From Bacteroidales bacterium (lineage in GTDB: Bacteria; Bacteroidota; Bacteroidia; Bacteroidales; JAGONC01): DNA of 41,279 nucleotides. The stretch lies in assembly GCA_028716265.1 (NCBI GenBank), contig JAQUQD010000021.1, forward strand, positions 1 through 41,279, given 5' to 3'. Each line of letters begins with the position of its first letter. Position 1 is the first letter of the stretch. A program made the translations under genes and the position numbers. The notes beneath the pieces were generated by a model. It was not told where the DNA came from. It did not search any database and worked only from the letters and a program-made list of their open reading frames with translations. Shown one piece after another: positions 1 to 41,279 of the stretch.

Positions 1-204
1 CATCATTTCCTTTGTGGAATAGTATGAAAAGGGTTGATGACCGTCGATCAGGTTGTGCAATAAGTCCTTCAGCTCCTGACCGTCCTTGCCTTCCGTCCCG
101 TTATAAAACCCTGACGGCTGGGCGTGGAGCCTTGTGAGGAGTTGGGAAGCCAGTAGCCCGATGAATAAAAAAAATACTTTCCGGATGGCACGTCTATTCA
201 TCAT
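1..204 (-). CDS. Endonuclease I family secreted nuclease (N-terminal part)
   Basis: This reading frame starts at an ATG at 204-202 and runs off the left edge, so only the first 68 residues are visible. They comprise a positively charged start, a hydrophobic stretch ending in LHAQ that reads as a Sec signal peptide (about residues 1-28), and then the opening of a mature domain with FYNGTEGKDG, LLHNLIDGH and FSYYST. This pattern matches the N-terminus of the Endonuclease I family (secreted or periplasmic DNA/RNA nucleases). The start overlaps the stop of the upstream DUF5689 lipoprotein gene by 11 bases, which implies translational coupling in one operon with that gene and the TonB receptor. 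The catalytic part lies outside the window, so activity cannot be judged. Confidence 0.8.
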   Translation of the reverse strand, partial: MMNRRAIRKVFFLFIGLLASQLLTRLHAQPSGFYNGTEGKDGQELKDLLHNLIDGHQPFSYYSTKEMM

Positions 205-1990
205 AGAGCTTGACGTTATCAACACGGTAAGAGGATGTAAGACCCGTATTGCCGTTTCCGTGATATTTAAATCCGACATAGGCATTTCCTGAAAAGTCTG
301 ATAGGTCGATCACACCCGAAAAGATCCACCCATGTTCCGGATCCGTTTGCCCAGCCAGGATACAATTCAGCTCCGTCCACGTTGCGCCGACAATGTTGAC
401 ACCGTTGAAGTCCGTGGAGATCCAGACAGAGAGTCCGTCATGAGTCCAGTAGGCTTGTGCGCTTTCAAAGGTGAGTTTTGGATTGTTCATTGCATCCAGG
501 TCAATAGGAGGTGTGATCAGCCAGCACTCATTTTCCTCATTGGAATTAAAGCTGGTTCCCTGAGCGTACACATTGCTGTCGAACTCCTTGGCGCGCCAGA
601 GTCTGCTGCCGATGGTCGCTTCATTCAGCCATCCCGAAAGGGAAATGTCCATATCATTGGACTGGGTTTCAAAATCCTCGTTGATGGAGGTCACTCCGCC
701 TCCCGCACCACTTGCGTTGATGATCACATCGTCGATACGAAGGCTGGATGATTCGGTGTTGCTCCCACGATACTTAAAGCCAATATAGCAGTTGCCTGGA
801 TAAGCCGAAAGGTCGATGTTCCCTGAGGCTATCCATTCATGGTCAGGATCATTCTTACCGGCGATACGTGCTTCCAGTCGAGTCCAATTTGCAGTAGAGA
901 CATCGGTACCATTGAAATCCGAGGAGATCCACACTGTCAGTCCATCCTCTGACTGGTGCTCCCAGTAAGCCTTTGCACTCGTGAAAGAAAGGTACTTGGT
1001 TCCCTGGATCCTGACTGGTGGAGTGATCAACCAGGAGACCATTTCCGACAATCCGGAATTGTATCCGGAAGCCTGGGCATATTTATTCCCGTCGTATTCC
1101 TTGGACTGCCATTTTCTGTTTCCTTTCTCATTAATATTGAGCCATTTATCAAGAACAATATCTGCATCCGGTGTCGTGCTGCTGAAGGTTTCGTTGATCT
1201 CATCAACCGGTTCGATATCTCCTCCCCCACCTCCTTCACAACGTTCGCCGTCGAGGTCCACTTCGTATTCAGTACGTATATATAACTGATAATCAGCACC
1301 GTATTTACTAACGATCCCGATGATCTTACCATTACCTTCCGGAACCTCACTGGTGGCAAAATTGGCGTAATTACTTGTTCTGACAATTAACGAGTTGCCG
1401 TGGCAATCTTCAAGCATGCGATTGGCAGATGCATCCGCGTCAGCATATGTCTTGTCGAGTTCGGATGTCATAAACTGGACACTATCCAGTTCCACCAGAT
1501 GCGATTCGTAGCCTCCGTTCTGTATCTTGCTGATCGTAACTCTTTCCGGTGTGACATATTTCTGGTTGGCAAGGATGATGATATTCGAATCATTATCCAC
1601 GTTGTCGATCTGGTGGAGAGCGTTATAAGTAGAGAGGATGCAATTTTTCAGGTAGACCCGGATGGAATCCCCCAGGCGCAATCCGCCCGACTCGAGAAGG
1701 TGCACGTTGATACCTCCTGTGGCATCCTGGATAAACGCACTGCGGTAAATATTGCCCGAGGTCTCATCCATGGTGACCACCGCATACAGCGACATATCAC
1801 CAGAAAATGTATATGTGCCCTCGTCTTCGTATAGCTGATAAAGATCCGCAATGGTAACCAGGTCACCTACCGGGATATCACCGATCGGAGGCGTATCGAA
1901 TTCCTGTTTTACACAGCCTGTCAGCAACAGGATGATCCAGCTGAGCAAAAGAACATGTACGGGGCCGGAACGGTCATAAAATCTTGTCAT
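194..1990 (-). CDS. DUF5689 lipoprotein with two choice-of-anchor-J modules
   Basis: A 598-residue probable outer-membrane lipoprotein. It has a hydrophobic N-terminus ending in the lipobox LLTGC (Cys about 26). Residues about 40-250 resemble DUF5689, a domain common in Bacteroidota secreted proteins and often found beside nucleases; telling strings are YRSAFIQDATGGI and LGDSIRVYLK. A glycine-rich linker (GGGGGD) leads to two similar modules at about 265-430 and 440-598. Each contains SWLITPP or CWLITPP, LTVWISSDFNG or LSVWISTDFNG, and YIGFKYRG or YVGFKYHG, which is the choice-of-anchor-J / cleaved-adhesin fold, usually a carbohydrate- or surface-binding jelly roll. The gene starts 10 bases after the TonB receptor stop and overlaps the endonuclease I start, so the three form an operon. 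I infer that it acts as a SusD-like surface partner of the receptor; no SusD homologue is present. Confidence 0.85.
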   Translation of the reverse strand: MTRFYDRSGPVHVLLLSWIILLLTGCVKQEFDTPPIGDIPVGDLVTIADLYQLYEDEGTYTFSGDMSLYAVVTMDETSGNIYRSAFIQDATGGINVHLLESGGLRLGDSIRVYLKNCILSTYNALHQIDNVDNDSNIIILANQKYVTPERVTISKIQNGGYESHLVELDSVQFMTSELDKTYADADASANRMLEDCHGNSLIVRTSNYANFATSEVPEGNGKIIGIVSKYGADYQLYIRTEYEVDLDGERCEGGGGGDIEPVDEINETFSSTTPDADIVLDKWLNINEKGNRKWQSKEYDGNKYAQASGYNSGLSEMVSWLITPPVRIQGTKYLSFTSAKAYWEHQSEDGLTVWISSDFNGTDVSTANWTRLEARIAGKNDPDHEWIASGNIDLSAYPGNCYIGFKYRGSNTESSSLRIDDVIINASGAGGGVTSINEDFETQSNDMDISLSGWLNEATIGSRLWRAKEFDSNVYAQGTSFNSNEENECWLITPPIDLDAMNNPKLTFESAQAYWTHDGLSVWISTDFNGVNIVGATWTELNCILAGQTDPEHGWIFSGVIDLSDFSGNAYVGFKYHGNGNTGLTSSYRVDNVKLYDE

Positions 1991-2000
1991 ATAGGGTGAA

Positions 2001-4526
2001 TTAGAGTCTGAATGTCAAATTGATGTAAAACGTCCTTCCGAATATGTAATAATAACGGGGAGGAAATTTGGAGATATCATCCGTATCGTACCTGAACTGT
2101 TCATAACCGCCCGATGCGAGGTCGGTGGCATTCAGCAGGTTGTTAAGACTGATATTCAGTCCAATATAATAGTTCTTAATTTTCCATGATTTTCCACCGT
2201 AGATATCGACCGTATATCCATTATCCAGTTTTTCCTGTTCCAGCAGCTGTTTCAGGCGGATATCGTCCTCGGTCAGGTTGGAGGCTGCCTCCTCGGTACG
2301 GCGGTCAGGGTTGATCTCAAGATAGGTGTCGCCAAAGTAATTGAAGTTGCATCCTATCCACCAGTAGCGTGAGGAGCTGTATCTCAGTCCGGCGGATGCG
2401 ATGGTCTGGGGCATCCCTCCGACATAATAATTTTTGATGTAGACCTTCCGGTTGGAAAGCACTTCCGAGCTGTTGTCTTCCGAGATCGTGGCATCGGGGC
2501 GCGATGAATAATAAAATTCGCCCATCCCCAGTGTCCCGGTCAGCGAAAGAGCACTGGTCAGGTTGATCTCCGCACCCAGTTCGAAGCCTGCATGGATCTC
2601 ATCCACATTGGTCATCTGGTAATTGACAAAGGTGTTGAGGTCCTCATGGTAGAAGCTCCTCGACCAGGTCTGGTCATTGAACGCCGTGTAGTAGAAGGTC
2701 AGTCTTCCCTTGGCGCGTGCCATTCTGAGGAAATAACTGGCTTCTGCGGAGATGATCTGTTCACTCCTCAGGTCGGGGACCACATGATCCCGTGTTCTGA
2801 GCGAGACGTATGAATTCCAGAAATAGGGTGCGCGTGTCAGGTAAGCGGCGCTGGCCACCAGGTAGTTCCTTCCGTTGATCTTGTAGGTAAGTCCTGCCTT
2901 GAGGCCATAGTTTCCGAACTGCTGCTTTTCAGAATCCCCGTATGAGTTCTGCGGAAAATGGCCGTTTTGCATGTTCCCCGTACGCCAGAATGAGGTAAAG
3001 GATGCTGTTCCCGTCAGATAGAAATCAACGCGGGAATAGGAAAAATTTCCCTGGGCAAAGAGTGTGTATGAATTAATGTTGGCTGTGTAATCATACGAAT
3101 AGCGGTCGCCTTCCCTTACCATATGATTGGGACGCCGCAGATCGCTCTGCGACTCATCTGTGATGACCATCGGTTCCTGATCCGCGTATTTATCCACATC
3201 CAGCCAGAATTCCCCGCCCAGCAGGTCGTCCACGACGCTGAAGTGGAAGCCTTTGTACCAGTTGAGCTGGATACCGCCATGCAGAAGGATGTGTTCATTG
3301 ATATTCTTCTGGAGGCGTGAGGTAAAGGCTATCTGGCTTTTGTCACCGCGCCGGTCCTCCACGATGTATTTGGAGCGGTAGCCTGTCACTGTGTTGCCCT
3401 CTATCCCTTCGGCATCGTTGACGGTGTAGAGGAACTTGCTATTCGCAAAATAGAAGTCATCCCAGGTGATCTGACGGTATGCTTCATCTGTTTCCCAGAG
3501 GGTCTGTACCCGCTCGGCATTTTCTTGGTCGCCCTCACCCAGGTAATAGCTGGGGAGGTTCCGGTAATAGTCAGGCCGGGGGTCGTTGGCTTCTGTCCAA
3601 TTGAGGGCCGTATAGCCGCCTCTTCCGAAAGTGTACGACAGGGCTGAGGTAAGTCTGGTCTTCGCATCCATAGTCCAGTAGTGGTTCAGCATCAGGATGG
3701 GCTGATGGTAATTGGAGACCCTGCTGTTCCGTTTCTCTCCGCGTTGAAATCCCCAGTAAGGATTATAATAATTACTTCCTGCAAGATCATTGGCTTCCTG
3801 GATCGCAAGTCCATTCTGTCCACGTTTTGCAGGTGAGCCAATTCCGACCAATCCAAGGCTGTGGGCCGGGGAGAATTCCTTTTCAACACTTAAGAAATAG
3901 GACCAGGCATCGTAGAATGTACCATCGACATATCCTTCCTTCGACCACCGGCGTGAACCGGAAAATGATATCGCCCATCCATTTTCCATCTTCCCGGTGG
4001 AAGCGATGGCCATGATCCGGTTTCGGTAGGCCTGATTGGTGAGCGAGTAGGTGAGCTTGATCCCACGGCTGAACTGAGAGGCACGTACATCCAGGTAGGT
4101 AAGTCCTCCGATGCCACCAAATCCAAAATCATTGGGTGAAAGGCCCAGATAGTTCTCCTGGCTCCGGAAGGCATCATTCAGTCCACCCCAGGAAGACCAG
4201 AACGTCCGGCCGGTTTCCATATCGTTCATCGGCACGCCATTGATCATCACCTGTGTATTTTCCGTATCATAGCCCCGCATCCGGAACCGCGCCGAGCCAA
4301 AAGTATACCCAGCAGTGGATGCAAAGATATCCCTTGATGACTGCAATAATCCTGATATATCCTGCCCCTGGTCATAGCCGTCAAGTTCGGATTGTGAAAG
4401 TGTAACGGCTGGCAACGTATTGATATCCCGTTCATTCATCTGGGTGGTGTCAGCCTGGCCATGGGCGATGGTGTACAGCAGGGTGAAGGCAGCCAGGAAC
4501 AGGAAGCGGTATAATCTTATCCCCAT
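2001..4526 (-). CDS. TonB-dependent outer-membrane receptor
   Basis: An outer-membrane active transporter of 841 residues. The open frame extends ten codons upstream to a TTG, but the ATG at 4526 is the better start. It begins a clean signal peptide (MGIRLYRFLFLAA to HGQA), while the TTG falls inside a TAATTTTG promoter box. After a short spacer comes the plug domain (about residues 30-150, with FRMRGYDTENTQVMINGVPM and FGFGGIGG). A long beta-barrel rich in aromatic and alternating residues follows, ending in YINLTFRL with a terminal hydrophobic strand. It lacks the carboxypeptidase-regulatory-like domain typical of SusC proteins. The operon continues with the DUF5689 lipoprotein and endonuclease I, and a secreted nuclease is divergently transcribed. 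The likely cargo is therefore nucleic-acid breakdown products or phosphate-containing compounds; this is inference from context. Confidence 0.9.
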   Translation of the reverse strand: MGIRLYRFLFLAAFTLLYTIAHGQADTTQMNERDINTLPAVTLSQSELDGYDQGQDISGLLQSSRDIFASTAGYTFGSARFRMRGYDTENTQVMINGVPMNDMETGRTFWSSWGGLNDAFRSQENYLGLSPNDFGFGGIGGLTYLDVRASQFSRGIKLTYSLTNQAYRNRIMAIASTGKMENGWAISFSGSRRWSKEGYVDGTFYDAWSYFLSVEKEFSPAHSLGLVGIGSPAKRGQNGLAIQEANDLAGSNYYNPYWGFQRGEKRNSRVSNYHQPILMLNHYWTMDAKTRLTSALSYTFGRGGYTALNWTEANDPRPDYYRNLPSYYLGEGDQENAERVQTLWETDEAYRQITWDDFYFANSKFLYTVNDAEGIEGNTVTGYRSKYIVEDRRGDKSQIAFTSRLQKNINEHILLHGGIQLNWYKGFHFSVVDDLLGGEFWLDVDKYADQEPMVITDESQSDLRRPNHMVREGDRYSYDYTANINSYTLFAQGNFSYSRVDFYLTGTASFTSFWRTGNMQNGHFPQNSYGDSEKQQFGNYGLKAGLTYKINGRNYLVASAAYLTRAPYFWNSYVSLRTRDHVVPDLRSEQIISAEASYFLRMARAKGRLTFYYTAFNDQTWSRSFYHEDLNTFVNYQMTNVDEIHAGFELGAEINLTSALSLTGTLGMGEFYYSSRPDATISEDNSSEVLSNRKVYIKNYYVGGMPQTIASAGLRYSSSRYWWIGCNFNYFGDTYLEINPDRRTEEAASNLTEDDIRLKQLLEQEKLDNGYTVDIYGGKSWKIKNYYIGLNISLNNLLNATDLASGGYEQFRYDTDDISKFPPRYYYIFGRTFYINLTFRL

Positions 4527-4553
4527 AAACAATGAAGTGTTCAGCAACGGATG

Positions 4554-4561
4554 CAAAATTA
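4554..4561 (-). promoter_or_regulatory. Bacteroidota -7 promoter box for the TonB receptor operon
   Basis: TAATTTTG on the minus strand fits TAnnTTTG and lies 28 bases before the ATG at 4526. No convincing -33 TTG was seen. A related TAATTTTA on the plus strand (about 4602-4609) may serve the divergent nuclease gene, so the 105-base gap probably carries back-to-back promoters. Confidence 0.55.
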
Positions 4562-4631
4562 AGATTATTCTTTCATGTTTTAGCCGGGGTCGTGGTAAAG
4601 TGTTAATTTTACGGCTGAAGAAAGGGTCACC

Positions 4632-5678
4632 ATGCCATTGACGTTTCGAAGCATCCTTGTATTTTTAATGGTCTTTGTCACCAGCCTGACTCATTCGCAG
4701 GAGGAAAAGAGTTACCAACTTTTATGTGTGGCATTTTACAACCTTGAGAACCTGTTCGACACGATCAACGATCCCTCCATCAATGATGAAGAATTCCTTC
4801 CGGATGGAAAGAACAGCTGGACGGGAAAAAGGTACCGGGAGAAGCTGGATCATTTATCCACGGTCATTTCCAGGATAGGTACGGATCTATGCCCGGACGG
4901 GCCTGTCATTCTGGGGATTTCCGAAGTGGAAAACCGGAAGGTTCTGGAGGATCTTGTCAGGGAGGAAGGGATCAGGTCAAAGGATTACCAGATCGTCCAT
5001 TTTGATACTCCAGACCGCAGGGGTATCGATGTGGGCCTGCTATACCAGCCGGCCTTTTTCAGGTTGCTCCATGCAACCTCCCACAGGCTGTCAATCCCCG
5101 GGGAGCCCGAATACCGTACCAGGGACCAGCTGGTGGTATCCGGGGTCTGCGAGCATGATACGCTTCATTTCATCGTAGGGCACTGGCCCTCCCGGAGCAG
5201 CGGTGAAAAGGTGACGCTGCCCTACCGCGTGGCCGCCGCAACCCTTGCCAGAAACATCGTCGACTCGATCTTCGCTGTTTCATCCCAAGCGAAGATCATC
5301 CTGATGGGCGACCTGAACGACAATCCCACCGATAAAAGTGTTCTGAAAGTGCTGGGAACGACGGCCTCCAAAGAACATGCAACGAACGGCATCCTTTACA
5401 ATCCGATGACCCAGCTTTATAAAAAAGGCATCGGTTCCCTGGCTTACCGGGACGCGTGGAGCCTTTTTGACCAGATGATCCTGTCGGCGTCCCTGGTGCA
5501 CGGCGATCTGGATTCCTACCGGTTTTACAGGGTAAAGGTCTTCAACGAAAGGTTCCTCGCCCAGCCTGAAGGGGAATTCAAAGGCTATCCTTACCGGACC
5601 TATGGCGGAGGCGTGTACATGGGGGGGTACAGCGATCATTTTCCGGTGTACCTGTACCTTTATAAAGAAGCCCGTTGA
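4632..5678 (+). CDS. Secreted endonuclease/exonuclease/phosphatase family protein
   Basis: A 348-residue secreted metal-dependent phosphodiesterase of the EEP (DNase I-like) fold. A signal peptide covers about residues 1-23 (to THSQ). Family motifs appear in order: FYNLENLFD (about 34-42), the metal-binding Glu in ISEVENRKV (about 96-104), GHWPSRSSG (about 180), GDLNDNP (about 226-232) with the conserved Asp and Asn, and YSDHFPVYL near the C-terminus with the catalytic Asp-His pair. All key residues are present and the length is normal for the secreted Bacteroidota form. It is transcribed away from the TonB receptor operon that also encodes a DUF5689 lipoprotein and endonuclease I, so joint use in extracellular nucleic-acid degradation is likely. 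The exact substrate cannot be read from sequence. Confidence 0.88.
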   Translation: MPLTFRSILVFLMVFVTSLTHSQEEKSYQLLCVAFYNLENLFDTINDPSINDEEFLPDGKNSWTGKRYREKLDHLSTVISRIGTDLCPDGPVILGISEVENRKVLEDLVREEGIRSKDYQIVHFDTPDRRGIDVGLLYQPAFFRLLHATSHRLSIPGEPEYRTRDQLVVSGVCEHDTLHFIVGHWPSRSSGEKVTLPYRVAAATLARNIVDSIFAVSSQAKIILMGDLNDNPTDKSVLKVLGTTASKEHATNGILYNPMTQLYKKGIGSLAYRDAWSLFDQMILSASLVHGDLDSYRFYRVKVFNERFLAQPEGEFKGYPYRTYGGGVYMGGYSDHFPVYLYLYKEAR

Positions 5679-5679
5679 A

Positions 5680-5783
5680 AATCAAAAAGCAAAGAGGAAG
5701 TTACAAAGATCAAAAGTATTTATGTATTACATGAAACATACTGACTTTTGATATTTGCTTTATGCTTTTTGCTCTTTAATTTG
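5680..5783. repeat. Hairpin of degenerate 7-nt repeats between convergent genes
   Basis: The gap between the EEP nuclease and mfd stops is almost entirely repeat. The right part reads as 7-nt units TTTGATA TTTGCTT TATGCTT TTTGCTC. The left part carries the complementary theme (ATCAAAAAGC, GATCAAAAGTA), so the two sides can pair imperfectly around a central 20-25 base loop. The repeat reaches the mfd stop codon. Because the genes converge here it may act as a two-way terminator; no clean U-tract hairpin was seen. Confidence 0.65.
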
Positions 5784-8700
5784 AATCTTGACTGATGTTC
5801 CTCAGATACCCCAATGCCTCAAATACAGTATTAACGGGCTCGATGGACAGGGACAGTCTGTTTTGAGACTCTTTCAGCCTGCAATGGCGGGGATTTCTTT
5901 TAACATAGTCCAGCACTCTGGAGAAGAGTTCTGAGTTATAATAATCCGACTCCTGGTTACTGACAAAATGCCCGGTCAAGCGGCCATTTTTCAGGATGAT
6001 CTTTTCGAAACCGGTATTTTTCGCCAGCCAGCGTAACCTGACGGCATTAATAAGACCGTCGACCTGCTGCGGAATGGTACCGAAGCGGTCAATCATCCGT
6101 TCCAGGTATTTCATCAGCCACTCTTCATTGTCAATGTTGTCCAGCTCTTTGTAAAGGATGAGCCGTTCGCTGATATTGGACACGTAATCATCCGGTATCA
6201 GCAGCTCAAGGTCGGTTTCCAGCTGGCACTCGCGGATGAATTCCGTTGTCTTCTCCATCTTATACAGCTCCCTGAATTCTGCTTCCCTGAGCTCCTGCAG
6301 GGCTTCGTCGAGGATCTTGTGGTACATTTCAAAACCAATTTCGGTGATGAAGCCACTTTGTTCCGCGCCCAGCAGGTTACCCGCCCCGCGGATATCCAGG
6401 TCCCTGAGGGCGATAGAGAATCCACTTCCCAGTTCCGCAAATTCCTCTATTGCCTTGAGCCGTTTCCGGGCTTCGGAGGTCAGGACGGAAAGCGGGGGTG
6501 AGAGCAAATAACAGAATGCCTTTTTGTTCGACCGTCCCACCCTTCCCCTGAGTTGGTGAAGGTCATTCAGGCCATAGTTCTGGGCGTCATTGATAATGAT
6601 GGTATTCACGTTGGGAATATCCAAGCCTGATTCGATGATTGTGGTTGACAGCAGGATATCATAATATCCTTCAATAAAATCAAGCATGGTAGCTTCGAGC
6701 TTTTGTCCTTCCATCTGACCGTGTCCGATAGCGATCTTGACTTCGGGCACGATCCGGGCGATCAGCTGGGCGATGTCGTTGATGTTTTGAATGCGGTTAT
6801 GTACAAAATAGACCTGTCCGCCCCGGGAAAGCTCGTACCGGATGGCGTTACGGATCACATCCTCGTTGAAGGGATGGATCTCGGTCTGGATAGGGTACCG
6901 GTTGGCCGGCGGGGTATTGATGACAGAGAGATCGCGCGCGCCCATCAGGGAAAACTGAAGCGTGCGGGGGATGGGCGTGGCGGTGAGCGTCAGCGTATCT
7001 ACGTTCACCTTGAGTTGTTTCAGCCTTTCTTTGGCCGACACGCCGAATTTCTGTTCCTCGTCGACGATGAGCAGGCCAAGGTCCTTGAAGGCCACATCCT
7101 TGCTGAGCAGCCGGTGGGTGCCGATCAGGATGTCCGTTTTTCCGGATTCCACTTGCTGGAGACTCAGTTTCATATCCTTATGGCTCCTGAACCGGTTGAT
7201 ATAATCCACCCTGCAGGGGAAATCACCAAGCCGTTCACTGAAGGTCCGGTAATGTTGAAAAGCGAGGATGGTGGTGGGTACGAGCACGGCCACCTGCTTG
7301 CTGTCGGCGACGGCTTTGAAGGCAGCGCGGATGGCGACTTCGGTCTTGCCAAAGCCCACATCTCCGCAGATCAACCGGTCCATGGGATGACCGGCCTCCA
7401 TGTCCGCCTTCACATCGTTGGTTGATTTCACCTGGTCAGGCGTATCCTCATAAATGAATGAAGCTTCCAGCTCGTGCTGAAGATAGGAATCGGGAGAGTA
7501 CTGAAATCCTTCGGCTGCCTTTCGCTCCGCGTAGAGCCTGATCAGGTCCTTGGCAATATCCTTGACCTTCTGCTTGGTACGTTCCTTGAGCCTGTTCCAG
7601 GCATTGGAACCCAGCCTGTTCAGTTTGGGAACGCTCCCCTCCTTCCCCACATACTTTGAGATCCGGTGGAGGGAATGAATACTGACATACAGAAGGTCGT
7701 CGTTATCATAGACAATGCGGATGGCTTCCTGGATCCTGCCATTGTTCTCAATCTTTTCAAGCCCTTCATATCTTCCTATGCCGTGGTCAATATGGGTCAC
7801 GTAATCACCGGGATTCAAATTATACAGTTCCTTGATGGTCAAGGCCTCCCGGCCTTTATAATGTTCCCGCAATTCAAAACGGTGATACCGGTCAAAGATC
7901 TGATGATCGGTATACAGGGCGATCTTCAGGTCGTGGTCTATAAATCCTTCATGCAGGCCGAGGTTCAGGGAGGTGAACTCAATATGTTCCTCTTCGGGAA
8001 GGTCCTGCTGAAGATCGGCAACAATGGTATAGATCCGTTCCAGCTGTTTAGGGGCGTCGGTGGTGATGACATTATGGATATGGCTGCGGCTGTTGTTGCG
8101 CAGGTTGTCCATCAGCAGAGTGAAGTTCTTGTTGAACGAAGGCTGGGGTGACAGATGACACTCCACTGACTGACTGTTGTCAAACAGGGAGGTGTTCCCG
8201 AATTCAATGACAGGAAATGACAGCGCATCATGGAGGATCTCCCTGCCTGTAGTAAACAGGTCGTTCAGGAGAAGACCAGAAGGTGTTTGGTCCGAGCGTG
8301 AAAAGGCATCCTCTGCTTTGTGGAATTCCTGGTCAATACGTTCCAGTGTAAACTGGATCTGGTCAAACCACAAAACGGTTTCTGACCTGATATAGGCCAG
8401 AAGCGATTCTCTCATCTCTTTCTGGTTGCGATCCTGGATGTTGGGGAGCAATGTGATCCGGTTAAGTTTTTCAACCGAGAGCTGAGTGACCGGGTCGAAA
8501 GTGCGGATGGATTCGATCTCGTCGCCGGAGAACTCGATCCTGAAAGGATAATCATTTGAAAATGAAAATACATCCACGATCCCTCCCCTGAAGGAGAACT
8601 GTCCGGGTTCGAGAACGAAATCTACCCGTTCAAATGCGTACTCTGCCAGTAGATCCCCTATAAAATCGAGGCTGAGGGCATCTCCTTTCTTTATTTTGAA

Positions 8701-9150
8701 CAGGTTCTTTTTCAGGAAGCTCCTTGTCACCACTTTTTCGCTGAGTGCTTCCGGATAGGTGACGATCATGGAATGACGGTCTTCCGTCCCCAGGCGGCTG
8801 AGGACCTCCGAACGGGAAAGAAGATTCGTGTTGTCGGTATCTTCAATCTGATAATGGCGTTTATAGGAGGTGGGGAAGAAGAGTACTTTTTTCTTGTTAT
8901 AGTTCAGCGACCTCTCACCCGAAAGGTTTTCCAGGTCGTTATAAAAATACGCAGCCGATTCTTTGTCGGGAAGGATGAACAGAAGGTTGCTGCGTAGCTG
9001 GTGGAAGACTGCGGTTCCAAAGAAAGCGCGTGCCGAGCCCACCAGGCCTTTAAGGTGCAATCGGCCGGCGGAGCCGTCCCGGATGACCTCAGTCACTTGC
9101 CGGATGCGTGAATCCTGAGCGTAAAGGGTAATTATTTCTTTTAGGTCCAA
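5776..9150 (-). CDS. mfd: Transcription-repair coupling factor Mfd
   Basis: A 1124-residue ATP-dependent translocase that releases RNA polymerase stalled at DNA damage and recruits UvrA. Order of domains: UvrB-like N-terminal region (1 to about 330); RNA-polymerase-interacting CarD-like domain around 445-540 (GDYVTHIDHGIGRYEGLEKI); helicase core with Walker A GDVGFGKTEVA (about 595), DEEQ box (about 697), TATPIPRTL and QLRGRVGRS; and a C-terminal TRCF domain (about 960-1090). Length is normal. The first codon is TTG: the frame has a stop (the phosphofructokinase stop) 36 bases upstream, no ATG lies between, and the next in-frame Met is about 130 residues in. The GCGGAG just ahead may aid initiation. 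It is probably cotranscribed behind the phosphofructokinase gene. Confidence 0.97.
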   Translation of the reverse strand: MDLKEIITLYAQDSRIRQVTEVIRDGSAGRLHLKGLVGSARAFFGTAVFHQLRSNLLFILPDKESAAYFYNDLENLSGERSLNYNKKKVLFFPTSYKRHYQIEDTDNTNLLSRSEVLSRLGTEDRHSMIVTYPEALSEKVVTRSFLKKNLFKIKKGDALSLDFIGDLLAEYAFERVDFVLEPGQFSFRGGIVDVFSFSNDYPFRIEFSGDEIESIRTFDPVTQLSVEKLNRITLLPNIQDRNQKEMRESLLAYIRSETVLWFDQIQFTLERIDQEFHKAEDAFSRSDQTPSGLLLNDLFTTGREILHDALSFPVIEFGNTSLFDNSQSVECHLSPQPSFNKNFTLLMDNLRNNSRSHIHNVITTDAPKQLERIYTIVADLQQDLPEEEHIEFTSLNLGLHEGFIDHDLKIALYTDHQIFDRYHRFELREHYKGREALTIKELYNLNPGDYVTHIDHGIGRYEGLEKIENNGRIQEAIRIVYDNDDLLYVSIHSLHRISKYVGKEGSVPKLNRLGSNAWNRLKERTKQKVKDIAKDLIRLYAERKAAEGFQYSPDSYLQHELEASFIYEDTPDQVKSTNDVKADMEAGHPMDRLICGDVGFGKTEVAIRAAFKAVADSKQVAVLVPTTILAFQHYRTFSERLGDFPCRVDYINRFRSHKDMKLSLQQVESGKTDILIGTHRLLSKDVAFKDLGLLIVDEEQKFGVSAKERLKQLKVNVDTLTLTATPIPRTLQFSLMGARDLSVINTPPANRYPIQTEIHPFNEDVIRNAIRYELSRGGQVYFVHNRIQNINDIAQLIARIVPEVKIAIGHGQMEGQKLEATMLDFIEGYYDILLSTTIIESGLDIPNVNTIIINDAQNYGLNDLHQLRGRVGRSNKKAFCYLLSPPLSVLTSEARKRLKAIEEFAELGSGFSIALRDLDIRGAGNLLGAEQSGFITEIGFEMYHKILDEALQELREAEFRELYKMEKTTEFIRECQLETDLELLIPDDYVSNISERLILYKELDNIDNEEWLMKYLERMIDRFGTIPQQVDGLINAVRLRWLAKNTGFEKIILKNGRLTGHFVSNQESDYYNSELFSRVLDYVKRNPRHCRLKESQNRLSLSIEPVNTVFEALGYLRNISQDSN

Positions 9151-9186
9151 CTCCGCATTGACTGGTATCGGTGGTTTCCAAAGGTT

Positions 9187-10425
9187 CTATTCTTCCGGCA
9201 GGACCACTGGAAAATCGTACATAAAATCGATGGTTTGAGGCCGTTGAAGAATATTTCCCAGAAATTCGGCATAGCCGTCGGTAAACTGGAACCGGTTGAC
9301 GTCATAATACTCCTCAGGCAGCGAGCGGTTCCCAACCTTTCCCATGTCAATGGAATCTGTATTGAATTCCTCCAGATGATCATAGGGTACGATTTCCTTC
9401 ATCACCGGCATCTGGCCGTAGTCTTCGCGGAGAATCAGATCAACCACTTTATCGGCCAGGGTCATGGTCAGGCGGCGGTCATACTCGCTGCAGTTGCCTG
9501 ATCGCGGGTAATATCCGGTGATGACTGCCCGGGCGTCGATATGAAGCTTATTGTAAATTTCAGAGGCAACGACGCCACTGATCCCTCCAAAGCGGGGGTG
9601 GCCGTATTCGTCCACTTCAGAACTTGCATACACCACATCCACTTTCCCCAGTTTCTCGTCGAACCACCTGACACCTTCGGATACGGCAATGATCAGGGTC
9701 TTTTTGGGTGATTTAAGGTAAGATTCCTTTACAGTTTCAAGAAAGAACTCTTTGCGTTCCTGCGTGATCTCAAATTCGGGGATCAGGTACAGGTCGGCGC
9801 CTCCGAAGACTGCCGTACCTGTGAGCCAGCCGGCGTCCCTGCCCATGACCTCCATGACCAGTATCCGTGAATGCGATTCAGCAGTGGTCCTGATCCGCGA
9901 TGTATAATCGACGACAGCTTTGGCAGCGGAGGGGTAGCCCGGGCACAGCACCGCTTCTATATCGGAGTTGTTGTAATGGTGGATCGTCCTGGTCCGCAGA
10001 TCGTTGTCAATGGTTTTAGGAAAGCCGATGACCGGGACACCTTCGGTCTCATACAGGCGTTTAGCCGCTCCGTTGGTATCATCACCTCCGATGGTGACCA
10101 GTACGTCGATCTTGTACCTGTCGAGGTTATTAAGTAGCTGTGGAACCCTGGTTTCAGGATTTTTCTTTGAAGGGAAGGGATTTGTCCGGCTCGAACGCAA
10201 GGCCGATCCTCCATACCATCCGTTATACGGTTGATGGGAGAGGTCCACCACATCTCCATCACCCAGCAGTCCTTTCCATCCATGCCGGACACCATAAACA
10301 CGAAATCCAAGCAATGACGCACGGTTGCGGATCGCTTCGATACTCGAGTTGATGGCCGGCGTGTCGCCTCCTCCGGATAAGATGGCCAGTGTCTTACCGC
10401 TGAATACTTTTTCGATTCGTTTCAT
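9187..10425 (-). CDS. pfp: 6-phosphofructokinase, probably pyrophosphate-dependent
   Basis: A 412-residue glycolytic enzyme that phosphorylates fructose 6-phosphate. PFK signatures are an N-terminal SGGGDTPAINS, GGDDTNGAA (about residue 112), GFPKTIDND (about 137, with the catalytic Asp) and MEVMGRDAGWL (about 193). Two positions decide the phosphoryl donor in this family. ATP enzymes usually have GGDG and PGTIDND, while PPi enzymes have GGDD and PKTIDND. Both positions here are the PPi type, so a reversible PPi-dependent enzyme is predicted. It precedes mfd by 36 bases and has its own upstream TAATTTTG box. Membership of the PFK family is certain; the donor is inferred from these residues. 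Confidence 0.9.
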   Translation of the reverse strand: MKRIEKVFSGKTLAILSGGGDTPAINSSIEAIRNRASLLGFRVYGVRHGWKGLLGDGDVVDLSHQPYNGWYGGSALRSSRTNPFPSKKNPETRVPQLLNNLDRYKIDVLVTIGGDDTNGAAKRLYETEGVPVIGFPKTIDNDLRTRTIHHYNNSDIEAVLCPGYPSAAKAVVDYTSRIRTTAESHSRILVMEVMGRDAGWLTGTAVFGGADLYLIPEFEITQERKEFFLETVKESYLKSPKKTLIIAVSEGVRWFDEKLGKVDVVYASSEVDEYGHPRFGGISGVVASEIYNKLHIDARAVITGYYPRSGNCSEYDRRLTMTLADKVVDLILREDYGQMPVMKEIVPYDHLEEFNTDSIDMGKVGNRSLPEEYYDVNRFQFTDGYAEFLGNILQRPQTIDFMYDFPVVLPEE

Positions 10426-10501
10426 GATCAGAAGCCCGGCTTATTGTTATCCTATTGATAATCAGTATGATTATAAATATCAGGATAAAAAATTTCAGGT
10501 G

Positions 10502-10509
10502 CAAAATTA
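10502..10509 (-). promoter_or_regulatory. -7 promoter box upstream of the phosphofructokinase-mfd unit
   Basis: TAATTTTG on the minus strand, 76 bases before the phosphofructokinase ATG and just past the stop of the upstream dehydrogenase gene. It fits TAnnTTTG; no -33 TTG was found at normal spacing. The leader is AT-rich with no other recognised element. Confidence 0.5.
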
Positions 10510-10516
10510 GGCTTTT

Positions 10517-11473
10517 TTACAACCTGAATTCATTTTTTATCTTATCGATGATAACTTTTGCCATTTTGAAAGGTGACTCATCCGAGTGACCGGCTACGTG
10601 AGGGGAAAAGATCACACGATCATGCCCTGCAAGCTCCTGAAAGAGCTTCCTATCGTCATCCATGTCCAGCCGGTCAAAGGTAGTTGACTCCCATTCCAAA
10701 ACATCCAGCACCGCTCCGCGGATCTTGCCTGACCGAAGGTTCCTGACCAGATCGGCTGTCCTGACTACCTGACCACGGGAGGTGTTGACAAGGAAAAAAT
10801 CTTTACGGAAGGATTGGATAAATGCTTCATCCACCATATTGTGTGTTTCACTGGTCAGGGGCACATGAAGGCTCACCAGGTCGCATTGCTTTTGCAGTTC
10901 TTCAAGGGTAGTTTCTTTGACAAAGTCGTTCCCGTATCCTTGCTTATATTTGTCCCAGGCCAGCACTTCGGTCTGGAATCCCTTCAGGCGTTGGGCGAAG
11001 GCACTGCCCATGTTGCCGTATCCAATGATACCGACCGTTTTACCCATCAGTTCCATCCCTCGGTTGCCAGCCCTGTCCCACACACCTTTTCTGACTTCGG
11101 CATCTGCTTTCAGGAGCCGGTTAAAGAGGGCAAGGATCATCCCAATGGTATGCTCGGCCAGTGCATCTCTGTTCCCTTCCGGTGCATTCAGGCAGATGAT
11201 CCCATGGCGGCTGGCATAATCCGTATCAATGCCCTCAATACCGGCGCCAACCCGGGCAATGAACTGCAGCTTTGAGGCACAGGACAACAACCCTTCATCA
11301 AGTCTGATCCGGTTGCGGATAATAATTCCGGTATATTCAGCAAGAATGGTTCGGTAGTCCTCCGGACTGAGTTCCGGAAAATGATCACATATAAATCCCA
11401 GCCGTGTCAACTCTTCCCTCAAAAAGGGATGAGCCGTGTCGAGAAAAAGCACTTTCGATCCCCTGGCGACCAT
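10517..11473 (-). CDS. D-isomer-specific 2-hydroxyacid dehydrogenase
   Basis: A 318-residue NAD(P)-dependent dehydrogenase of the D-2-hydroxyacid family (phosphoglycerate dehydrogenase and relatives). The nucleotide-binding loop GIIGYGNMGSAFA lies at about 148-160. The catalytic triad is visible: Arg in NTSRGQVV (about 234), Glu in VLEWE (about 258) and His in HVAGHSDES (about 291). The substrate domain contains VGAGIEGIDTDYA and the conserved NAPEGNRDALAEH. There is no C-terminal ACT domain, so a regulated serine-pathway SerA is less likely than a general 2-ketoacid reductase or short PGDH. It is transcribed divergently from rfbA. Substrate is unresolved. Confidence 0.9.
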   Translation of the reverse strand: MVARGSKVLFLDTAHPFLREELTRLGFICDHFPELSPEDYRTILAEYTGIIIRNRIRLDEGLLSCASKLQFIARVGAGIEGIDTDYASRHGIICLNAPEGNRDALAEHTIGMILALFNRLLKADAEVRKGVWDRAGNRGMELMGKTVGIIGYGNMGSAFAQRLKGFQTEVLAWDKYKQGYGNDFVKETTLEELQKQCDLVSLHVPLTSETHNMVDEAFIQSFRKDFFLVNTSRGQVVRTADLVRNLRSGKIRGAVLDVLEWESTTFDRLDMDDDRKLFQELAGHDRVIFSPHVAGHSDESPFKMAKVIIDKIKNEFRL

Positions 11474-11488
11474 GGTTTATCATTTTCT

Positions 11489-11496
11489 CAAAAATA
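11489..11496 (-). promoter_or_regulatory. -7 promoter box for the 2-hydroxyacid dehydrogenase
   Basis: TATTTTTG on the minus strand, 15 bases before the ATG at 11473, fits TAnnTTTG and predicts a very short leader. It shares the 146-base divergent gap with the rfbA promoter. Confidence 0.5.
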
Positions 11497-11595
11497 AGGA
11501 ATTTAAGGATTTGGTGCTGATGTGCCGTAAGAAATCTTCCCAAAATTCAGATCCGTTACTGGTGGTGATCAGCGGAAATGACCGGAGAATTTGCT

Positions 11596-11603
11596 TACAT
11601 TTG
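11596..11603 (+). promoter_or_regulatory. -7 promoter box for rfbA
   Basis: TACATTTG matches TAnnTTTG and ends 16 bases before the rfbA ATG, so the leader would be about ten bases. The open frame extends upstream through this box to 11578, which argues against the longer start. Confidence 0.6.
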
Positions 11604-11619
11604 TCAAAATTTCAATATA

Positions 11620-12480
11620 ATGAAAGGAATCATCCTGGCAGGAGGATCGGGTACCCGGCTGTATCCCATCACCCTGGCCATCAGCAAGCAACTGATGCCC
11701 ATCTACGACAAACCAATGGTTTATTATCCGTTGTCCGTTCTGATGATGGCAGGCATCCGCGACATTCTGGTCATCTCCACGCCACATGACCTGCCTCATT
11801 TCCAAAAGCTTCTGGGGGACGGACATTCCCTGGGTCTGTCCATTCACTACGCCGAGCAGGCCATCCCCAACGGGATCGCACAGGCATTCGTCATCGGTGA
11901 GGAGTTCATAGGTCCAGACAAAGTGGCCCTGATCCTGGGCGATAACATCTTTTACGGTACCGGGATGCAGAATCTTCTACAGCAGAACAATGATCCCGAT
12001 GGCGGTGTCGTTTTCGCATACCATGTTTCCGATCCGCAACGCTATGGCGTCGTGGAGTTTGACGACGACCTGAACGCTACCTCCATCGAAGAAAAGCCGG
12101 CCCGGCCCAAATCCAACTATGCCGTTCCGGGTCTGTATTTTTACGACAACACGGTCACCGATGTGGTAAAGCGTATGAAGCCCAGCGCACGGGGTGAGTA
12201 TGAAATTACGGATGTCAACAAATATTACCTCTCACAAAAGAAGCTGAAGGTGGGTATTTTAAGCAGGGGAACGGCCTGGCTTGACACAGGTACATTCGTT
12301 TCCCTTCTTCAGGCCTCCCAGTTCGTACAGGTGATCGAGGAGCGCCAGGGACTTAAGATCGGCTGTATAGAAGAGATCGCCTATCGCATGGGTTTCATTG
12401 GCAAAGAACAACTGTACCGGATTGCACAACCTTTGATCAACAGCGGATACGGGAAATACCTTATCGACCTCATCAAATAA
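11620..12480 (+). CDS. rfbA: Glucose-1-phosphate thymidylyltransferase
   Basis: This enzyme makes dTDP-glucose from glucose 1-phosphate and dTTP, the first step of the dTDP-rhamnose and deoxysugar route for surface glycans. The ATG at 11620 gives 286 residues starting [16 protein letters not shown], the standard family start; an upstream in-frame ATG at 11578 would add 14 residues that cross the promoter box. Further signatures are [36 protein letters not shown] and AWLDTGTF. Length is normal. The other dTDP-rhamnose genes (rfbB, C, D) are not adjacent. The gene is followed after 10 bases by a polyprenyl diphosphate synthase, a lipid-carrier gene, which suggests joint expression for envelope synthesis. 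Confidence 0.96.
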
Positions 12481-12490
12481 CCAGGACCCC

Positions 12491-13465
12491 ATGTATTCCA
12501 TCAAGGCACTCCAGGATATCTTCTCTGAATCACTGTCAGGGCAGGAATTCAAACAATCTCCTCCTGAACTTTACGATCCTGTACGGTATATCTTATCCCA
12601 CGGAGGAAAGCGGTTGAGGCCGGTTCTGCTACTGGCAGGATGCGACCTGTTCGGCGGTGACATTAAGCCAGCTCTCTCCCCCGCTATCGGGATCGAGCTT
12701 TTCCATAATTTCACACTTCTCCATGATGACATTATGGACCAGGCGCCGCTGCGAAGAGGTAAATCAACGGTGCACAAGAAGTGGGATACCAATATTGCCA
12801 TCCTGTCGGGCGACACCCTCTTTGCGCTGGCCTACCAGTACCTGCTTCAATGTGACAGCGATGCACTCCCGCAGGTCATGGAAGTTTTTACCCGTACAGC
12901 CATCGAAGTGTGCGAAGGGCAGCAATGGGATATGAATTTTGAGTATCAGAAGGATGTCTCTATTGATCAGTACCTGGAAATGATCCGTTTAAAAACGGCT
13001 GTCCTTTTCGCCTGCAGCCTGAAGATTGGAGCGCTCATTGCCCGTGCGGATGCAACCGGGGCGAATAACCTGTATGACTGCGGAATGCACCTGGGCATAG
13101 CCTTTCAGCTTCAGGACGACCTGCTGGATATTTACAGCGATGAAGAGGTGTTCGGGAAAAAATCTGGCGGTGATATCGTTGCAAACAAAAAGACCTATCC
13201 CTACCTGAAGGCCCTGGAAATGGCAGATAAGGGCCTTCGCAGCAGGTTATTGCAATTGTTCGATGGTACGGCCGGGGATGTCATGGCCAAGGTCGCAGAA
13301 GTGAAAGGGATCTATTCTCAGCTTAGCATCAAAGAGCACACCCTGGATGCCATGCATGGCTATTATGCCAAAGCGCTGGTAAACCTGGGCTCAATCCCGG
13401 TGGACAATGAAAGGAAAAGCATTCTGGAATCCCTTATCCATGGGATGCAGGAGAGGATTTCATGA
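12491..13465 (+). CDS. Polyprenyl diphosphate synthase (trans-type)
   Basis: A 324-residue trans-isoprenyl diphosphate synthase that extends allylic diphosphates with isopentenyl diphosphate. Both aspartate-rich motifs are intact: DDIMD within LLHDDIMDQAPLRRG (about 78-82) and DDLLD within QLQDDLLDIYSD (about 209-213). GGKRLRP near residue 34 binds the diphosphate. The chain-length-determining stretch ahead of the first motif is GIELFHNFTLLHDD. Product length (geranylgeranyl up to octaprenyl for quinones) cannot be fixed from sequence alone. It sits 10 bases after rfbA and converges with the ABC-F gene, with one base between the stops. Confidence 0.92.
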   Translation: MYSIKALQDIFSESLSGQEFKQSPPELYDPVRYILSHGGKRLRPVLLLAGCDLFGGDIKPALSPAIGIELFHNFTLLHDDIMDQAPLRRGKSTVHKKWDTNIAILSGDTLFALAYQYLLQCDSDALPQVMEVFTRTAIEVCEGQQWDMNFEYQKDVSIDQYLEMIRLKTAVLFACSLKIGALIARADATGANNLYDCGMHLGIAFQLQDDLLDIYSDEEVFGKKSGGDIVANKKTYPYLKALEMADKGLRSRLLQLFDGTAGDVMAKVAEVKGIYSQLSIKEHTLDAMHGYYAKALVNLGSIPVDNERKSILESLIHGMQERIS

Positions 13466-13466
13466 C

Positions 13467-15416
13467 CTATGGGCGCTCTTCTTTCCATCGTTCAAGTTCC
13501 CTGTGCAACTCATCCCACAAAAATACTTCCTCGTCCAGTCTCGTTTTCAATATCGCATACCGTTCATAAAAACCGGGAACCGATAGTTCTGAATGATAGG
13601 TTACTGGATCCGACAGGTAATGATCCGCCTGGCTGATCTCCAGTTCCAGCTGATTGATGCGTTCCTCTGCCTGATGGATCTGGTTGGTGATCTTTCGTTG
13701 CTCCCTCTCCAGCTTTTTCCTTTCCTCATACTTCAGCTTCTGATCGGAAACAGGCCGTGCTTCGCTCTGGCGAGAGGCTACAGGATTGATCTCCAGCTCC
13801 TGTAAAGAAGACATTTTACGGTTTTCCAGATAATCATAAATATCCCCGATGTACTGACGGATCCCTTTTCTGCTGAATTCAAACACCTTATTGGTCAGTC
13901 CCTGCAAAAAATCCCTGTCATGCGATACGATAATCAGGGTGCCGTCATAGTGGATGAGGGCATTTTTCAGGATATCCTTCGAATACATATCCAGGTGGTT
14001 GGATGGTTCGTCAAGCACAAGGAGGTTGACGGGCCTTAACAACAGGGCAGCAATGGCCAGGCGGGATTTCTCGCCGCCTGACAGTACTTTGACCTTCTTA
14101 TAGATCGTATCTCCGCTGAAGAGGAAGTTGCCCAGGATCCCTCTTATTTTCGGCCTTGTCTCGCCCACCGCCACGTCATCAATGGTCTGGAACACGGTCT
14201 TTTCCGGATCCAATAATTCGGATTGGTTCTGGGCAAAATAGCCGATGCTGACCTGATGACCGAGCGAAGCACTGCCTTCATGGTCAAGTTCTCCGACGAT
14301 GATCCTTGAAAGGGTTGTCTTGCCTTCACCATTGCGCCCGACGAACGCGATGGCGTCATTCCTCGTGATTGCGAAGTTCAGGTCCCGCAGCACCTCCAGG
14401 TCTCCAAAGCACTTCGATAGATTTTTTGCTTCGAAGACCACCTTTCCTGACCGTGGCGCCGGAGGAAACGCGAAATGGATGGCCGACTGGTCGATTTCAT
14501 CCACTTCCACGCGTTCCATCTTCTCGATCATTTTGATCCGTGACTGAACCTGGCGGGATTTGGTATTTTTATACCGGAAACGTTCTATGAACCGTTCGAT
14601 CTGCGCGATCTGGCGCTGCTGGTTCGACCAGGTCTCCATCTGGCGTTCACGCAGCTGCTCCCGCATCACCACAAAGTCAGAATAATTGGCTTTGAAATCG
14701 ATGATCTTTCCCAGGGATATCTCGATGGTCCTGGAGGTCACGTTGTCGAGTAGCGCCCTATCATGCGAGACCAGGATAACGGCGCCGGGATAAGACATCA
14801 GGAACGATTCCAGCCACTGTATGGATTCGAGGTCCAGATGGTTGGTGGGCTCATCCAGCAGAAGGAGATCGGGCTGGACCAGCAGAAGCCTGGCCAGTTC
14901 AACGCGCATCTGCCAGCCTCCGCTCAGTTCTGACATGGGCCTGTTAAAATCTGCCGGTTTGAATCCAAGTCCCAGCAACACCTTCTCTGTCCTGGCTTCC
15001 ATGGTATAACCGCCGATCACCTCAAATCGTTCTTTTGCTTTATTCAGTCTTTCGACAAGGCGGACATAGGTATCAGAATGAAATTCCTTCATCCGGCCGA
15101 TCGCCCCGATCGTTGCACCGATCATTTCCTTTAATCTCAGCGCTTCATCGAATGCGGTCATGGCTTCCTTCATCACCGTGGCATTGCTGAAGGTATTCAT
15201 TTCCTGCGGGAGGTAGCCAACCATTTTATCGGCAGGGATGATCACCTGTCCGCTCTCAGGTTCAAATTCCTTATTGATGATGCGCAGAAGCGTCGTTTTC
15301 CCTGTGCCATTCCTCCCGACAAGCCCGATGCGGTCGCGGGGATTCACCAGGAAGGAAACATCCTCAAACAAATAATTTCCAGAGAAATGGACCGATATGT
15401 TACTGACCGAATACAC
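13467..15416 (-). CDS. ABC-F family ATPase
   Basis: A 649-residue soluble protein with two ABC ATPase domains and no membrane segments, the ABC-F layout; such proteins act on ribosomes. Walker A motifs are GRNGTGKTT (about 34-42) and GRNGEGKTT (about 363-371). Signatures are LSGGWQMRVELA and LSGGEKSRLAIA; Walker B motifs are DEPTNHLDLES and DEPSNHLDMYS. A charged interdomain linker with RYKNTKSRQVQSR lies around 270-290. The C-terminal 80 residues are a predicted coiled coil (KKLEREQRKI and following). The start is GTG at 15416. It begins MYSVSN, close to the usual ABC-F opening, and no ATG alternative exists nearby. It resembles the general Uup/YdiF-like cellular group more than a resistance subtype, but subtype is uncertain. 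Confidence 0.93.
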   Translation of the reverse strand: MYSVSNISVHFSGNYLFEDVSFLVNPRDRIGLVGRNGTGKTTLLRIINKEFEPESGQVIIPADKMVGYLPQEMNTFSNATVMKEAMTAFDEALRLKEMIGATIGAIGRMKEFHSDTYVRLVERLNKAKERFEVIGGYTMEARTEKVLLGLGFKPADFNRPMSELSGGWQMRVELARLLLVQPDLLLLDEPTNHLDLESIQWLESFLMSYPGAVILVSHDRALLDNVTSRTIEISLGKIIDFKANYSDFVVMREQLRERQMETWSNQQRQIAQIERFIERFRYKNTKSRQVQSRIKMIEKMERVEVDEIDQSAIHFAFPPAPRSGKVVFEAKNLSKCFGDLEVLRDLNFAITRNDAIAFVGRNGEGKTTLSRIIVGELDHEGSASLGHQVSIGYFAQNQSELLDPEKTVFQTIDDVAVGETRPKIRGILGNFLFSGDTIYKKVKVLSGGEKSRLAIAALLLRPVNLLVLDEPSNHLDMYSKDILKNALIHYDGTLIIVSHDRDFLQGLTNKVFEFSRKGIRQYIGDIYDYLENRKMSSLQELEINPVASRQSEARPVSDQKLKYEERKKLEREQRKITNQIHQAEERINQLELEISQADHYLSDPVTYHSELSVPGFYERYAILKTRLDEEVFLWDELHRELERWKEERP

Positions 15417-15421
15417 GCCTG

Positions 15422-15429
15422 CAAATATA
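15422..15429 (-). promoter_or_regulatory. -7 promoter box abutting the ABC-F start codon
   Basis: TATATTTG on the minus strand ends five bases before the GTG start. With the usual Bacteroidota spacing the transcript would begin at or next to the start codon, so the mRNA may be leaderless. Confidence 0.5.
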
Positions 15430-15461
15430 ATGAGAGGGATGTATTAAAATGAAATTTTTAG

Positions 15462-15568
15462 TTTAAACCACGGAGATCACGGAGAAGTAAAGAGAACACA
15501 GAGGATTGATAACGAGTCATTTGAACTCCGTGTTCTCCGTGAATCCTCCGTGTACTCTGTGGTTAAAT
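15462..15568. repeat. Inverted repeat of 9-nt CACGGAGAT-type units
   Basis: The left arm (15463-15507) is built from CACGGAGAT/CACGGAGAA/CACAGAGGA-like units. The right arm (15523-15567) carries their complement (CTCCGTGTT, CTCCGTGAA, CTCTGTGGTT). The arms pair over roughly 40 bases with mismatches around a 15-base loop. It lies between the ABC-F promoter and the terminator of the giant surface-protein gene. Repeats of this flavour are common in intergenic DNA of environmental bacteria; function is unknown. Confidence 0.8.
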
Positions 15569-15597
15569 TGGATTTTGATACACCCTCCTCAATATAA

Positions 15598-15624
15598 CAA
15601 AAAAGGGGGCTTTAAGGCCCCCTT
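15598..15624 (-). terminator. Rho-independent terminator of the giant surface-protein gene
   Basis: On the minus strand, AAGGGGGC and GCCCCCTT pair around a six-base loop and are followed by a run of Ts. It lies 20 bases past the stop of the 3081-residue gene, so it should end that transcript. Confidence 0.88.
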
Positions 15625-15644
15625 CTTTCGTTTCGGTACAGTGA

Positions 15645-18600
15645 TTACCGTGTAATCACGACCGATTTGGTAACCTTTTCGCCATTGGCTTTCATGAATT
15701 CGATCATGTAGGTTCCAGTGGCATAGGAAGTAGTATTCAGCTGGATCAGCTTGGTGCTGGTCACGTTCATGGCATCCATCACCTGGCCCATATAGTTCAT
15801 GACCCTGATCTCTGTGATATCGTCTGTCACAGCCAGTTTCACGTAATTTGTAGCCGGGTTCGGATACACCTGGATCATGCCACTGGTGAGGTCATCAATA
15901 CCCACGACAATGGTCATGGTTATGGCGACGTCCGCGGTGGAGCAGCCGAGCTCTTCAGTAAACTTAATGGTAGCGTTCTCTACGTCGCCTGGTTCAAAGA
16001 GACCTTCCGGAGCAATGAACACAGGTACTTCGACGAACTGACCCGGAGCCAGTGTTCCGGATGTGACACCCAGGGATGCCCAGGTGATCTCGGGTGTAAT
16101 GGCAGCCATCCAGTGCAGGACACCGTTACCGTCATTGCTGATAGTAACGTATTCTGTTGTCACACCGTACGGAGCCAGGTCGACCGGGATCTGCATAGGA
16201 TCAGCCACGAGAATTGGCTGGTTCAGCGCGAAGTTCTTTTCGATATCGCCGGAGATCTCCTGGTTGTAGACAACGATCGGGTTAAAGCAGTCAGCGCTGC
16301 AGGTCACATCATAGGTTCCGGGTTCAACATCGATGTAGTAATCACCATCGGCATTGGTATATACCGGCTGGTAGCCTTCCACCTCGATCATGGCACCTTC
16401 GATCGGAGCGCCACCTGCCAGTTCGGTGACAGTTCCCCACATCGTGTAGGTGACGGATTCATACACCTTGATATTGTCGACGAACCACCAGTTGATATTG
16501 TAGCTGTCGGCACCATTTCCGACAAATCTGACCTGCGTCAGTTTGCCAAGTGCGGCAGCGGAAATATCATACTTGAAGGTTGTCCATTCAATATCGTTGC
16601 TATCGTCGAACTCGGCAACCTGTAACCAGCTGGTGCCATTCCATGCTTCGATGGTCATTAAGTTGTCACCCAGGTAGCTGTATCCACTCAGGAAGAGGTC
16701 GAACTTCAGGGTAACGTTATTTTTAGCACTGGTGGCATCGATGAACGGGCTTACCAGGGCCATGGAGTAATCCTCCACTTGAGGACTCCAGTAGAATACG
16801 GCCGTTGGGGCAGGATTTCCATCACTATCCACCATGATCCAGTTTGCGCTGGGTGACGGATCGAATGTCCAGCCCTGTGTATCAAAGGATTCGGAATCCC
16901 ATGGCTCAAAGAACGGCAGGGTGGCAACGCTGAAATCGTACATGCCGATGTCAAGTACCTTGATCTGCTGATGTTTGATCTCCACACCATAAACAACCTT
17001 GGTGTTATAATCTTCAGCCTCAAATGTCACATCCCATGTTCCAGCAGGAAGATTTTGTATGATGTACTTGCCATCATAGCCCGTCTGAGTGGAATATCCA
17101 CCCGGGAGGCTGACAGTACCCATGATGACCGGCGAACCCGACTGCGCATCATATACATAACCCTTCAGAGTACCGCGGCCGGTGACTGTTGCGTAGGCAG
17201 GACCTTCTGCGAAGGATTCGCCTTCATCATAGACAGCCGACACGTAGTATTCGTAAGTACCCGGATTCAGACCGGCATCGGTATACGATGTATCAGGAGT
17301 TGGCACAAAGTCGAAGTTGGCGCCATTTCTCCACAGGTTATAACCCACCAGGCCTCTGGTTTCACCAGGAGCGGTTGCAATCTTGTCTGTTTTCACGGTT
17401 CCGAAAGCCAGGTCGCCCGAATTATGGATAACGTTCTTCACCAGTGGAGCAGTCGGAGCATAGTTGGCTACTTCTGACGCCACCCAGCCCTGGATGTTCC
17501 AGTCACCAGCGATACCGTACCCGGACATGGCTTCCCATTCGATAGCGTCGAAGCTCAGCAGGTTTCCCTTGCCGTCGTAGTTGGTGAATTCATCCCTGCC
17601 GGCAGGATAACCGGCGGCAGCCTGTACCAGCTCAAAACCGATCCACAGTTTCTGTGAGGCGTCGATCAGGATCGGATTGTTCAGCATGACTGTGTTGTAC
17701 TCCTGCTGGATGAGGGCTCCAAGCGGCTGGCTGACCACTTCGTTGGCAGCGTTTTCACCCGTCCAGACCTTCAATGTGAAGTCACAGATGCCTTCTGCGT
17801 CGGATGGTACAAATCTGACCTTCGTCAGGTACCAGGAGTCAAAGCTGATCAGATCCGCTGGTGTGAACATATGCGCATTGTACCATGTCGCAGCGCCGTT
17901 CAGACCCACTCTTCCAAAGAACACTCCGTCGTCCCATGTGATCCATTGACCGGTTGGGGCACCAGGAGCAGTCCAGGTCAGAAGAACGTCGTCATTCTCC
18001 AGCAGGAAAGCCTCCAGGTTGATCGGAGGCATCAGGTCGCCGCCAACGATGGCTTCATACGGAGGATCGAGCAGACAGCTATGACCGAAGTCATATACGC
18101 AGGTCAGGTTGTAGTAGTAGATACCACCCGGAGACACAACGTCGATATACTGTTCTGTATACACGCTCAGCGGTTCGGGGTTGATGATCACACCATCGCG
18201 ATACACGTTGAAGCCTACCAGCTCGAACTCATCCCTCTTGTCGCCGATCAGTCCGACGGCAGGAACAGGAGGATTGCTGACAGAGCCTTCACAGTAGTAG
18301 GGTGTTCCCTTCATGTTACTGACCGGTTTCACATCACCGGCTATCGGACCGTTGGCTGCCGCAGACATGATCATGTAATAATCATAGTTGACGATTGTTC
18401 CGGATGTTCCGGTATACGGTGAGATGGTCAGGTAACCTGACGGATAGGTGGCATCGTTGAATGAAACCAGCAGCTGGCTGTTGCAGTAGAACTGAATGTT
18501 ACTGCCCACGCCAACAATGGTCACCACGTTGGGAGAACCAAAGCCGGTGTTGATAGCACCTGAACTGGTCCATCCCTGGATCACTTCAGAACCACCGCCG

Positions 18601-21600
18601 CCAGTCATCTTGAACACACTGAACGAACCACCCTGGGTAATGTTGCAGAGGTAGCCGGTACACTGATCCATCCAGCTGGTAGCCCTTACAGTCATACCGA
18701 TGGATTCGGAGTCGGAACCACCTGTCTTGGTCACTTCAACTTCAAACGTGAAGTCTTCGTACTGCTCATCGTAGTAGGCCCCTTCCCAGTTACCTGCCGC
18801 GCTTGCGGTCATATACAGGTAGCTGTCGCCCGGTGCTGTCCACTCATCGCTCGAGAACAGCCAGTTATCCGGGAGGACAGGTGACAGGAAGTCTTCATAG
18901 ATTCCCGGGAATTCTATCGGGCTGGTCCAGGTCAGGATGACGCTCATGCCATTCACTGAACCTGCAAAATCAGTCGGTTGCGGGAATACGTCGCAGATGT
19001 AATAGACGAAACCTTTCTCAACGATGATGGATTCACCGCCGGAATAGACCGCCTGTACACCACCAACATAGTATTGTCCGAGGACAAGGTCGGTATAGGT
19101 ATAGGTCAGTTCGGTCGTATAGGCCAGCTTAACACCATCCAGGTACACGTTGTAACCTTCCAAGACGCGGGAATCGCTGATCTCACGGGCACCTTGCATG
19201 CCGCCCAGGATCTTGATCTCGTCGAGGCAGATACCGTAACCGGAAGCCTGTCCGCAATCACCGGCAAAACCAATCTGGTAATTGCTGGTGGCGTTGGGCA
19301 GTGCAATGCTTTCGCCCCTCCAGTACCTGATATCGTCGATATAGCTTGTGAGGGGATGCCAGATGGCTCCGGGAGCGGTCCTGTAATAGACCTTCAGTTC
19401 ATCCTGTCCGGCTCCCTTGGGCTGAGTATGATAGAAGGTAAGCTTTGGTACCGCTGCATCGCTGAGGTCAATCGGAGGAGTGACCAGACGGGTGCTGGCT
19501 GTGCTTCCGATAAAGAATGCATTGTAGGTACCTTCATGTGCAAAATCAGGAATGTTCATCGAACTACCTGTCCTGACGATCCATGGGGTCTGTGTTTCGG
19601 TCAGGTATTCCTGTGTCCAGCCGGCAGGGATCGATCCGCCTTCAAAGCCTTCTTCAAAGACCGTTTCATATTCAAGGACCGGAGGACACCAGGTGGCGAC
19701 ACCTGTCATGTTGTCCACGTGGAAGCATGCCGGCGGCAGGAAGATCTCCATCAGGTTCACATTCAGTGAAAGATCATTCAGGATCGAAATATTCATCAGA
19801 GAATATGGATTGTAATAATCTTTTGTCACTGACAGGTCATAAGTGCCGTCCCAAATCTGTTTGTAGAAAACGACCACACCGTTTGCCGGGGAAATGGCGC
19901 TGTACGTCTTGTTCGGATCGCCATCGCTGCTGGTCAGGAGTACCTGGGCACCTTCAGCCGGGTTCCCGTCGTTGGTGCGGATATTCAGGGTAACCGTATG
20001 TTCATACCCCTTGGGCAGAACATTGGAGAAGGATGGCTCGGAAGTGTTGAACGAGTAGTTGGCAACTACAGCGTAACGGTACATTCCTTTTTCATAACCA
20101 TTCCAATCGGTATCCAGGTAGCTGGTTTCGGTCACCGTCGCTTTCTCTGTCCATGCTTCCGGTACCGCCTCGTCACCCTCACGGAGGTAATATACTGTAT
20201 AATCCTCAATCTCCCTGGTGCCAATGTTTTCCTTCACAGGTTTAAAGGTCCCTTCACCCACTTTATAGGTTCCGGCAACCATATTGGAAGGATTCAGTGA
20301 CATTTCATTGCCTGAACCGGCTTCAAAGGTAACGGTCGGGTTATCCTGGGTATATCCAATGATGTTTCTGCCCTTGCTTTCATCATACACGAATGCGCGC
20401 ATCATGAAATCGGCAAACTCGGATACAACCCATGGCTGATTCAGTGAAACATCGCGTGAATAGCTGCGGTAGACCATGGCATCTTCGTCAATGGCGATGG
20501 GTACGCAGTCCGGATAGTTTCCGCCCTGGACCATGGCGATGTAGAAGTCACCGCTCGGAATGCTTACGCCCAGTGTGGAAAGATCGACCTCTACCCAGCC
20601 ATAGGCAAACGGATCATAGGTCACGCGTCCGAATTCGGTGCCGGGCATACCATCGGGTCCATTGTCATCAAAGATAGCCACTTCAAAGGGCTGTGTGTTA
20701 GCACCGGTTGGCCAGGTGCCGTCAAAGATGTTGATCTGAACAGCGAACAGCTCAGCCGGATAGGCCATCGGTGTGAAACGGACGGCATGCATGTTGCCAC
20801 CCTTTTGCCACGCTGTGACATTATCCGCTTCGTTGTCATCGTAAATGATCTGATAGAAGTCGCTGTACTCATACCAGTTTACAAATACCTCGGTATGCTC
20901 CTGGTTGCGTGTGGCATTGACGCCAATTACGGGGTACGGGAACTCGTAAAGTTCGAAATTCACTTCCACGTTCTGTCCATCACCGACCACAACACCTTCA
21001 AGAACCTGGGTTTCGAAGCCTTCGGCCTCGCAGGTCATCGTATAGGTATCTTCGGTAACAGCTTCCAGTATGTAGGATCCGTTGTTGGCTGTATAGGCTG
21101 TCCATGTTCCCCAAGAGCCTGTTGCAGTGACAAGGGCTCCCTGGATCGGGATGAATTGACTACCCAACTCGGAAACCGTTCCAAAGATGGTACCTTCACC
21201 GTTGATGTAAACCGTAGCGGTGTTGGATTTCATGGATTCACCCGGGGTAGGATCGCCAAACAATGCAGAGACCTGGTAATCATAATATCCGGCAGGCAGA
21301 CCTGTATCAAAATATTCGAGGGTTTCGGCATCGGTTTGTCCGATATACGAACCATCCCTGAAAACATTGAATCCGACAAGATCACCGTATTCGGCTTCCC
21401 TCATTTTTTCATATTTAGGTGTCACCCGTTCTGTGGGGATCTCCGTATTTGCCTTATTCACTGACAGGGAGTTCCTCAGATCCGGGATGGCAGGAGTTGG
21501 ATCCGGCACTCCGTTGTCGAGGAGATAACTATCGCCCATGGGGCCCTTGACACCGGCGCGGATCATATACAGGTCATAATCCGGGGATGTCCATCCGCTA

Positions 21601-24600
21601 CCGACGGCATGGTCAGCACCACGGTTTTGTCCTGCAGCGGCCGAACAGATCCCGGTTGGAGGAACATCCGGGTAGGTACCCAGCTGATAATGTGCCAGCC
21701 AGAAATCACCCGAAGTGATTTGAATATTCAGTGCAGTCAGGTCAACTGTCAGCCAGAAAGCGCTGGTGGCTGTCTGATCGCTTTGTCCAAGCTGTGTGCC
21801 CGGTATTCCGCCTGCGTCCGCATAAATTCTTACCCTGAATGGGGTGTAAACATTCCCGGCAGGCCAGCTTCCATCCCATGTATACATCTGGAAGGTAGTG
21901 ATCGTACAGGGGTATCCCAATGGTGTAAAACGTACTGCAGTTTCTCCACCCGGATCGTACCATGCCATGGCATTGTCGCCTGTACCCGTGTCGTAAATGA
22001 TCCAGTAGGGTTCGCCGGCGCCTGCCGCGCTCCACGTCAGATGGGCCGTATGGCCTACATCTTCGCCTTCAAGTTCAGTTGGAGGAGGCAGATACTGTGA
22101 TGTCCATGCATAGTAGATCTTTTCTGAGTGGCCGCTGGCATAATAGCAGGCCACCGCACTGGTGTAGGTCTGACCCCAGTTGATCAGCTCAGGGTTGTAC
22201 TGCCAGGATGTCTCGGTGGTGAAACCAGCGATGAAGTCATCCAGGTACACGGTAAATCCGATGGGGTTCTTCTGAATGAAGCTCCAAATCTTTACATTAT
22301 CCACGGCCCATTCGTTGATGTTGTAGCAGTCAGCACCGTAGGCACGGAACCTGACCTGGAAATTTTGATTGGCATAGTCTTGCACATAGTCAACATTGTG
22401 CGTCCAGGAGATGCTTCCCGTGTTGGACCAATCGCGGGTCGGAATCCAGTTTGTACCGTCAAATACTTCAAAGGCCAGATGCTCAAGTCCATCGCTTGCA
22501 AAATCAGACAGGTAAATGTCATATTCCACTACCAGCTGATACGTGTAAGCCTTGCAGTCGAAGACCGGACTGGTGAGCGTATGGCTGTAGTTGGTTACTG
22601 ATGGAGACCAGTAGAAATACGCTCCGGGGGCCGGATTACCGTAGGATGTGGTAAAGCCCCAGTTGGAAGAGGACGGATTCTCTGTCCAGGTATTGTACTG
22701 TGCCTGATCCTGGAACGGAATATAATAAATATCCTTCATTCCGCCCGGTTTCTCCCATGTAGCCAGCAACGTGAGAGGATCCACAAACAGGTTCTGTGCA
22801 GGATCCGTTATCTCCTGAAGCTCAACGTCAAAAACAACGTCTCCGTTGAGGAAATAGTTATTGTTGGTATAGGTCACATAGCCGGGGAAGGCGACCGCCA
22901 GGTCGTACGTTCCGTTCCATGCGCCCTTGAATTGCGCCACTCCCGTCGCATCGCAGATGGCGCTGTATGCATGTTCGGTCAGTCCATCATGGTTGATGAA
23001 GGTCACATATGCGCCTTCCGGGGACTGGTTGGAAGAGAGAGTAACATTGACGGTAACGGTGGATGTCCAGTTTTTCCCCAGCATGTTGGAGAGGGTGGGG
23101 GCAGAATTACCGGCATCATACGCTACGACGACTGCCCAGCGGTATCCGCCGTTAGGCAGGGAGTTCCATGCGTTGTCGTAATAGACGTTGTTGGTTACAA
23201 AACCTGCCAGCAGTGTCCAGTTGGCGGGGATTTCCTCATCGCCTTCGTTCACGCGGTAGACCATGTAGTGGGAAAGACCTCTGGGAGTTTCTCCGCCTTC
23301 GATCGGCCGGTAAAGACCTTCGCCTTCATAACCCGTTTTCATCTTGGGTTCTGAAAGTCCGAGGATCTCGCCTCTTGGTCCCCTGGTGCCCTGGATGAGC
23401 TTGGAGTCGTCGGCACGATCCAGAAGTAATCCGCCCGGGCTCGAAACGACCGCACGGATCATGAAATCGTTGTAAGCGGACACATACCATGGGCCTGTGC
23501 CGTATTTCTGGTAGCTGCGGAACACCGGGTTGGATTCATCCACTGCGATCGGGGCGCAGTTGGGATAATCGCCACCCTGCTGCATGGCCACGTAGAAGCT
23601 GCCGCTGTTGATGACCACAGGTCTGTCGCTGACATCCCACGCGACCCAGCCCACGGCATTAGGCACAACTTCCACCTCAGCCAGTTTGGTTCCCGGGAAG
23701 CCATCTTCTCCGTCATCATCGAAGATGGCAATGTTGAACGGCTGGAGAATATCGCCGCCCGGAGGATAATATCCATTTCCGATGTTAACCGATCCATAGT
23801 GGATCGTGCAGGGATATCCGCCCGGTGTGAATTTGAGGGCGTTGTAACTGCCTTCCAGTTGCCATGCGACCATATTTTCCAGCACACCGTCGTCATAAAT
23901 GATCTCATATAAACCGTCGGGTATTCCCCAGGAGATTTTTACCACATTCACGTCGGCCTGGACGATCTCGGCCAGCACGCTGCTGACGGGAACCTTGTCT
24001 TCGCCAAGTGCAAAGTCCGATGTTGCAGTTCCATCCGCCGGGATCTGAACCTGATTCACTCCCGTTTGGTAACCGGCCTTTGTAGCGGTAACGGTAGTAA
24101 AGTTCGTTCCCATGGTATACATTGTCATTGTATAGAAACCGGCATTGTCCGTAAACGTTGAAGCTTCACCGAATGCACTGAAAGCATTCATCACCACTCC
24201 GGGGATTGGATCGCCGGAGATCGCATCGGTCACCGTACCCTGAACGTTCCCTTGCGTAGGTGGGAAGTAATACACCCTTAATCGCGGAGGATAACTGGTA
24301 TAGGTTCCTGTACCGAAGGGTGGTGGAACAGGTGAGTCGAAATACCGGTAGCAACCCTGGTTTGATATGCCCTGAAAAGCCTGCCAGGGGCCATAGCGGT
24401 TTCCTGAATAAGCCCCGTCCATGTTTTTCCAGATGATAGCAAGATGCCCCGAACCGGTGTACATGAAATTCCCAATCAGGGGGAACTCATTCCATCCTGC
24501 CACCATCAAACAGCTGCCCGTCCAAACCTTTGTATACCCGTCAGCAATCAAATCCGCATCCGTGTCTGGGATTGTGTTCGTGGTCCAGGAAGTGAAATCA

Positions 24601-24890
24601 ACCTCCTTCATCCAGCACGAAAGGTTCAGGATCGGATTAGCATTGGTGTTAACGCTGTTCGCATTGTAACCTATTTTCGTGATCAACTTGGGATTCGTAT
24701 CACCGAAATTTGTGTTTGAATAAATGGTTTTGGACCAACCATAATTATAAAAACCATAAAACGGGATATAAGAAATAGTTGTGTAATAGGTCCCAATGTC
24801 TGTCACCAACTGGGCACTAGTTTGGAATCCGAAAAATGATAATAACATCGTTATCATCATTAATCTCACAAAAAGAGTAACCTTTTTCAT
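15645..24890 (-). CDS. Giant modular T9SS-secreted surface protein (3081 aa)
   Basis: Signal peptide at 1-27 (to TSAQ). Modules seen, approximate residues: N-terminal beta domain 30-210; carboxypeptidase-regulatory-like beta sandwich 213-300; a repeated module opening IIYDDG or a variant at 330-480, 973-1115 and 1348-1500, with a divergent copy at 2315-2473; choice-of-anchor-J-like domains at 730-875 and 2657-2807; a MAM-like jelly roll at 1745-1900; a LamG-like segment at 1990-2180; more regulatory-like sandwiches at 1230-1310, 2568-2650 and 2812-2890; an Ig-like domain at 2892-2992; and a type A T9SS sorting domain at 3001-3081 (VYPNPATNYVKL, ending KSVVITR). Linkers resemble fibronectin type III. 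The sorting domain predicts export through T9SS and attachment to or release from the surface. No catalytic domain was recognised, so an adhesin or matrix role is likely. It has its own promoter and terminator. Confidence 0.93.
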   Translation of the reverse strand: MKKVTLFVRLMMITMLLSFFGFQTSAQLVTDIGTYYTTISYIPFYGFYNYGWSKTIYSNTNFGDTNPKLITKIGYNANSVNTNANPILNLSCWMKEVDFTSWTTNTIPDTDADLIADGYTKVWTGSCLMVAGWNEFPLIGNFMYTGSGHLAIIWKNMDGAYSGNRYGPWQAFQGISNQGCYRYFDSPVPPPFGTGTYTSYPPRLRVYYFPPTQGNVQGTVTDAISGDPIPGVVMNAFSAFGEASTFTDNAGFYTMTMYTMGTNFTTVTATKAGYQTGVNQVQIPADGTATSDFALGEDKVPVSSVLAEIVQADVNVVKISWGIPDGLYEIIYDDGVLENMVAWQLEGSYNALKFTPGGYPCTIHYGSVNIGNGYYPPGGDILQPFNIAIFDDDGEDGFPGTKLAEVEVVPNAVGWVAWDVSDRPVVINSGSFYVAMQQGGDYPNCAPIAVDESNPVFRSYQKYGTGPWYVSAYNDFMIRAVVSSPGGLLLDRADDSKLIQGTRGPRGEILGLSEPKMKTGYEGEGLYRPIEGGETPRGLSHYMVYRVNEGDEEIPANWTLLAGFVTNNVYYDNAWNSLPNGGYRWAVVVAYDAGNSAPTLSNMLGKNWTSTVTVNVTLSSNQSPEGAYVTFINHDGLTEHAYSAICDATGVAQFKGAWNGTYDLAVAFPGYVTYTNNNYFLNGDVVFDVELQEITDPAQNLFVDPLTLLATWEKPGGMKDIYYIPFQDQAQYNTWTENPSSSNWGFTTSYGNPAPGAYFYWSPSVTNYSHTLTSPVFDCKAYTYQLVVEYDIYLSDFASDGLEHLAFEVFDGTNWIPTRDWSNTGSISWTHNVDYVQDYANQNFQVRFRAYGADCYNINEWAVDNVKIWSFIQKNPIGFTVYLDDFIAGFTTETSWQYNPELINWGQTYTSAVACYYASGHSEKIYYAWTSQYLPPPTELEGEDVGHTAHLTWSAAGAGEPYWIIYDTGTGDNAMAWYDPGGETAVRFTPLGYPCTITTFQMYTWDGSWPAGNVYTPFRVRIYADAGGIPGTQLGQSDQTATSAFWLTVDLTALNIQITSGDFWLAHYQLGTYPDVPPTGICSAAAGQNRGADHAVGSGWTSPDYDLYMIRAGVKGPMGDSYLLDNGVPDPTPAIPDLRNSLSVNKANTEIPTERVTPKYEKMREAEYGDLVGFNVFRDGSYIGQTDAETLEYFDTGLPAGYYDYQVSALFGDPTPGESMKSNTATVYINGEGTIFGTVSELGSQFIPIQGALVTATGSWGTWTAYTANNGSYILEAVTEDTYTMTCEAEGFETQVLEGVVVGDGQNVEVNFELYEFPYPVIGVNATRNQEHTEVFVNWYEYSDFYQIIYDDNEADNVTAWQKGGNMHAVRFTPMAYPAELFAVQINIFDGTWPTGANTQPFEVAIFDDNGPDGMPGTEFGRVTYDPFAYGWVEVDLSTLGVSIPSGDFYIAMVQGGNYPDCVPIAIDEDAMVYRSYSRDVSLNQPWVVSEFADFMMRAFVYDESKGRNIIGYTQDNPTVTFEAGSGNEMSLNPSNMVAGTYKVGEGTFKPVKENIGTREIEDYTVYYLREGDEAVPEAWTEKATVTETSYLDTDWNGYEKGMYRYAVVANYSFNTSEPSFSNVLPKGYEHTVTLNIRTNDGNPAEGAQVLLTSSDGDPNKTYSAISPANGVVVFYKQIWDGTYDLSVTKDYYNPYSLMNISILNDLSLNVNLMEIFLPPACFHVDNMTGVATWCPPVLEYETVFEEGFEGGSIPAGWTQEYLTETQTPWIVRTGSSMNIPDFAHEGTYNAFFIGSTASTRLVTPPIDLSDAAVPKLTFYHTQPKGAGQDELKVYYRTAPGAIWHPLTSYIDDIRYWRGESIALPNATSNYQIGFAGDCGQASGYGICLDEIKILGGMQGAREISDSRVLEGYNVYLDGVKLAYTTELTYTYTDLVLGQYYVGGVQAVYSGGESIIVEKGFVYYICDVFPQPTDFAGSVNGMSVILTWTSPIEFPGIYEDFLSPVLPDNWLFSSDEWTAPGDSYLYMTASAAGNWEGAYYDEQYEDFTFEVEVTKTGGSDSESIGMTVRATSWMDQCTGYLCNITQGGSFSVFKMTGGGGSEVIQGWTSSGAINTGFGSPNVVTIVGVGSNIQFYCNSQLLVSFNDATYPSGYLTISPYTGTSGTIVNYDYYMIMSAAANGPIAGDVKPVSNMKGTPYYCEGSVSNPPVPAVGLIGDKRDEFELVGFNVYRDGVIINPEPLSVYTEQYIDVVSPGGIYYYNLTCVYDFGHSCLLDPPYEAIVGGDLMPPINLEAFLLENDDVLLTWTAPGAPTGQWITWDDGVFFGRVGLNGAATWYNAHMFTPADLISFDSWYLTKVRFVPSDAEGICDFTLKVWTGENAANEVVSQPLGALIQQEYNTVMLNNPILIDASQKLWIGFELVQAAAGYPAGRDEFTNYDGKGNLLSFDAIEWEAMSGYGIAGDWNIQGWVASEVANYAPTAPLVKNVIHNSGDLAFGTVKTDKIATAPGETRGLVGYNLWRNGANFDFVPTPDTSYTDAGLNPGTYEYYVSAVYDEGESFAEGPAYATVTGRGTLKGYVYDAQSGSPVIMGTVSLPGGYSTQTGYDGKYIIQNLPAGTWDVTFEAEDYNTKVVYGVEIKHQQIKVLDIGMYDFSVATLPFFEPWDSESFDTQGWTFDPSPSANWIMVDSDGNPAPTAVFYWSPQVEDYSMALVSPFIDATSAKNNVTLKFDLFLSGYSYLGDNLMTIEAWNGTSWLQVAEFDDSNDIEWTTFKYDISAAALGKLTQVRFVGNGADSYNINWWFVDNIKVYESVTYTMWGTVTELAGGAPIEGAMIEVEGYQPVYTNADGDYYIDVEPGTYDVTCSADCFNPIVVYNQEISGDIEKNFALNQPILVADPMQIPVDLAPYGVTTEYVTISNDGNGVLHWMAAITPEITWASLGVTSGTLAPGQFVEVPVFIAPEGLFEPGDVENATIKFTEELGCSTADVAITMTIVVGIDDLTSGMIQVYPNPATNYVKLAVTDDITEIRVMNYMGQVMDAMNVTSTKLIQLNTTSYATGTYMIEFMKANGEKVTKSVVITR

Positions 24891-25248
24891 ACGTATTAAA
24901 TTTAAGTTAATAAGACATTTTGCTGCAAATATATAATAAATAAAATAAATTCAAAAATTAATCACTTTTTTTGTCCGGCTCATACAGAACCGCTCTCCAG
25001 GAAAAACTATATCGCTTAAATTCCTGTATATCAATTACTATGTAAAATCCAGACTTATTATGAAATCCTCTTTTTTTACTTAATGGTAAAAGTAATACAT
25101 TATTAAATAAAAAACACTAACCGTCAGCGAAAAAATCTTAAAAAAAGTCCTGCAACATTAAAACAAAACAAGATTAAAAGCAAGTGTTTATTGAAATGTT
25201 GTGTAAAATTAATGAAGATTTTATTAGAAGCAATTTAAATTAATGAAA
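24891..25248. other. AT-rich intergenic region upstream of the giant gene
   Basis: A 358-base gap between the giant gene and the aldehyde dehydrogenase, both on the minus strand. It holds the giant gene's promoter near 24926-24954 and one copy of a 16-base AT-rich direct repeat (25095-25110). The rest is A/T-rich with no open frame, hairpin terminator or RNA gene that I can recognise. Confidence 0.7.
24926..24954 (-). promoter_or_regulatory. Promoter of the giant surface-protein gene
   Basis: A well-formed Bacteroidota promoter on the minus strand: TTG at 24954-24952, 18 bases, then TATATTTG at 24933-24926. The expected transcript start is about 30 bases ahead of the ATG at 24890. Confidence 0.75.
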
Positions 25249-26667
25249 TTAACAATTTTTTACCAGGATACGGGGCTCCATCATTTCCCGGATGGCATAC
25301 GCCACTCCTTCCCTTCCGAGGCCCGAATCCTTGACACCGCCGTAGGGCATGTGATCCACCCTGAAGGTGGGTACGTCGTTGATGATCACCCCTCCCGTTT
25401 CCAGTTCACGGAACGCATAATTCATTTCGTCGATGTTGTTGGTGAAAACTCCCGCCTGGAGGCCAAAGTCGCCCTGGTTGACCTTTTGTACGGCTTCTTC
25501 AAAACCATTGTACGAATCCAGGGTGACCACCGGGCCGAACACTTCCATGGAGCACACCTTCATATCCGGTAATGTACCTGTGAGAATCGTCGGCTCCATA
25601 AACGCCTCCTGCCTCCCGCCTCCCGCAAGGATCACCGCCCCTGCCTCCACCGCTTCCTTTATCCATGTCTCCACCCGGACGGCATTTGGTTCATCGATCA
25701 TCACAGAAATATCGGTCTTCTTATCCATGGGATCGCCGTGCCGGAGTGTTTTGACGGCGTCGGTGAAAAGGCGTGTAAGGTAATCGAACACGCTCTGCTC
25801 CACATAGATACGCTGAGAATGTATGCATACCTGGCCCGAATAGGAGAATGCCCCTGTCAGGCATTTTCTTACAGCTTCATCGATCTGGCAGGATTTGGTG
25901 ACGATGACGCCCGCGTTGCCGCCCAGTTCGAGCAGCACTTTCTTTTTGCCCGCTTTCTCTTTCATCGCCCATCCAACGCCCGGGGATCCGGTGAACGACA
26001 GCAGCCGGATGCGAGGATCGGTTACCAGCAGGTTGCCTGTCTCGCGTGACATGGGCAGGATGCTGACCGATCCCGGGATGAGGCTTGTATTTTCAAAGAC
26101 GCGGGCTAGTTCCAATGTGGAAAGTGGGGTCAGGGACGATGGCTTGAGAATGATGGGGCATCCCGCGGCGAGTGCCGGGGCGATCTTATGCACGGCCAGG
26201 TTCAGCGGGAAGTTGAAAGGCGAGATACCGGCCACCAGACCGACCGGAAAATACCTCACCAGTCCCTCCTTGCGGTCACCAGCCGGAGTCCAGTCGATGC
26301 CGATGTATTCCCTGGGCAGCCGGAGCGATTCTTCGGCGGCGACGCGGAAGGTCTGTATCGAGCGGTCGATCTCTGCAGCGGCGTATTTCCAGGGCTTTCC
26401 CGACTCCTTCACCAGCAGCTGGGTGAACCATTGTTTCCTGACCGTGATCTCATCAGCAATCTGTAAAAGAAGTTCGTGTCGGGCATAGCCAGGCATGTCG
26501 CGAAGCTGTTTCTGCACAGCCAGTGCTTTTTGTATGGCGGTTTCCAGCAGGGTCTGATCAGCCAGATAGGTCTGGGCGATGAGTTCATGGTTATAGGGAT
26601 TATGAACGTCCAGCGTCACAGCCGATTTTCGGAATTCACCGGCCAGGTAAAGGGGGTATATGTCCAT
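25249..26667 (-). CDS. NAD(P)-dependent aldehyde dehydrogenase
   Basis: A 472-residue member of the ALDH superfamily that oxidises an aldehyde to the acid. It has the N-terminal family start (YLAGEFR, NPYNHELIAQ), the cofactor region FNFPLNLAVHKIAPALAAGCPIILKPSS split across about 152-180, SFTGSPGVGW, the general-base Glu in LELGGNAG (about 245-250) and the catalytic Cys in GQVCIHSQRIYV (about 280). EVFGPVV and YGGVKDSGLGREG close the C-terminal part. Length is typical. It resembles the glyceraldehyde-3-phosphate/lactaldehyde-type ALDH branch, but the substrate is not determinable. It is monocistronic. Its upstream box is TAATTTTA, a variant of the -7 consensus. Confidence 0.9.
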   Translation of the reverse strand: MDIYPLYLAGEFRKSAVTLDVHNPYNHELIAQTYLADQTLLETAIQKALAVQKQLRDMPGYARHELLLQIADEITVRKQWFTQLLVKESGKPWKYAAAEIDRSIQTFRVAAEESLRLPREYIGIDWTPAGDRKEGLVRYFPVGLVAGISPFNFPLNLAVHKIAPALAAGCPIILKPSSLTPLSTLELARVFENTSLIPGSVSILPMSRETGNLLVTDPRIRLLSFTGSPGVGWAMKEKAGKKKVLLELGGNAGVIVTKSCQIDEAVRKCLTGAFSYSGQVCIHSQRIYVEQSVFDYLTRLFTDAVKTLRHGDPMDKKTDISVMIDEPNAVRVETWIKEAVEAGAVILAGGGRQEAFMEPTILTGTLPDMKVCSMEVFGPVVTLDSYNGFEEAVQKVNQGDFGLQAGVFTNNIDEMNYAFRELETGGVIINDVPTFRVDHMPYGGVKDSGLGREGVAYAIREMMEPRILVKNC

Positions 26668-26699
26668 GGGGGTGATGTTTGTGTAAAATTAGAAAATTT

Positions 26700-26840
26700 A
26701 TGAAGTATGTAGCATGAAAAATGAAAAATGAAAAATTATGAAGCATGTAGCATGAAATATGAAATATTTTAAATATTCATTTCAGAAGATGGTTGCATTT
26801 ATACATTATTAAATAATATTGCATGCTTCATTCTTCATCC
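26700..26840. repeat. ATGAAAA-type 7-nt repeat region
   Basis: Units such as ATGAAAA, repeated in step, and two copies of GTAGCATGAAA occupy 26708-26768. A short complementary stretch (CATGCTTCATTCTTCATCC) at 26822-26840 can pair back to GAAGCATG. It lies directly upstream of the aldehyde dehydrogenase start region. Degenerate; no coding role. Confidence 0.65.
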
Positions 26841-26992
26841 TTAATATATCTACACATGCCCTGAAGATCCTCTCCCTCTTCCTGGCGATCCTCCGGGTGG
26901 TCATAGACGGGGAGGTCTTCAGGGCCGGTTACATCTTCCGGATCGTTCTCATCCCTGGGGCGAACCGGAAATGGGGGCTGTGTCAGAAGCAC
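26828..26992 (-). CDS. Possible short acidic protein or gene remnant
   Basis: A 54-residue frame from GTG at 26992 to TGA at 26828, with a stop immediately upstream of the GTG. The product is strongly acidic with recurring PED triplets (NDPEDVTG, GPEDLPVY, HPEDRQEEGED). The stretch is clearly richer in G+C than the repeats on either side, and its codons are G-first, as in real genes. The opposite strand in the same register is also open and hydrophobic, but that is the expected mirror of an acidic frame. No homologue is recognised. It could be the surviving C-terminus of a broken gene, since a hairpin repeat starts exactly at its 5' end. Confidence 0.3.
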   Translation of the reverse strand: MLLTQPPFPVRPRDENDPEDVTGPEDLPVYDHPEDRQEEGEDLQGMCRYIKDEE

Positions 26993-27101
26993 TTAACCAC
27001 CAGGGAACGCAAAGGTCTTCTCAAAGGTACACAAAGCATCATCATTGATTATCAATTACTTGGTGTTCCTTTGAGAAGCACTTTGTGTAACTTTGTGTTA
27101 A
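26993..27101. repeat. Inverted repeat of ACACAAAG-type units
   Basis: The left side (26993-27037) and right side (27058-27101) pair imperfectly, sharing CTTCTCAAAGG exactly, and both are bounded by TTAAC/GTTAA. The right arm read on the minus strand has 9-nt spaced ACACAAAG units. It resembles the 15462-15568 element in layout but not in sequence. It lies upstream of the rplU promoter. Confidence 0.65.
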
Positions 27102-27172
27102 AAGCAGCTTGTAATACAAACTCTCGCAGCCGTAGTGATCATCTTCAATTAAAATAATATCCTTCAACAGAT

Positions 27173-27201
27173 TTGTAATTTCGATTTTTTTACTAATTTT
27201 G
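27173..27201 (+). promoter_or_regulatory. Promoter of the rplU-rpmA operon
   Basis: TTG at 27173-27175, 18 bases, then TAATTTTG at 27194-27201 matches the Bacteroidota consensus with ideal spacing. The leader to the rplU ATG is about 30 bases. Confidence 0.75.
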
Positions 27202-27239
27202 CTGCTCCATTTTTTTAGGTACCTTTAATTGGCTTACAG

Positions 27240-27740
27240 ATGTATGCAATCGTTGATATAGCAGGGCAACAGTTCAGGGTTGAACAGGGTCAGGAAGTCT
27301 TCGTCCACCGTTTACAGGGCGAAGAGGGCGCACAGGTGACCTTTGATGACGTTCTTCTGATCGATTCCGACGGAACGGTCAATGTGGGCAAACCGGTCGT
27401 GGAAGGCGCCTTCGTTTCCGCAAAGATCATGTCCCACCTGAAAGGCGACAAGGTATTGATATTCAAGAAGAAAAGAAGAAAAGGCTACCAGAAGATGACC
27501 GGTCACCGTGACCTTCTTACGCGCATCCTGATCGAAAACATTTCGCTGACGGGTGGCAGGATCAGGGAACCGGAAGTGAAAAAAGCTGTAGTGAAAGAGG
27601 AAACGATACCCGTAAGCCCTGTTGTGGAAACAACACCCGAAAACCTGACTTCGGCACAGGAAGTTACGGAAGAAGTGAAGCCGAAGCCCCGCCGGAGAGC
27701 AGTGAAAAAAGAACCGGAAGAAGGGGCGGGGGAGCAGTAG
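27240..27740 (+). CDS. rplU: 50S ribosomal protein L21 with a charged C-terminal extension
   Basis: Large-subunit ribosomal protein. Residues 1 to about 103 are the conserved L21 core (MYAIVDIAGQQFRVEQGQ, GKPVVEGAFVSAKI, FKKKRRKGYQKMTGHR). The remaining 60 or so residues are a low-complexity extension rich in Val, Glu, Pro and Lys, ending RRRAVKKEPEEGAGEQ. Such tails occur in some Bacteroidota L21 proteins. The gene leads an operon with rpmA, as in most bacteria, but the two are separated by 164 bases of G-rich 7-nt repeat rather than a short spacer. Confidence 0.96.
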   Translation: MYAIVDIAGQQFRVEQGQEVFVHRLQGEEGAQVTFDDVLLIDSDGTVNVGKPVVEGAFVSAKIMSHLKGDKVLIFKKKRRKGYQKMTGHRDLLTRILIENISLTGGRIREPEVKKAVVKEETIPVSPVVETTPENLTSAQEVTEEVKPKPRRRAVKKEPEEGAGEQ

Positions 27741-27890
27741 CCAGCGGGAGGCGGGTAGCAGGAGGCGGGAAGCGGGAAGCAGGAGGCGGGAGGCGGGAAG
27801 CAGGAGGCGGGAGGCGGGAAGCAGGAGGCGGGAAGCAGGTTTGGGATTTATTTGGAGTTTGGATCTTGGAATTTGGATTTTACCATATTT
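27741..27890 (+). repeat. GGGAGGC-type 7-nt tandem repeat in the rplU-rpmA spacer
   Basis: About 14 units of the form GGGAGGC, GGGAAGC or AGGAGGC run from just after the rplU stop to about 27838. Looser TTTGGAT-type 7-nt units (GAGTTTG GATCTTG GAATTTG) follow to about 27880. It lies inside an operon and so should be transcribed. The many GGG runs on the mRNA strand could form a G-quadruplex. No inverted arm is present. Confidence 0.85.
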
Positions 27891-27904
27891 AGATATTAGA
27901 AACC

Positions 27905-28174
27905 ATGGCACACAAAAAAGGAGTGGGAAGCTCACGCAACGGACGTGAATCCCACAGCAAACGACTGGGTGTAAAAGTTTTTGGCGGACAGTACGCGCGT
28001 GCCGGAAACATTATCGTCAGACAGAGAGGAACCAAACACAATCCAGGCCTGAATGTATCCATTGGCAAGGACCACACCCTGTTTGCCCTTGTGGACGGGA
28101 CGGTTCAATTCAGTAAAAGAAAAGACGACCGGTCGTACGTTTCCGTGATCCCCGCTGAAAAACCCCAGGAATAG
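27905..28174 (+). CDS. rpmA: 50S ribosomal protein L27
   Basis: Large-subunit protein near the peptidyl-transferase centre. The 89 residues begin [21 protein letters not shown], split in the family as the flexible N-terminal tail, followed by [21 protein letters not shown] and [21 protein letters not shown]. Full length, with no cleavable N-terminal extension. Second gene of the rplU operon, followed closely by a strong terminator. Confidence 0.97.
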
Positions 28175-28206
28175 ACACCATCGTTGTATCTATACTATGA
28201 AAAGAA

Positions 28207-28240
28207 AATCTCCTGGTGGATCATCAGGGGATTTTTTTTT
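28207..28240 (+). terminator. Rho-independent terminator after rpmA
   Basis: AATCTCCTGGTG and CATCAGGGGATT form a 12-bp stem (two G-U pairs) with a three-base loop, followed by an unbroken T run to 28240. It lies 32 bases after the rpmA stop. Confidence 0.92.
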
Positions 28241-28249
28241 GGAAATGGT

Positions 28250-28257
28250 TACTTTTG
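28250..28257 (+). promoter_or_regulatory. -7 promoter box for serS
   Basis: TACTTTTG fits TAnnTTTG and lies directly after the rpmA terminator. Transcription from it would place the whole hairpin repeat at 28266-28327 in the serS 5' leader. Confidence 0.5.
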
Positions 28258-28265
28258 CGGAGGAT

Positions 28266-28327
28266 TAGCTACAAGCTGCAAGCTGCAAGGTTGAGACTTA
28301 AGACTTGAAGCTTGAAGCTTGTAGCTA
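28266..28327 (+). repeat. AGCTACA-type 7-nt hairpin repeat in the serS leader
   Basis: The left arm AGCTACAAGCTGCAAGC and its continuation pair with a right arm of AGCTTGA-type units ending CTTGTAGCT. The stem is about 23 bp with two mismatches, closed by a 14-base loop containing GACTTAAGA. The same loop motif and unit recur at 39024-39107. It ends about 40 bases before the serS ATG. Confidence 0.85.
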
Positions 28328-28366
28328 ACCAGATTGAAATTACCATAATGAAACAAGAATCCTAAT

Positions 28367-29635
28367 ATGCTAGAACTGACCTACATCCGCGAGCACAAAC
28401 AGGACGTCATCCGGCGTCTCGGTATCAAGAATTTCAAAGCAGTCCACCTGGTGGATGAAATCGCGCAGGCGGATGCCGAACGCCGCAGGATCCAGAAATC
28501 GCTTGACGACATCCTGGCCGAATCCAACCAGGCTGCCCGCGAGATCGGGATCCTGTACAAAAGCGGCCGCGTGGATGAAGCGGGCGAGCTGAAGGCAAAG
28601 ACCGCCGAATGGAAGGTGCGGTCAAAGGAACTGGGCGAAAAGCTCTCGGAGACCGAACAGAGGCTGAACGACCTGCTGGTGCAGCTTCCCAATCTCCCCC
28701 ACCCTTCGGTGCCAAAAGGATTTTCAGCCGAGCACAACGAAAATGTCTACCAGGAAGGAAACTTCCCTCAGCTGTATCCCGGGGCGATGCCCCACTGGGA
28801 CCTGATCAGGAAATATGATATCATTGATTTTGAGCTGGGTAACAAGGTGACAGGAGCGGGATTTCCCTTTTACAAGGGCAAAGGAGCCAAACTGCAGCGG
28901 GCGCTGATCGCCTTCTTCCTGGATAGTGCCGTCAAAGCGGGATATCTTGAAGTTCAGCCTCCCCTGCTGGTGAACGCTGACTCAGGGTATGGTACAGGCC
29001 AGCTTCCGGATAAGGACGGCCAGATGTATGTCGTCACGGAGGAGAACTTCTACCTGATCCCCACAGCCGAGGTCCCCATCACCAACATTTACCGGAATGT
29101 CATCCTTACGGCCAATGATCTGCCTGTCAAGAATGTAGCCTATTCCAGCTGTTTCAGGCGAGAGGCAGGCTCCTGGGGGAAAGATGTCAGGGGACTGAAC
29201 CGCCTGCACCAATTCGATAAGGTCGAGATCGTACAGATCGTGCATCCGGAGCGTTCGTATGAAGCTCTGGAAGAAATGCGCACGCATGTGGCGGGACTCC
29301 TCCACGCCCTGGAGCTTCCCTTCCGTATCATGAAGCTGTGCGGTGGCGATCTGAGCTTCACCAGCGCACTGACCTATGATTTTGAGGTCTATTCAGCCGC
29401 TCAGGAACGGTGGCTGGAGGTCAGCTCCGTCTCCAACTTCGAATCATTCCAGTCGAACCGCATGAAACTGCGCTTCAAGGACCAGGACGGGAAAACAAAG
29501 CTGGCCCATACACTAAACGGAAGCGCCCTTGCGTTACCCAGGGTGGTGGCTGCCTTGCTGGAAAATAACCAGACGGCCGACGGGATTAAGGTGCCGGAGG
29601 TTTTGGCAGAGTATACGAGGTTTGACATGATTTGA
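28367..29635 (+). CDS. serS: Seryl-tRNA synthetase
   Basis: Charges tRNA-Ser. The 422-residue class II synthetase has the N-terminal antiparallel coiled-coil arm (about 30-100), the opening MLELTYIREHKQDVIRRL, TAEVPITN, motif 2 FRREAGSWGKDVRGLNR (about 262) with the ATP-binding Arg, and motif 3 NGSALALPRVVAALLEN (about 383). Full length. A 7-nt hairpin repeat sits in its presumed 5' leader between a TACTTTTG box and the ATG. A TPR protein gene follows after about 50 bases on the same strand. Confidence 0.97.
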   Translation: MLELTYIREHKQDVIRRLGIKNFKAVHLVDEIAQADAERRRIQKSLDDILAESNQAAREIGILYKSGRVDEAGELKAKTAEWKVRSKELGEKLSETEQRLNDLLVQLPNLPHPSVPKGFSAEHNENVYQEGNFPQLYPGAMPHWDLIRKYDIIDFELGNKVTGAGFPFYKGKGAKLQRALIAFFLDSAVKAGYLEVQPPLLVNADSGYGTGQLPDKDGQMYVVTEENFYLIPTAEVPITNIYRNVILTANDLPVKNVAYSSCFRREAGSWGKDVRGLNRLHQFDKVEIVQIVHPERSYEALEEMRTHVAGLLHALELPFRIMKLCGGDLSFTSALTYDFEVYSAAQERWLEVSSVSNFESFQSNRMKLRFKDQDGKTKLAHTLNGSALALPRVVAALLENNQTADGIKVPEVLAEYTRFDMI

Positions 29636-29661
29636 GAGGAGAGAGGAGAAAGGAGAGATAG
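29633..29661 (+). repeat. GAGAGGA-type 7-nt tandem repeat
   Basis: Four consecutive units, GAGAGGA GAGAGGA GAAAGGA GAGATAG, begin at the serS stop codon and fill the short gap before the TPR protein. It is purine-only on the coding strand, so it could also offer Shine-Dalgarno-like sequence, though it lies about 30 bases from the start. Confidence 0.6.
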
Positions 29662-29687
29662 TACTAATAATATTAAAGCGAGTGAGG

Positions 29688-31580
29688 ATGCGGTGGGTGT
29701 CATATGCAATGGTTTTTCTGATGTTGCTGGGGATGATTTCTCCTGCAGGAATGGTTTTCTCGCAGAAGCCGGACACGACGCGTATTGTTAGCAGAAAACC
29801 GGCCGCTGTGCGACCGGGAAGCGCCAGCAACGAATCCAAGCTGGCTGCTGAATATTATTCCAAACAGCAATTTGACAAAGCGGCCGTATTATACGAGAAG
29901 CTTTACAAGGAAAATCCCTCGTATGTCAATTATACGTATTATTATTTCTGTCTGATCCAACTCAACAGGTTTGACGAAGCGGAGAAACTGGTTAAAAAAC
30001 AGATAAAGGCTTTTCCCGAAAAAGCGCGATACCAGGTCGACCTCGGTTACATCTACCAGATGTCGGATGAATCCGGCAAGGCAAAAAAAGAGTACGAAAA
30101 TGCCATCCTTAAACTAACCGCTGACCGCAACGCCATTATGGAACTTGCCGGTGCCTTTCAGTCGCGCAGGGAGAATGAATATGCCATCCGTACCTATTAC
30201 AGGGGAAGGGAATTGATGGGCCCTTCGGAATCATTCAACCTGGAGATCGGTTCCATTTATGAATCCGAGGGCAAATATGAAGAGATGTACAACGAGTACC
30301 TGAACCTGATCGAGGCTGAACCGTCGATGATCCAGAACGTTCAGACCAGGATTCAGAATACCCTCTCGGAAGATCCGGACGGGACCAAAAGTGATCTCTT
30401 AAGGATCGCCCTGCTCAAACGGATCCAGACATTCCCGGATAAGGTCCTTTACTCGGAGATGATGATCTGGTACTCCTTGCAGCAGAAAGATTTCAAAACG
30501 GCCCTGATACAGGCCAAAGCCCTCGACCGAAGATTCAGCGAGCAAGGCGAGCGAGTATTCGAGCTCGGGATGCTGAGTGCATCCAATGAGGATTATGATG
30601 CTGCATCCGATGCCTTCAGCTACGTCATCAACAAAGGAGAATCAGCTGAGTTGTACCTTTCAGCAAGGATCGAATTGCTCAATGTCATGTTCATGAAAAG
30701 TACCTCAGAGTACGTAACGGACAAAGCGGCATTGATGGATCTGGAACAACAGTTTCGGCAGCTTCTGGATGAACTGGGCCATAACAGAACTACCCTGTCC
30801 CTGATGCGGAACATGGCTCATCTGCAGGCCTTTTACCTCAATAAGCAGCAGGATGCCGTTGCATTGCTGGAGGAGGCCAGGCAGATCAAAACGCTCATGC
30901 CGCAGGAACGTGCCGGGATCAAAATGGAACTGGCCGATATCTTACTGTTCAGTGGCGAACCCTGGGAAGCCACCCTGCTGTACTCCCAGGTGGAAAAAGA
31001 ATTCAAACATGAGCCAATCGGACACGAGGCAAAATTCCGTAACGCACGACTTTCCTATTACATCGGCGAGTTCCGGTGGGCAAAGGCCCAGCTCGATATT
31101 CTGAAAGCAGCTACCTCAAAGCTCATTGCAAACGATGCCATGGAACTGTCGCTCCTGATCCTTGATAACATGGATCCTGACAGTACGTATACCGCCCTTG
31201 GACAGTACGCCAGGGCCGATTTTTACCTATTCCGGAATAATGATGAACAGGCCATGGTGTTACTTGATTCCATTCAGCGATCATATCCCGGTCATCCTCT
31301 GGCAGATGAGATCCTTTACAAGAAAGCGCAGATCGCACTCAGAAAGGGCAAATTTCAGGAAGCGGACACCCTCCTCGGGGAGGTGACCGGTCTTTACCCC
31401 TGGGATATCCTAGCCGACAATGCCCTGATGATGCGGGCCAGACTGCATGAAGAACAGCTCAGTGATCCGTCAGTGGCCATGGAACTCTATCAGCGCCTCA
31501 TGACCGACTATCCCGGCAGCCTTTTCGTGGTGGAAGCCCGGAAACGATTCAGGGAGCTGAGGGGGGATGTGGTGAATTAG
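29688..31580 (+). CDS. Secreted or periplasmic TPR repeat protein
   Basis: About 630 residues. The frame opens at GTG 29682, but the ATG at 29688 gives a cleaner signal peptide (MRWVSYAMVFLMLLG to FSQ). The mature part is almost wholly alpha-helical tetratricopeptide-like repeats, for example AAEYYSKQQFDKAAVLYEKL near residue 45, then YVNYTYYYFCLIQLNRFDEAEKL, and repeats near the C-terminus such as LYQRLMTDYPGSLFVVEARKR. The last type resembles YbgF/BamD-like outer-membrane-associated TPRs. No catalytic motif. It is a likely protein-protein scaffold in the envelope, with partner unknown. It follows serS and precedes the repeat upstream of rsmA. Confidence 0.85.
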   Translation: MRWVSYAMVFLMLLGMISPAGMVFSQKPDTTRIVSRKPAAVRPGSASNESKLAAEYYSKQQFDKAAVLYEKLYKENPSYVNYTYYYFCLIQLNRFDEAEKLVKKQIKAFPEKARYQVDLGYIYQMSDESGKAKKEYENAILKLTADRNAIMELAGAFQSRRENEYAIRTYYRGRELMGPSESFNLEIGSIYESEGKYEEMYNEYLNLIEAEPSMIQNVQTRIQNTLSEDPDGTKSDLLRIALLKRIQTFPDKVLYSEMMIWYSLQQKDFKTALIQAKALDRRFSEQGERVFELGMLSASNEDYDAASDAFSYVINKGESAELYLSARIELLNVMFMKSTSEYVTDKAALMDLEQQFRQLLDELGHNRTTLSLMRNMAHLQAFYLNKQQDAVALLEEARQIKTLMPQERAGIKMELADILLFSGEPWEATLLYSQVEKEFKHEPIGHEAKFRNARLSYYIGEFRWAKAQLDILKAATSKLIANDAMELSLLILDNMDPDSTYTALGQYARADFYLFRNNDEQAMVLLDSIQRSYPGHPLADEILYKKAQIALRKGKFQEADTLLGEVTGLYPWDILADNALMMRARLHEEQLSDPSVAMELYQRLMTDYPGSLFVVEARKRFRELRGDVVN

Positions 31581-31591
31581 TTGGCAGCCTG

Positions 31592-31617
31592 TCCTGATGA
31601 GTGAAACGAAATCAGGA
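31592..31617 (+). other. Small hairpin with hammerhead-like core strings
   Basis: TCCTGAT and ATCAGGA form a 7-bp stem around a 12-base loop. The sequence contains CTGATGAG and CGAAA five bases apart, the order seen in a hammerhead ribozyme core with a tiny stem II. I could not find a cleavage-site strand with matching stem I and III sequence, so a plain hairpin at the end of the TPR gene is the safer reading. Confidence 0.3.
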
Positions 31618-31746
31618 TCAACAGTCAGCAGTCAACAGTCAACAGTCAACAGTCAGCAGGCAACAGGCAATAACTGGCAGTTGGGAGTTGCAGTTGACGG
31701 TTAGCGGAGAAAGATATGCGAAAATCGACAATCGACAATCGGCAAT
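31617..31746 (+). repeat. CAGTCAA-type 7-nt repeat upstream of rsmA
   Basis: Seven or so units alternating CAACAGT and CAGCAGT occupy 31619-31672. A looser complementary arm (CAGTTGGGAGTTGCAGTTGAC) runs at 31677-31699, and a second run of CGACAAT-type 7-nt units lies at 31727-31746. The rsmA frame happens to stay open through it, giving a false glutamine-serine-rich N-terminus. The same unit recurs at 40168-40223. Confidence 0.85.
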
Positions 31747-31750
31747 CATC

Positions 31751-32518
31751 ATGAGCGTCAGGCCGAAAAAGCATCTGGGCCAGCACTTTCTGGTCGACGA
31801 AAACATCGCCCGCAAGATCGTTGGTAGTCTTTCGCCCGGCACCAGCCAGGTGCTGGAGGTCGGTCCCGGAAGGGGTGTGCTGACCAGGTACCTTATACCT
31901 CTTTTCCCATCCCTTCAGATCGTGGAAATAGATGAGGAGTCAGTCCGGTACCTGAAAGAGACCTTCCCGCAGATCAGCAAACAGATCATTCATGGTGATT
32001 TTCTTAAAACCGACCTGAGCGGATTATTTACAGAATCCTTTGCCATCATTGGCAATTTTCCCTACAATATTTCTTCGCAGATCCTTTTTCATATTATCGA
32101 ACACAGGGAGCAGGTGACAGAAGTAGTGGGCATGTTCCAGAAGGAGGTGGCTGAGCGCATAGCGTCACCCCCGGGATCAAAGAAGTACGGTATCCTCAGC
32201 ATCCTGACTGGTGCTTTTTACGATATTGAGTATCTGTTTTCCGTCAACGAAACGGTCTTTTATCCTCACCCGAAAGTGAAATCTGCGGTGATCCGCATGA
32301 CCAGGAATAAGACGGTACGACTGGAATGCGATGAGGCGTTCTTTTTCAAGGTAGTGAAAACAGCATTCAATCAACGAAGAAAAACGCTGCGTAATGCGCT
32401 GAGGAGTCTTTCCAATGAAAAGGCAGCTTCGGATCCTGTTTTCTCCCTTCGCGCAGAACAGCTCAGCATACAGGATTTCATCCGACTGACAAATCTTTTG
32501 GAACCGGCATTTTATTAA
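31751..32518 (+). CDS. rsmA: 16S rRNA (adenine-N6,N6)-dimethyltransferase
   Basis: Dimethylates two adjacent adenines in the 3' hairpin of 16S rRNA during small-subunit maturation. The ATG at 31751 gives 255 residues starting MSVRPKKHLGQHFLVDENIA, the family's normal N-terminus. The 50 upstream in-frame residues are repeat sequence and are excluded. The SAM-binding motif LEVGPGRGVLT is at about 34-45 and the catalytic NFPYNISS at about 101. The C-terminal helical domain ends in a normal position. The stop codon overlaps the -7 box of the next gene. Confidence 0.96.
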   Translation: MSVRPKKHLGQHFLVDENIARKIVGSLSPGTSQVLEVGPGRGVLTRYLIPLFPSLQIVEIDEESVRYLKETFPQISKQIIHGDFLKTDLSGLFTESFAIIGNFPYNISSQILFHIIEHREQVTEVVGMFQKEVAERIASPPGSKKYGILSILTGAFYDIEYLFSVNETVFYPHPKVKSAVIRMTRNKTVRLECDEAFFFKVVKTAFNQRRKTLRNALRSLSNEKAASDPVFSLRAEQLSIQDFIRLTNLLEPAFY

Positions 32519-32523
32519 ATTTG
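32516..32523 (+). promoter_or_regulatory. -7 promoter box overlapping the rsmA stop
   Basis: TAAATTTG uses the rsmA stop codon as its first three bases. A TTG lies 15 bases upstream, slightly short of usual spacing. It would drive the downstream glycosyltransferase-like gene from a start about ten bases ahead of its ATG. Confidence 0.5.
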
Positions 32524-32540
32524 CCGGCAAATTGAAACCG

Positions 32541-34547
32541 ATGAAGAAGCCAGGACATCAGCAGTCGGTAAGACCTGGACCGGAATTGAAGCCCTTACTG
32601 AATTCCAGCATTAAAAACCAGTGGATCTATGGACTGGTCATCGTTCTTTTCACACTGGTACTCTATGGTAATACGGTCAGGAACAAGTACGCCGTGGATG
32701 ACCACCTGGTGACCTACCCCAACGAACAGATCGCGCAAGGGATCAAAGCGATTCCCGAGATCCTGACCACACGTTACGCCAAGGAAGAACAGCTGACGTA
32801 CGGATATCGCCCCCTGGTGAAGATCACCTACGCCATTGAGTATGAGATCTGGGGCTTCAAGCCAGGACGGTCCCACGCCATCAATGCACTGATCTATGCG
32901 TTCACCGGGCTGCTCCTTTTCCGGCTGCTGAGAAAGCTTTTAAAAGACTACCATCCGTTGTTTGCGATCCTCGTCACCCTGCTATTCATCGCACATCCCG
33001 TTCACACCGAGGTGGTTGCCAGTCTGAAGAACAGGGATGAGCTGCTGGGATTCTTTTTCAATGTGGTGACAATGATCCTGCTCTTTCGTTTTGTGGAGAC
33101 CCGAAAGATCCGTTTTATCCTTTTGTGCGCGCTGACGTTCGTTCTTGTCCTGTTATCCAAGCCTACGGCTGCGATATTCTTTATTATCTATCCACTGGCC
33201 CTTTATTTTTTCACCGATGTAAAAACCAGACCACTGGTGTATTCTGCTATCGCCTTTTTCGGGCTGGTCCTGCTCTTCCTGGTATTTACCAGGTTCGTCC
33301 TTCCGGAGAACGTCAGGCCGGTGCAGTATTATGAAAATCCGCTCTTTTTTGAGAAGAACCTCTGGCTGAGGGCAGGGACGGGATTTTATATTTTGCTGTA
33401 TTATCTGCGTCTGCTTCTTTTCCCTCATCCGCTCCGGTTCTACTATGGATACGATATGATCCCTGTGGTGAACCTGGCCAACGGGTGGGTGATCCTGAGC
33501 ATTCTGATCCATGCCGCACTGCTGGCATACGCCATCTATAAATTCAGGGAAAAGCACATTCTTTCGTTCGCCATTTTCTATTACCTGCTGATGATGGCCA
33601 TGTATTCCAATTTTGTTTTACCGTCCCCCGGGATCATTGCTGAAAGGTACCTTTATGTTTCTTCCCTGGCTTTCAGTCTGGTGGCGGTCTATTTCATTTT
33701 CAAGCTCTACCATACTTCCCCCTTCAGATTCAATCCTTCAAAAGGTTCACTTGCAGGCATTCTTATCACCTGCATGATCCTTCTGGTTCCCTATTCGGTC
33801 TATACCTTCAACCGGAATAAGGATTGGAAGAACTATATGACCCTCTACGAGAGAGACCTTCCCCGGCTGGAGCGATCAGTGAAAGCTAATGTATTGTATG
33901 CCAGTCTTTTAACCAGCGAAGTTTCCGAAACGATGGATATGGAAAAGCAGACAAGATGGATTGGTCTCATCAAAAAGCACTACGACCAGGCGCTGAAGAT
34001 CTACCCTGATAATTTTGAAGTGCTGAACAATTACGGTTCATTTTATGCTTATACGCTTGGAGATCTGCCCACCGCCATTCCTTACTTTGATAAAGCCATT
34101 CAGCTGGAACCCCGACGTCCGGAGCCCTATTATAATCTTGGATACACTTACAAAATTCTTGGGGATACGGCCCGTGCGATCAGCAACTACCGGATGGCCA
34201 ACCAGCTAATGCCCTCCAGTGTCGCCATCAAATCAGACCTGGCGAACCTTTACTATGCTTCTGATTCAGTGATCCAGGCCATTCAGATGAACAGGGAAGT
34301 GATTGAAATTGATTCCGGCACAGCCATCCCTTATATTAACCTTGGCAATTACATGGCCGGTCTTGGCGATACAGCCCGTGCCATACCCTACTGGGAAAAA
34401 GCCGTTTCCATCCAGCCTGAGTACCGTCTCTGCATGAAGATCAGCTGGTATTATCTTCAGCAGATGGACTCTGCCAGGACCTGGCAGTATTATAACATGG
34501 CACAGAAGGTCAAACCCAGGATGACACGGGGAGAAGAAAAACGATAA
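32541..34547 (+). CDS. Membrane GT-C-like glycosyltransferase with C-terminal TPRs
   Basis: A 668-residue integral membrane protein. The frame opens at TTG 32532, but the ATG at 32541 follows a promoter box and is preferred. After a short basic N-terminus come roughly ten hydrophobic segments up to about residue 440. The first extracytoplasmic loop contains YAVDDHLVTYPNEQ, matching the acidic catalytic loop of GT-C polyprenyl-phosphate-sugar enzymes, and then YGYRPLVKITYAIEY and HAINALIYA. Residues about 480-640 are TPR repeats (ALKIYPDNFEVLNNYGSFYA, AIQLEPRRPEPYYNLGYTY). This layout resembles eukaryotic TMTC O-mannosyltransferases and related bacterial proteins. It probably transfers a lipid-linked sugar to exported proteins; donor and acceptor are unknown. 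An acyl-AMP ligase follows after six bases. Confidence 0.8.
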   Translation: MKKPGHQQSVRPGPELKPLLNSSIKNQWIYGLVIVLFTLVLYGNTVRNKYAVDDHLVTYPNEQIAQGIKAIPEILTTRYAKEEQLTYGYRPLVKITYAIEYEIWGFKPGRSHAINALIYAFTGLLLFRLLRKLLKDYHPLFAILVTLLFIAHPVHTEVVASLKNRDELLGFFFNVVTMILLFRFVETRKIRFILLCALTFVLVLLSKPTAAIFFIIYPLALYFFTDVKTRPLVYSAIAFFGLVLLFLVFTRFVLPENVRPVQYYENPLFFEKNLWLRAGTGFYILLYYLRLLLFPHPLRFYYGYDMIPVVNLANGWVILSILIHAALLAYAIYKFREKHILSFAIFYYLLMMAMYSNFVLPSPGIIAERYLYVSSLAFSLVAVYFIFKLYHTSPFRFNPSKGSLAGILITCMILLVPYSVYTFNRNKDWKNYMTLYERDLPRLERSVKANVLYASLLTSEVSETMDMEKQTRWIGLIKKHYDQALKIYPDNFEVLNNYGSFYAYTLGDLPTAIPYFDKAIQLEPRRPEPYYNLGYTYKILGDTARAISNYRMANQLMPSSVAIKSDLANLYYASDSVIQAIQMNREVIEIDSGTAIPYINLGNYMAGLGDTARAIPYWEKAVSIQPEYRLCMKISWYYLQQMDSARTWQYYNMAQKVKPRMTRGEEKR

Positions 34548-34553
34548 GGGAAG

Positions 34554-36257
34554 ATGAAAGCTGGCATTTATAATAGAAGAACGGTTCCTGACCTGCTATT
34601 ATCCGTTGTAGAGTCATTTCCGGATAAAGGAATTGGTTTTGTTCAATCCGAAGGTAATATGAAGTTCCTGACCTATAAGGAACTTTTATCAGAGGCAAAG
34701 GAAATTTTAGGGGGTCTGCAATCCAGAGGTTTGACACAGAAAGACAAGGTGATGATCGTCATGTCAAGGAATGAGGATATTGTACCTGTGCTCTGGGCTT
34801 GTTTTTTGGGAGGAATGGTACCCACCATCCTTCAACCTCCTGTATCGTTTACGGAATTCAATCAGCCTGCCCGGAAAATTGAGAATGTTTACCGTATACT
34901 CCAACATCCCAGGATAATCTTATCGGCGGATTTGATGAACAGTTTCAAATCGGAAGTGATATCCACACAGGATATTCTTGATGCAGGAAATCTTAAGAAT
35001 CAAAACAGGGAGGCATTTTTGACTAACATCCTGGAAACTGATATTGCTTTCATTCAATTCTCATCAGGAAGTACAGGAGATCCAAAAGGGATCGTATTGA
35101 CTCATAAAAACATACTCACCAATATTGCAGCTATTTGCGTTGGGCTGGATGTATATGATAACGATGTGTATTCAAGCTGGATGCCTATATACCATGACAT
35201 GGGTTTATTTGGGTACCATTTCTGCCCCCTGTTCGCACAGAATAATCATTATCTCATTGATCCGGTAAATTTTGTAAAAAAGCCATCGTTGTGGCTTGAC
35301 GTCATGGAAGAAGTGAAATGCACCATCACCGGATGTCCGAATTTTGGGCAGGCATTGCTTTTAAGATATTTAAAAAACCGAGAAAGCAAAAAATGGGACC
35401 TTTCTTCGTTAAAAGCAATAGTTAACGGAGCAGAACCAATATCTCCCAGGATCATGTATGATTTCCTGAATAGTCTATCGGATCACAAATTGAAAAAAGA
35501 ATCAATGATACCTGCATATGGTATGGCTGAATCCACGCTGGCAATTACACTTTCCGAATTATTTAAGGTTCCGGTAACCACTCCATTCAACAGAACGATA
35601 CTACAAAAACAAGGGAAAGCTGTCGTGGAGAAAAATGTTGTTTCAGAGGTGATAGAGTTAGTGAGTGTCGGAAAGCCGCTCAATGATGTCGAGATCAGGG
35701 TCGTAAGTGAAAAGGGGGATCCTTTGGCAGACAATCTTGAAGGACAGATCCAGATAAAAGGAGCAGGAATTACATCCGGATATTATAATAATCCTGAAGA
35801 AACACATCGTTCATTCAACAATACATGGTTCAATACAGGTGATAAAGGATTTATTTTCAATGGAAATCTGTATGTCACAGGCAGGATAAAAGATATCATC
35901 TTTGTCCGTGGTCAGAATCTTTACGCCCACGATCTGGAAAGTCTGGCCTGTAAATACTCAGGAATCACGTATGGTAAAATAATAATGGGTGGATTGTTTG
36001 ACTCCAGGAAAGGGTATGACCAGATCCTTGTATTCCTTGTAGGATCACCAAACCAGGAGACCTGCCAGACTTTTACCCAGCTGCGTAATTTTTTTCGGGA
36101 CACTTACGGATTAACCATTGATATTTTCATTCCCATCCGCTCAAATCAGGTCCCCAAGACAAGCAGTGGTAAGATCCAGCGTTATAAGCTGATTTCCAGT
36201 TATCAGAACGGGGAGTTTGACAATGTGATCGCCGATGTGGCGAAGCTGATGAAGTAA
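34554..36257 (+). CDS. Fatty-acyl-AMP ligase (stand-alone)
   Basis: A 567-residue adenylate-forming enzyme that activates a carboxylic acid as acyl-AMP for transfer to an acyl carrier protein. Visible motifs: A3 loop FSSGSTGDPKGIVLTH (about 167-182), SWMPIYHDMGLFGY (FAAL-type, about 207), NGAEPISPRIM, AYGMAESTLA, TGDKGFI, GRIKDIIFVRGQNLYAHDLE and A10 SSGKIQRYK with the catalytic Lys (about 541). YHDMGL and YAHDLE favour the FAAL branch over acyl-CoA synthetases. The gene looks more AT-rich than its neighbours, suggesting a separate origin. It starts six bases after the GT-C gene and ends before a repeat-rich gap leading to a free acyl carrier protein. Confidence 0.88.
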   Translation: MKAGIYNRRTVPDLLLSVVESFPDKGIGFVQSEGNMKFLTYKELLSEAKEILGGLQSRGLTQKDKVMIVMSRNEDIVPVLWACFLGGMVPTILQPPVSFTEFNQPARKIENVYRILQHPRIILSADLMNSFKSEVISTQDILDAGNLKNQNREAFLTNILETDIAFIQFSSGSTGDPKGIVLTHKNILTNIAAICVGLDVYDNDVYSSWMPIYHDMGLFGYHFCPLFAQNNHYLIDPVNFVKKPSLWLDVMEEVKCTITGCPNFGQALLLRYLKNRESKKWDLSSLKAIVNGAEPISPRIMYDFLNSLSDHKLKKESMIPAYGMAESTLAITLSELFKVPVTTPFNRTILQKQGKAVVEKNVVSEVIELVSVGKPLNDVEIRVVSEKGDPLADNLEGQIQIKGAGITSGYYNNPEETHRSFNNTWFNTGDKGFIFNGNLYVTGRIKDIIFVRGQNLYAHDLESLACKYSGITYGKIIMGGLFDSRKGYDQILVFLVGSPNQETCQTFTQLRNFFRDTYGLTIDIFIPIRSNQVPKTSSGKIQRYKLISSYQNGEFDNVIADVAKLMK

Positions 36258-36470
36258 TAGTACCCACCCCCTCGATCCCCCTCTATGCCCGCATAGGGGT
36301 GGTTAAAAGAAACAGAAGTTGCTGAGGAAGAGTCGGATGTAGACAATTGTAACTTTTAGTACCCACCCCCTCGTTCCCCCTCCCTTCGAAAAGGGAGGAG
36401 GAAGAACACTCTCCCCTTCCCCCTCCCTGCGGGCAGGGAGGGGGAAGGGGGGTGGGTAAAAAATGAATCC
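36258..36470. repeat. C/G-rich hairpin repeats between FAAL and ACP genes
   Basis: Two near-identical 26-base direct repeats containing TAGTACCCACCCCCTCG start at 36258 and 36357. Hairpins follow each: CTCTATGC/GCATAG-type around 36281, CTCCCTT/AAGGGAG around 36380-36397, and a perfect 18-bp stem at 36413-36430 with 36433-36450. The outer arms ACCCACCCC and GGGGTGGGT also pair. It may terminate the upstream ligase transcript; there is no open frame in the gap. Confidence 0.85.
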
Positions 36471-36522
36471 ACAGGGCAGGAGAATGAGTAAAAGAAAATC
36501 ATTCTCACAACCGGAAAAATCC

Positions 36523-36530
36523 TACCTTTG
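36523..36530 (+). promoter_or_regulatory. -7 promoter box for the acyl carrier protein
   Basis: TACCTTTG followed by CATCC is a classic Bacteroidota -7 region, 20 bases before the ACP ATG. Confidence 0.6.
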
Positions 36531-36550
36531 CATCCCTAAATCATCATTCC

Positions 36551-36787
36551 ATGACCGTTAATGAATTTATCGAGAAGATCGAAGCTGAATTCGAGGACCT
36601 GGAACCCGGTAAATTAAAGCCTGCCAGCAATTTCCGCGAAGTATTCGAGTGGAACTCCATCAACGCCCTTATCCTGATCGCCCTGGTCAAGACGGAATAC
36701 GACGTGGTGATCAAAGCGGAAGATATAGCCAGATCTAAGACTGTTAATGATCTCTATACGATCATCGAGCAAAGGGTTACTTCATAA
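36551..36787 (+). CDS. Acyl carrier protein
   Basis: A 78-residue acidic four-helix carrier. The phosphopantetheine attachment Ser is in FEWNSINALILIALV (about residue 37), where the usual DSL is replaced by NSI, as seen in dedicated, non-housekeeping carriers. Helix III and the C-terminus (VIKAEDIARSKTVNDLYTII) are typical. It is flanked by a stand-alone acyl-AMP ligase upstream and a ligase-ACP fusion downstream on the other strand, so it most likely carries the acyl chain activated by one of these and used by the nearby FabH-like ketosynthase. It is unlikely to be the main fatty-acid-synthesis ACP. Confidence 0.9.
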   Translation: MTVNEFIEKIEAEFEDLEPGKLKPASNFREVFEWNSINALILIALVKTEYDVVIKAEDIARSKTVNDLYTIIEQRVTS

Positions 36788-36912
36788 ATCCCAACTTCCA
36801 ACTTCCAAATTCCAAACAAATTACAAAACACAAATTCCAATGCTTTTATCGGAAGAGGCTTGGAATTTGAAATTTGGGATTTGTTTGGGGTTTTGATTTT
36901 GGAAGTTGGAAG
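36788..36912. repeat. Long CTTCCAA-type 7-nt hairpin between convergent genes
   Basis: The 125-base gap between the ACP stop and the ligase-ACP stop is one hairpin. The left arm begins with CTTCCAA CTTCCAA ATTCCAA units. The right arm ends with the complement (TTGGAAG TTGGAAG). The arms are about 50 bases each, with the outer 16 bases perfectly matched and a loop of about 20 bases at 36840-36860. Its position suggests a two-way terminator. Confidence 0.85.
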
Positions 36913-38949
36913 TTATTGCCCCAATCTGCTGGCTCTCTCAGCCAACTCACCAATGGTTATTTTCTCGAAAAAAAGGTACGGTGGGAAATTGATCCCGTAT
37001 CTCTGAAGAAAGGCATTCTGAAGCTGTACAGCTTTCATTGAGTTCAGGCCATAAGCCGTGATGGGTCTGGAGGAATCGATTAGTTCGATGGGCACCTTCA
37101 GCTGGCTGTGGATCCAGGCAAGTAGCCACGCCTGCAGGGAGACCAGATCCGACGACGACGCAACAGCTTCCCTTTCCCGTGTTGTTTCTTTGAGAACAGA
37201 TTCACCCACCACGTCCAGTTCATTTCGGAGAAAAGCTGCTTTGCATGCCCTGCGCTGGATCTTGCCGCTGGAGGTCTTCAGGATGCTGGCGGTGCGAAGC
37301 AGCTGAACGGCGTACACCTCCTGCTCCAGTTCCTCCCCCACCTGCTGACGGATAGCATCACATACCGCCGCGACATCCAGGTCGCGGATGGCGGTCCGTT
37401 CCACCTCCGCTACGATGACCAGTCTCTCTTCCCCGTCCAGGTCGACAGAGAAAGCAGCGCTCGCATTGGGCCTTAGTGCCGGATGACTTTTCTCGGCAAG
37501 GAATTCGATGTCCTGAGGATAATAATTCCTGCCCTTTAAAATGATCAGATCCTTCAGCCTTCCTGTAACATATAACTCCCCTTCGTAAAAGAAACCCAGG
37601 TCACCTGTCCGGAGAAAAGGCCCTTCCCTGGTATCGCGTGTGTAAGCATGAAAGGTTTCTTTGGTCTCCCTGGATTTATTCCAGTATCCCTTCGTGATGA
37701 TTGACCCTGAAACCCATATTTCACCAACTTCTGAAGATTTACTGTGTGTCAGCGTTTCCGGATCGACAATGATGATATGGGTGTCGATCCAGGGTTTTCC
37801 GACAGATACCTGGTAACTGGAGCCCGGAGCATCCTCCCGTGTGATTTCAATCCTTCCCTTTTCAAGAGCCTGCTTATCGACACACAAATACCGCGGTTTG
37901 TCCGTTATGTTACCTCCTGAAACGATCAATGTAGCTTCTGCCAGTCCATATCCCGGATAGAAGTTCTCCGGCTGAAATCCGTAGGGCTCAAATCGTTCGA
38001 TGAACTGCTCCATGGTGGCCTTTCGTACCGGCTCAGCCGCATTTAAGATCGCCTTGACCGTACTCAGGTCAAGATTCATGCAATCTTCTTCCGATATTTT
38101 CGATATACAGAGATCAAAAGCAAAATTAGGAGCACTTCCCATCACTCCATGGTAATCAGAAAAAGCCCTCAGCCAGCGGATGGGTTTTTGAATGAACGAA
38201 ACCGGCGACATCAGGATACCGGTACATCCGCTGTAAACAGGCTGAATGATGCCAATGACCAGCCCCATGTCATGAAAAACGGGTAACCAGTGGACAGCAT
38301 TTGTTTCAGCGGTGAATTCGAAACATTGCCTCAGGAATTCAAGGTTCCGCATGAAATTCCCATGGCTGACCATGACACCTTTCGGACTGGCTGTTGAACC
38401 CGAAGTGTATTGCAGTAAAGCCAGATCATCCGGCGCTATCGTATAACTGAAATCTTCGCTGACGGAAGATTCCCTGTCAACAGATATCCAGAGCAGGGAC
38501 CTGAGTTCCTCCACATCGCGAAAGTTCTTCTCAAAGGATTCCCGGATATCGCTTATGGTGATGCATAGCTTCGGATCGCAATCATTGACGATTGAAATGA
38601 TCCTGCTGAAAGAACGGTTTTTACGTGGCGGATAGGCCGGGACAGCATAAATGGCAGCATAAAAACAGCCGAACAGAGTTTTTACAAACTCCAGTCCCGG
38701 AGGGAAAAGCAACAGGGCCCGCTCACCCGGTGAAATCCCGCGGTTCCTGATGGTGTGCGCTATCCTCCAGGCCTGTTCGTACAATTGCCTGTATGTGATC
38801 TTTTCCTCCTCCGTTTCTCCATCTTTTAAGAAAATAAAAGCAACCTTATCCGGGGTTCGCTCCGCCCTGAATTTGAGAATATCGCAAATGGTATATAGGT
38901 AGGTATCTTCCTCTGTGATCGTTCCATGTAAAAAATTCTCCAGTCCCAT
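36913..38949 (-). CDS. Fatty-acyl-AMP ligase fused to an acyl carrier domain
   Basis: A 678-residue two-domain protein. Residues 1 to about 575 form an FAAL: AYPPRKNRSFSRI (about 110-122), A3 loop YTSGSTASPKGVMVSHG (about 180), HWLPVFHDMGLVIGIIQP (the FAAL hallmark), NAAEPVRKATM, GYGLAEATLIVSGG, TGDLGFF, GRLKDLIILKGRNYYPQDIE and A10 TSSGKIQRRA with the catalytic Lys (about 560). Residues about 595-678 form an ACP domain with the pantetheine Ser in AYGLNSMKAVQLQ (about 635). The enzyme can therefore activate an acid and load it on its own carrier. It is divergent from the KS III gene, sharing a promoter region, and convergent with the free ACP gene. Architecture matches starter modules of lipopeptide/polyketide systems, but no NRPS or PKS module is in view. 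Confidence 0.92.
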   Translation of the reverse strand: MGLENFLHGTITEEDTYLYTICDILKFRAERTPDKVAFIFLKDGETEEEKITYRQLYEQAWRIAHTIRNRGISPGERALLLFPPGLEFVKTLFGCFYAAIYAVPAYPPRKNRSFSRIISIVNDCDPKLCITISDIRESFEKNFRDVEELRSLLWISVDRESSVSEDFSYTIAPDDLALLQYTSGSTASPKGVMVSHGNFMRNLEFLRQCFEFTAETNAVHWLPVFHDMGLVIGIIQPVYSGCTGILMSPVSFIQKPIRWLRAFSDYHGVMGSAPNFAFDLCISKISEEDCMNLDLSTVKAILNAAEPVRKATMEQFIERFEPYGFQPENFYPGYGLAEATLIVSGGNITDKPRYLCVDKQALEKGRIEITREDAPGSSYQVSVGKPWIDTHIIIVDPETLTHSKSSEVGEIWVSGSIITKGYWNKSRETKETFHAYTRDTREGPFLRTGDLGFFYEGELYVTGRLKDLIILKGRNYYPQDIEFLAEKSHPALRPNASAAFSVDLDGEERLVIVAEVERTAIRDLDVAAVCDAIRQQVGEELEQEVYAVQLLRTASILKTSSGKIQRRACKAAFLRNELDVVGESVLKETTREREAVASSSDLVSLQAWLLAWIHSQLKVPIELIDSSRPITAYGLNSMKAVQLQNAFLQRYGINFPPYLFFEKITIGELAERASRLGQ

Positions 38950-38975
38950 AGCTATTTCCTTTAATTTGACCGTTG

Positions 38976-38983
38976 CAAAATTA
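38976..38983 (-). promoter_or_regulatory. -7 promoter box for the ligase-ACP fusion
   Basis: TAATTTTG on the minus strand, 26 bases before the ATG at 38949. It is one half of a divergent promoter pair with the box at 39015-39022. Confidence 0.55.
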
Positions 38984-38995
38984 GGAAATCATGAG

Positions 38996-39022
38996 TTGGG
39001 AACGGAAAATGGGTTAAATTTG
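38996..39022 (+). promoter_or_regulatory. Promoter of the FabH-like ketosynthase
   Basis: TTG at 38996-38998, 16 bases, then TAAATTTG at 39015-39022. The 7-nt hairpin repeat begins two bases after the box, so the 5' leader would consist almost wholly of the repeat. Confidence 0.55.
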
Positions 39023-39023
39023 T

Positions 39024-39107
39024 GAGCTGCAAGCTACAAGCTGCAAGCTACAAGCTGCAAGCTTCAAGCTTAAGACTTGAAACTTGTAGCTTGAAACTTG
39101 AAGCTAA
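39024..39107 (+). repeat. AGCTACA-type 7-nt hairpin repeat in the ketosynthase leader
   Basis: The left arm alternates AGCTGCA and AGCTACA (five or six units). The right arm is ACTTGAA/GCTTGAA/CTTGTAG-type complement. The loop has CTTAAGACTTGAA, the same core as the serS-leader element at 28266-28327. The stem is about 30 bp with G-U pairs and mismatches, ending ten bases before the ATG. Confidence 0.85.
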
Positions 39108-39117
39108 AAAGAAACAC

Positions 39118-40227
39118 ATGGCTCTCTTCCGCATCCCCAACATCCGCATCGCCGGCATGGCAGCCGCCGTTCCGGTGAGCGAGGTCTCCAACCTGGATTA
39201 CCGATGGATCTCCGTCAAAGAACGTCAGCAGGTAGTTAAGGCCATCGGGGTGGAGAAGCGGCGTATCGCAGAAAAAGGCCAGACTACGGCTGACCTGTGT
39301 TTTGCAGCGGCCGACAGGCTCCTGGGCGATCTTCAGTGGAACCGGAATGAAATTCAGGCCATCATTTTCGTTTCTCAGTCGATGGATTACATCATTCCTG
39401 CCACTGCACCCATCTTACAGAACCGTTTATCATTACCCAAAACATGCCTGGCATTCGATATCAACCTGGGCTGCTCAGGATATATCTATGGTCTGTCGGT
39501 CATTGGCAGTCTGATGAGCCAGTCACGGATGAAGAAGGCTCTTCTTTTAGCCGGAGATCTTTCCAGTATAACTTCATCATACCGTGATAAAAGCACATAT
39601 CCTCTGTTTGGAGATGCTGGCACGGTAACAGCTCTGGAATTGACCGAAACGGCAGAACCGATGATCTTTAACCTCCAGACGGATGGGGCAGGCTATCGTG
39701 CCATCATGATCCAGGATGGGGGGGTTCGCAACTGGGTTAGCAAAAAATCATTTAATTACCGTAAATACGGAGAAGGCATCTACCGGAATAATCTTCAGAT
39801 TTCCCTGGATGGGATAGAAGTATTTAATTTTTCCCTCCGGGAGGTAGTACCCAACATCAAAGCCACTCTGGAGTATGCCGGGAAAACATTGAACGATTTC
39901 GATTATCTGGTCTTTCACCAGGCGAACCGGCTGATCAATGAAACGATCCGTAAAATGCTAAAAGCCGAGAAAGAGAAGGTCCCCTACTCAATCCATAAAT
40001 ACGGGAACACCAGCAGCGCCTCCGTACCCCTGACCATTGTTTCCGAATTGCAGGAAAACATCCGGAATGAGCATGTCAAATTCCTGCTTTCAGCATTCGG
40101 CATCGGATTATCCTGGGGCACGGTGCTGCTTGAGACGAATAGGGTGGTGTGTCCGGGAGTGATTCAAGTCGGCAGTCAGCAGTCAGCAGTCAGCAGTCAA
40201 CAGTCAACAGTCAGCAGTCAACAATAG
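39118..40227 (+). CDS. FabH-like 3-oxoacyl-ACP synthase III
   Basis: A 369-residue condensing enzyme of the KS III family, which joins an acyl starter to malonyl-ACP with loss of CO2. The catalytic triad is visible: Cys in INLGCSGYIYG (about 119), His in LVFHQANR (about 266) and Asn in YGNTSSASV (about 296). The start at 39118 (MALFRIPNIRIAG) is chosen because the upstream 32 in-frame codons are repeat DNA. The last 18 or so residues (from VGSQQS) are also repeat-encoded and replace the normal C-terminus. The real family end is LSWGTVLLE. It is divergent from the ligase-ACP fusion and followed by an SDR, so it is probably a dedicated rather than a housekeeping FabH. Confidence 0.9.
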   Translation: MALFRIPNIRIAGMAAAVPVSEVSNLDYRWISVKERQQVVKAIGVEKRRIAEKGQTTADLCFAAADRLLGDLQWNRNEIQAIIFVSQSMDYIIPATAPILQNRLSLPKTCLAFDINLGCSGYIYGLSVIGSLMSQSRMKKALLLAGDLSSITSSYRDKSTYPLFGDAGTVTALELTETAEPMIFNLQTDGAGYRAIMIQDGGVRNWVSKKSFNYRKYGEGIYRNNLQISLDGIEVFNFSLREVVPNIKATLEYAGKTLNDFDYLVFHQANRLINETIRKMLKAEKEKVPYSIHKYGNTSSASVPLTIVSELQENIRNEHVKFLLSAFGIGLSWGTVLLETNRVVCPGVIQVGSQQSAVSSQQSTVSSQQ

Positions 40228-40268
40228 AACAATTTGACAGTTTAACAATTTAACAATTTGGCAATTGA
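40168..40268 (+). repeat. CAGTCAA-type 7-nt repeat changing to AACAATTT 8-nt repeat
   Basis: Eight units of CAGCAGT/CAACAGT run from 40168 to 40223 and include the ketosynthase stop codon. Without a break the DNA continues as five 8-nt units AACAATTT GACAGTTT AACAATTT AACAATTT GGCAATTG to about 40266. The element ends seven bases before the SDR start. The first half is the same family as 31617-31746. Confidence 0.85.
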
Positions 40269-40275
40269 CTAACGT

Positions 40276-41010
40276 ATGAACGCCTTCGACCTCACCGGAA
40301 AACGAATCCTTGTCACCGGCGCCTCCTCCGGTCTGGGACGGCAATGTGCGATCACTGCCAGCCATTACGGGGCAACGCTTGTCATTACCGGTCGCCATCA
40401 GGGAAGATTGATGGAAACCTTTAATGAGCTGTCAGGCACAGGCCACCAGTGGTTGCTGGCCGATCTCACAAAGGATTCAGAAATTTTACGCCTGGTCGGT
40501 GATCTTCAACCGGTCAACGGAGTAGTCTATAGCGTTGGGATATCTGATCTCTCACCCGCCCGGTTCATTACCGGGGCAGATATAAATAAAACCTTCACTG
40601 TCAGCTTTAATACTTCCGTTCTGCTCACCAGCAGCCTGCTGACGAAGAAAAAACTTGTGCAGAAAGCCTGTTCGCTCGTTTTTATCTCTACGATATCCAC
40701 AAGATACCCCTTTGTAGGCGGAGCCATGTATATCAGTGCCAAAGCAGCGCTGGAAGCCTATGCACGCGTACTGGCTCTTGAGCTGGCATCCAAGGGGATA
40801 CGGTCCAACAGTATCTGCCCGGCCTTTGTAAAAACACCCATGCTCGACAGCACCGCCGAAAATTATTCCCAGGAAGCTGTCCGGAAAATAGAAGAAAGAC
40901 AACCCCTGGGACTGGGCGAACCTGAAGACGTGGCCAATGCGGTGGTGTTCTTTCTTTCAGACGCTTCACGGTGGATTACCGCTACCAACCTCATCCTGGG
41001 CGGCGGATAA
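40276..41010 (+). CDS. SDR-family oxidoreductase (FabG-like)
   Basis: A 244-residue classical short-chain dehydrogenase/reductase. The cofactor motif TGASSGLGRQ is at about 13-22, and TGRHQGRL, with a basic residue after the second strand, suggests NADPH. The catalytic residues are Ser in FISTIS (about 138) and the Tyr and Lys of YISAK (about 151-155). The C-terminal FLSDASRWITATNLILGGG is typical of 3-oxoacyl-ACP reductases. It follows the KS III gene with only a repeat between. The inferred role is reduction of the 3-oxoacyl chain made by the ketosynthase to a 3-hydroxyacyl group. A sugar-modifying role cannot be excluded. Confidence 0.88.
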   Translation: MNAFDLTGKRILVTGASSGLGRQCAITASHYGATLVITGRHQGRLMETFNELSGTGHQWLLADLTKDSEILRLVGDLQPVNGVVYSVGISDLSPARFITGADINKTFTVSFNTSVLLTSSLLTKKKLVQKACSLVFISTISTRYPFVGGAMYISAKAALEAYARVLALELASKGIRSNSICPAFVKTPMLDSTAENYSQEAVRKIEERQPLGLGEPEDVANAVVFFLSDASRWITATNLILGGG

Positions 41011-41033
41011 GGATATCTGATGAATGATATTTA

Positions 41034-41064
41034 ATCTTTGATCTTTGATTTTTGATTTTTGAAA
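41034..41064 (+). repeat. ATTTTTG-type 7-nt tandem repeat upstream of GT2
   Basis: Four exact-register units ATCTTTG ATCTTTG ATTTTTG ATTTTTG, ending eight bases before the glycosyltransferase ATG. It occupies most of the short gap after the SDR stop. Confidence 0.75.
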
Positions 41065-41071
41065 TTAAAAA

Positions 41072-41279
41072 ATGGACTCCCCACTTTATTCAGTGATCAT
41101 CCCTGTCTTCAACGGCGAAGATACCCTTCGTGAACTGGCCGAAAGGCTGTTGAAATTTTTTTGGGATCTCGGCAAATCGTGTGCGTTGATCTTCATCGAC
41201 GACGGCTCGCAGGATAACAGCTGGAGGGTGCTGACGGAAATAAAAAAAAGCTTCCCCGACGTGGTGACCGTCATCCGGC
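41072..41279 (+). CDS. Family 2 glycosyltransferase (N-terminal part)
   Basis: Sixty-nine codons run from an ATG at 41072 to the right edge. The opening YSVIIPVFNGEDTLRELAERL followed by LIFIDDGSQDNSW is the GT-A nucleotide-sugar binding start of family 2 glycosyltransferases. The second Asp of the DDGS motif contacts the nucleotide. This is a dolichol-phosphate-mannose-synthase or polysaccharide-type family; the acceptor cannot be inferred from the fragment. It lies 61 bases after the SDR stop on the same strand, which links the acyl-activation genes to glycan synthesis. Confidence 0.9.
   Translation, partial: MDSPLYSVIIPVFNGEDTLRELAERLLKFFWDLGKSCALIFIDDGSQDNSWRVLTEIKKSFPDVVTVIR

Follow-up and report, generated by a model that had tools for sequence, protein, structure and literature searches.

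Intergenic heptanucleotide arrays in a Bacteroidales bacterium as probable arms of dispersed hairpin elements with 23S_rRNA_IVP genes

Introduction

Heptanucleotide tandem repeats have so far been described genome by genome, and there is no agreed cause for them. An excess of heptamers, together with the idea of slippage over a step set by the polymerase footprint, goes back to Mrazek 2007, as told in the available parts of MacGregor 2015 (PMC4679880) and Rehm 2015 (PMC4692102); the statement in an earlier note on the DNA studied here that no mechanism had been described was therefore too strong. The same part of MacGregor 2015 describes Bacteroidetes gaps that hold several heptamers, the gaps of relatives being short and repeat-free (PMC4679880). 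According to the available part of Rehm 2015, GGGAATC arrays of Xanthomonas often face each other as inverted pairs that converge, with 70 such cases in Xcc, and a link to mobile elements was generally not found (PMC4692102).

Here, we describe the repeats of a stretch of 41,279 nucleotides from a Bacteroidales bacterium (‘the window’) and of related genomes. Of the leads considered, genes of the 23S_rRNA_IVP family (PF05635; ‘IVP’ below), which encode a four-helix bundle protein and lie between inverted short-period arrays, explain most. A link of heptamers to the arms of IVP hairpins supplies a testable agent, would account for a single period with many sequences, and places genes annotated as ‘four helix bundle protein’ in a structural setting. 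A further question that it touches is how a mobile element might retain its shape while its end sequences change.

Arrays in the window

The degenerate period-7 tandem repeats reported from gaps of the window are real, and Tandem Repeats Finder (TRF) lists them where the earlier note had placed them. The exception is a TTTGCTT array, which receives weak support from our own detector and is absent from the TRF list. The features are as follows (gene names rplU, rpmA, and serS were assigned by eye):

5741..5783, no strand: weak TTTGCTT/TTTATGC array, period 7 (score 9 at 5756-5777; not in TRF list)
26699..26768, +: ATGAAAA array, period 7 inside 31/38; possible left arm (TRF, 26714-26736; sequence read)
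about 26820-26840: candidate partner TGCATGCTTCATTCTTCATCC of the ATGAAAA array (sequence read)
26993..27105, +: hairpin of the CTTAACCACCAGGGAACGCAAAGG / CTTTGTGTTAA kind (sequence read; ends by eye)
27743..27833, +: GGGAGGC/GGGAAGC array between rplU and rpmA (TRF, as 14/21)
27851..27881, +: TTTGGAT array (TRF)
28262..28328, +: AGCTACA/AGCTGCA hairpin before serS, both arms 7-nt arrays (TRF, 28267-28289; sequence read)
29634..29658, +: GAGAGGA array after serS, one-sided (TRF)
31592..31617, +: inner hairpin TCCTGAT..ATCAGGA, loop GAGTGAAACGA (sequence read)
31618..31700, +: array of CAACAGT, which we take to be the STRR3 unit, with inverted partner, before an RrnaAD (rsmA-like) gene (TRF, TCAACAG 31618-31670)
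31715..31750, +: CGACAAT array (TRF, 31719-31747)
36359..36459, +: CCCTCCC / GGGAGGG hairpin without ORF (sequence read)
36786..36914, +: long CCAACTT/TTGGAAT hairpin, both arms 7-nt arrays (TRF, CCAACTT/AAATTCC 36786-36816)
39025..39105, +: AGCTGCA hairpin element of 81 nt, AGCT at both ends (TRF, 39025-39070)
40167..40220, +: CAGTCAR array (TRF, AGTCAGC)
40220..40266, +: AACAATTT array, period 8, directly 3' of the CAGTCAR array (TRF)
41025..41062, +: TTTGATC/TTTGATT array, one-sided (TRF, TGATCTT)

Several of the repeats had been said to fold back on themselves, and this holds for part of them: four of nine window arrays fold beyond shuffled copies (z -3.07 to -9.10), and five do not. The values are -9.10 for the hairpin at 36786..36914, -7.59 for that at 28262..28328, -3.47 for that at 39025..39105, and -3.07 for 31580-31715, the region of the CAACAGT array. 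The ATGAAAA hairpin does not stand out from shuffles, since its fold z is -0.37. Some of these shapes recur. The CTTAACCACCAGGGAACGCAAAGG / CTTTGTGTTAA style is also found around PDDEXK_3 genes and around IVP locus L217; the inner hairpin at 31592..31617, which has no Rfam match at the gathering threshold, has a near copy at a different gap of the own-family genome G001; and the hairpin at 36786..36914 has dispersed copies, its middle being inverted (by eye) in G002, another member of the family.

Genome-wide, the suggested period-spectrum check bears out a 7-nt excess in intergenic DNA. It was run on 600,000 bases of the source genome (G000), i.e. the 30 of 40 stretches that were not chosen for repeats. 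Within gaps, identity reaches 0.295 at lag 7, while every other lag between 2 and 30 falls in the range 0.260-0.287, and lag-7 arrays number 19 in gaps plus 10 in ORF-masked DNA, whereas order-2 Markov copies of gap DNA yield 0.0. Counted by period, G000 has 29 period-7 arrays in these 600,000 bases, and G001 has 85 in 1,094,751 bases. Coding DNA has no rise in lag-7 identity in the G000 sample with the 10 stretches chosen for repeats included. That almost all repeats have period 7 is a claim to be qualified: arrays are more frequent than expected by chance at lag 8 as well (11 in gaps, 1 masked), at lag 10 (7, 0), and at a handful of longer lags, e.g. lag 16 (6).

The unit sequences, described earlier as completely different, belong instead to a limited set that recurs at many loci. 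AGCTGCA and CAGTCAR each occupy two gaps of the window, and an 18-nt CAGTCAR pattern has 49+70 matches genome-wide, with up to 1 mismatch and overlapping matches counted, vs 0 for the reversed pattern. An inverted partner lies within 250 nt of 18 of 48 array clusters in G000 and 28 of 117 in G001.

The comparison of orthologous gaps between relatives, also proposed in the earlier note, shows that a hairpin of one sister species can be missing as a whole unit from the next, or that a single gap is occupied by different families. In G001 and G002, the rplU-rpmA gap and the gap before serS hold families other than GGGAGGC and AGCTGCA, respectively, and the equivalent gap lacks the AGCTGCA hairpin of 39025..39105; the gap of the CAGTCAR array is 15 nt long in G001, with no array. 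The GAGAGGA family after serS is common to G001 and G002, the G004 gap being 5 nt, and the TTTGATC/TTTGATT family is likewise common to G001 and G002. The hairpin at 36359..36459 has a counterpart of the same kind in the equivalent G001 gap, where it holds a DUF559 gene.

IVP genes between inverted arrays

Each of the five own-family genomes has PF05635 matches above cut-off (9, 9, 13, 13, and 10 IVP genes in G000-G004), and none of 14 control genomes has any; none of the 9 genes listed for G000 lies in the window. TIGR02436 is also above cut-off in 6/6 IVP proteins tested, and solved relatives of the protein are 2gsc and 2rld. The loci read were mostly the best-scoring ones (30 of 54, 30 of 53, and 25 of about 190 matches, one per genome).

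Left and right flanks are complementary above score 12 at 63 of 83 IVP loci, vs 7 of 80 control genes with a gap of at least 100 nt on both sides (Fisher p 2.8e-19), and are not at the other 20 loci. Arrays of score 12 or more occur at 63/83 IVP loci vs 32/80 controls. The period is 7 at 44 of the 63 loci, 8 at 16, 10 at 2, and 6 at 1. Most IVP genes read lie inside complementary ends, and they do so in each set: own family (21/29), order relatives, which were not chosen for repeats (19/24), and other phyla, whose genomes were chosen for CAGTCAR (23/30). Inverted arrays surround IVP genes in Bacteroidota and, by the names in the records, in Cyanobacteria, Chloroflexi, Nitrospirae, Acidobacteria, and Chlorobiota. 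An Rfam scan of 20 of 85 IVP loci matched no rRNA, 23S or 16S, in any of the 20.

Arms differ between IVP copies yet track close relatives of the gene. Among pairs at different sites (the comparison excludes 19 pairs that occupy a common site and one pair due to duplication), flank sequence is common to 5/7 at 75% protein identity or more, 7/31 at 60-75%, 2/86 at 50-60%, and 29/3426 below. One pair that shares arms spans phyla (L280 of an Acidobacteria genome and L310 of the order relative G039, 67% identity).

The same arms recur without the gene within the genus. Arm arrays with at least three places in the G000 and G001 samples number 10/14 for IVP genes of G000-G002, 4/10 for G003-G004, 2/22 for order relatives, and 3/24 for other phyla (10/14 vs 5/46, p 2.7e-5); own IVP loci were kept in the G000-G002 count, where any case with its own locus among the hits has at least 30 places. 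Filled and empty sites are found too: the gap of L229 in G002 measures 669 nt vs 8 in G001, and 613 vs 42 in G000; that of L226, L233, and L234 measures 489-513 nt vs 57-58 in G004; and the IVP gene of L217 is missing from G001 (165 nt).

Window arrays match the flanks of 30 own-family IVP loci in 8 of 13 cases; those at 5741, 26699, 29634, 31715, and 41025 have no match there. The GGGAGGC array matches L220 and L223 and 0/265 control ORFs. Both AGCTGCA-type hairpins, at 28262..28328 and 39025..39105, match L223 (1/265 controls each), and L239 is matched by the TTTGGAT array (7/265) and the hairpin at 36786..36914 (9/265). L219, L228, and L238 are matched by both the CAACAGT array (9/265) and the CAGTCAR array (8/265), and L226, L233, and L234 by the AACAATTT array (15/265). 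The CGACAAT array matches no control either (0/265). As a group, window arrays have matches at 9/30 IVP loci vs 37/265 control genes, a moderate excess (p 0.03).

What tracks the repeats across genomes

The earlier note had advised a search for an encoded agent whose presence follows the repeats, naming reverse transcriptase among the candidates. RVT_1 tracks them weakly, as does genome size, and IVP and Y1 transposase counts do track CAGTCAR. The median IVP count is 10 in 13 genomes with CAGTCAR vs 2 in 47 without (p 3e-6), or 11 (8 genomes) vs 2 (47) with the own family left out (p 6e-4). Nine of 12 array-bearing genomes picked from the exact CAGTCAR x4 matches listed have an IVP match; the three without are those of L106 (Brachyspira), L104 (Legionella), and L093 (Verrucomicrobiales), the last with a second heptamer family on its contig. 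Eight IVP-free relatives with readable DNA, from ten sampled of 16, contain 0 arrays of period 7-12 and 2 of period 6 in 307,708 bases, to be set against the 29 and 85 period-7 arrays of the G000 and G001 samples; the IVP-free relative G011 has one 1-mismatch CAGTCAR match.

Explanation and alternatives

We consider it somewhat probable that the window arrays derive from dispersed intergenic IVP hairpin elements, either as arms or as what is left of single arms, and we read them, from sequence, as ORF-less arms. A full element would consist of an array arm, a short core, the IVP ORF, a second short core, and an inverted copy of the arm array; ORF-bearing copies would be few, and copies with those arms but no ORF many. 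Elements would enter certain gaps as whole units, after which the arms would grow, shrink, and drift in whole-unit steps, mostly of 7 but also of 8 and 10 nt. The two arms would remain complementary as they drift, so that the ORF would be conserved and the arm sequence would not. The IVP protein may participate in movement, copying across the hairpin plus slippage may keep the arms alike, and one-sided arrays may be broken elements. Points that weigh against this reading are the 20 IVP loci without complementary flanks, the five window arrays that match no IVP flank and the moderate size of the group excess, the lack of a nearby inverted partner at most array clusters, the Y1 counts that follow the repeats as well, the three CAGTCAR-bearing genomes without an IVP match, and the CAGTCAR match of G011; nor was any movement seen. 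The earlier note had taken one period with many sequences to point to a common process rather than a single mobile element; the common cause is supported, but an argument from this against mobile elements is not, given the dispersed families, the unit-wise presence and absence of hairpins, and the IVP-bearing full form. Tentatively, we also suggest that such hairpin elements could span phyla, with a conserved IVP gene, ends of no fixed sequence, and a life cycle that builds complementary arrays in steps of about 7 nt, the heptamers known for long from cyanobacteria, and since then from Bacteroidota, Xanthomonas, and others, being their arms or remains.

The arrays could instead be made in place by other means, with IVP genes as hitchhikers that land in ready-made hairpin loops, in the way that 23S IVS elements occupy the loops of rRNA hairpins. 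We regard this as unlikely: close relatives at different sites often have common arms, including L280/L310, and arrays are missing from the sampled IVP-free genomes, although CAGTCAR arrays alone match far more often than IVP genes exist and arms are nearly always unrelated below 60% protein identity. Hitchhiking would also suit a tRNA-side gap at which the IVP genes of three species (G000, G002, and G004) have different arms, the G000 and G002 genes not being among the listed pairs at 45% identity or more.

It is quite improbable that all arrays arise by replication slippage, with the polymerase footprint setting a step near 7 nt, and that loci have units in common through chance or hitchhiking. 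Many bacteria are reported to have heptamers as their most frequent long simple repeats, the length of the GAGAGGA array varies in one gap among G000, G001, and G002, and the Brachyspira and Legionella loci, in genomes without an IVP match, are pure arrays of one unit. Against this stand the recurrence of a single unit across many loci, for which the reversed control gives 0, the order of a CAGTCAR array followed by a AACAATTT array, which is also found elsewhere, the inverted second arms, the clean presence or absence, and the additional periods 8 and 10. Slippage probably acts on the arms but alone does not explain them.

Mobilisation of the hairpins by Y1 (RAYT-like) transposases, i.e. a form of REP element, is very doubtful. 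Y1 counts follow both CAGTCAR (rho 0.47) and IVP counts (rho 0.66), and seven of ten sampled IVP-free genomes (five of the eight readable) are Y1-free, but at the only two Y1 loci that were readable, which belong to G001, the gene has different palindromes beside it (of the CCCTACGGGG kind and the GGCCTCC..GGAGGCC kind) and no arrays. That a translational regulator, or one of another type, binds the arrays and selection keeps them, a role proposed for the TAACTGA repeats of Beggiatoaceae in the available part of PMC4679880, is scarcely credible, for although several window arrays lie immediately 5' of a start codon, sister species have different families or nothing in equivalent gaps, and one array (25603-25626) falls inside an aldehyde dehydrogenase gene.

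Comparison with known systems

The arrays resemble known heptamer repeats (cyanobacterial STRR, Nostoc GGGGA(C/T)T, Xanthomonas GGGAATC, Beggiatoaceae TAACTGA, and those of Geobacter), grouped as LSSR or STRR, in being longer than chance, dispersed, and mainly intergenic. Kinship with cyanobacterial heptamers, raised in the earlier note, is supported by the matches listed for exact CAGTCAR x4, which include Microcoleus, Tychonema, Nostoc, and Calothrix, among others. The heptamer papers, in their available parts, treat one unit each, whereas here the units number more than ten, the periods are 7, 8, and 10, and the full form carries an IVP gene.

Avd of diversity-generating retroelements is a distant relative of the IVP protein (NF033474 gives E 1.9e-6 to 5.1e-10 in 4/6 IVP proteins, below its cut-off); unlike those retroelements, RVT_1 here numbers 0-1 per genome in G000-G004. 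With MITEs and REP-RAYT systems, the elements share few ORF-bearing and many ORF-less copies with common inverted ends, the arms of this genus's IVP genes recurring without the gene. They differ in that the ends are tandem arrays of no conserved sequence and the loop has no known transposase. At the few empty sites read by eye, no target site duplication was clear.

The 23S rRNA IVS is similar in that an ORF of the S23p/IVP family, to which the genes here belong by PF05635 and TIGR02436, sits in the loop of a terminal-inverted-repeat stem (Coxiella) and that its distribution is scattered, as far as the available part of PMC4990558 goes. RNase III excises the IVS from its transcript. The elements described here are instead intergenic, occur several per genome, and have arms that are short-period tandem arrays varying from copy to copy.

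Period and vocabulary of the arrays

The genome of the window (G000) is a draft assembly of 3.09 Mb in 166 contigs, and its gene content suggests a member of the Bacteroidota. In a sample of 600,000 of its bases, not selected for repeats, gaps held 19 lag-7 arrays (short-period tandem repeats with a 7-nt unit) and ORF-masked DNA another 10, the mask of at least 90 codons placing some genuine gaps in the coding class; gap DNA simulated with an order-2 Markov model gave 0.0, and the 7-nt period is therefore real. The same bases contained 11 lag-8 arrays in gaps and one in ORF-masked DNA, and seven lag-10 arrays in gaps and none in ORF-masked DNA. The earlier note had listed arrays in the window with a shared 7-nt period: the arrays are present, but the one at 5741-5783 is weak, and 7 nt is the main period but is accompanied by others, including lags 8 and 10 in this sample. 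An assembly artefact is rejected because records whose titles call them complete or nearly so (Microcoleus vaginatus HSN003 and Calothrix brevissima NIES-22, among the matches listed) contain exact arrays, as do contigs of more than 450 kb in the own-family relative G001. Most genomes compared are draft assemblies, and about one quarter of G000 and one third of G001 were read. An Rfam scan of the window returned no match at the gathering threshold; sub-threshold matches to microRNA families at its hairpins are taken as chance.

The units, described in the earlier note as unrelated, instead form a limited vocabulary that recurs at many loci. The array listing comprises the 7-nt units CAGTCAR (R = A/G), GGCAGTT, AGGTTGC, AGCTTCA/AGCTACA, GAGAGGA, TTTGATY, ATGAAAA, TTGGAAT, TTTGCTC, and GGGAGGC, the 8-nt units AACAATTT and AAGGCACA, and 10-nt units like AATAACTATA. 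CAGTCAR has 49+70 matches in the G000 genome (18-nt pattern, overlapping matches counted) and 0 in reversed form; among relatives, the reversed pattern has two matches in G002, two in G050, and one in G053. The order relative G026 has 22+5 = 27 reversed matches and no forward ones: it uses another unit with the same composition. A comparison of 13.8 kb of the window with four relatives gave dozens of dispersed matches that involve only the sequences of gaps; several are composites in which AACAATTT comes after CAGTCAR, like window 40167-40266.

One CGCCTCC heptamer array (window 25603-25626) lies within an aldehyde dehydrogenase gene (25249-26667). A 33-nt TTTGATC array is identical at the start of contig C2 (L002:60-92) and near the end of the window's contig, C21 (window 41030-41062), and reflects either contig overlap or a recent copy.

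IVP genes between inverted arrays

The AMP-ACP gap of G001 holds a DUF559 gene within CCC-rich hairpins, and the same gap of G000 holds hairpins only; small genes were therefore sought in hairpin loops. Genes of the 23S_rRNA_IVP family (PF05635; IVP genes), which encode a small four-helix-bundle protein, number 9, 9, 13, 13, and 10 in G000 and its own-family relatives G001-G004, respectively. They are found in 44 of 60 own-order genomes (these five among them) and in 9 of 12 genomes picked from the matches listed for four exact copies of CAGTCAR, and 0 of 14 control genomes have any.

The left and right flanks are complementary (score >12) at 63 of 83 IVP loci, mostly the best-scoring ones and counted without L227 and L304 (short flanks), versus 7 of 80 control genes with a gap of at least 100 nt on each side, one of these seven being a Y1 transposase gene. 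Array scores of at least 12 were obtained at 63 of the 83 IVP loci (period 7 in 44, period 8 in 16) versus 32 of the 80 control genes. Genomes of other phyla had been chosen for one array family; among order relatives, which were not repeat-selected, flanks are complementary at 19 of 24 IVP loci. The arms, i.e. the arrays flanking the gene, differ in unit:

Units of arms flanking IVP genes
CAGTCGG: G004
AGCTGCA: G000
GGGCATG: Tychonema, Microcoleus
TTTAGGA: genome titled Acidobacteria
GTGCGATA: genome titled Chloroflexi
GCGTTATA: genome titled Nitrospira

GGGTMACAA was rejected as a conserved core: among own-family IVP genes, 9 of 30 have it at most 150 nt to their 5' side, compared with 0 of 25 in the order and 0 of 30 in other phyla. 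Its background is 11 occurrences on both strands in 819,948 bases of G000, and by eye it also precedes one Y1 gene and some of the PDDEXK_3 genes.

Flank sequence is shared by 5 of 7 different-site IVP pairs at 75% protein identity or above, by 7 of 31 at 60-75%, by 2 of 86 at 50-60%, and, at lower identity, by 29 of 3426; these counts exclude one duplicated pair and 19 pairs at the same site. Arms thus accompany the gene for a while and diverge later; one pair at 67% identity (L280 and L310) shares arms across phyla. In the sampled DNA of G000 and G001, at least three places are matched by 10 of 14 arm arrays from IVP genes of G000-G002, 4 of 10 from G003-G004, 2 of 22 from the order, and 3 of 24 from other phyla, these last three having CAGTCAA-like arms, the family by which their genomes were chosen. 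Among 13 window arrays, five match none of the flanks at 30 own-family IVP loci, and the other eight match one or more of these loci. Matches to one or more window arrays are found at 9 of the 30 IVP loci versus 37 of 265 control genes (p 0.03), control genes being matched too because arrays are common.

The same gaps across species

Eleven gaps were compared between G000 and relatives, with gene names partly assigned by eye. The earlier note had proposed comparing orthologous gaps; arrays are present or absent and families differ between species:

Gap comparison
39025-39105: AGCTGCA hairpin, 81 nt; not in G001 or G002
FabH-SDR gap: array in G000, G002, and G004; 15 plain nt in G001
rpmA-serS gap: families differ between G000, G001, and G002
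rplU-rpmA gap: families differ in G000, G001, and G002, except a TTTGGAT stretch common to G000 and G001
serS-TPR, SDR-GT, and ACP-AMP2 gaps: one family each kept in G000, G001, and G002

These differences look like the insertion of finished hairpins, with certain gaps favoured and drift afterwards. The IVP gene L229 (G002) occupies 669 nt versus 8 in G001, and 613 nt versus 42 in G000; L226, L233, and L234 occupy 489-513 nt where G004 has 57-58 nt; and the IVP gene L217 of G000 is absent from G001, with 165 nt between the flanks. One hot spot, next to a tRNA gene, carries IVP genes whose arms differ between G000, G002, and G004, and in G001 a CAACCGT array in place of an IVP gene. In favoured gaps, hairpins with arrays as their arms are present or absent as whole units, and the loop of some carries an IVP gene.

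In the ACP-AMP2 gap hairpin (window 36786-36914 versus L158), the middle appears by eye to run the opposite way in G002 and G001, as though a flip across the inverted arms had turned the loop round. The hairpin TCCTGATGAGTGAAACGAAATCAGGA (window 31592-31617) has a near-identical copy in the rpmA-serS gap of G001, i.e. in two gaps of two species. It holds letters that we take to resemble a hammerhead ribozyme core; Rfam gave no match to it at the gathering threshold, nor in the scan that returned the sub-threshold matches.

Candidate agents

Among 60 genomes, the median IVP count is 10 with CAGTCAR and 2 without (p 3e-6), and with the own family excluded 11 (eight genomes) versus 2 (47 genomes; p 6e-4). 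Median Y1 counts are 4 versus 2 (p 1e-4), and genome size also differs with CAGTCAR presence (p 0.006). Ten of the 16 IVP-free genomes were sampled at two stretches each; the eight readable ones (307,708 bases, runs of N excluded) held two period-6 arrays and none with a period from 7 to 12. By comparison, period-7 arrays number 29 in the 600,000 bases sampled from G000 and 85 in the 1,094,751 from G001. Y1 is also missing from 7 of the 10 sampled genomes (5 of the 8 readable), and G011, IVP-free and outside the array sample, has one CAGTCAR match; tracking alone therefore cannot single out an agent. Stronger evidence comes from the position of the IVP gene within hairpins.

Two other small gene families also lie in hairpins. 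DUF559 (PF04480) genes, in the G001 AMP-ACP gap and at loci L311-L320, stand between GC-rich CCCTTCCCC / GGGGAAGGGG hairpins; of 10 loci, 9 have both flanks, and at 7 of these the flanks are complementary (>12). PDDEXK_3 (PF13366) genes (L247-L252) stand between arms of AACCACGGAGAGCACGGAGG style, with flanks scoring >12 at 5 of 6 loci (6 of 9 loci examined). As a common heptamer agent both are rejected, since their own hairpins are of other styles (CCCTTCCCC; AACCACGGAGAGCACGGAGG); they therefore look like parallel cases, and the style of hairpin seems to be particular to each family of small genes. A reverse transcriptase tracking the repeats, one possibility raised in the earlier note, fails: each of G000-G004 has at most one RVT_1 gene, and the association of RVT_1 with CAGTCAR is weak (rho 0.32; median 1 versus 0, p 0.003, 60 genomes).

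Proposed mechanism

We suggest that an element, assisted by the IVP, would insert into a gap, where slippage would lengthen and shorten its arms by whole units. Fold-back of the strand could let one arm be copied from the other, keeping complementarity; drift would then alter the unit, the period being unchanged, and deletions would leave one-sided arrays. Slippage arising from the polymerase footprint, as told in portions of PMC4679880 and PMC4692102, is compatible with the arm-growth step.

Comparison with known systems

Heptamer repeats have already been described (portions of PMC4679880 and PMC4692102), including inverted pairs in Xanthomonas (PMC4692102, in part) and Bacteroidetes gaps holding several heptamers (PMC4679880, in part). 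A link between IVP genes and arrays was not found in the open-access full-text literature searched; the searched text of PMC4679880 contains neither ‘four-helix’ nor ‘S23’, and that of PMC4692102 neither ‘four-helix’ nor ‘23S’. IVP genes within rRNA hairpins are known (portions of PMC4990558). Rfam scans gave no rRNA match in 20 of 20 IVP loci, and the elements are therefore not strict members of the 23S rRNA intervening sequences (IVSs). On sequence grounds we would file them as IVS-like elements with short-period arrays as stems: the IVP genes of IVSs lie in rRNA hairpins, whereas the elements described here lie outside rRNA.

Follow-up and report, generated by a model that had tools for sequence, protein, structure and literature searches.

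What would genes for acyl activation and chain elongation produce beside a glycosyltransferase gene, and where would the product be delivered? The question arises at the right-hand end of the window (the whole stretch of 41,279 nucleotides that was analysed), where the initial annotation recognized a compact set of two acyl-AMP ligases, one free and one fused carrier, a KSIII, an SDR and a GT2. Our preferred answer, to which we give a probability of roughly 0.55, is that an N-(hydroxyacyl) 4-amino-4,6-dideoxy sugar is made and loaded on polyprenyl phosphate by the products of a cluster whose left half lies in this region.

Gene content and continuation of the locus

The six genes named by the initial annotation are intact frames at 34554-41279, the GT2 gene running past the window edge (Table 1), and each has Pfam support (E-values: AMP-binding, 1e-52 and 9e-66, and PP-binding, 3e-5 and 1e-10, for the two ligases and two carriers; ACP_syn_III_C, 3e-23, for the KSIII; adh_short_C2, 8e-39, for the SDR; Glycos_transf_2, 5e-30, for the GT2). 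NRPS and PKS modules, already stated to be absent, were not found among the ORFs listed for the window and the next 20 kb, and an NRPS/PKS or known-cluster reading was dropped. The window ends in 309 bases that correspond, with two mismatches, to the first 309 of contig C2 from the same genome; since two congeners (L042 and L043) carry the whole gene order on a single contig, this join is not guesswork. The genes past the right edge, whose inspection had been proposed, are not housekeeping genes: on C2 follow a GNAT acyltransferase, two sulfotransferases, a flippase, an MBOAT/SGNH pair and a WecE sugar aminotransferase. The grouping is real, with two corrections: the fused ligase is encoded on the other strand, between the genes for the ACP and the KSIII, and the set continues onto C2. 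Both strands are used, and intergenic repeats lie between the cluster genes. Note that the GNAT, WecE and the upstream TMTC-like gene, which lies just outside the interval first annotated, were missing from that annotation.

Table 1. Positions of the cluster features (numbering of the window; positions marked L009 lie on contig C2)
Feature	Position	Strand	Evidence and remarks
TMTC-like GT-C membrane glycosyltransferase, C-terminal TPRs, 671 aa	32532-34547	+	TMTC_DUF1736 and TPRs; predicted final transferase
FAAL1, stand-alone FAAL-type acyl-AMP ligase, 567 aa	34554-36257	+	Pfam AMP-binding; accessory
Free ACP, 78 aa	36551-36787	+	Pfam PP-binding; attachment serine Ser36 in WNSINAL
FAAL2, FAAL-type acyl-AMP ligase with fused carrier domain, 678 aa	36913-38949	-	AMP-binding and PP-binding; accessory
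FAAL2 carrier domain, residues 608-672	36934-37128	-	Pfam PP-binding, 1.3e-10
KSIII, non-FabH clade, 369 aa	39118-40227	+	ACP_syn_III_C and ACP_syn_III
FabG-like SDR, predicted 3-oxoacyl-ACP reductase, 244 aa	40276-41010	+	adh_short_C2, 7.7e-39
ArnC/GtrB-like GT2 (307 aa), 5' part	41072-41279	+	Remainder on contig C2, L009:102-1025
WecE, dTDP-4-amino-4,6-dideoxygalactose transaminase	L009:7700-8833		NCBIfam above curated cut-off

Conservation and co-occurrence

The proposed set is kept together elsewhere, the order ACP-KSIII-SDR-GT2-GNAT being conserved in about 25 family-level groups and widespread in Bacteroidota. Among 67 neighbourhoods of the KSIII subfamily, the KSIII is accompanied by the ACP in 66, the SDR in 56, the GT2 in 52 and the GNAT in 50, so the gene grouping is not a matter of chance; the ACP, which adjoins the KSIII in those 66, is evidently dedicated to it. 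The loci of relatives add B12-radical-SAM (up to four genes) or AspH-type enzymes.

Co-occurrence was evaluated in 119 related genomes (17 with the operon and 102 without), by tests that are not fully phylogeny-corrected and that are still significant with the genome's own family collapsed. The TMTC-like gene was present in 17/17 operon genomes against 4/102 others at E<1e-95, a threshold picked after the scores were seen, and in 17/17 against 28/102 at the looser E<=1e-40. As for WecE, it was present in 15 of the 17 operon genomes (absent in two) and in 19 of the 102 others (p=4e-8). The control aminotransferase PseC was not associated with the operon (3/17 against 9/102, p=0.23) and was rejected as aminotransferase partner.

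Carrier protein, ketosynthase, reductase and ligases

Ser36 of the ACP (Pfam PP-binding, 24.8 bits) is invariant in 9 homologues. The KSIII has the catalytic residues Cys119, His267 and Asn297, none of which varies among 14 homologues, and it is placed in a tree clade separate from that of housekeeping FabH (support 100/100), which rules it out as a FabH duplicate; the genome keeps its own FabH on contig C14. The KSIII start was taken at 39118, and an upstream GTG at 39022, which reads through a repeat, was set aside. In the SDR, the TGASxG motif and Y152/K156 are conserved (41 homologues).

The best NCBIfam match of FAAL1 was PRK09192 fatty acyl-AMP ligase (353 bits, under the curated 600), and its PDB relatives were McyG, 6ulx and the FAALs 3pbk and 3kxw. 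FAAL2, the position and strand of which are identical in L042-L046, matches FAAL structures over its full length (7r7f, E=1e-158; also 3kxw), and its top NCBIfam and PDB matches are FAALs. As judged from their sequences, both ligases are nearer to FAAL than to acyl-CoA ligase families, though no curated cut-off is reached. Each was found in 8 of the 67 KSIII neighbourhoods, and beyond the close family only in some other Bacteroidales; given this distribution, the FAALs, which the initial annotation had included, were rejected as the system's core, and acid activation by the two ligases is an accessory or an alternative way of priming. FAAL1 and a second KSIII (KSb) occurred together in none of the 67 neighbourhoods (FAAL1 alone in 8, KSb alone in 31). 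This mutual exclusion may reflect alternative priming, which we treat as a lead only because few independent clades are involved and all FAAL1 loci are related.

Glycosyltransferases

The best solved relatives of the GT2, in which D96-D98 are conserved (48 homologues), were ArnC (9hwj) and GtrB (5ekp). Its score of 146 bits is below the curated ArnC cut-off of 529, and on sequence comparison it is ArnC-like, not ArnC; it resembles ArnC, GtrB and PgfS, users of polyprenyl phosphate. The TMTC-like protein, encoded by a single-copy gene, matched TMTC_DUF1736 with 30.5 bits (cut-off, 27) besides its TPRs, and D56-D57 and an HPxHxE motif are conserved in 21 homologues. Among structural homologues, ArnT is the nearest to the N-termini of TMTC proteins (PMC7801869).

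Sugar supply and N-acyltransferase

WecE exceeded the curated cut-offs of NF008687 (534 bits; cut-off, 375) and TIGR02379 (487 bits; cut-off, 435), with 4piw and 6blg as its best PDB relatives. Elsewhere it lies directly after the GNAT (L142), beside the ACP (L214) or beside the TMTC gene (L215). RmlB is encoded in the same genome.

The GNAT is PseH-like by NCBIfam, below the cut-off of that model, and its best PDB sequence relative was FdhC (E=1e-4, 20-21% identity). Its predicted structure, which is confident (pLDDT 96), was similar to PseH 4ri1 (Z 18.8, rmsd 2.1 over 162) and to FdhC 5ktc (Z 18.1, rmsd 2.5 over 172). The 5ktc structure was determined with CoA and 3-[(R)-3-hydroxybutanoylamino]-3,6-dideoxygalactose. 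The likeness to FdhC does not fix the acceptor, because the sequences match weakly and spermidine and ribosomal-protein acetyltransferases fit the fold equally well. Assignment of the acceptor from the fold alone was dropped, the PseH, SpeG, RimJ-type and FdhC structures being tied.

Proposed pathway

From the gene families, gene order and co-occurrence, all of which are observed, we infer the substrates, the product and the acceptor as follows. On the dedicated ACP, the KSIII would join an acyl primer to a malonyl unit, giving a product that the SDR would reduce to 3-hydroxyacyl-ACP with a short acyl chain; the primer may be supplied here by FAAL1 or FAAL2 and elsewhere by the second KSIII. 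WecE would convert dTDP-4-keto-6-deoxyglucose to dTDP-Fuc4N, the GNAT would move the hydroxyacyl group from the ACP onto its 4-amino group, and the ArnC-like GT2 would take the acylated sugar off dTDP and place it on polyprenyl phosphate. Once flipped, the sugar would be passed by the TMTC-like GT-C, structural kin of ArnT, to a protein or lipid beyond the inner membrane. Further tailoring may be performed by the sulfotransferases and MBOAT/SGNH, and in relatives by the B12-radical-SAM or AspH-type enzymes.

Several points count against this pathway: WecE was inside the fetched neighbourhood in only 6/67 loci, the SDR is missing from some loci (L081, L082, L086 and L099-L101), FAALs yield acyl-ACP whereas KSIII primers are classically acyl-CoA, and Wzx-type flippases usually serve polyprenyl-PP-oligosaccharides.

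If the pathway is right, the whole gene set is named from acyl primer through final transferase, bacterial TMTC-like proteins and the operon-linked GNAT family gain a testable role, and a surface modification is common to many Bacteroidota, uncultured ones included; the acyl-amino-sugar module of flagellin and O-antigen loci would then have been coupled to an ArnC/ArnT-like route. More tentatively, and rather against the odds, the cluster might represent an undescribed extracytoplasmic glycosylation across Bacteroidota, in which hydroxyacyl-Fuc4N on polyprenyl phosphate is transferred by a bacterial TMTC to secreted or periplasmic proteins; if true, this would provide a function for bacterial TMTC-like proteins of this type.

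Alternative explanations

The best surviving alternative, itself improbable, is a discrete secreted or membrane glycolipid, in which a fatty acid loaded by FAAL2 and FAAL1 would be elongated, reduced, methylated and sulfated and the sugar genes would add only a head group. The FAALs, the FAAL-fused carrier, the sulfotransferases and the B12-radical-SAM genes of relatives suit such a lipid natural product, but the FAALs and B12-radical-SAM genes are variable, whereas the stable core is ACP-KSIII-SDR-GT2-GNAT with TMTC, and the KSIII clade is shared with Flavobacterium loci laid out like O-polysaccharide R-group genes.

Next, and doubtful as well, stands O-acylation similar to that by DltA-DltC-DltB-DltD, which handle D-alanine in this manner: FAAL1 would load the ACP, MBOAT and SGNH (DUF1574/DltD-like) would move the acid across the membrane onto a surface-glycan hydroxyl, and the KSIII and SDR would only shape the acid. 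The MBOAT assignment (Pfam, 3.5e-21), the GxSH and DxDHxN motifs of the adjacent protein with its weak Pfam DUF1574/DltD match, and the order of the pair, conserved within the genus and also in L045 and L048, agree with this; the DltD match, however, was 15.8 bits (Pfam cut-off, 22.7), and MBOAT, SGNH and FAAL1 occurred in 9, 6 and 8 of the 67 neighbourhoods against 50 for the GNAT and 52 for the GT2.

Ranked behind it, with only a small chance, is a conventional locus for O-antigen or capsule, in which a Wzx/Wzy repeat unit would include the acylated amino sugar among its residues and the GT2 would be just one of the glycosyltransferases. A Polysacc_synt/MurJ-like flippase lies within the cluster, and a similar acyl-amino sugar occurs in F. 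psychrophilum O-polysaccharide (PMC6519341); however, no polymerase, initiating phosphoglycosyltransferase or further glycosyltransferase set was recognised in the 9 kb to the right, the flippase was present in 5/67 neighbourhoods, and the likeness of the GT2 to polyprenyl phosphate users argues otherwise. A chance neighbourhood of unrelated genes, which the two strands and the repeats might suggest, is hardly credible and is refuted by the synteny, together with the strong genome-level co-occurrence.

Comparison with known systems

The idea that ACP, KSIII and SDR supply a hydroxyacyl group for a glycan, put forward in the initial annotation, agrees with the logic of two described systems (PMC3927599, PMC6519341). 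The P. syringae viosamine island (vioA, vioS, vioR, acp, vioB and vioT) makes a dTDP-4-amino-4,6-dideoxy sugar with a 3-hydroxybutanoyl amide, as supported by mutants and mass spectrometry, and the modified viosamine was lost in a vioR (reductase) mutant (PMC3927599). Compared by description, that island and the present cluster have in common a dedicated ACP, a KSIII (VioS), a 3-ketoacyl-ACP reductase (VioR), a dTDP-sugar 4-aminotransferase, an N-acyltransferase and a glycosyltransferase; here, in contrast, the N-acyltransferase is a GNAT, the aminotransferase is WecE-like, FAALs and sulfotransferases are additional, and a predicted polyprenyl phosphate route (ArnC-like GT2 and TMTC-like enzyme) takes the place of VioT. 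F. psychrophilum wfpC-wfpG comprises an ACP (wfpD), two KSIII (wfpC and wfpE), a reductase (wfpF) and an acyltransferase, with a predicted 3,5-dihydroxyhexanoyl amide on a 4-amino sugar (PMC6519341). In the tree, the Flavobacterium loci L187 and L193, of wfp-like layout, have one KSIII in the clade of the window KSIII and one in the KSb clade. Again by description, a PglD-type hexapeptide acyltransferase (as WfpG), UDP-Qui2NAc4N and Wzx/Wzy O-antigen are found there, whereas a GNAT and predicted dTDP-Fuc4N are found here. The present cluster shares with the vio/wfp modules an ACP by the KSIII, a non-FabH KSIII with Cys-His-Asn, a 3-ketoacyl reductase and a 4-aminotransferase (WecE); it would work like them, yet it is a variant and not the same locus type, because its acyltransferase is a GNAT and not PglD/hexapeptide.

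The Arn pathway (ArnB, ArnC and ArnT) transfers aminoarabinose to lipid A. A DegT-family aminotransferase, N-acylation, an ArnC-type GT2 acting onto polyprenyl phosphate and GT-C transfer are predicted here likewise, but with a hydroxyacyl group and a TPR-bearing transferase instead of ArnT, and no ArnA formyltransferase was seen. With TMTC/PMT-type protein O-glycosyltransferases the final enzyme shares TMTC_DUF1736 with TPRs, the acidic DD motif and the HPxHxE motif, whereas it is predicted to take as donor a polyprenyl phosphate-linked acylated amino sugar in place of dolichyl-P-mannose. FdhC (PDB 5kta, 5ktc), a GNAT-superfamily sugar N-acyltransferase, has the same fold as the cluster GNAT but acylates C3, where C4 is predicted here, and the cluster GNAT has a C-terminal extension. 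The gene set was not described in the literature consulted, with incomplete coverage, on TMTC or ArnC-type glycosylation in Bacteroidetes, FdhC and FAAL clusters in Bacteroidota. Of the pathway that, according to the initial annotation, may be undescribed, the acyl-amino-sugar module is of a kind already known; what appears to be new is that this module is coupled with a GNAT, FAALs and a route of the ArnC/TMTC type.

Gene content and right-hand continuation

All the genes named in the initial annotation (two acyl-AMP ligases, a free and a fused carrier, KSIII, SDR and GT2) were recovered in the window by open reading frame and family checks. The KSIII start was assigned to ATG 39118 and not to GTG 39022, because the frame from the latter crosses a dispersed repeat. 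The catalytic triad of KSIII was confirmed by alignment, and the ACP serine, the SDR Y/K residues and the GT2 acidic motif were confirmed from the sequence. The TMTC-like gene, encoding a GT-C membrane glycosyltransferase with TPRs and with DD and HPxHxE motifs, adjoins FAAL1 and is present in one copy in the genome. The window's final 309 bases match the initial 309 of another contig of the same genome (C2; read as L009) with 2 mismatches, and the same genes were found in the same order, each on one contig, in two congeners (L042 and L043). The right-hand neighbours were acyltransferase and sugar genes, not housekeeping genes, and the set is kept elsewhere, so that the cluster proposed in the initial annotation is not refuted.

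Genes of the cluster in the window and on its continuation (C2, read as L009)
Gene	Sequence	Coordinates	Strand
TMTC-like	window	32532-34547	+
FAAL1 (acyl-AMP ligase)	window	34554-36257	+
Free ACP	window	36551-36787	
FAAL2 (acyl-AMP ligase, C-terminal carrier domain)	window	36913-38949	-
KSIII	window	best start ATG 39118	
SDR	window	40276-41010	
GT2	window	start 41072	
GT2	L009	102-1025	+
GNAT	L009	1027-1716	+
Sulfotransferase	L009	1703-2776	-
Flippase	L009	2761-4059	-
MBOAT	L009	about 4150-5601	+
DUF1574/SGNH-like	L009	5608-6579	+
Second sulfotransferase	L009	6559-7656	-
WecE aminotransferase	L009	about 7700-8833	+

Elsewhere in the window, the frame at 11617-12480 (+) looks from its sequence like RmlA (glucose-1-phosphate thymidylyltransferase), which would supply dTDP-glucose, and 15645-24890 (-) encodes a secreted-looking 3081-aa repeat protein, the end of which resembles a type IX secretion C-terminal domain. 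A period-7 repeat (CAGTCAG) was seen within the KSIII frame at its 3' end (40173-40220) and within the KsgA frame at its 5' end (31622-31665), giving the predicted proteins a low-complexity tail; CAGTCAGCAGTC occurs in 77 copies genome-wide (reversed control, 0). Other short repeats, of three further kinds (CCAACTTCCAA, CCCCCTCCCT and AGCTGCAAGCT), lie between genes and have inverted arms that reach up to 64 nt; they are at 36784-36916, in the gap where the ACP and FAAL2 genes converge, at 36262-36457 and at 39025-39105.

Conservation of the operon

The window-type KSIII proteins were 42-89% identical within the aligned set and about 30% identical to the housekeeping FabH encoded in those genomes, from which they were clearly apart; in a tree of 46 sequences, window-type KSIII, KSb (a second KSIII found in relatives) and FabH formed three well supported groups. 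The neighbourhoods of 80 relatives were mapped with profile HMMs, and partners were counted over the 67 in which the main KSIII scored high: ACP (66), SDR (56), GT2 (52), GNAT (50), KSb (40), TMTC (26), sulfotransferase (22), MBOAT (9), FAAL1, FAAL2 and B12-radical-SAM (8 each), and WecE (6), where a missing gene can reflect a contig end, since nearly all the genomes are draft metagenome assemblies. The commonest order was KSb-ACP-KSIII-SDR-GT2-GNAT. Loci with GT2 or GNAT beside KSIII came from about 25 family-level groups (counted by hand from family codes), and the same arrangement was found in additional named genomes, nearly all of them from Bacteroidota. Whole or as its ACP-KSIII part, the operon was also seen in records labelled Treponema (L191), Moraxellaceae (L177), Saccharibacteria (L164) and Chlorobiaceae (L186), all MAGs, which may represent either horizontal transfer or binning errors.

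In seven operons GT2 directly follows KSIII (L081, L082, L086, L099, L100, L101 and L118); in these SDR-less operons the acyl group may be left unreduced, or the reductase may be encoded elsewhere. AspH hydroxylase family enzymes and Acyl_transf_3 were repeatedly found near the operon. One to three AspH-type genes lie downstream of GNAT in L062, L090, L091, L094 and L097; their products might add a hydroxyl to the acyl chain, by analogy with LpxO, which does so in lipid A. Upstream of ACP, six Bacteroidales loci (L123, L129, L130, L132, L139 and L140) carry B12-binding radical SAM genes in runs of two to four or more, C-methylation of the acyl chain or the sugar being a possible function; the cluster of the window showed no such gene.

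FAAL2 is a typical carrier-bearing FAAL, and FAAL1 was closest to McyG, 6ulx and the FAAL 3pbk. Both were confined to the window's own family and some other Bacteroidales. FAAL1 and KSb were not seen together in any one survey neighbourhood, which suggests, as a lead and not as a result, that they are alternative sources of primer.

Co-occurrence with TMTC-like and WecE genes

In a sample of 119 relatives (mostly one per family), of which 17 had an operon-type KSIII, and with presence thresholds chosen by looking at score gaps, the TMTC-like gene was found in 17/17 operon genomes versus 4/102 others at E<1e-95 (p=4e-17) and versus 28/102 others at E<=1e-40 (p=7e-9). WecE was present in 15/17 versus 19/102 (p=4e-8), whereas the control aminotransferase PseC was in 3/17 versus 9/102 (p=0.23). 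When the window's own family was collapsed, the values were p=5e-14 (TMTC), 4e-6 (WecE) and 0.36 (PseC). Over a larger set of 395 genomes, WecE was found in 53/67 KSIII genomes versus 86/328 others. WecE immediately follows GNAT in L142, lies next to ACP where L214 ends, and adjoins the TMTC gene in L215.

Proposed pathway

The structure of GNAT was predicted with high confidence (pLDDT 96), and the closest folds to the model were PseH, SpeG and FdhC, which tied; FdhC was also the best sequence relative in PDB, and its structure contains 3-hydroxybutanoylamino-dideoxygalactose. GT2 was closest to ArnC and GtrB, families that load polyprenyl phosphate. RmlB is present in the genome. ArnT is the closest structural homologue of TMTC N-termini (PMC7801869), and polyisoprenol-linked donors are used by GT-C enzymes (PMC6801728). 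From the motifs, the GNAT fold, the kinship of GT2 and TMTC, RmlB and the established biochemistry of these families, we infer a pathway in which GNAT would N-acylate dTDP-Fuc4N, the WecE product, with a hydroxyacyl group from ACP, GT2 would load the acylated sugar onto polyprenyl phosphate, and the TMTC-like protein would transfer it outside the inner membrane.

Comparison with known acyl-sugar modules

The viosamine island of P. syringae (VioS KSIII, VioR reductase, ACP, VioA, VioB and VioT) produces dTDP-N-(3-hydroxybutanoyl)-2-O-methylviosamine, and the modified sugar was lost in a vioR mutant (PMC3927599). F. psychrophilum wfpC-G encodes two KSIII, ACP, a reductase and a PglD-like transferase, with a 3,5-dihydroxyhexanoyl amide as the predicted product, and the structure of the amide was solved (PMC6519341). 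Two other Flavobacterium loci have the wfpC-G layout (ACP-KSIII-Rieske oxygenase-SDR-KSb-PglD, with a DegT aminotransferase next to it), and their KSIII proteins fell in the window-type KSIII and KSb clades of our tree. The acyl module of the window is therefore of the same kind as these known modules, whereas GNAT, the ArnC-like GT2, the TMTC partner and the FAALs differ from or add to them and are what is new in the window's set.
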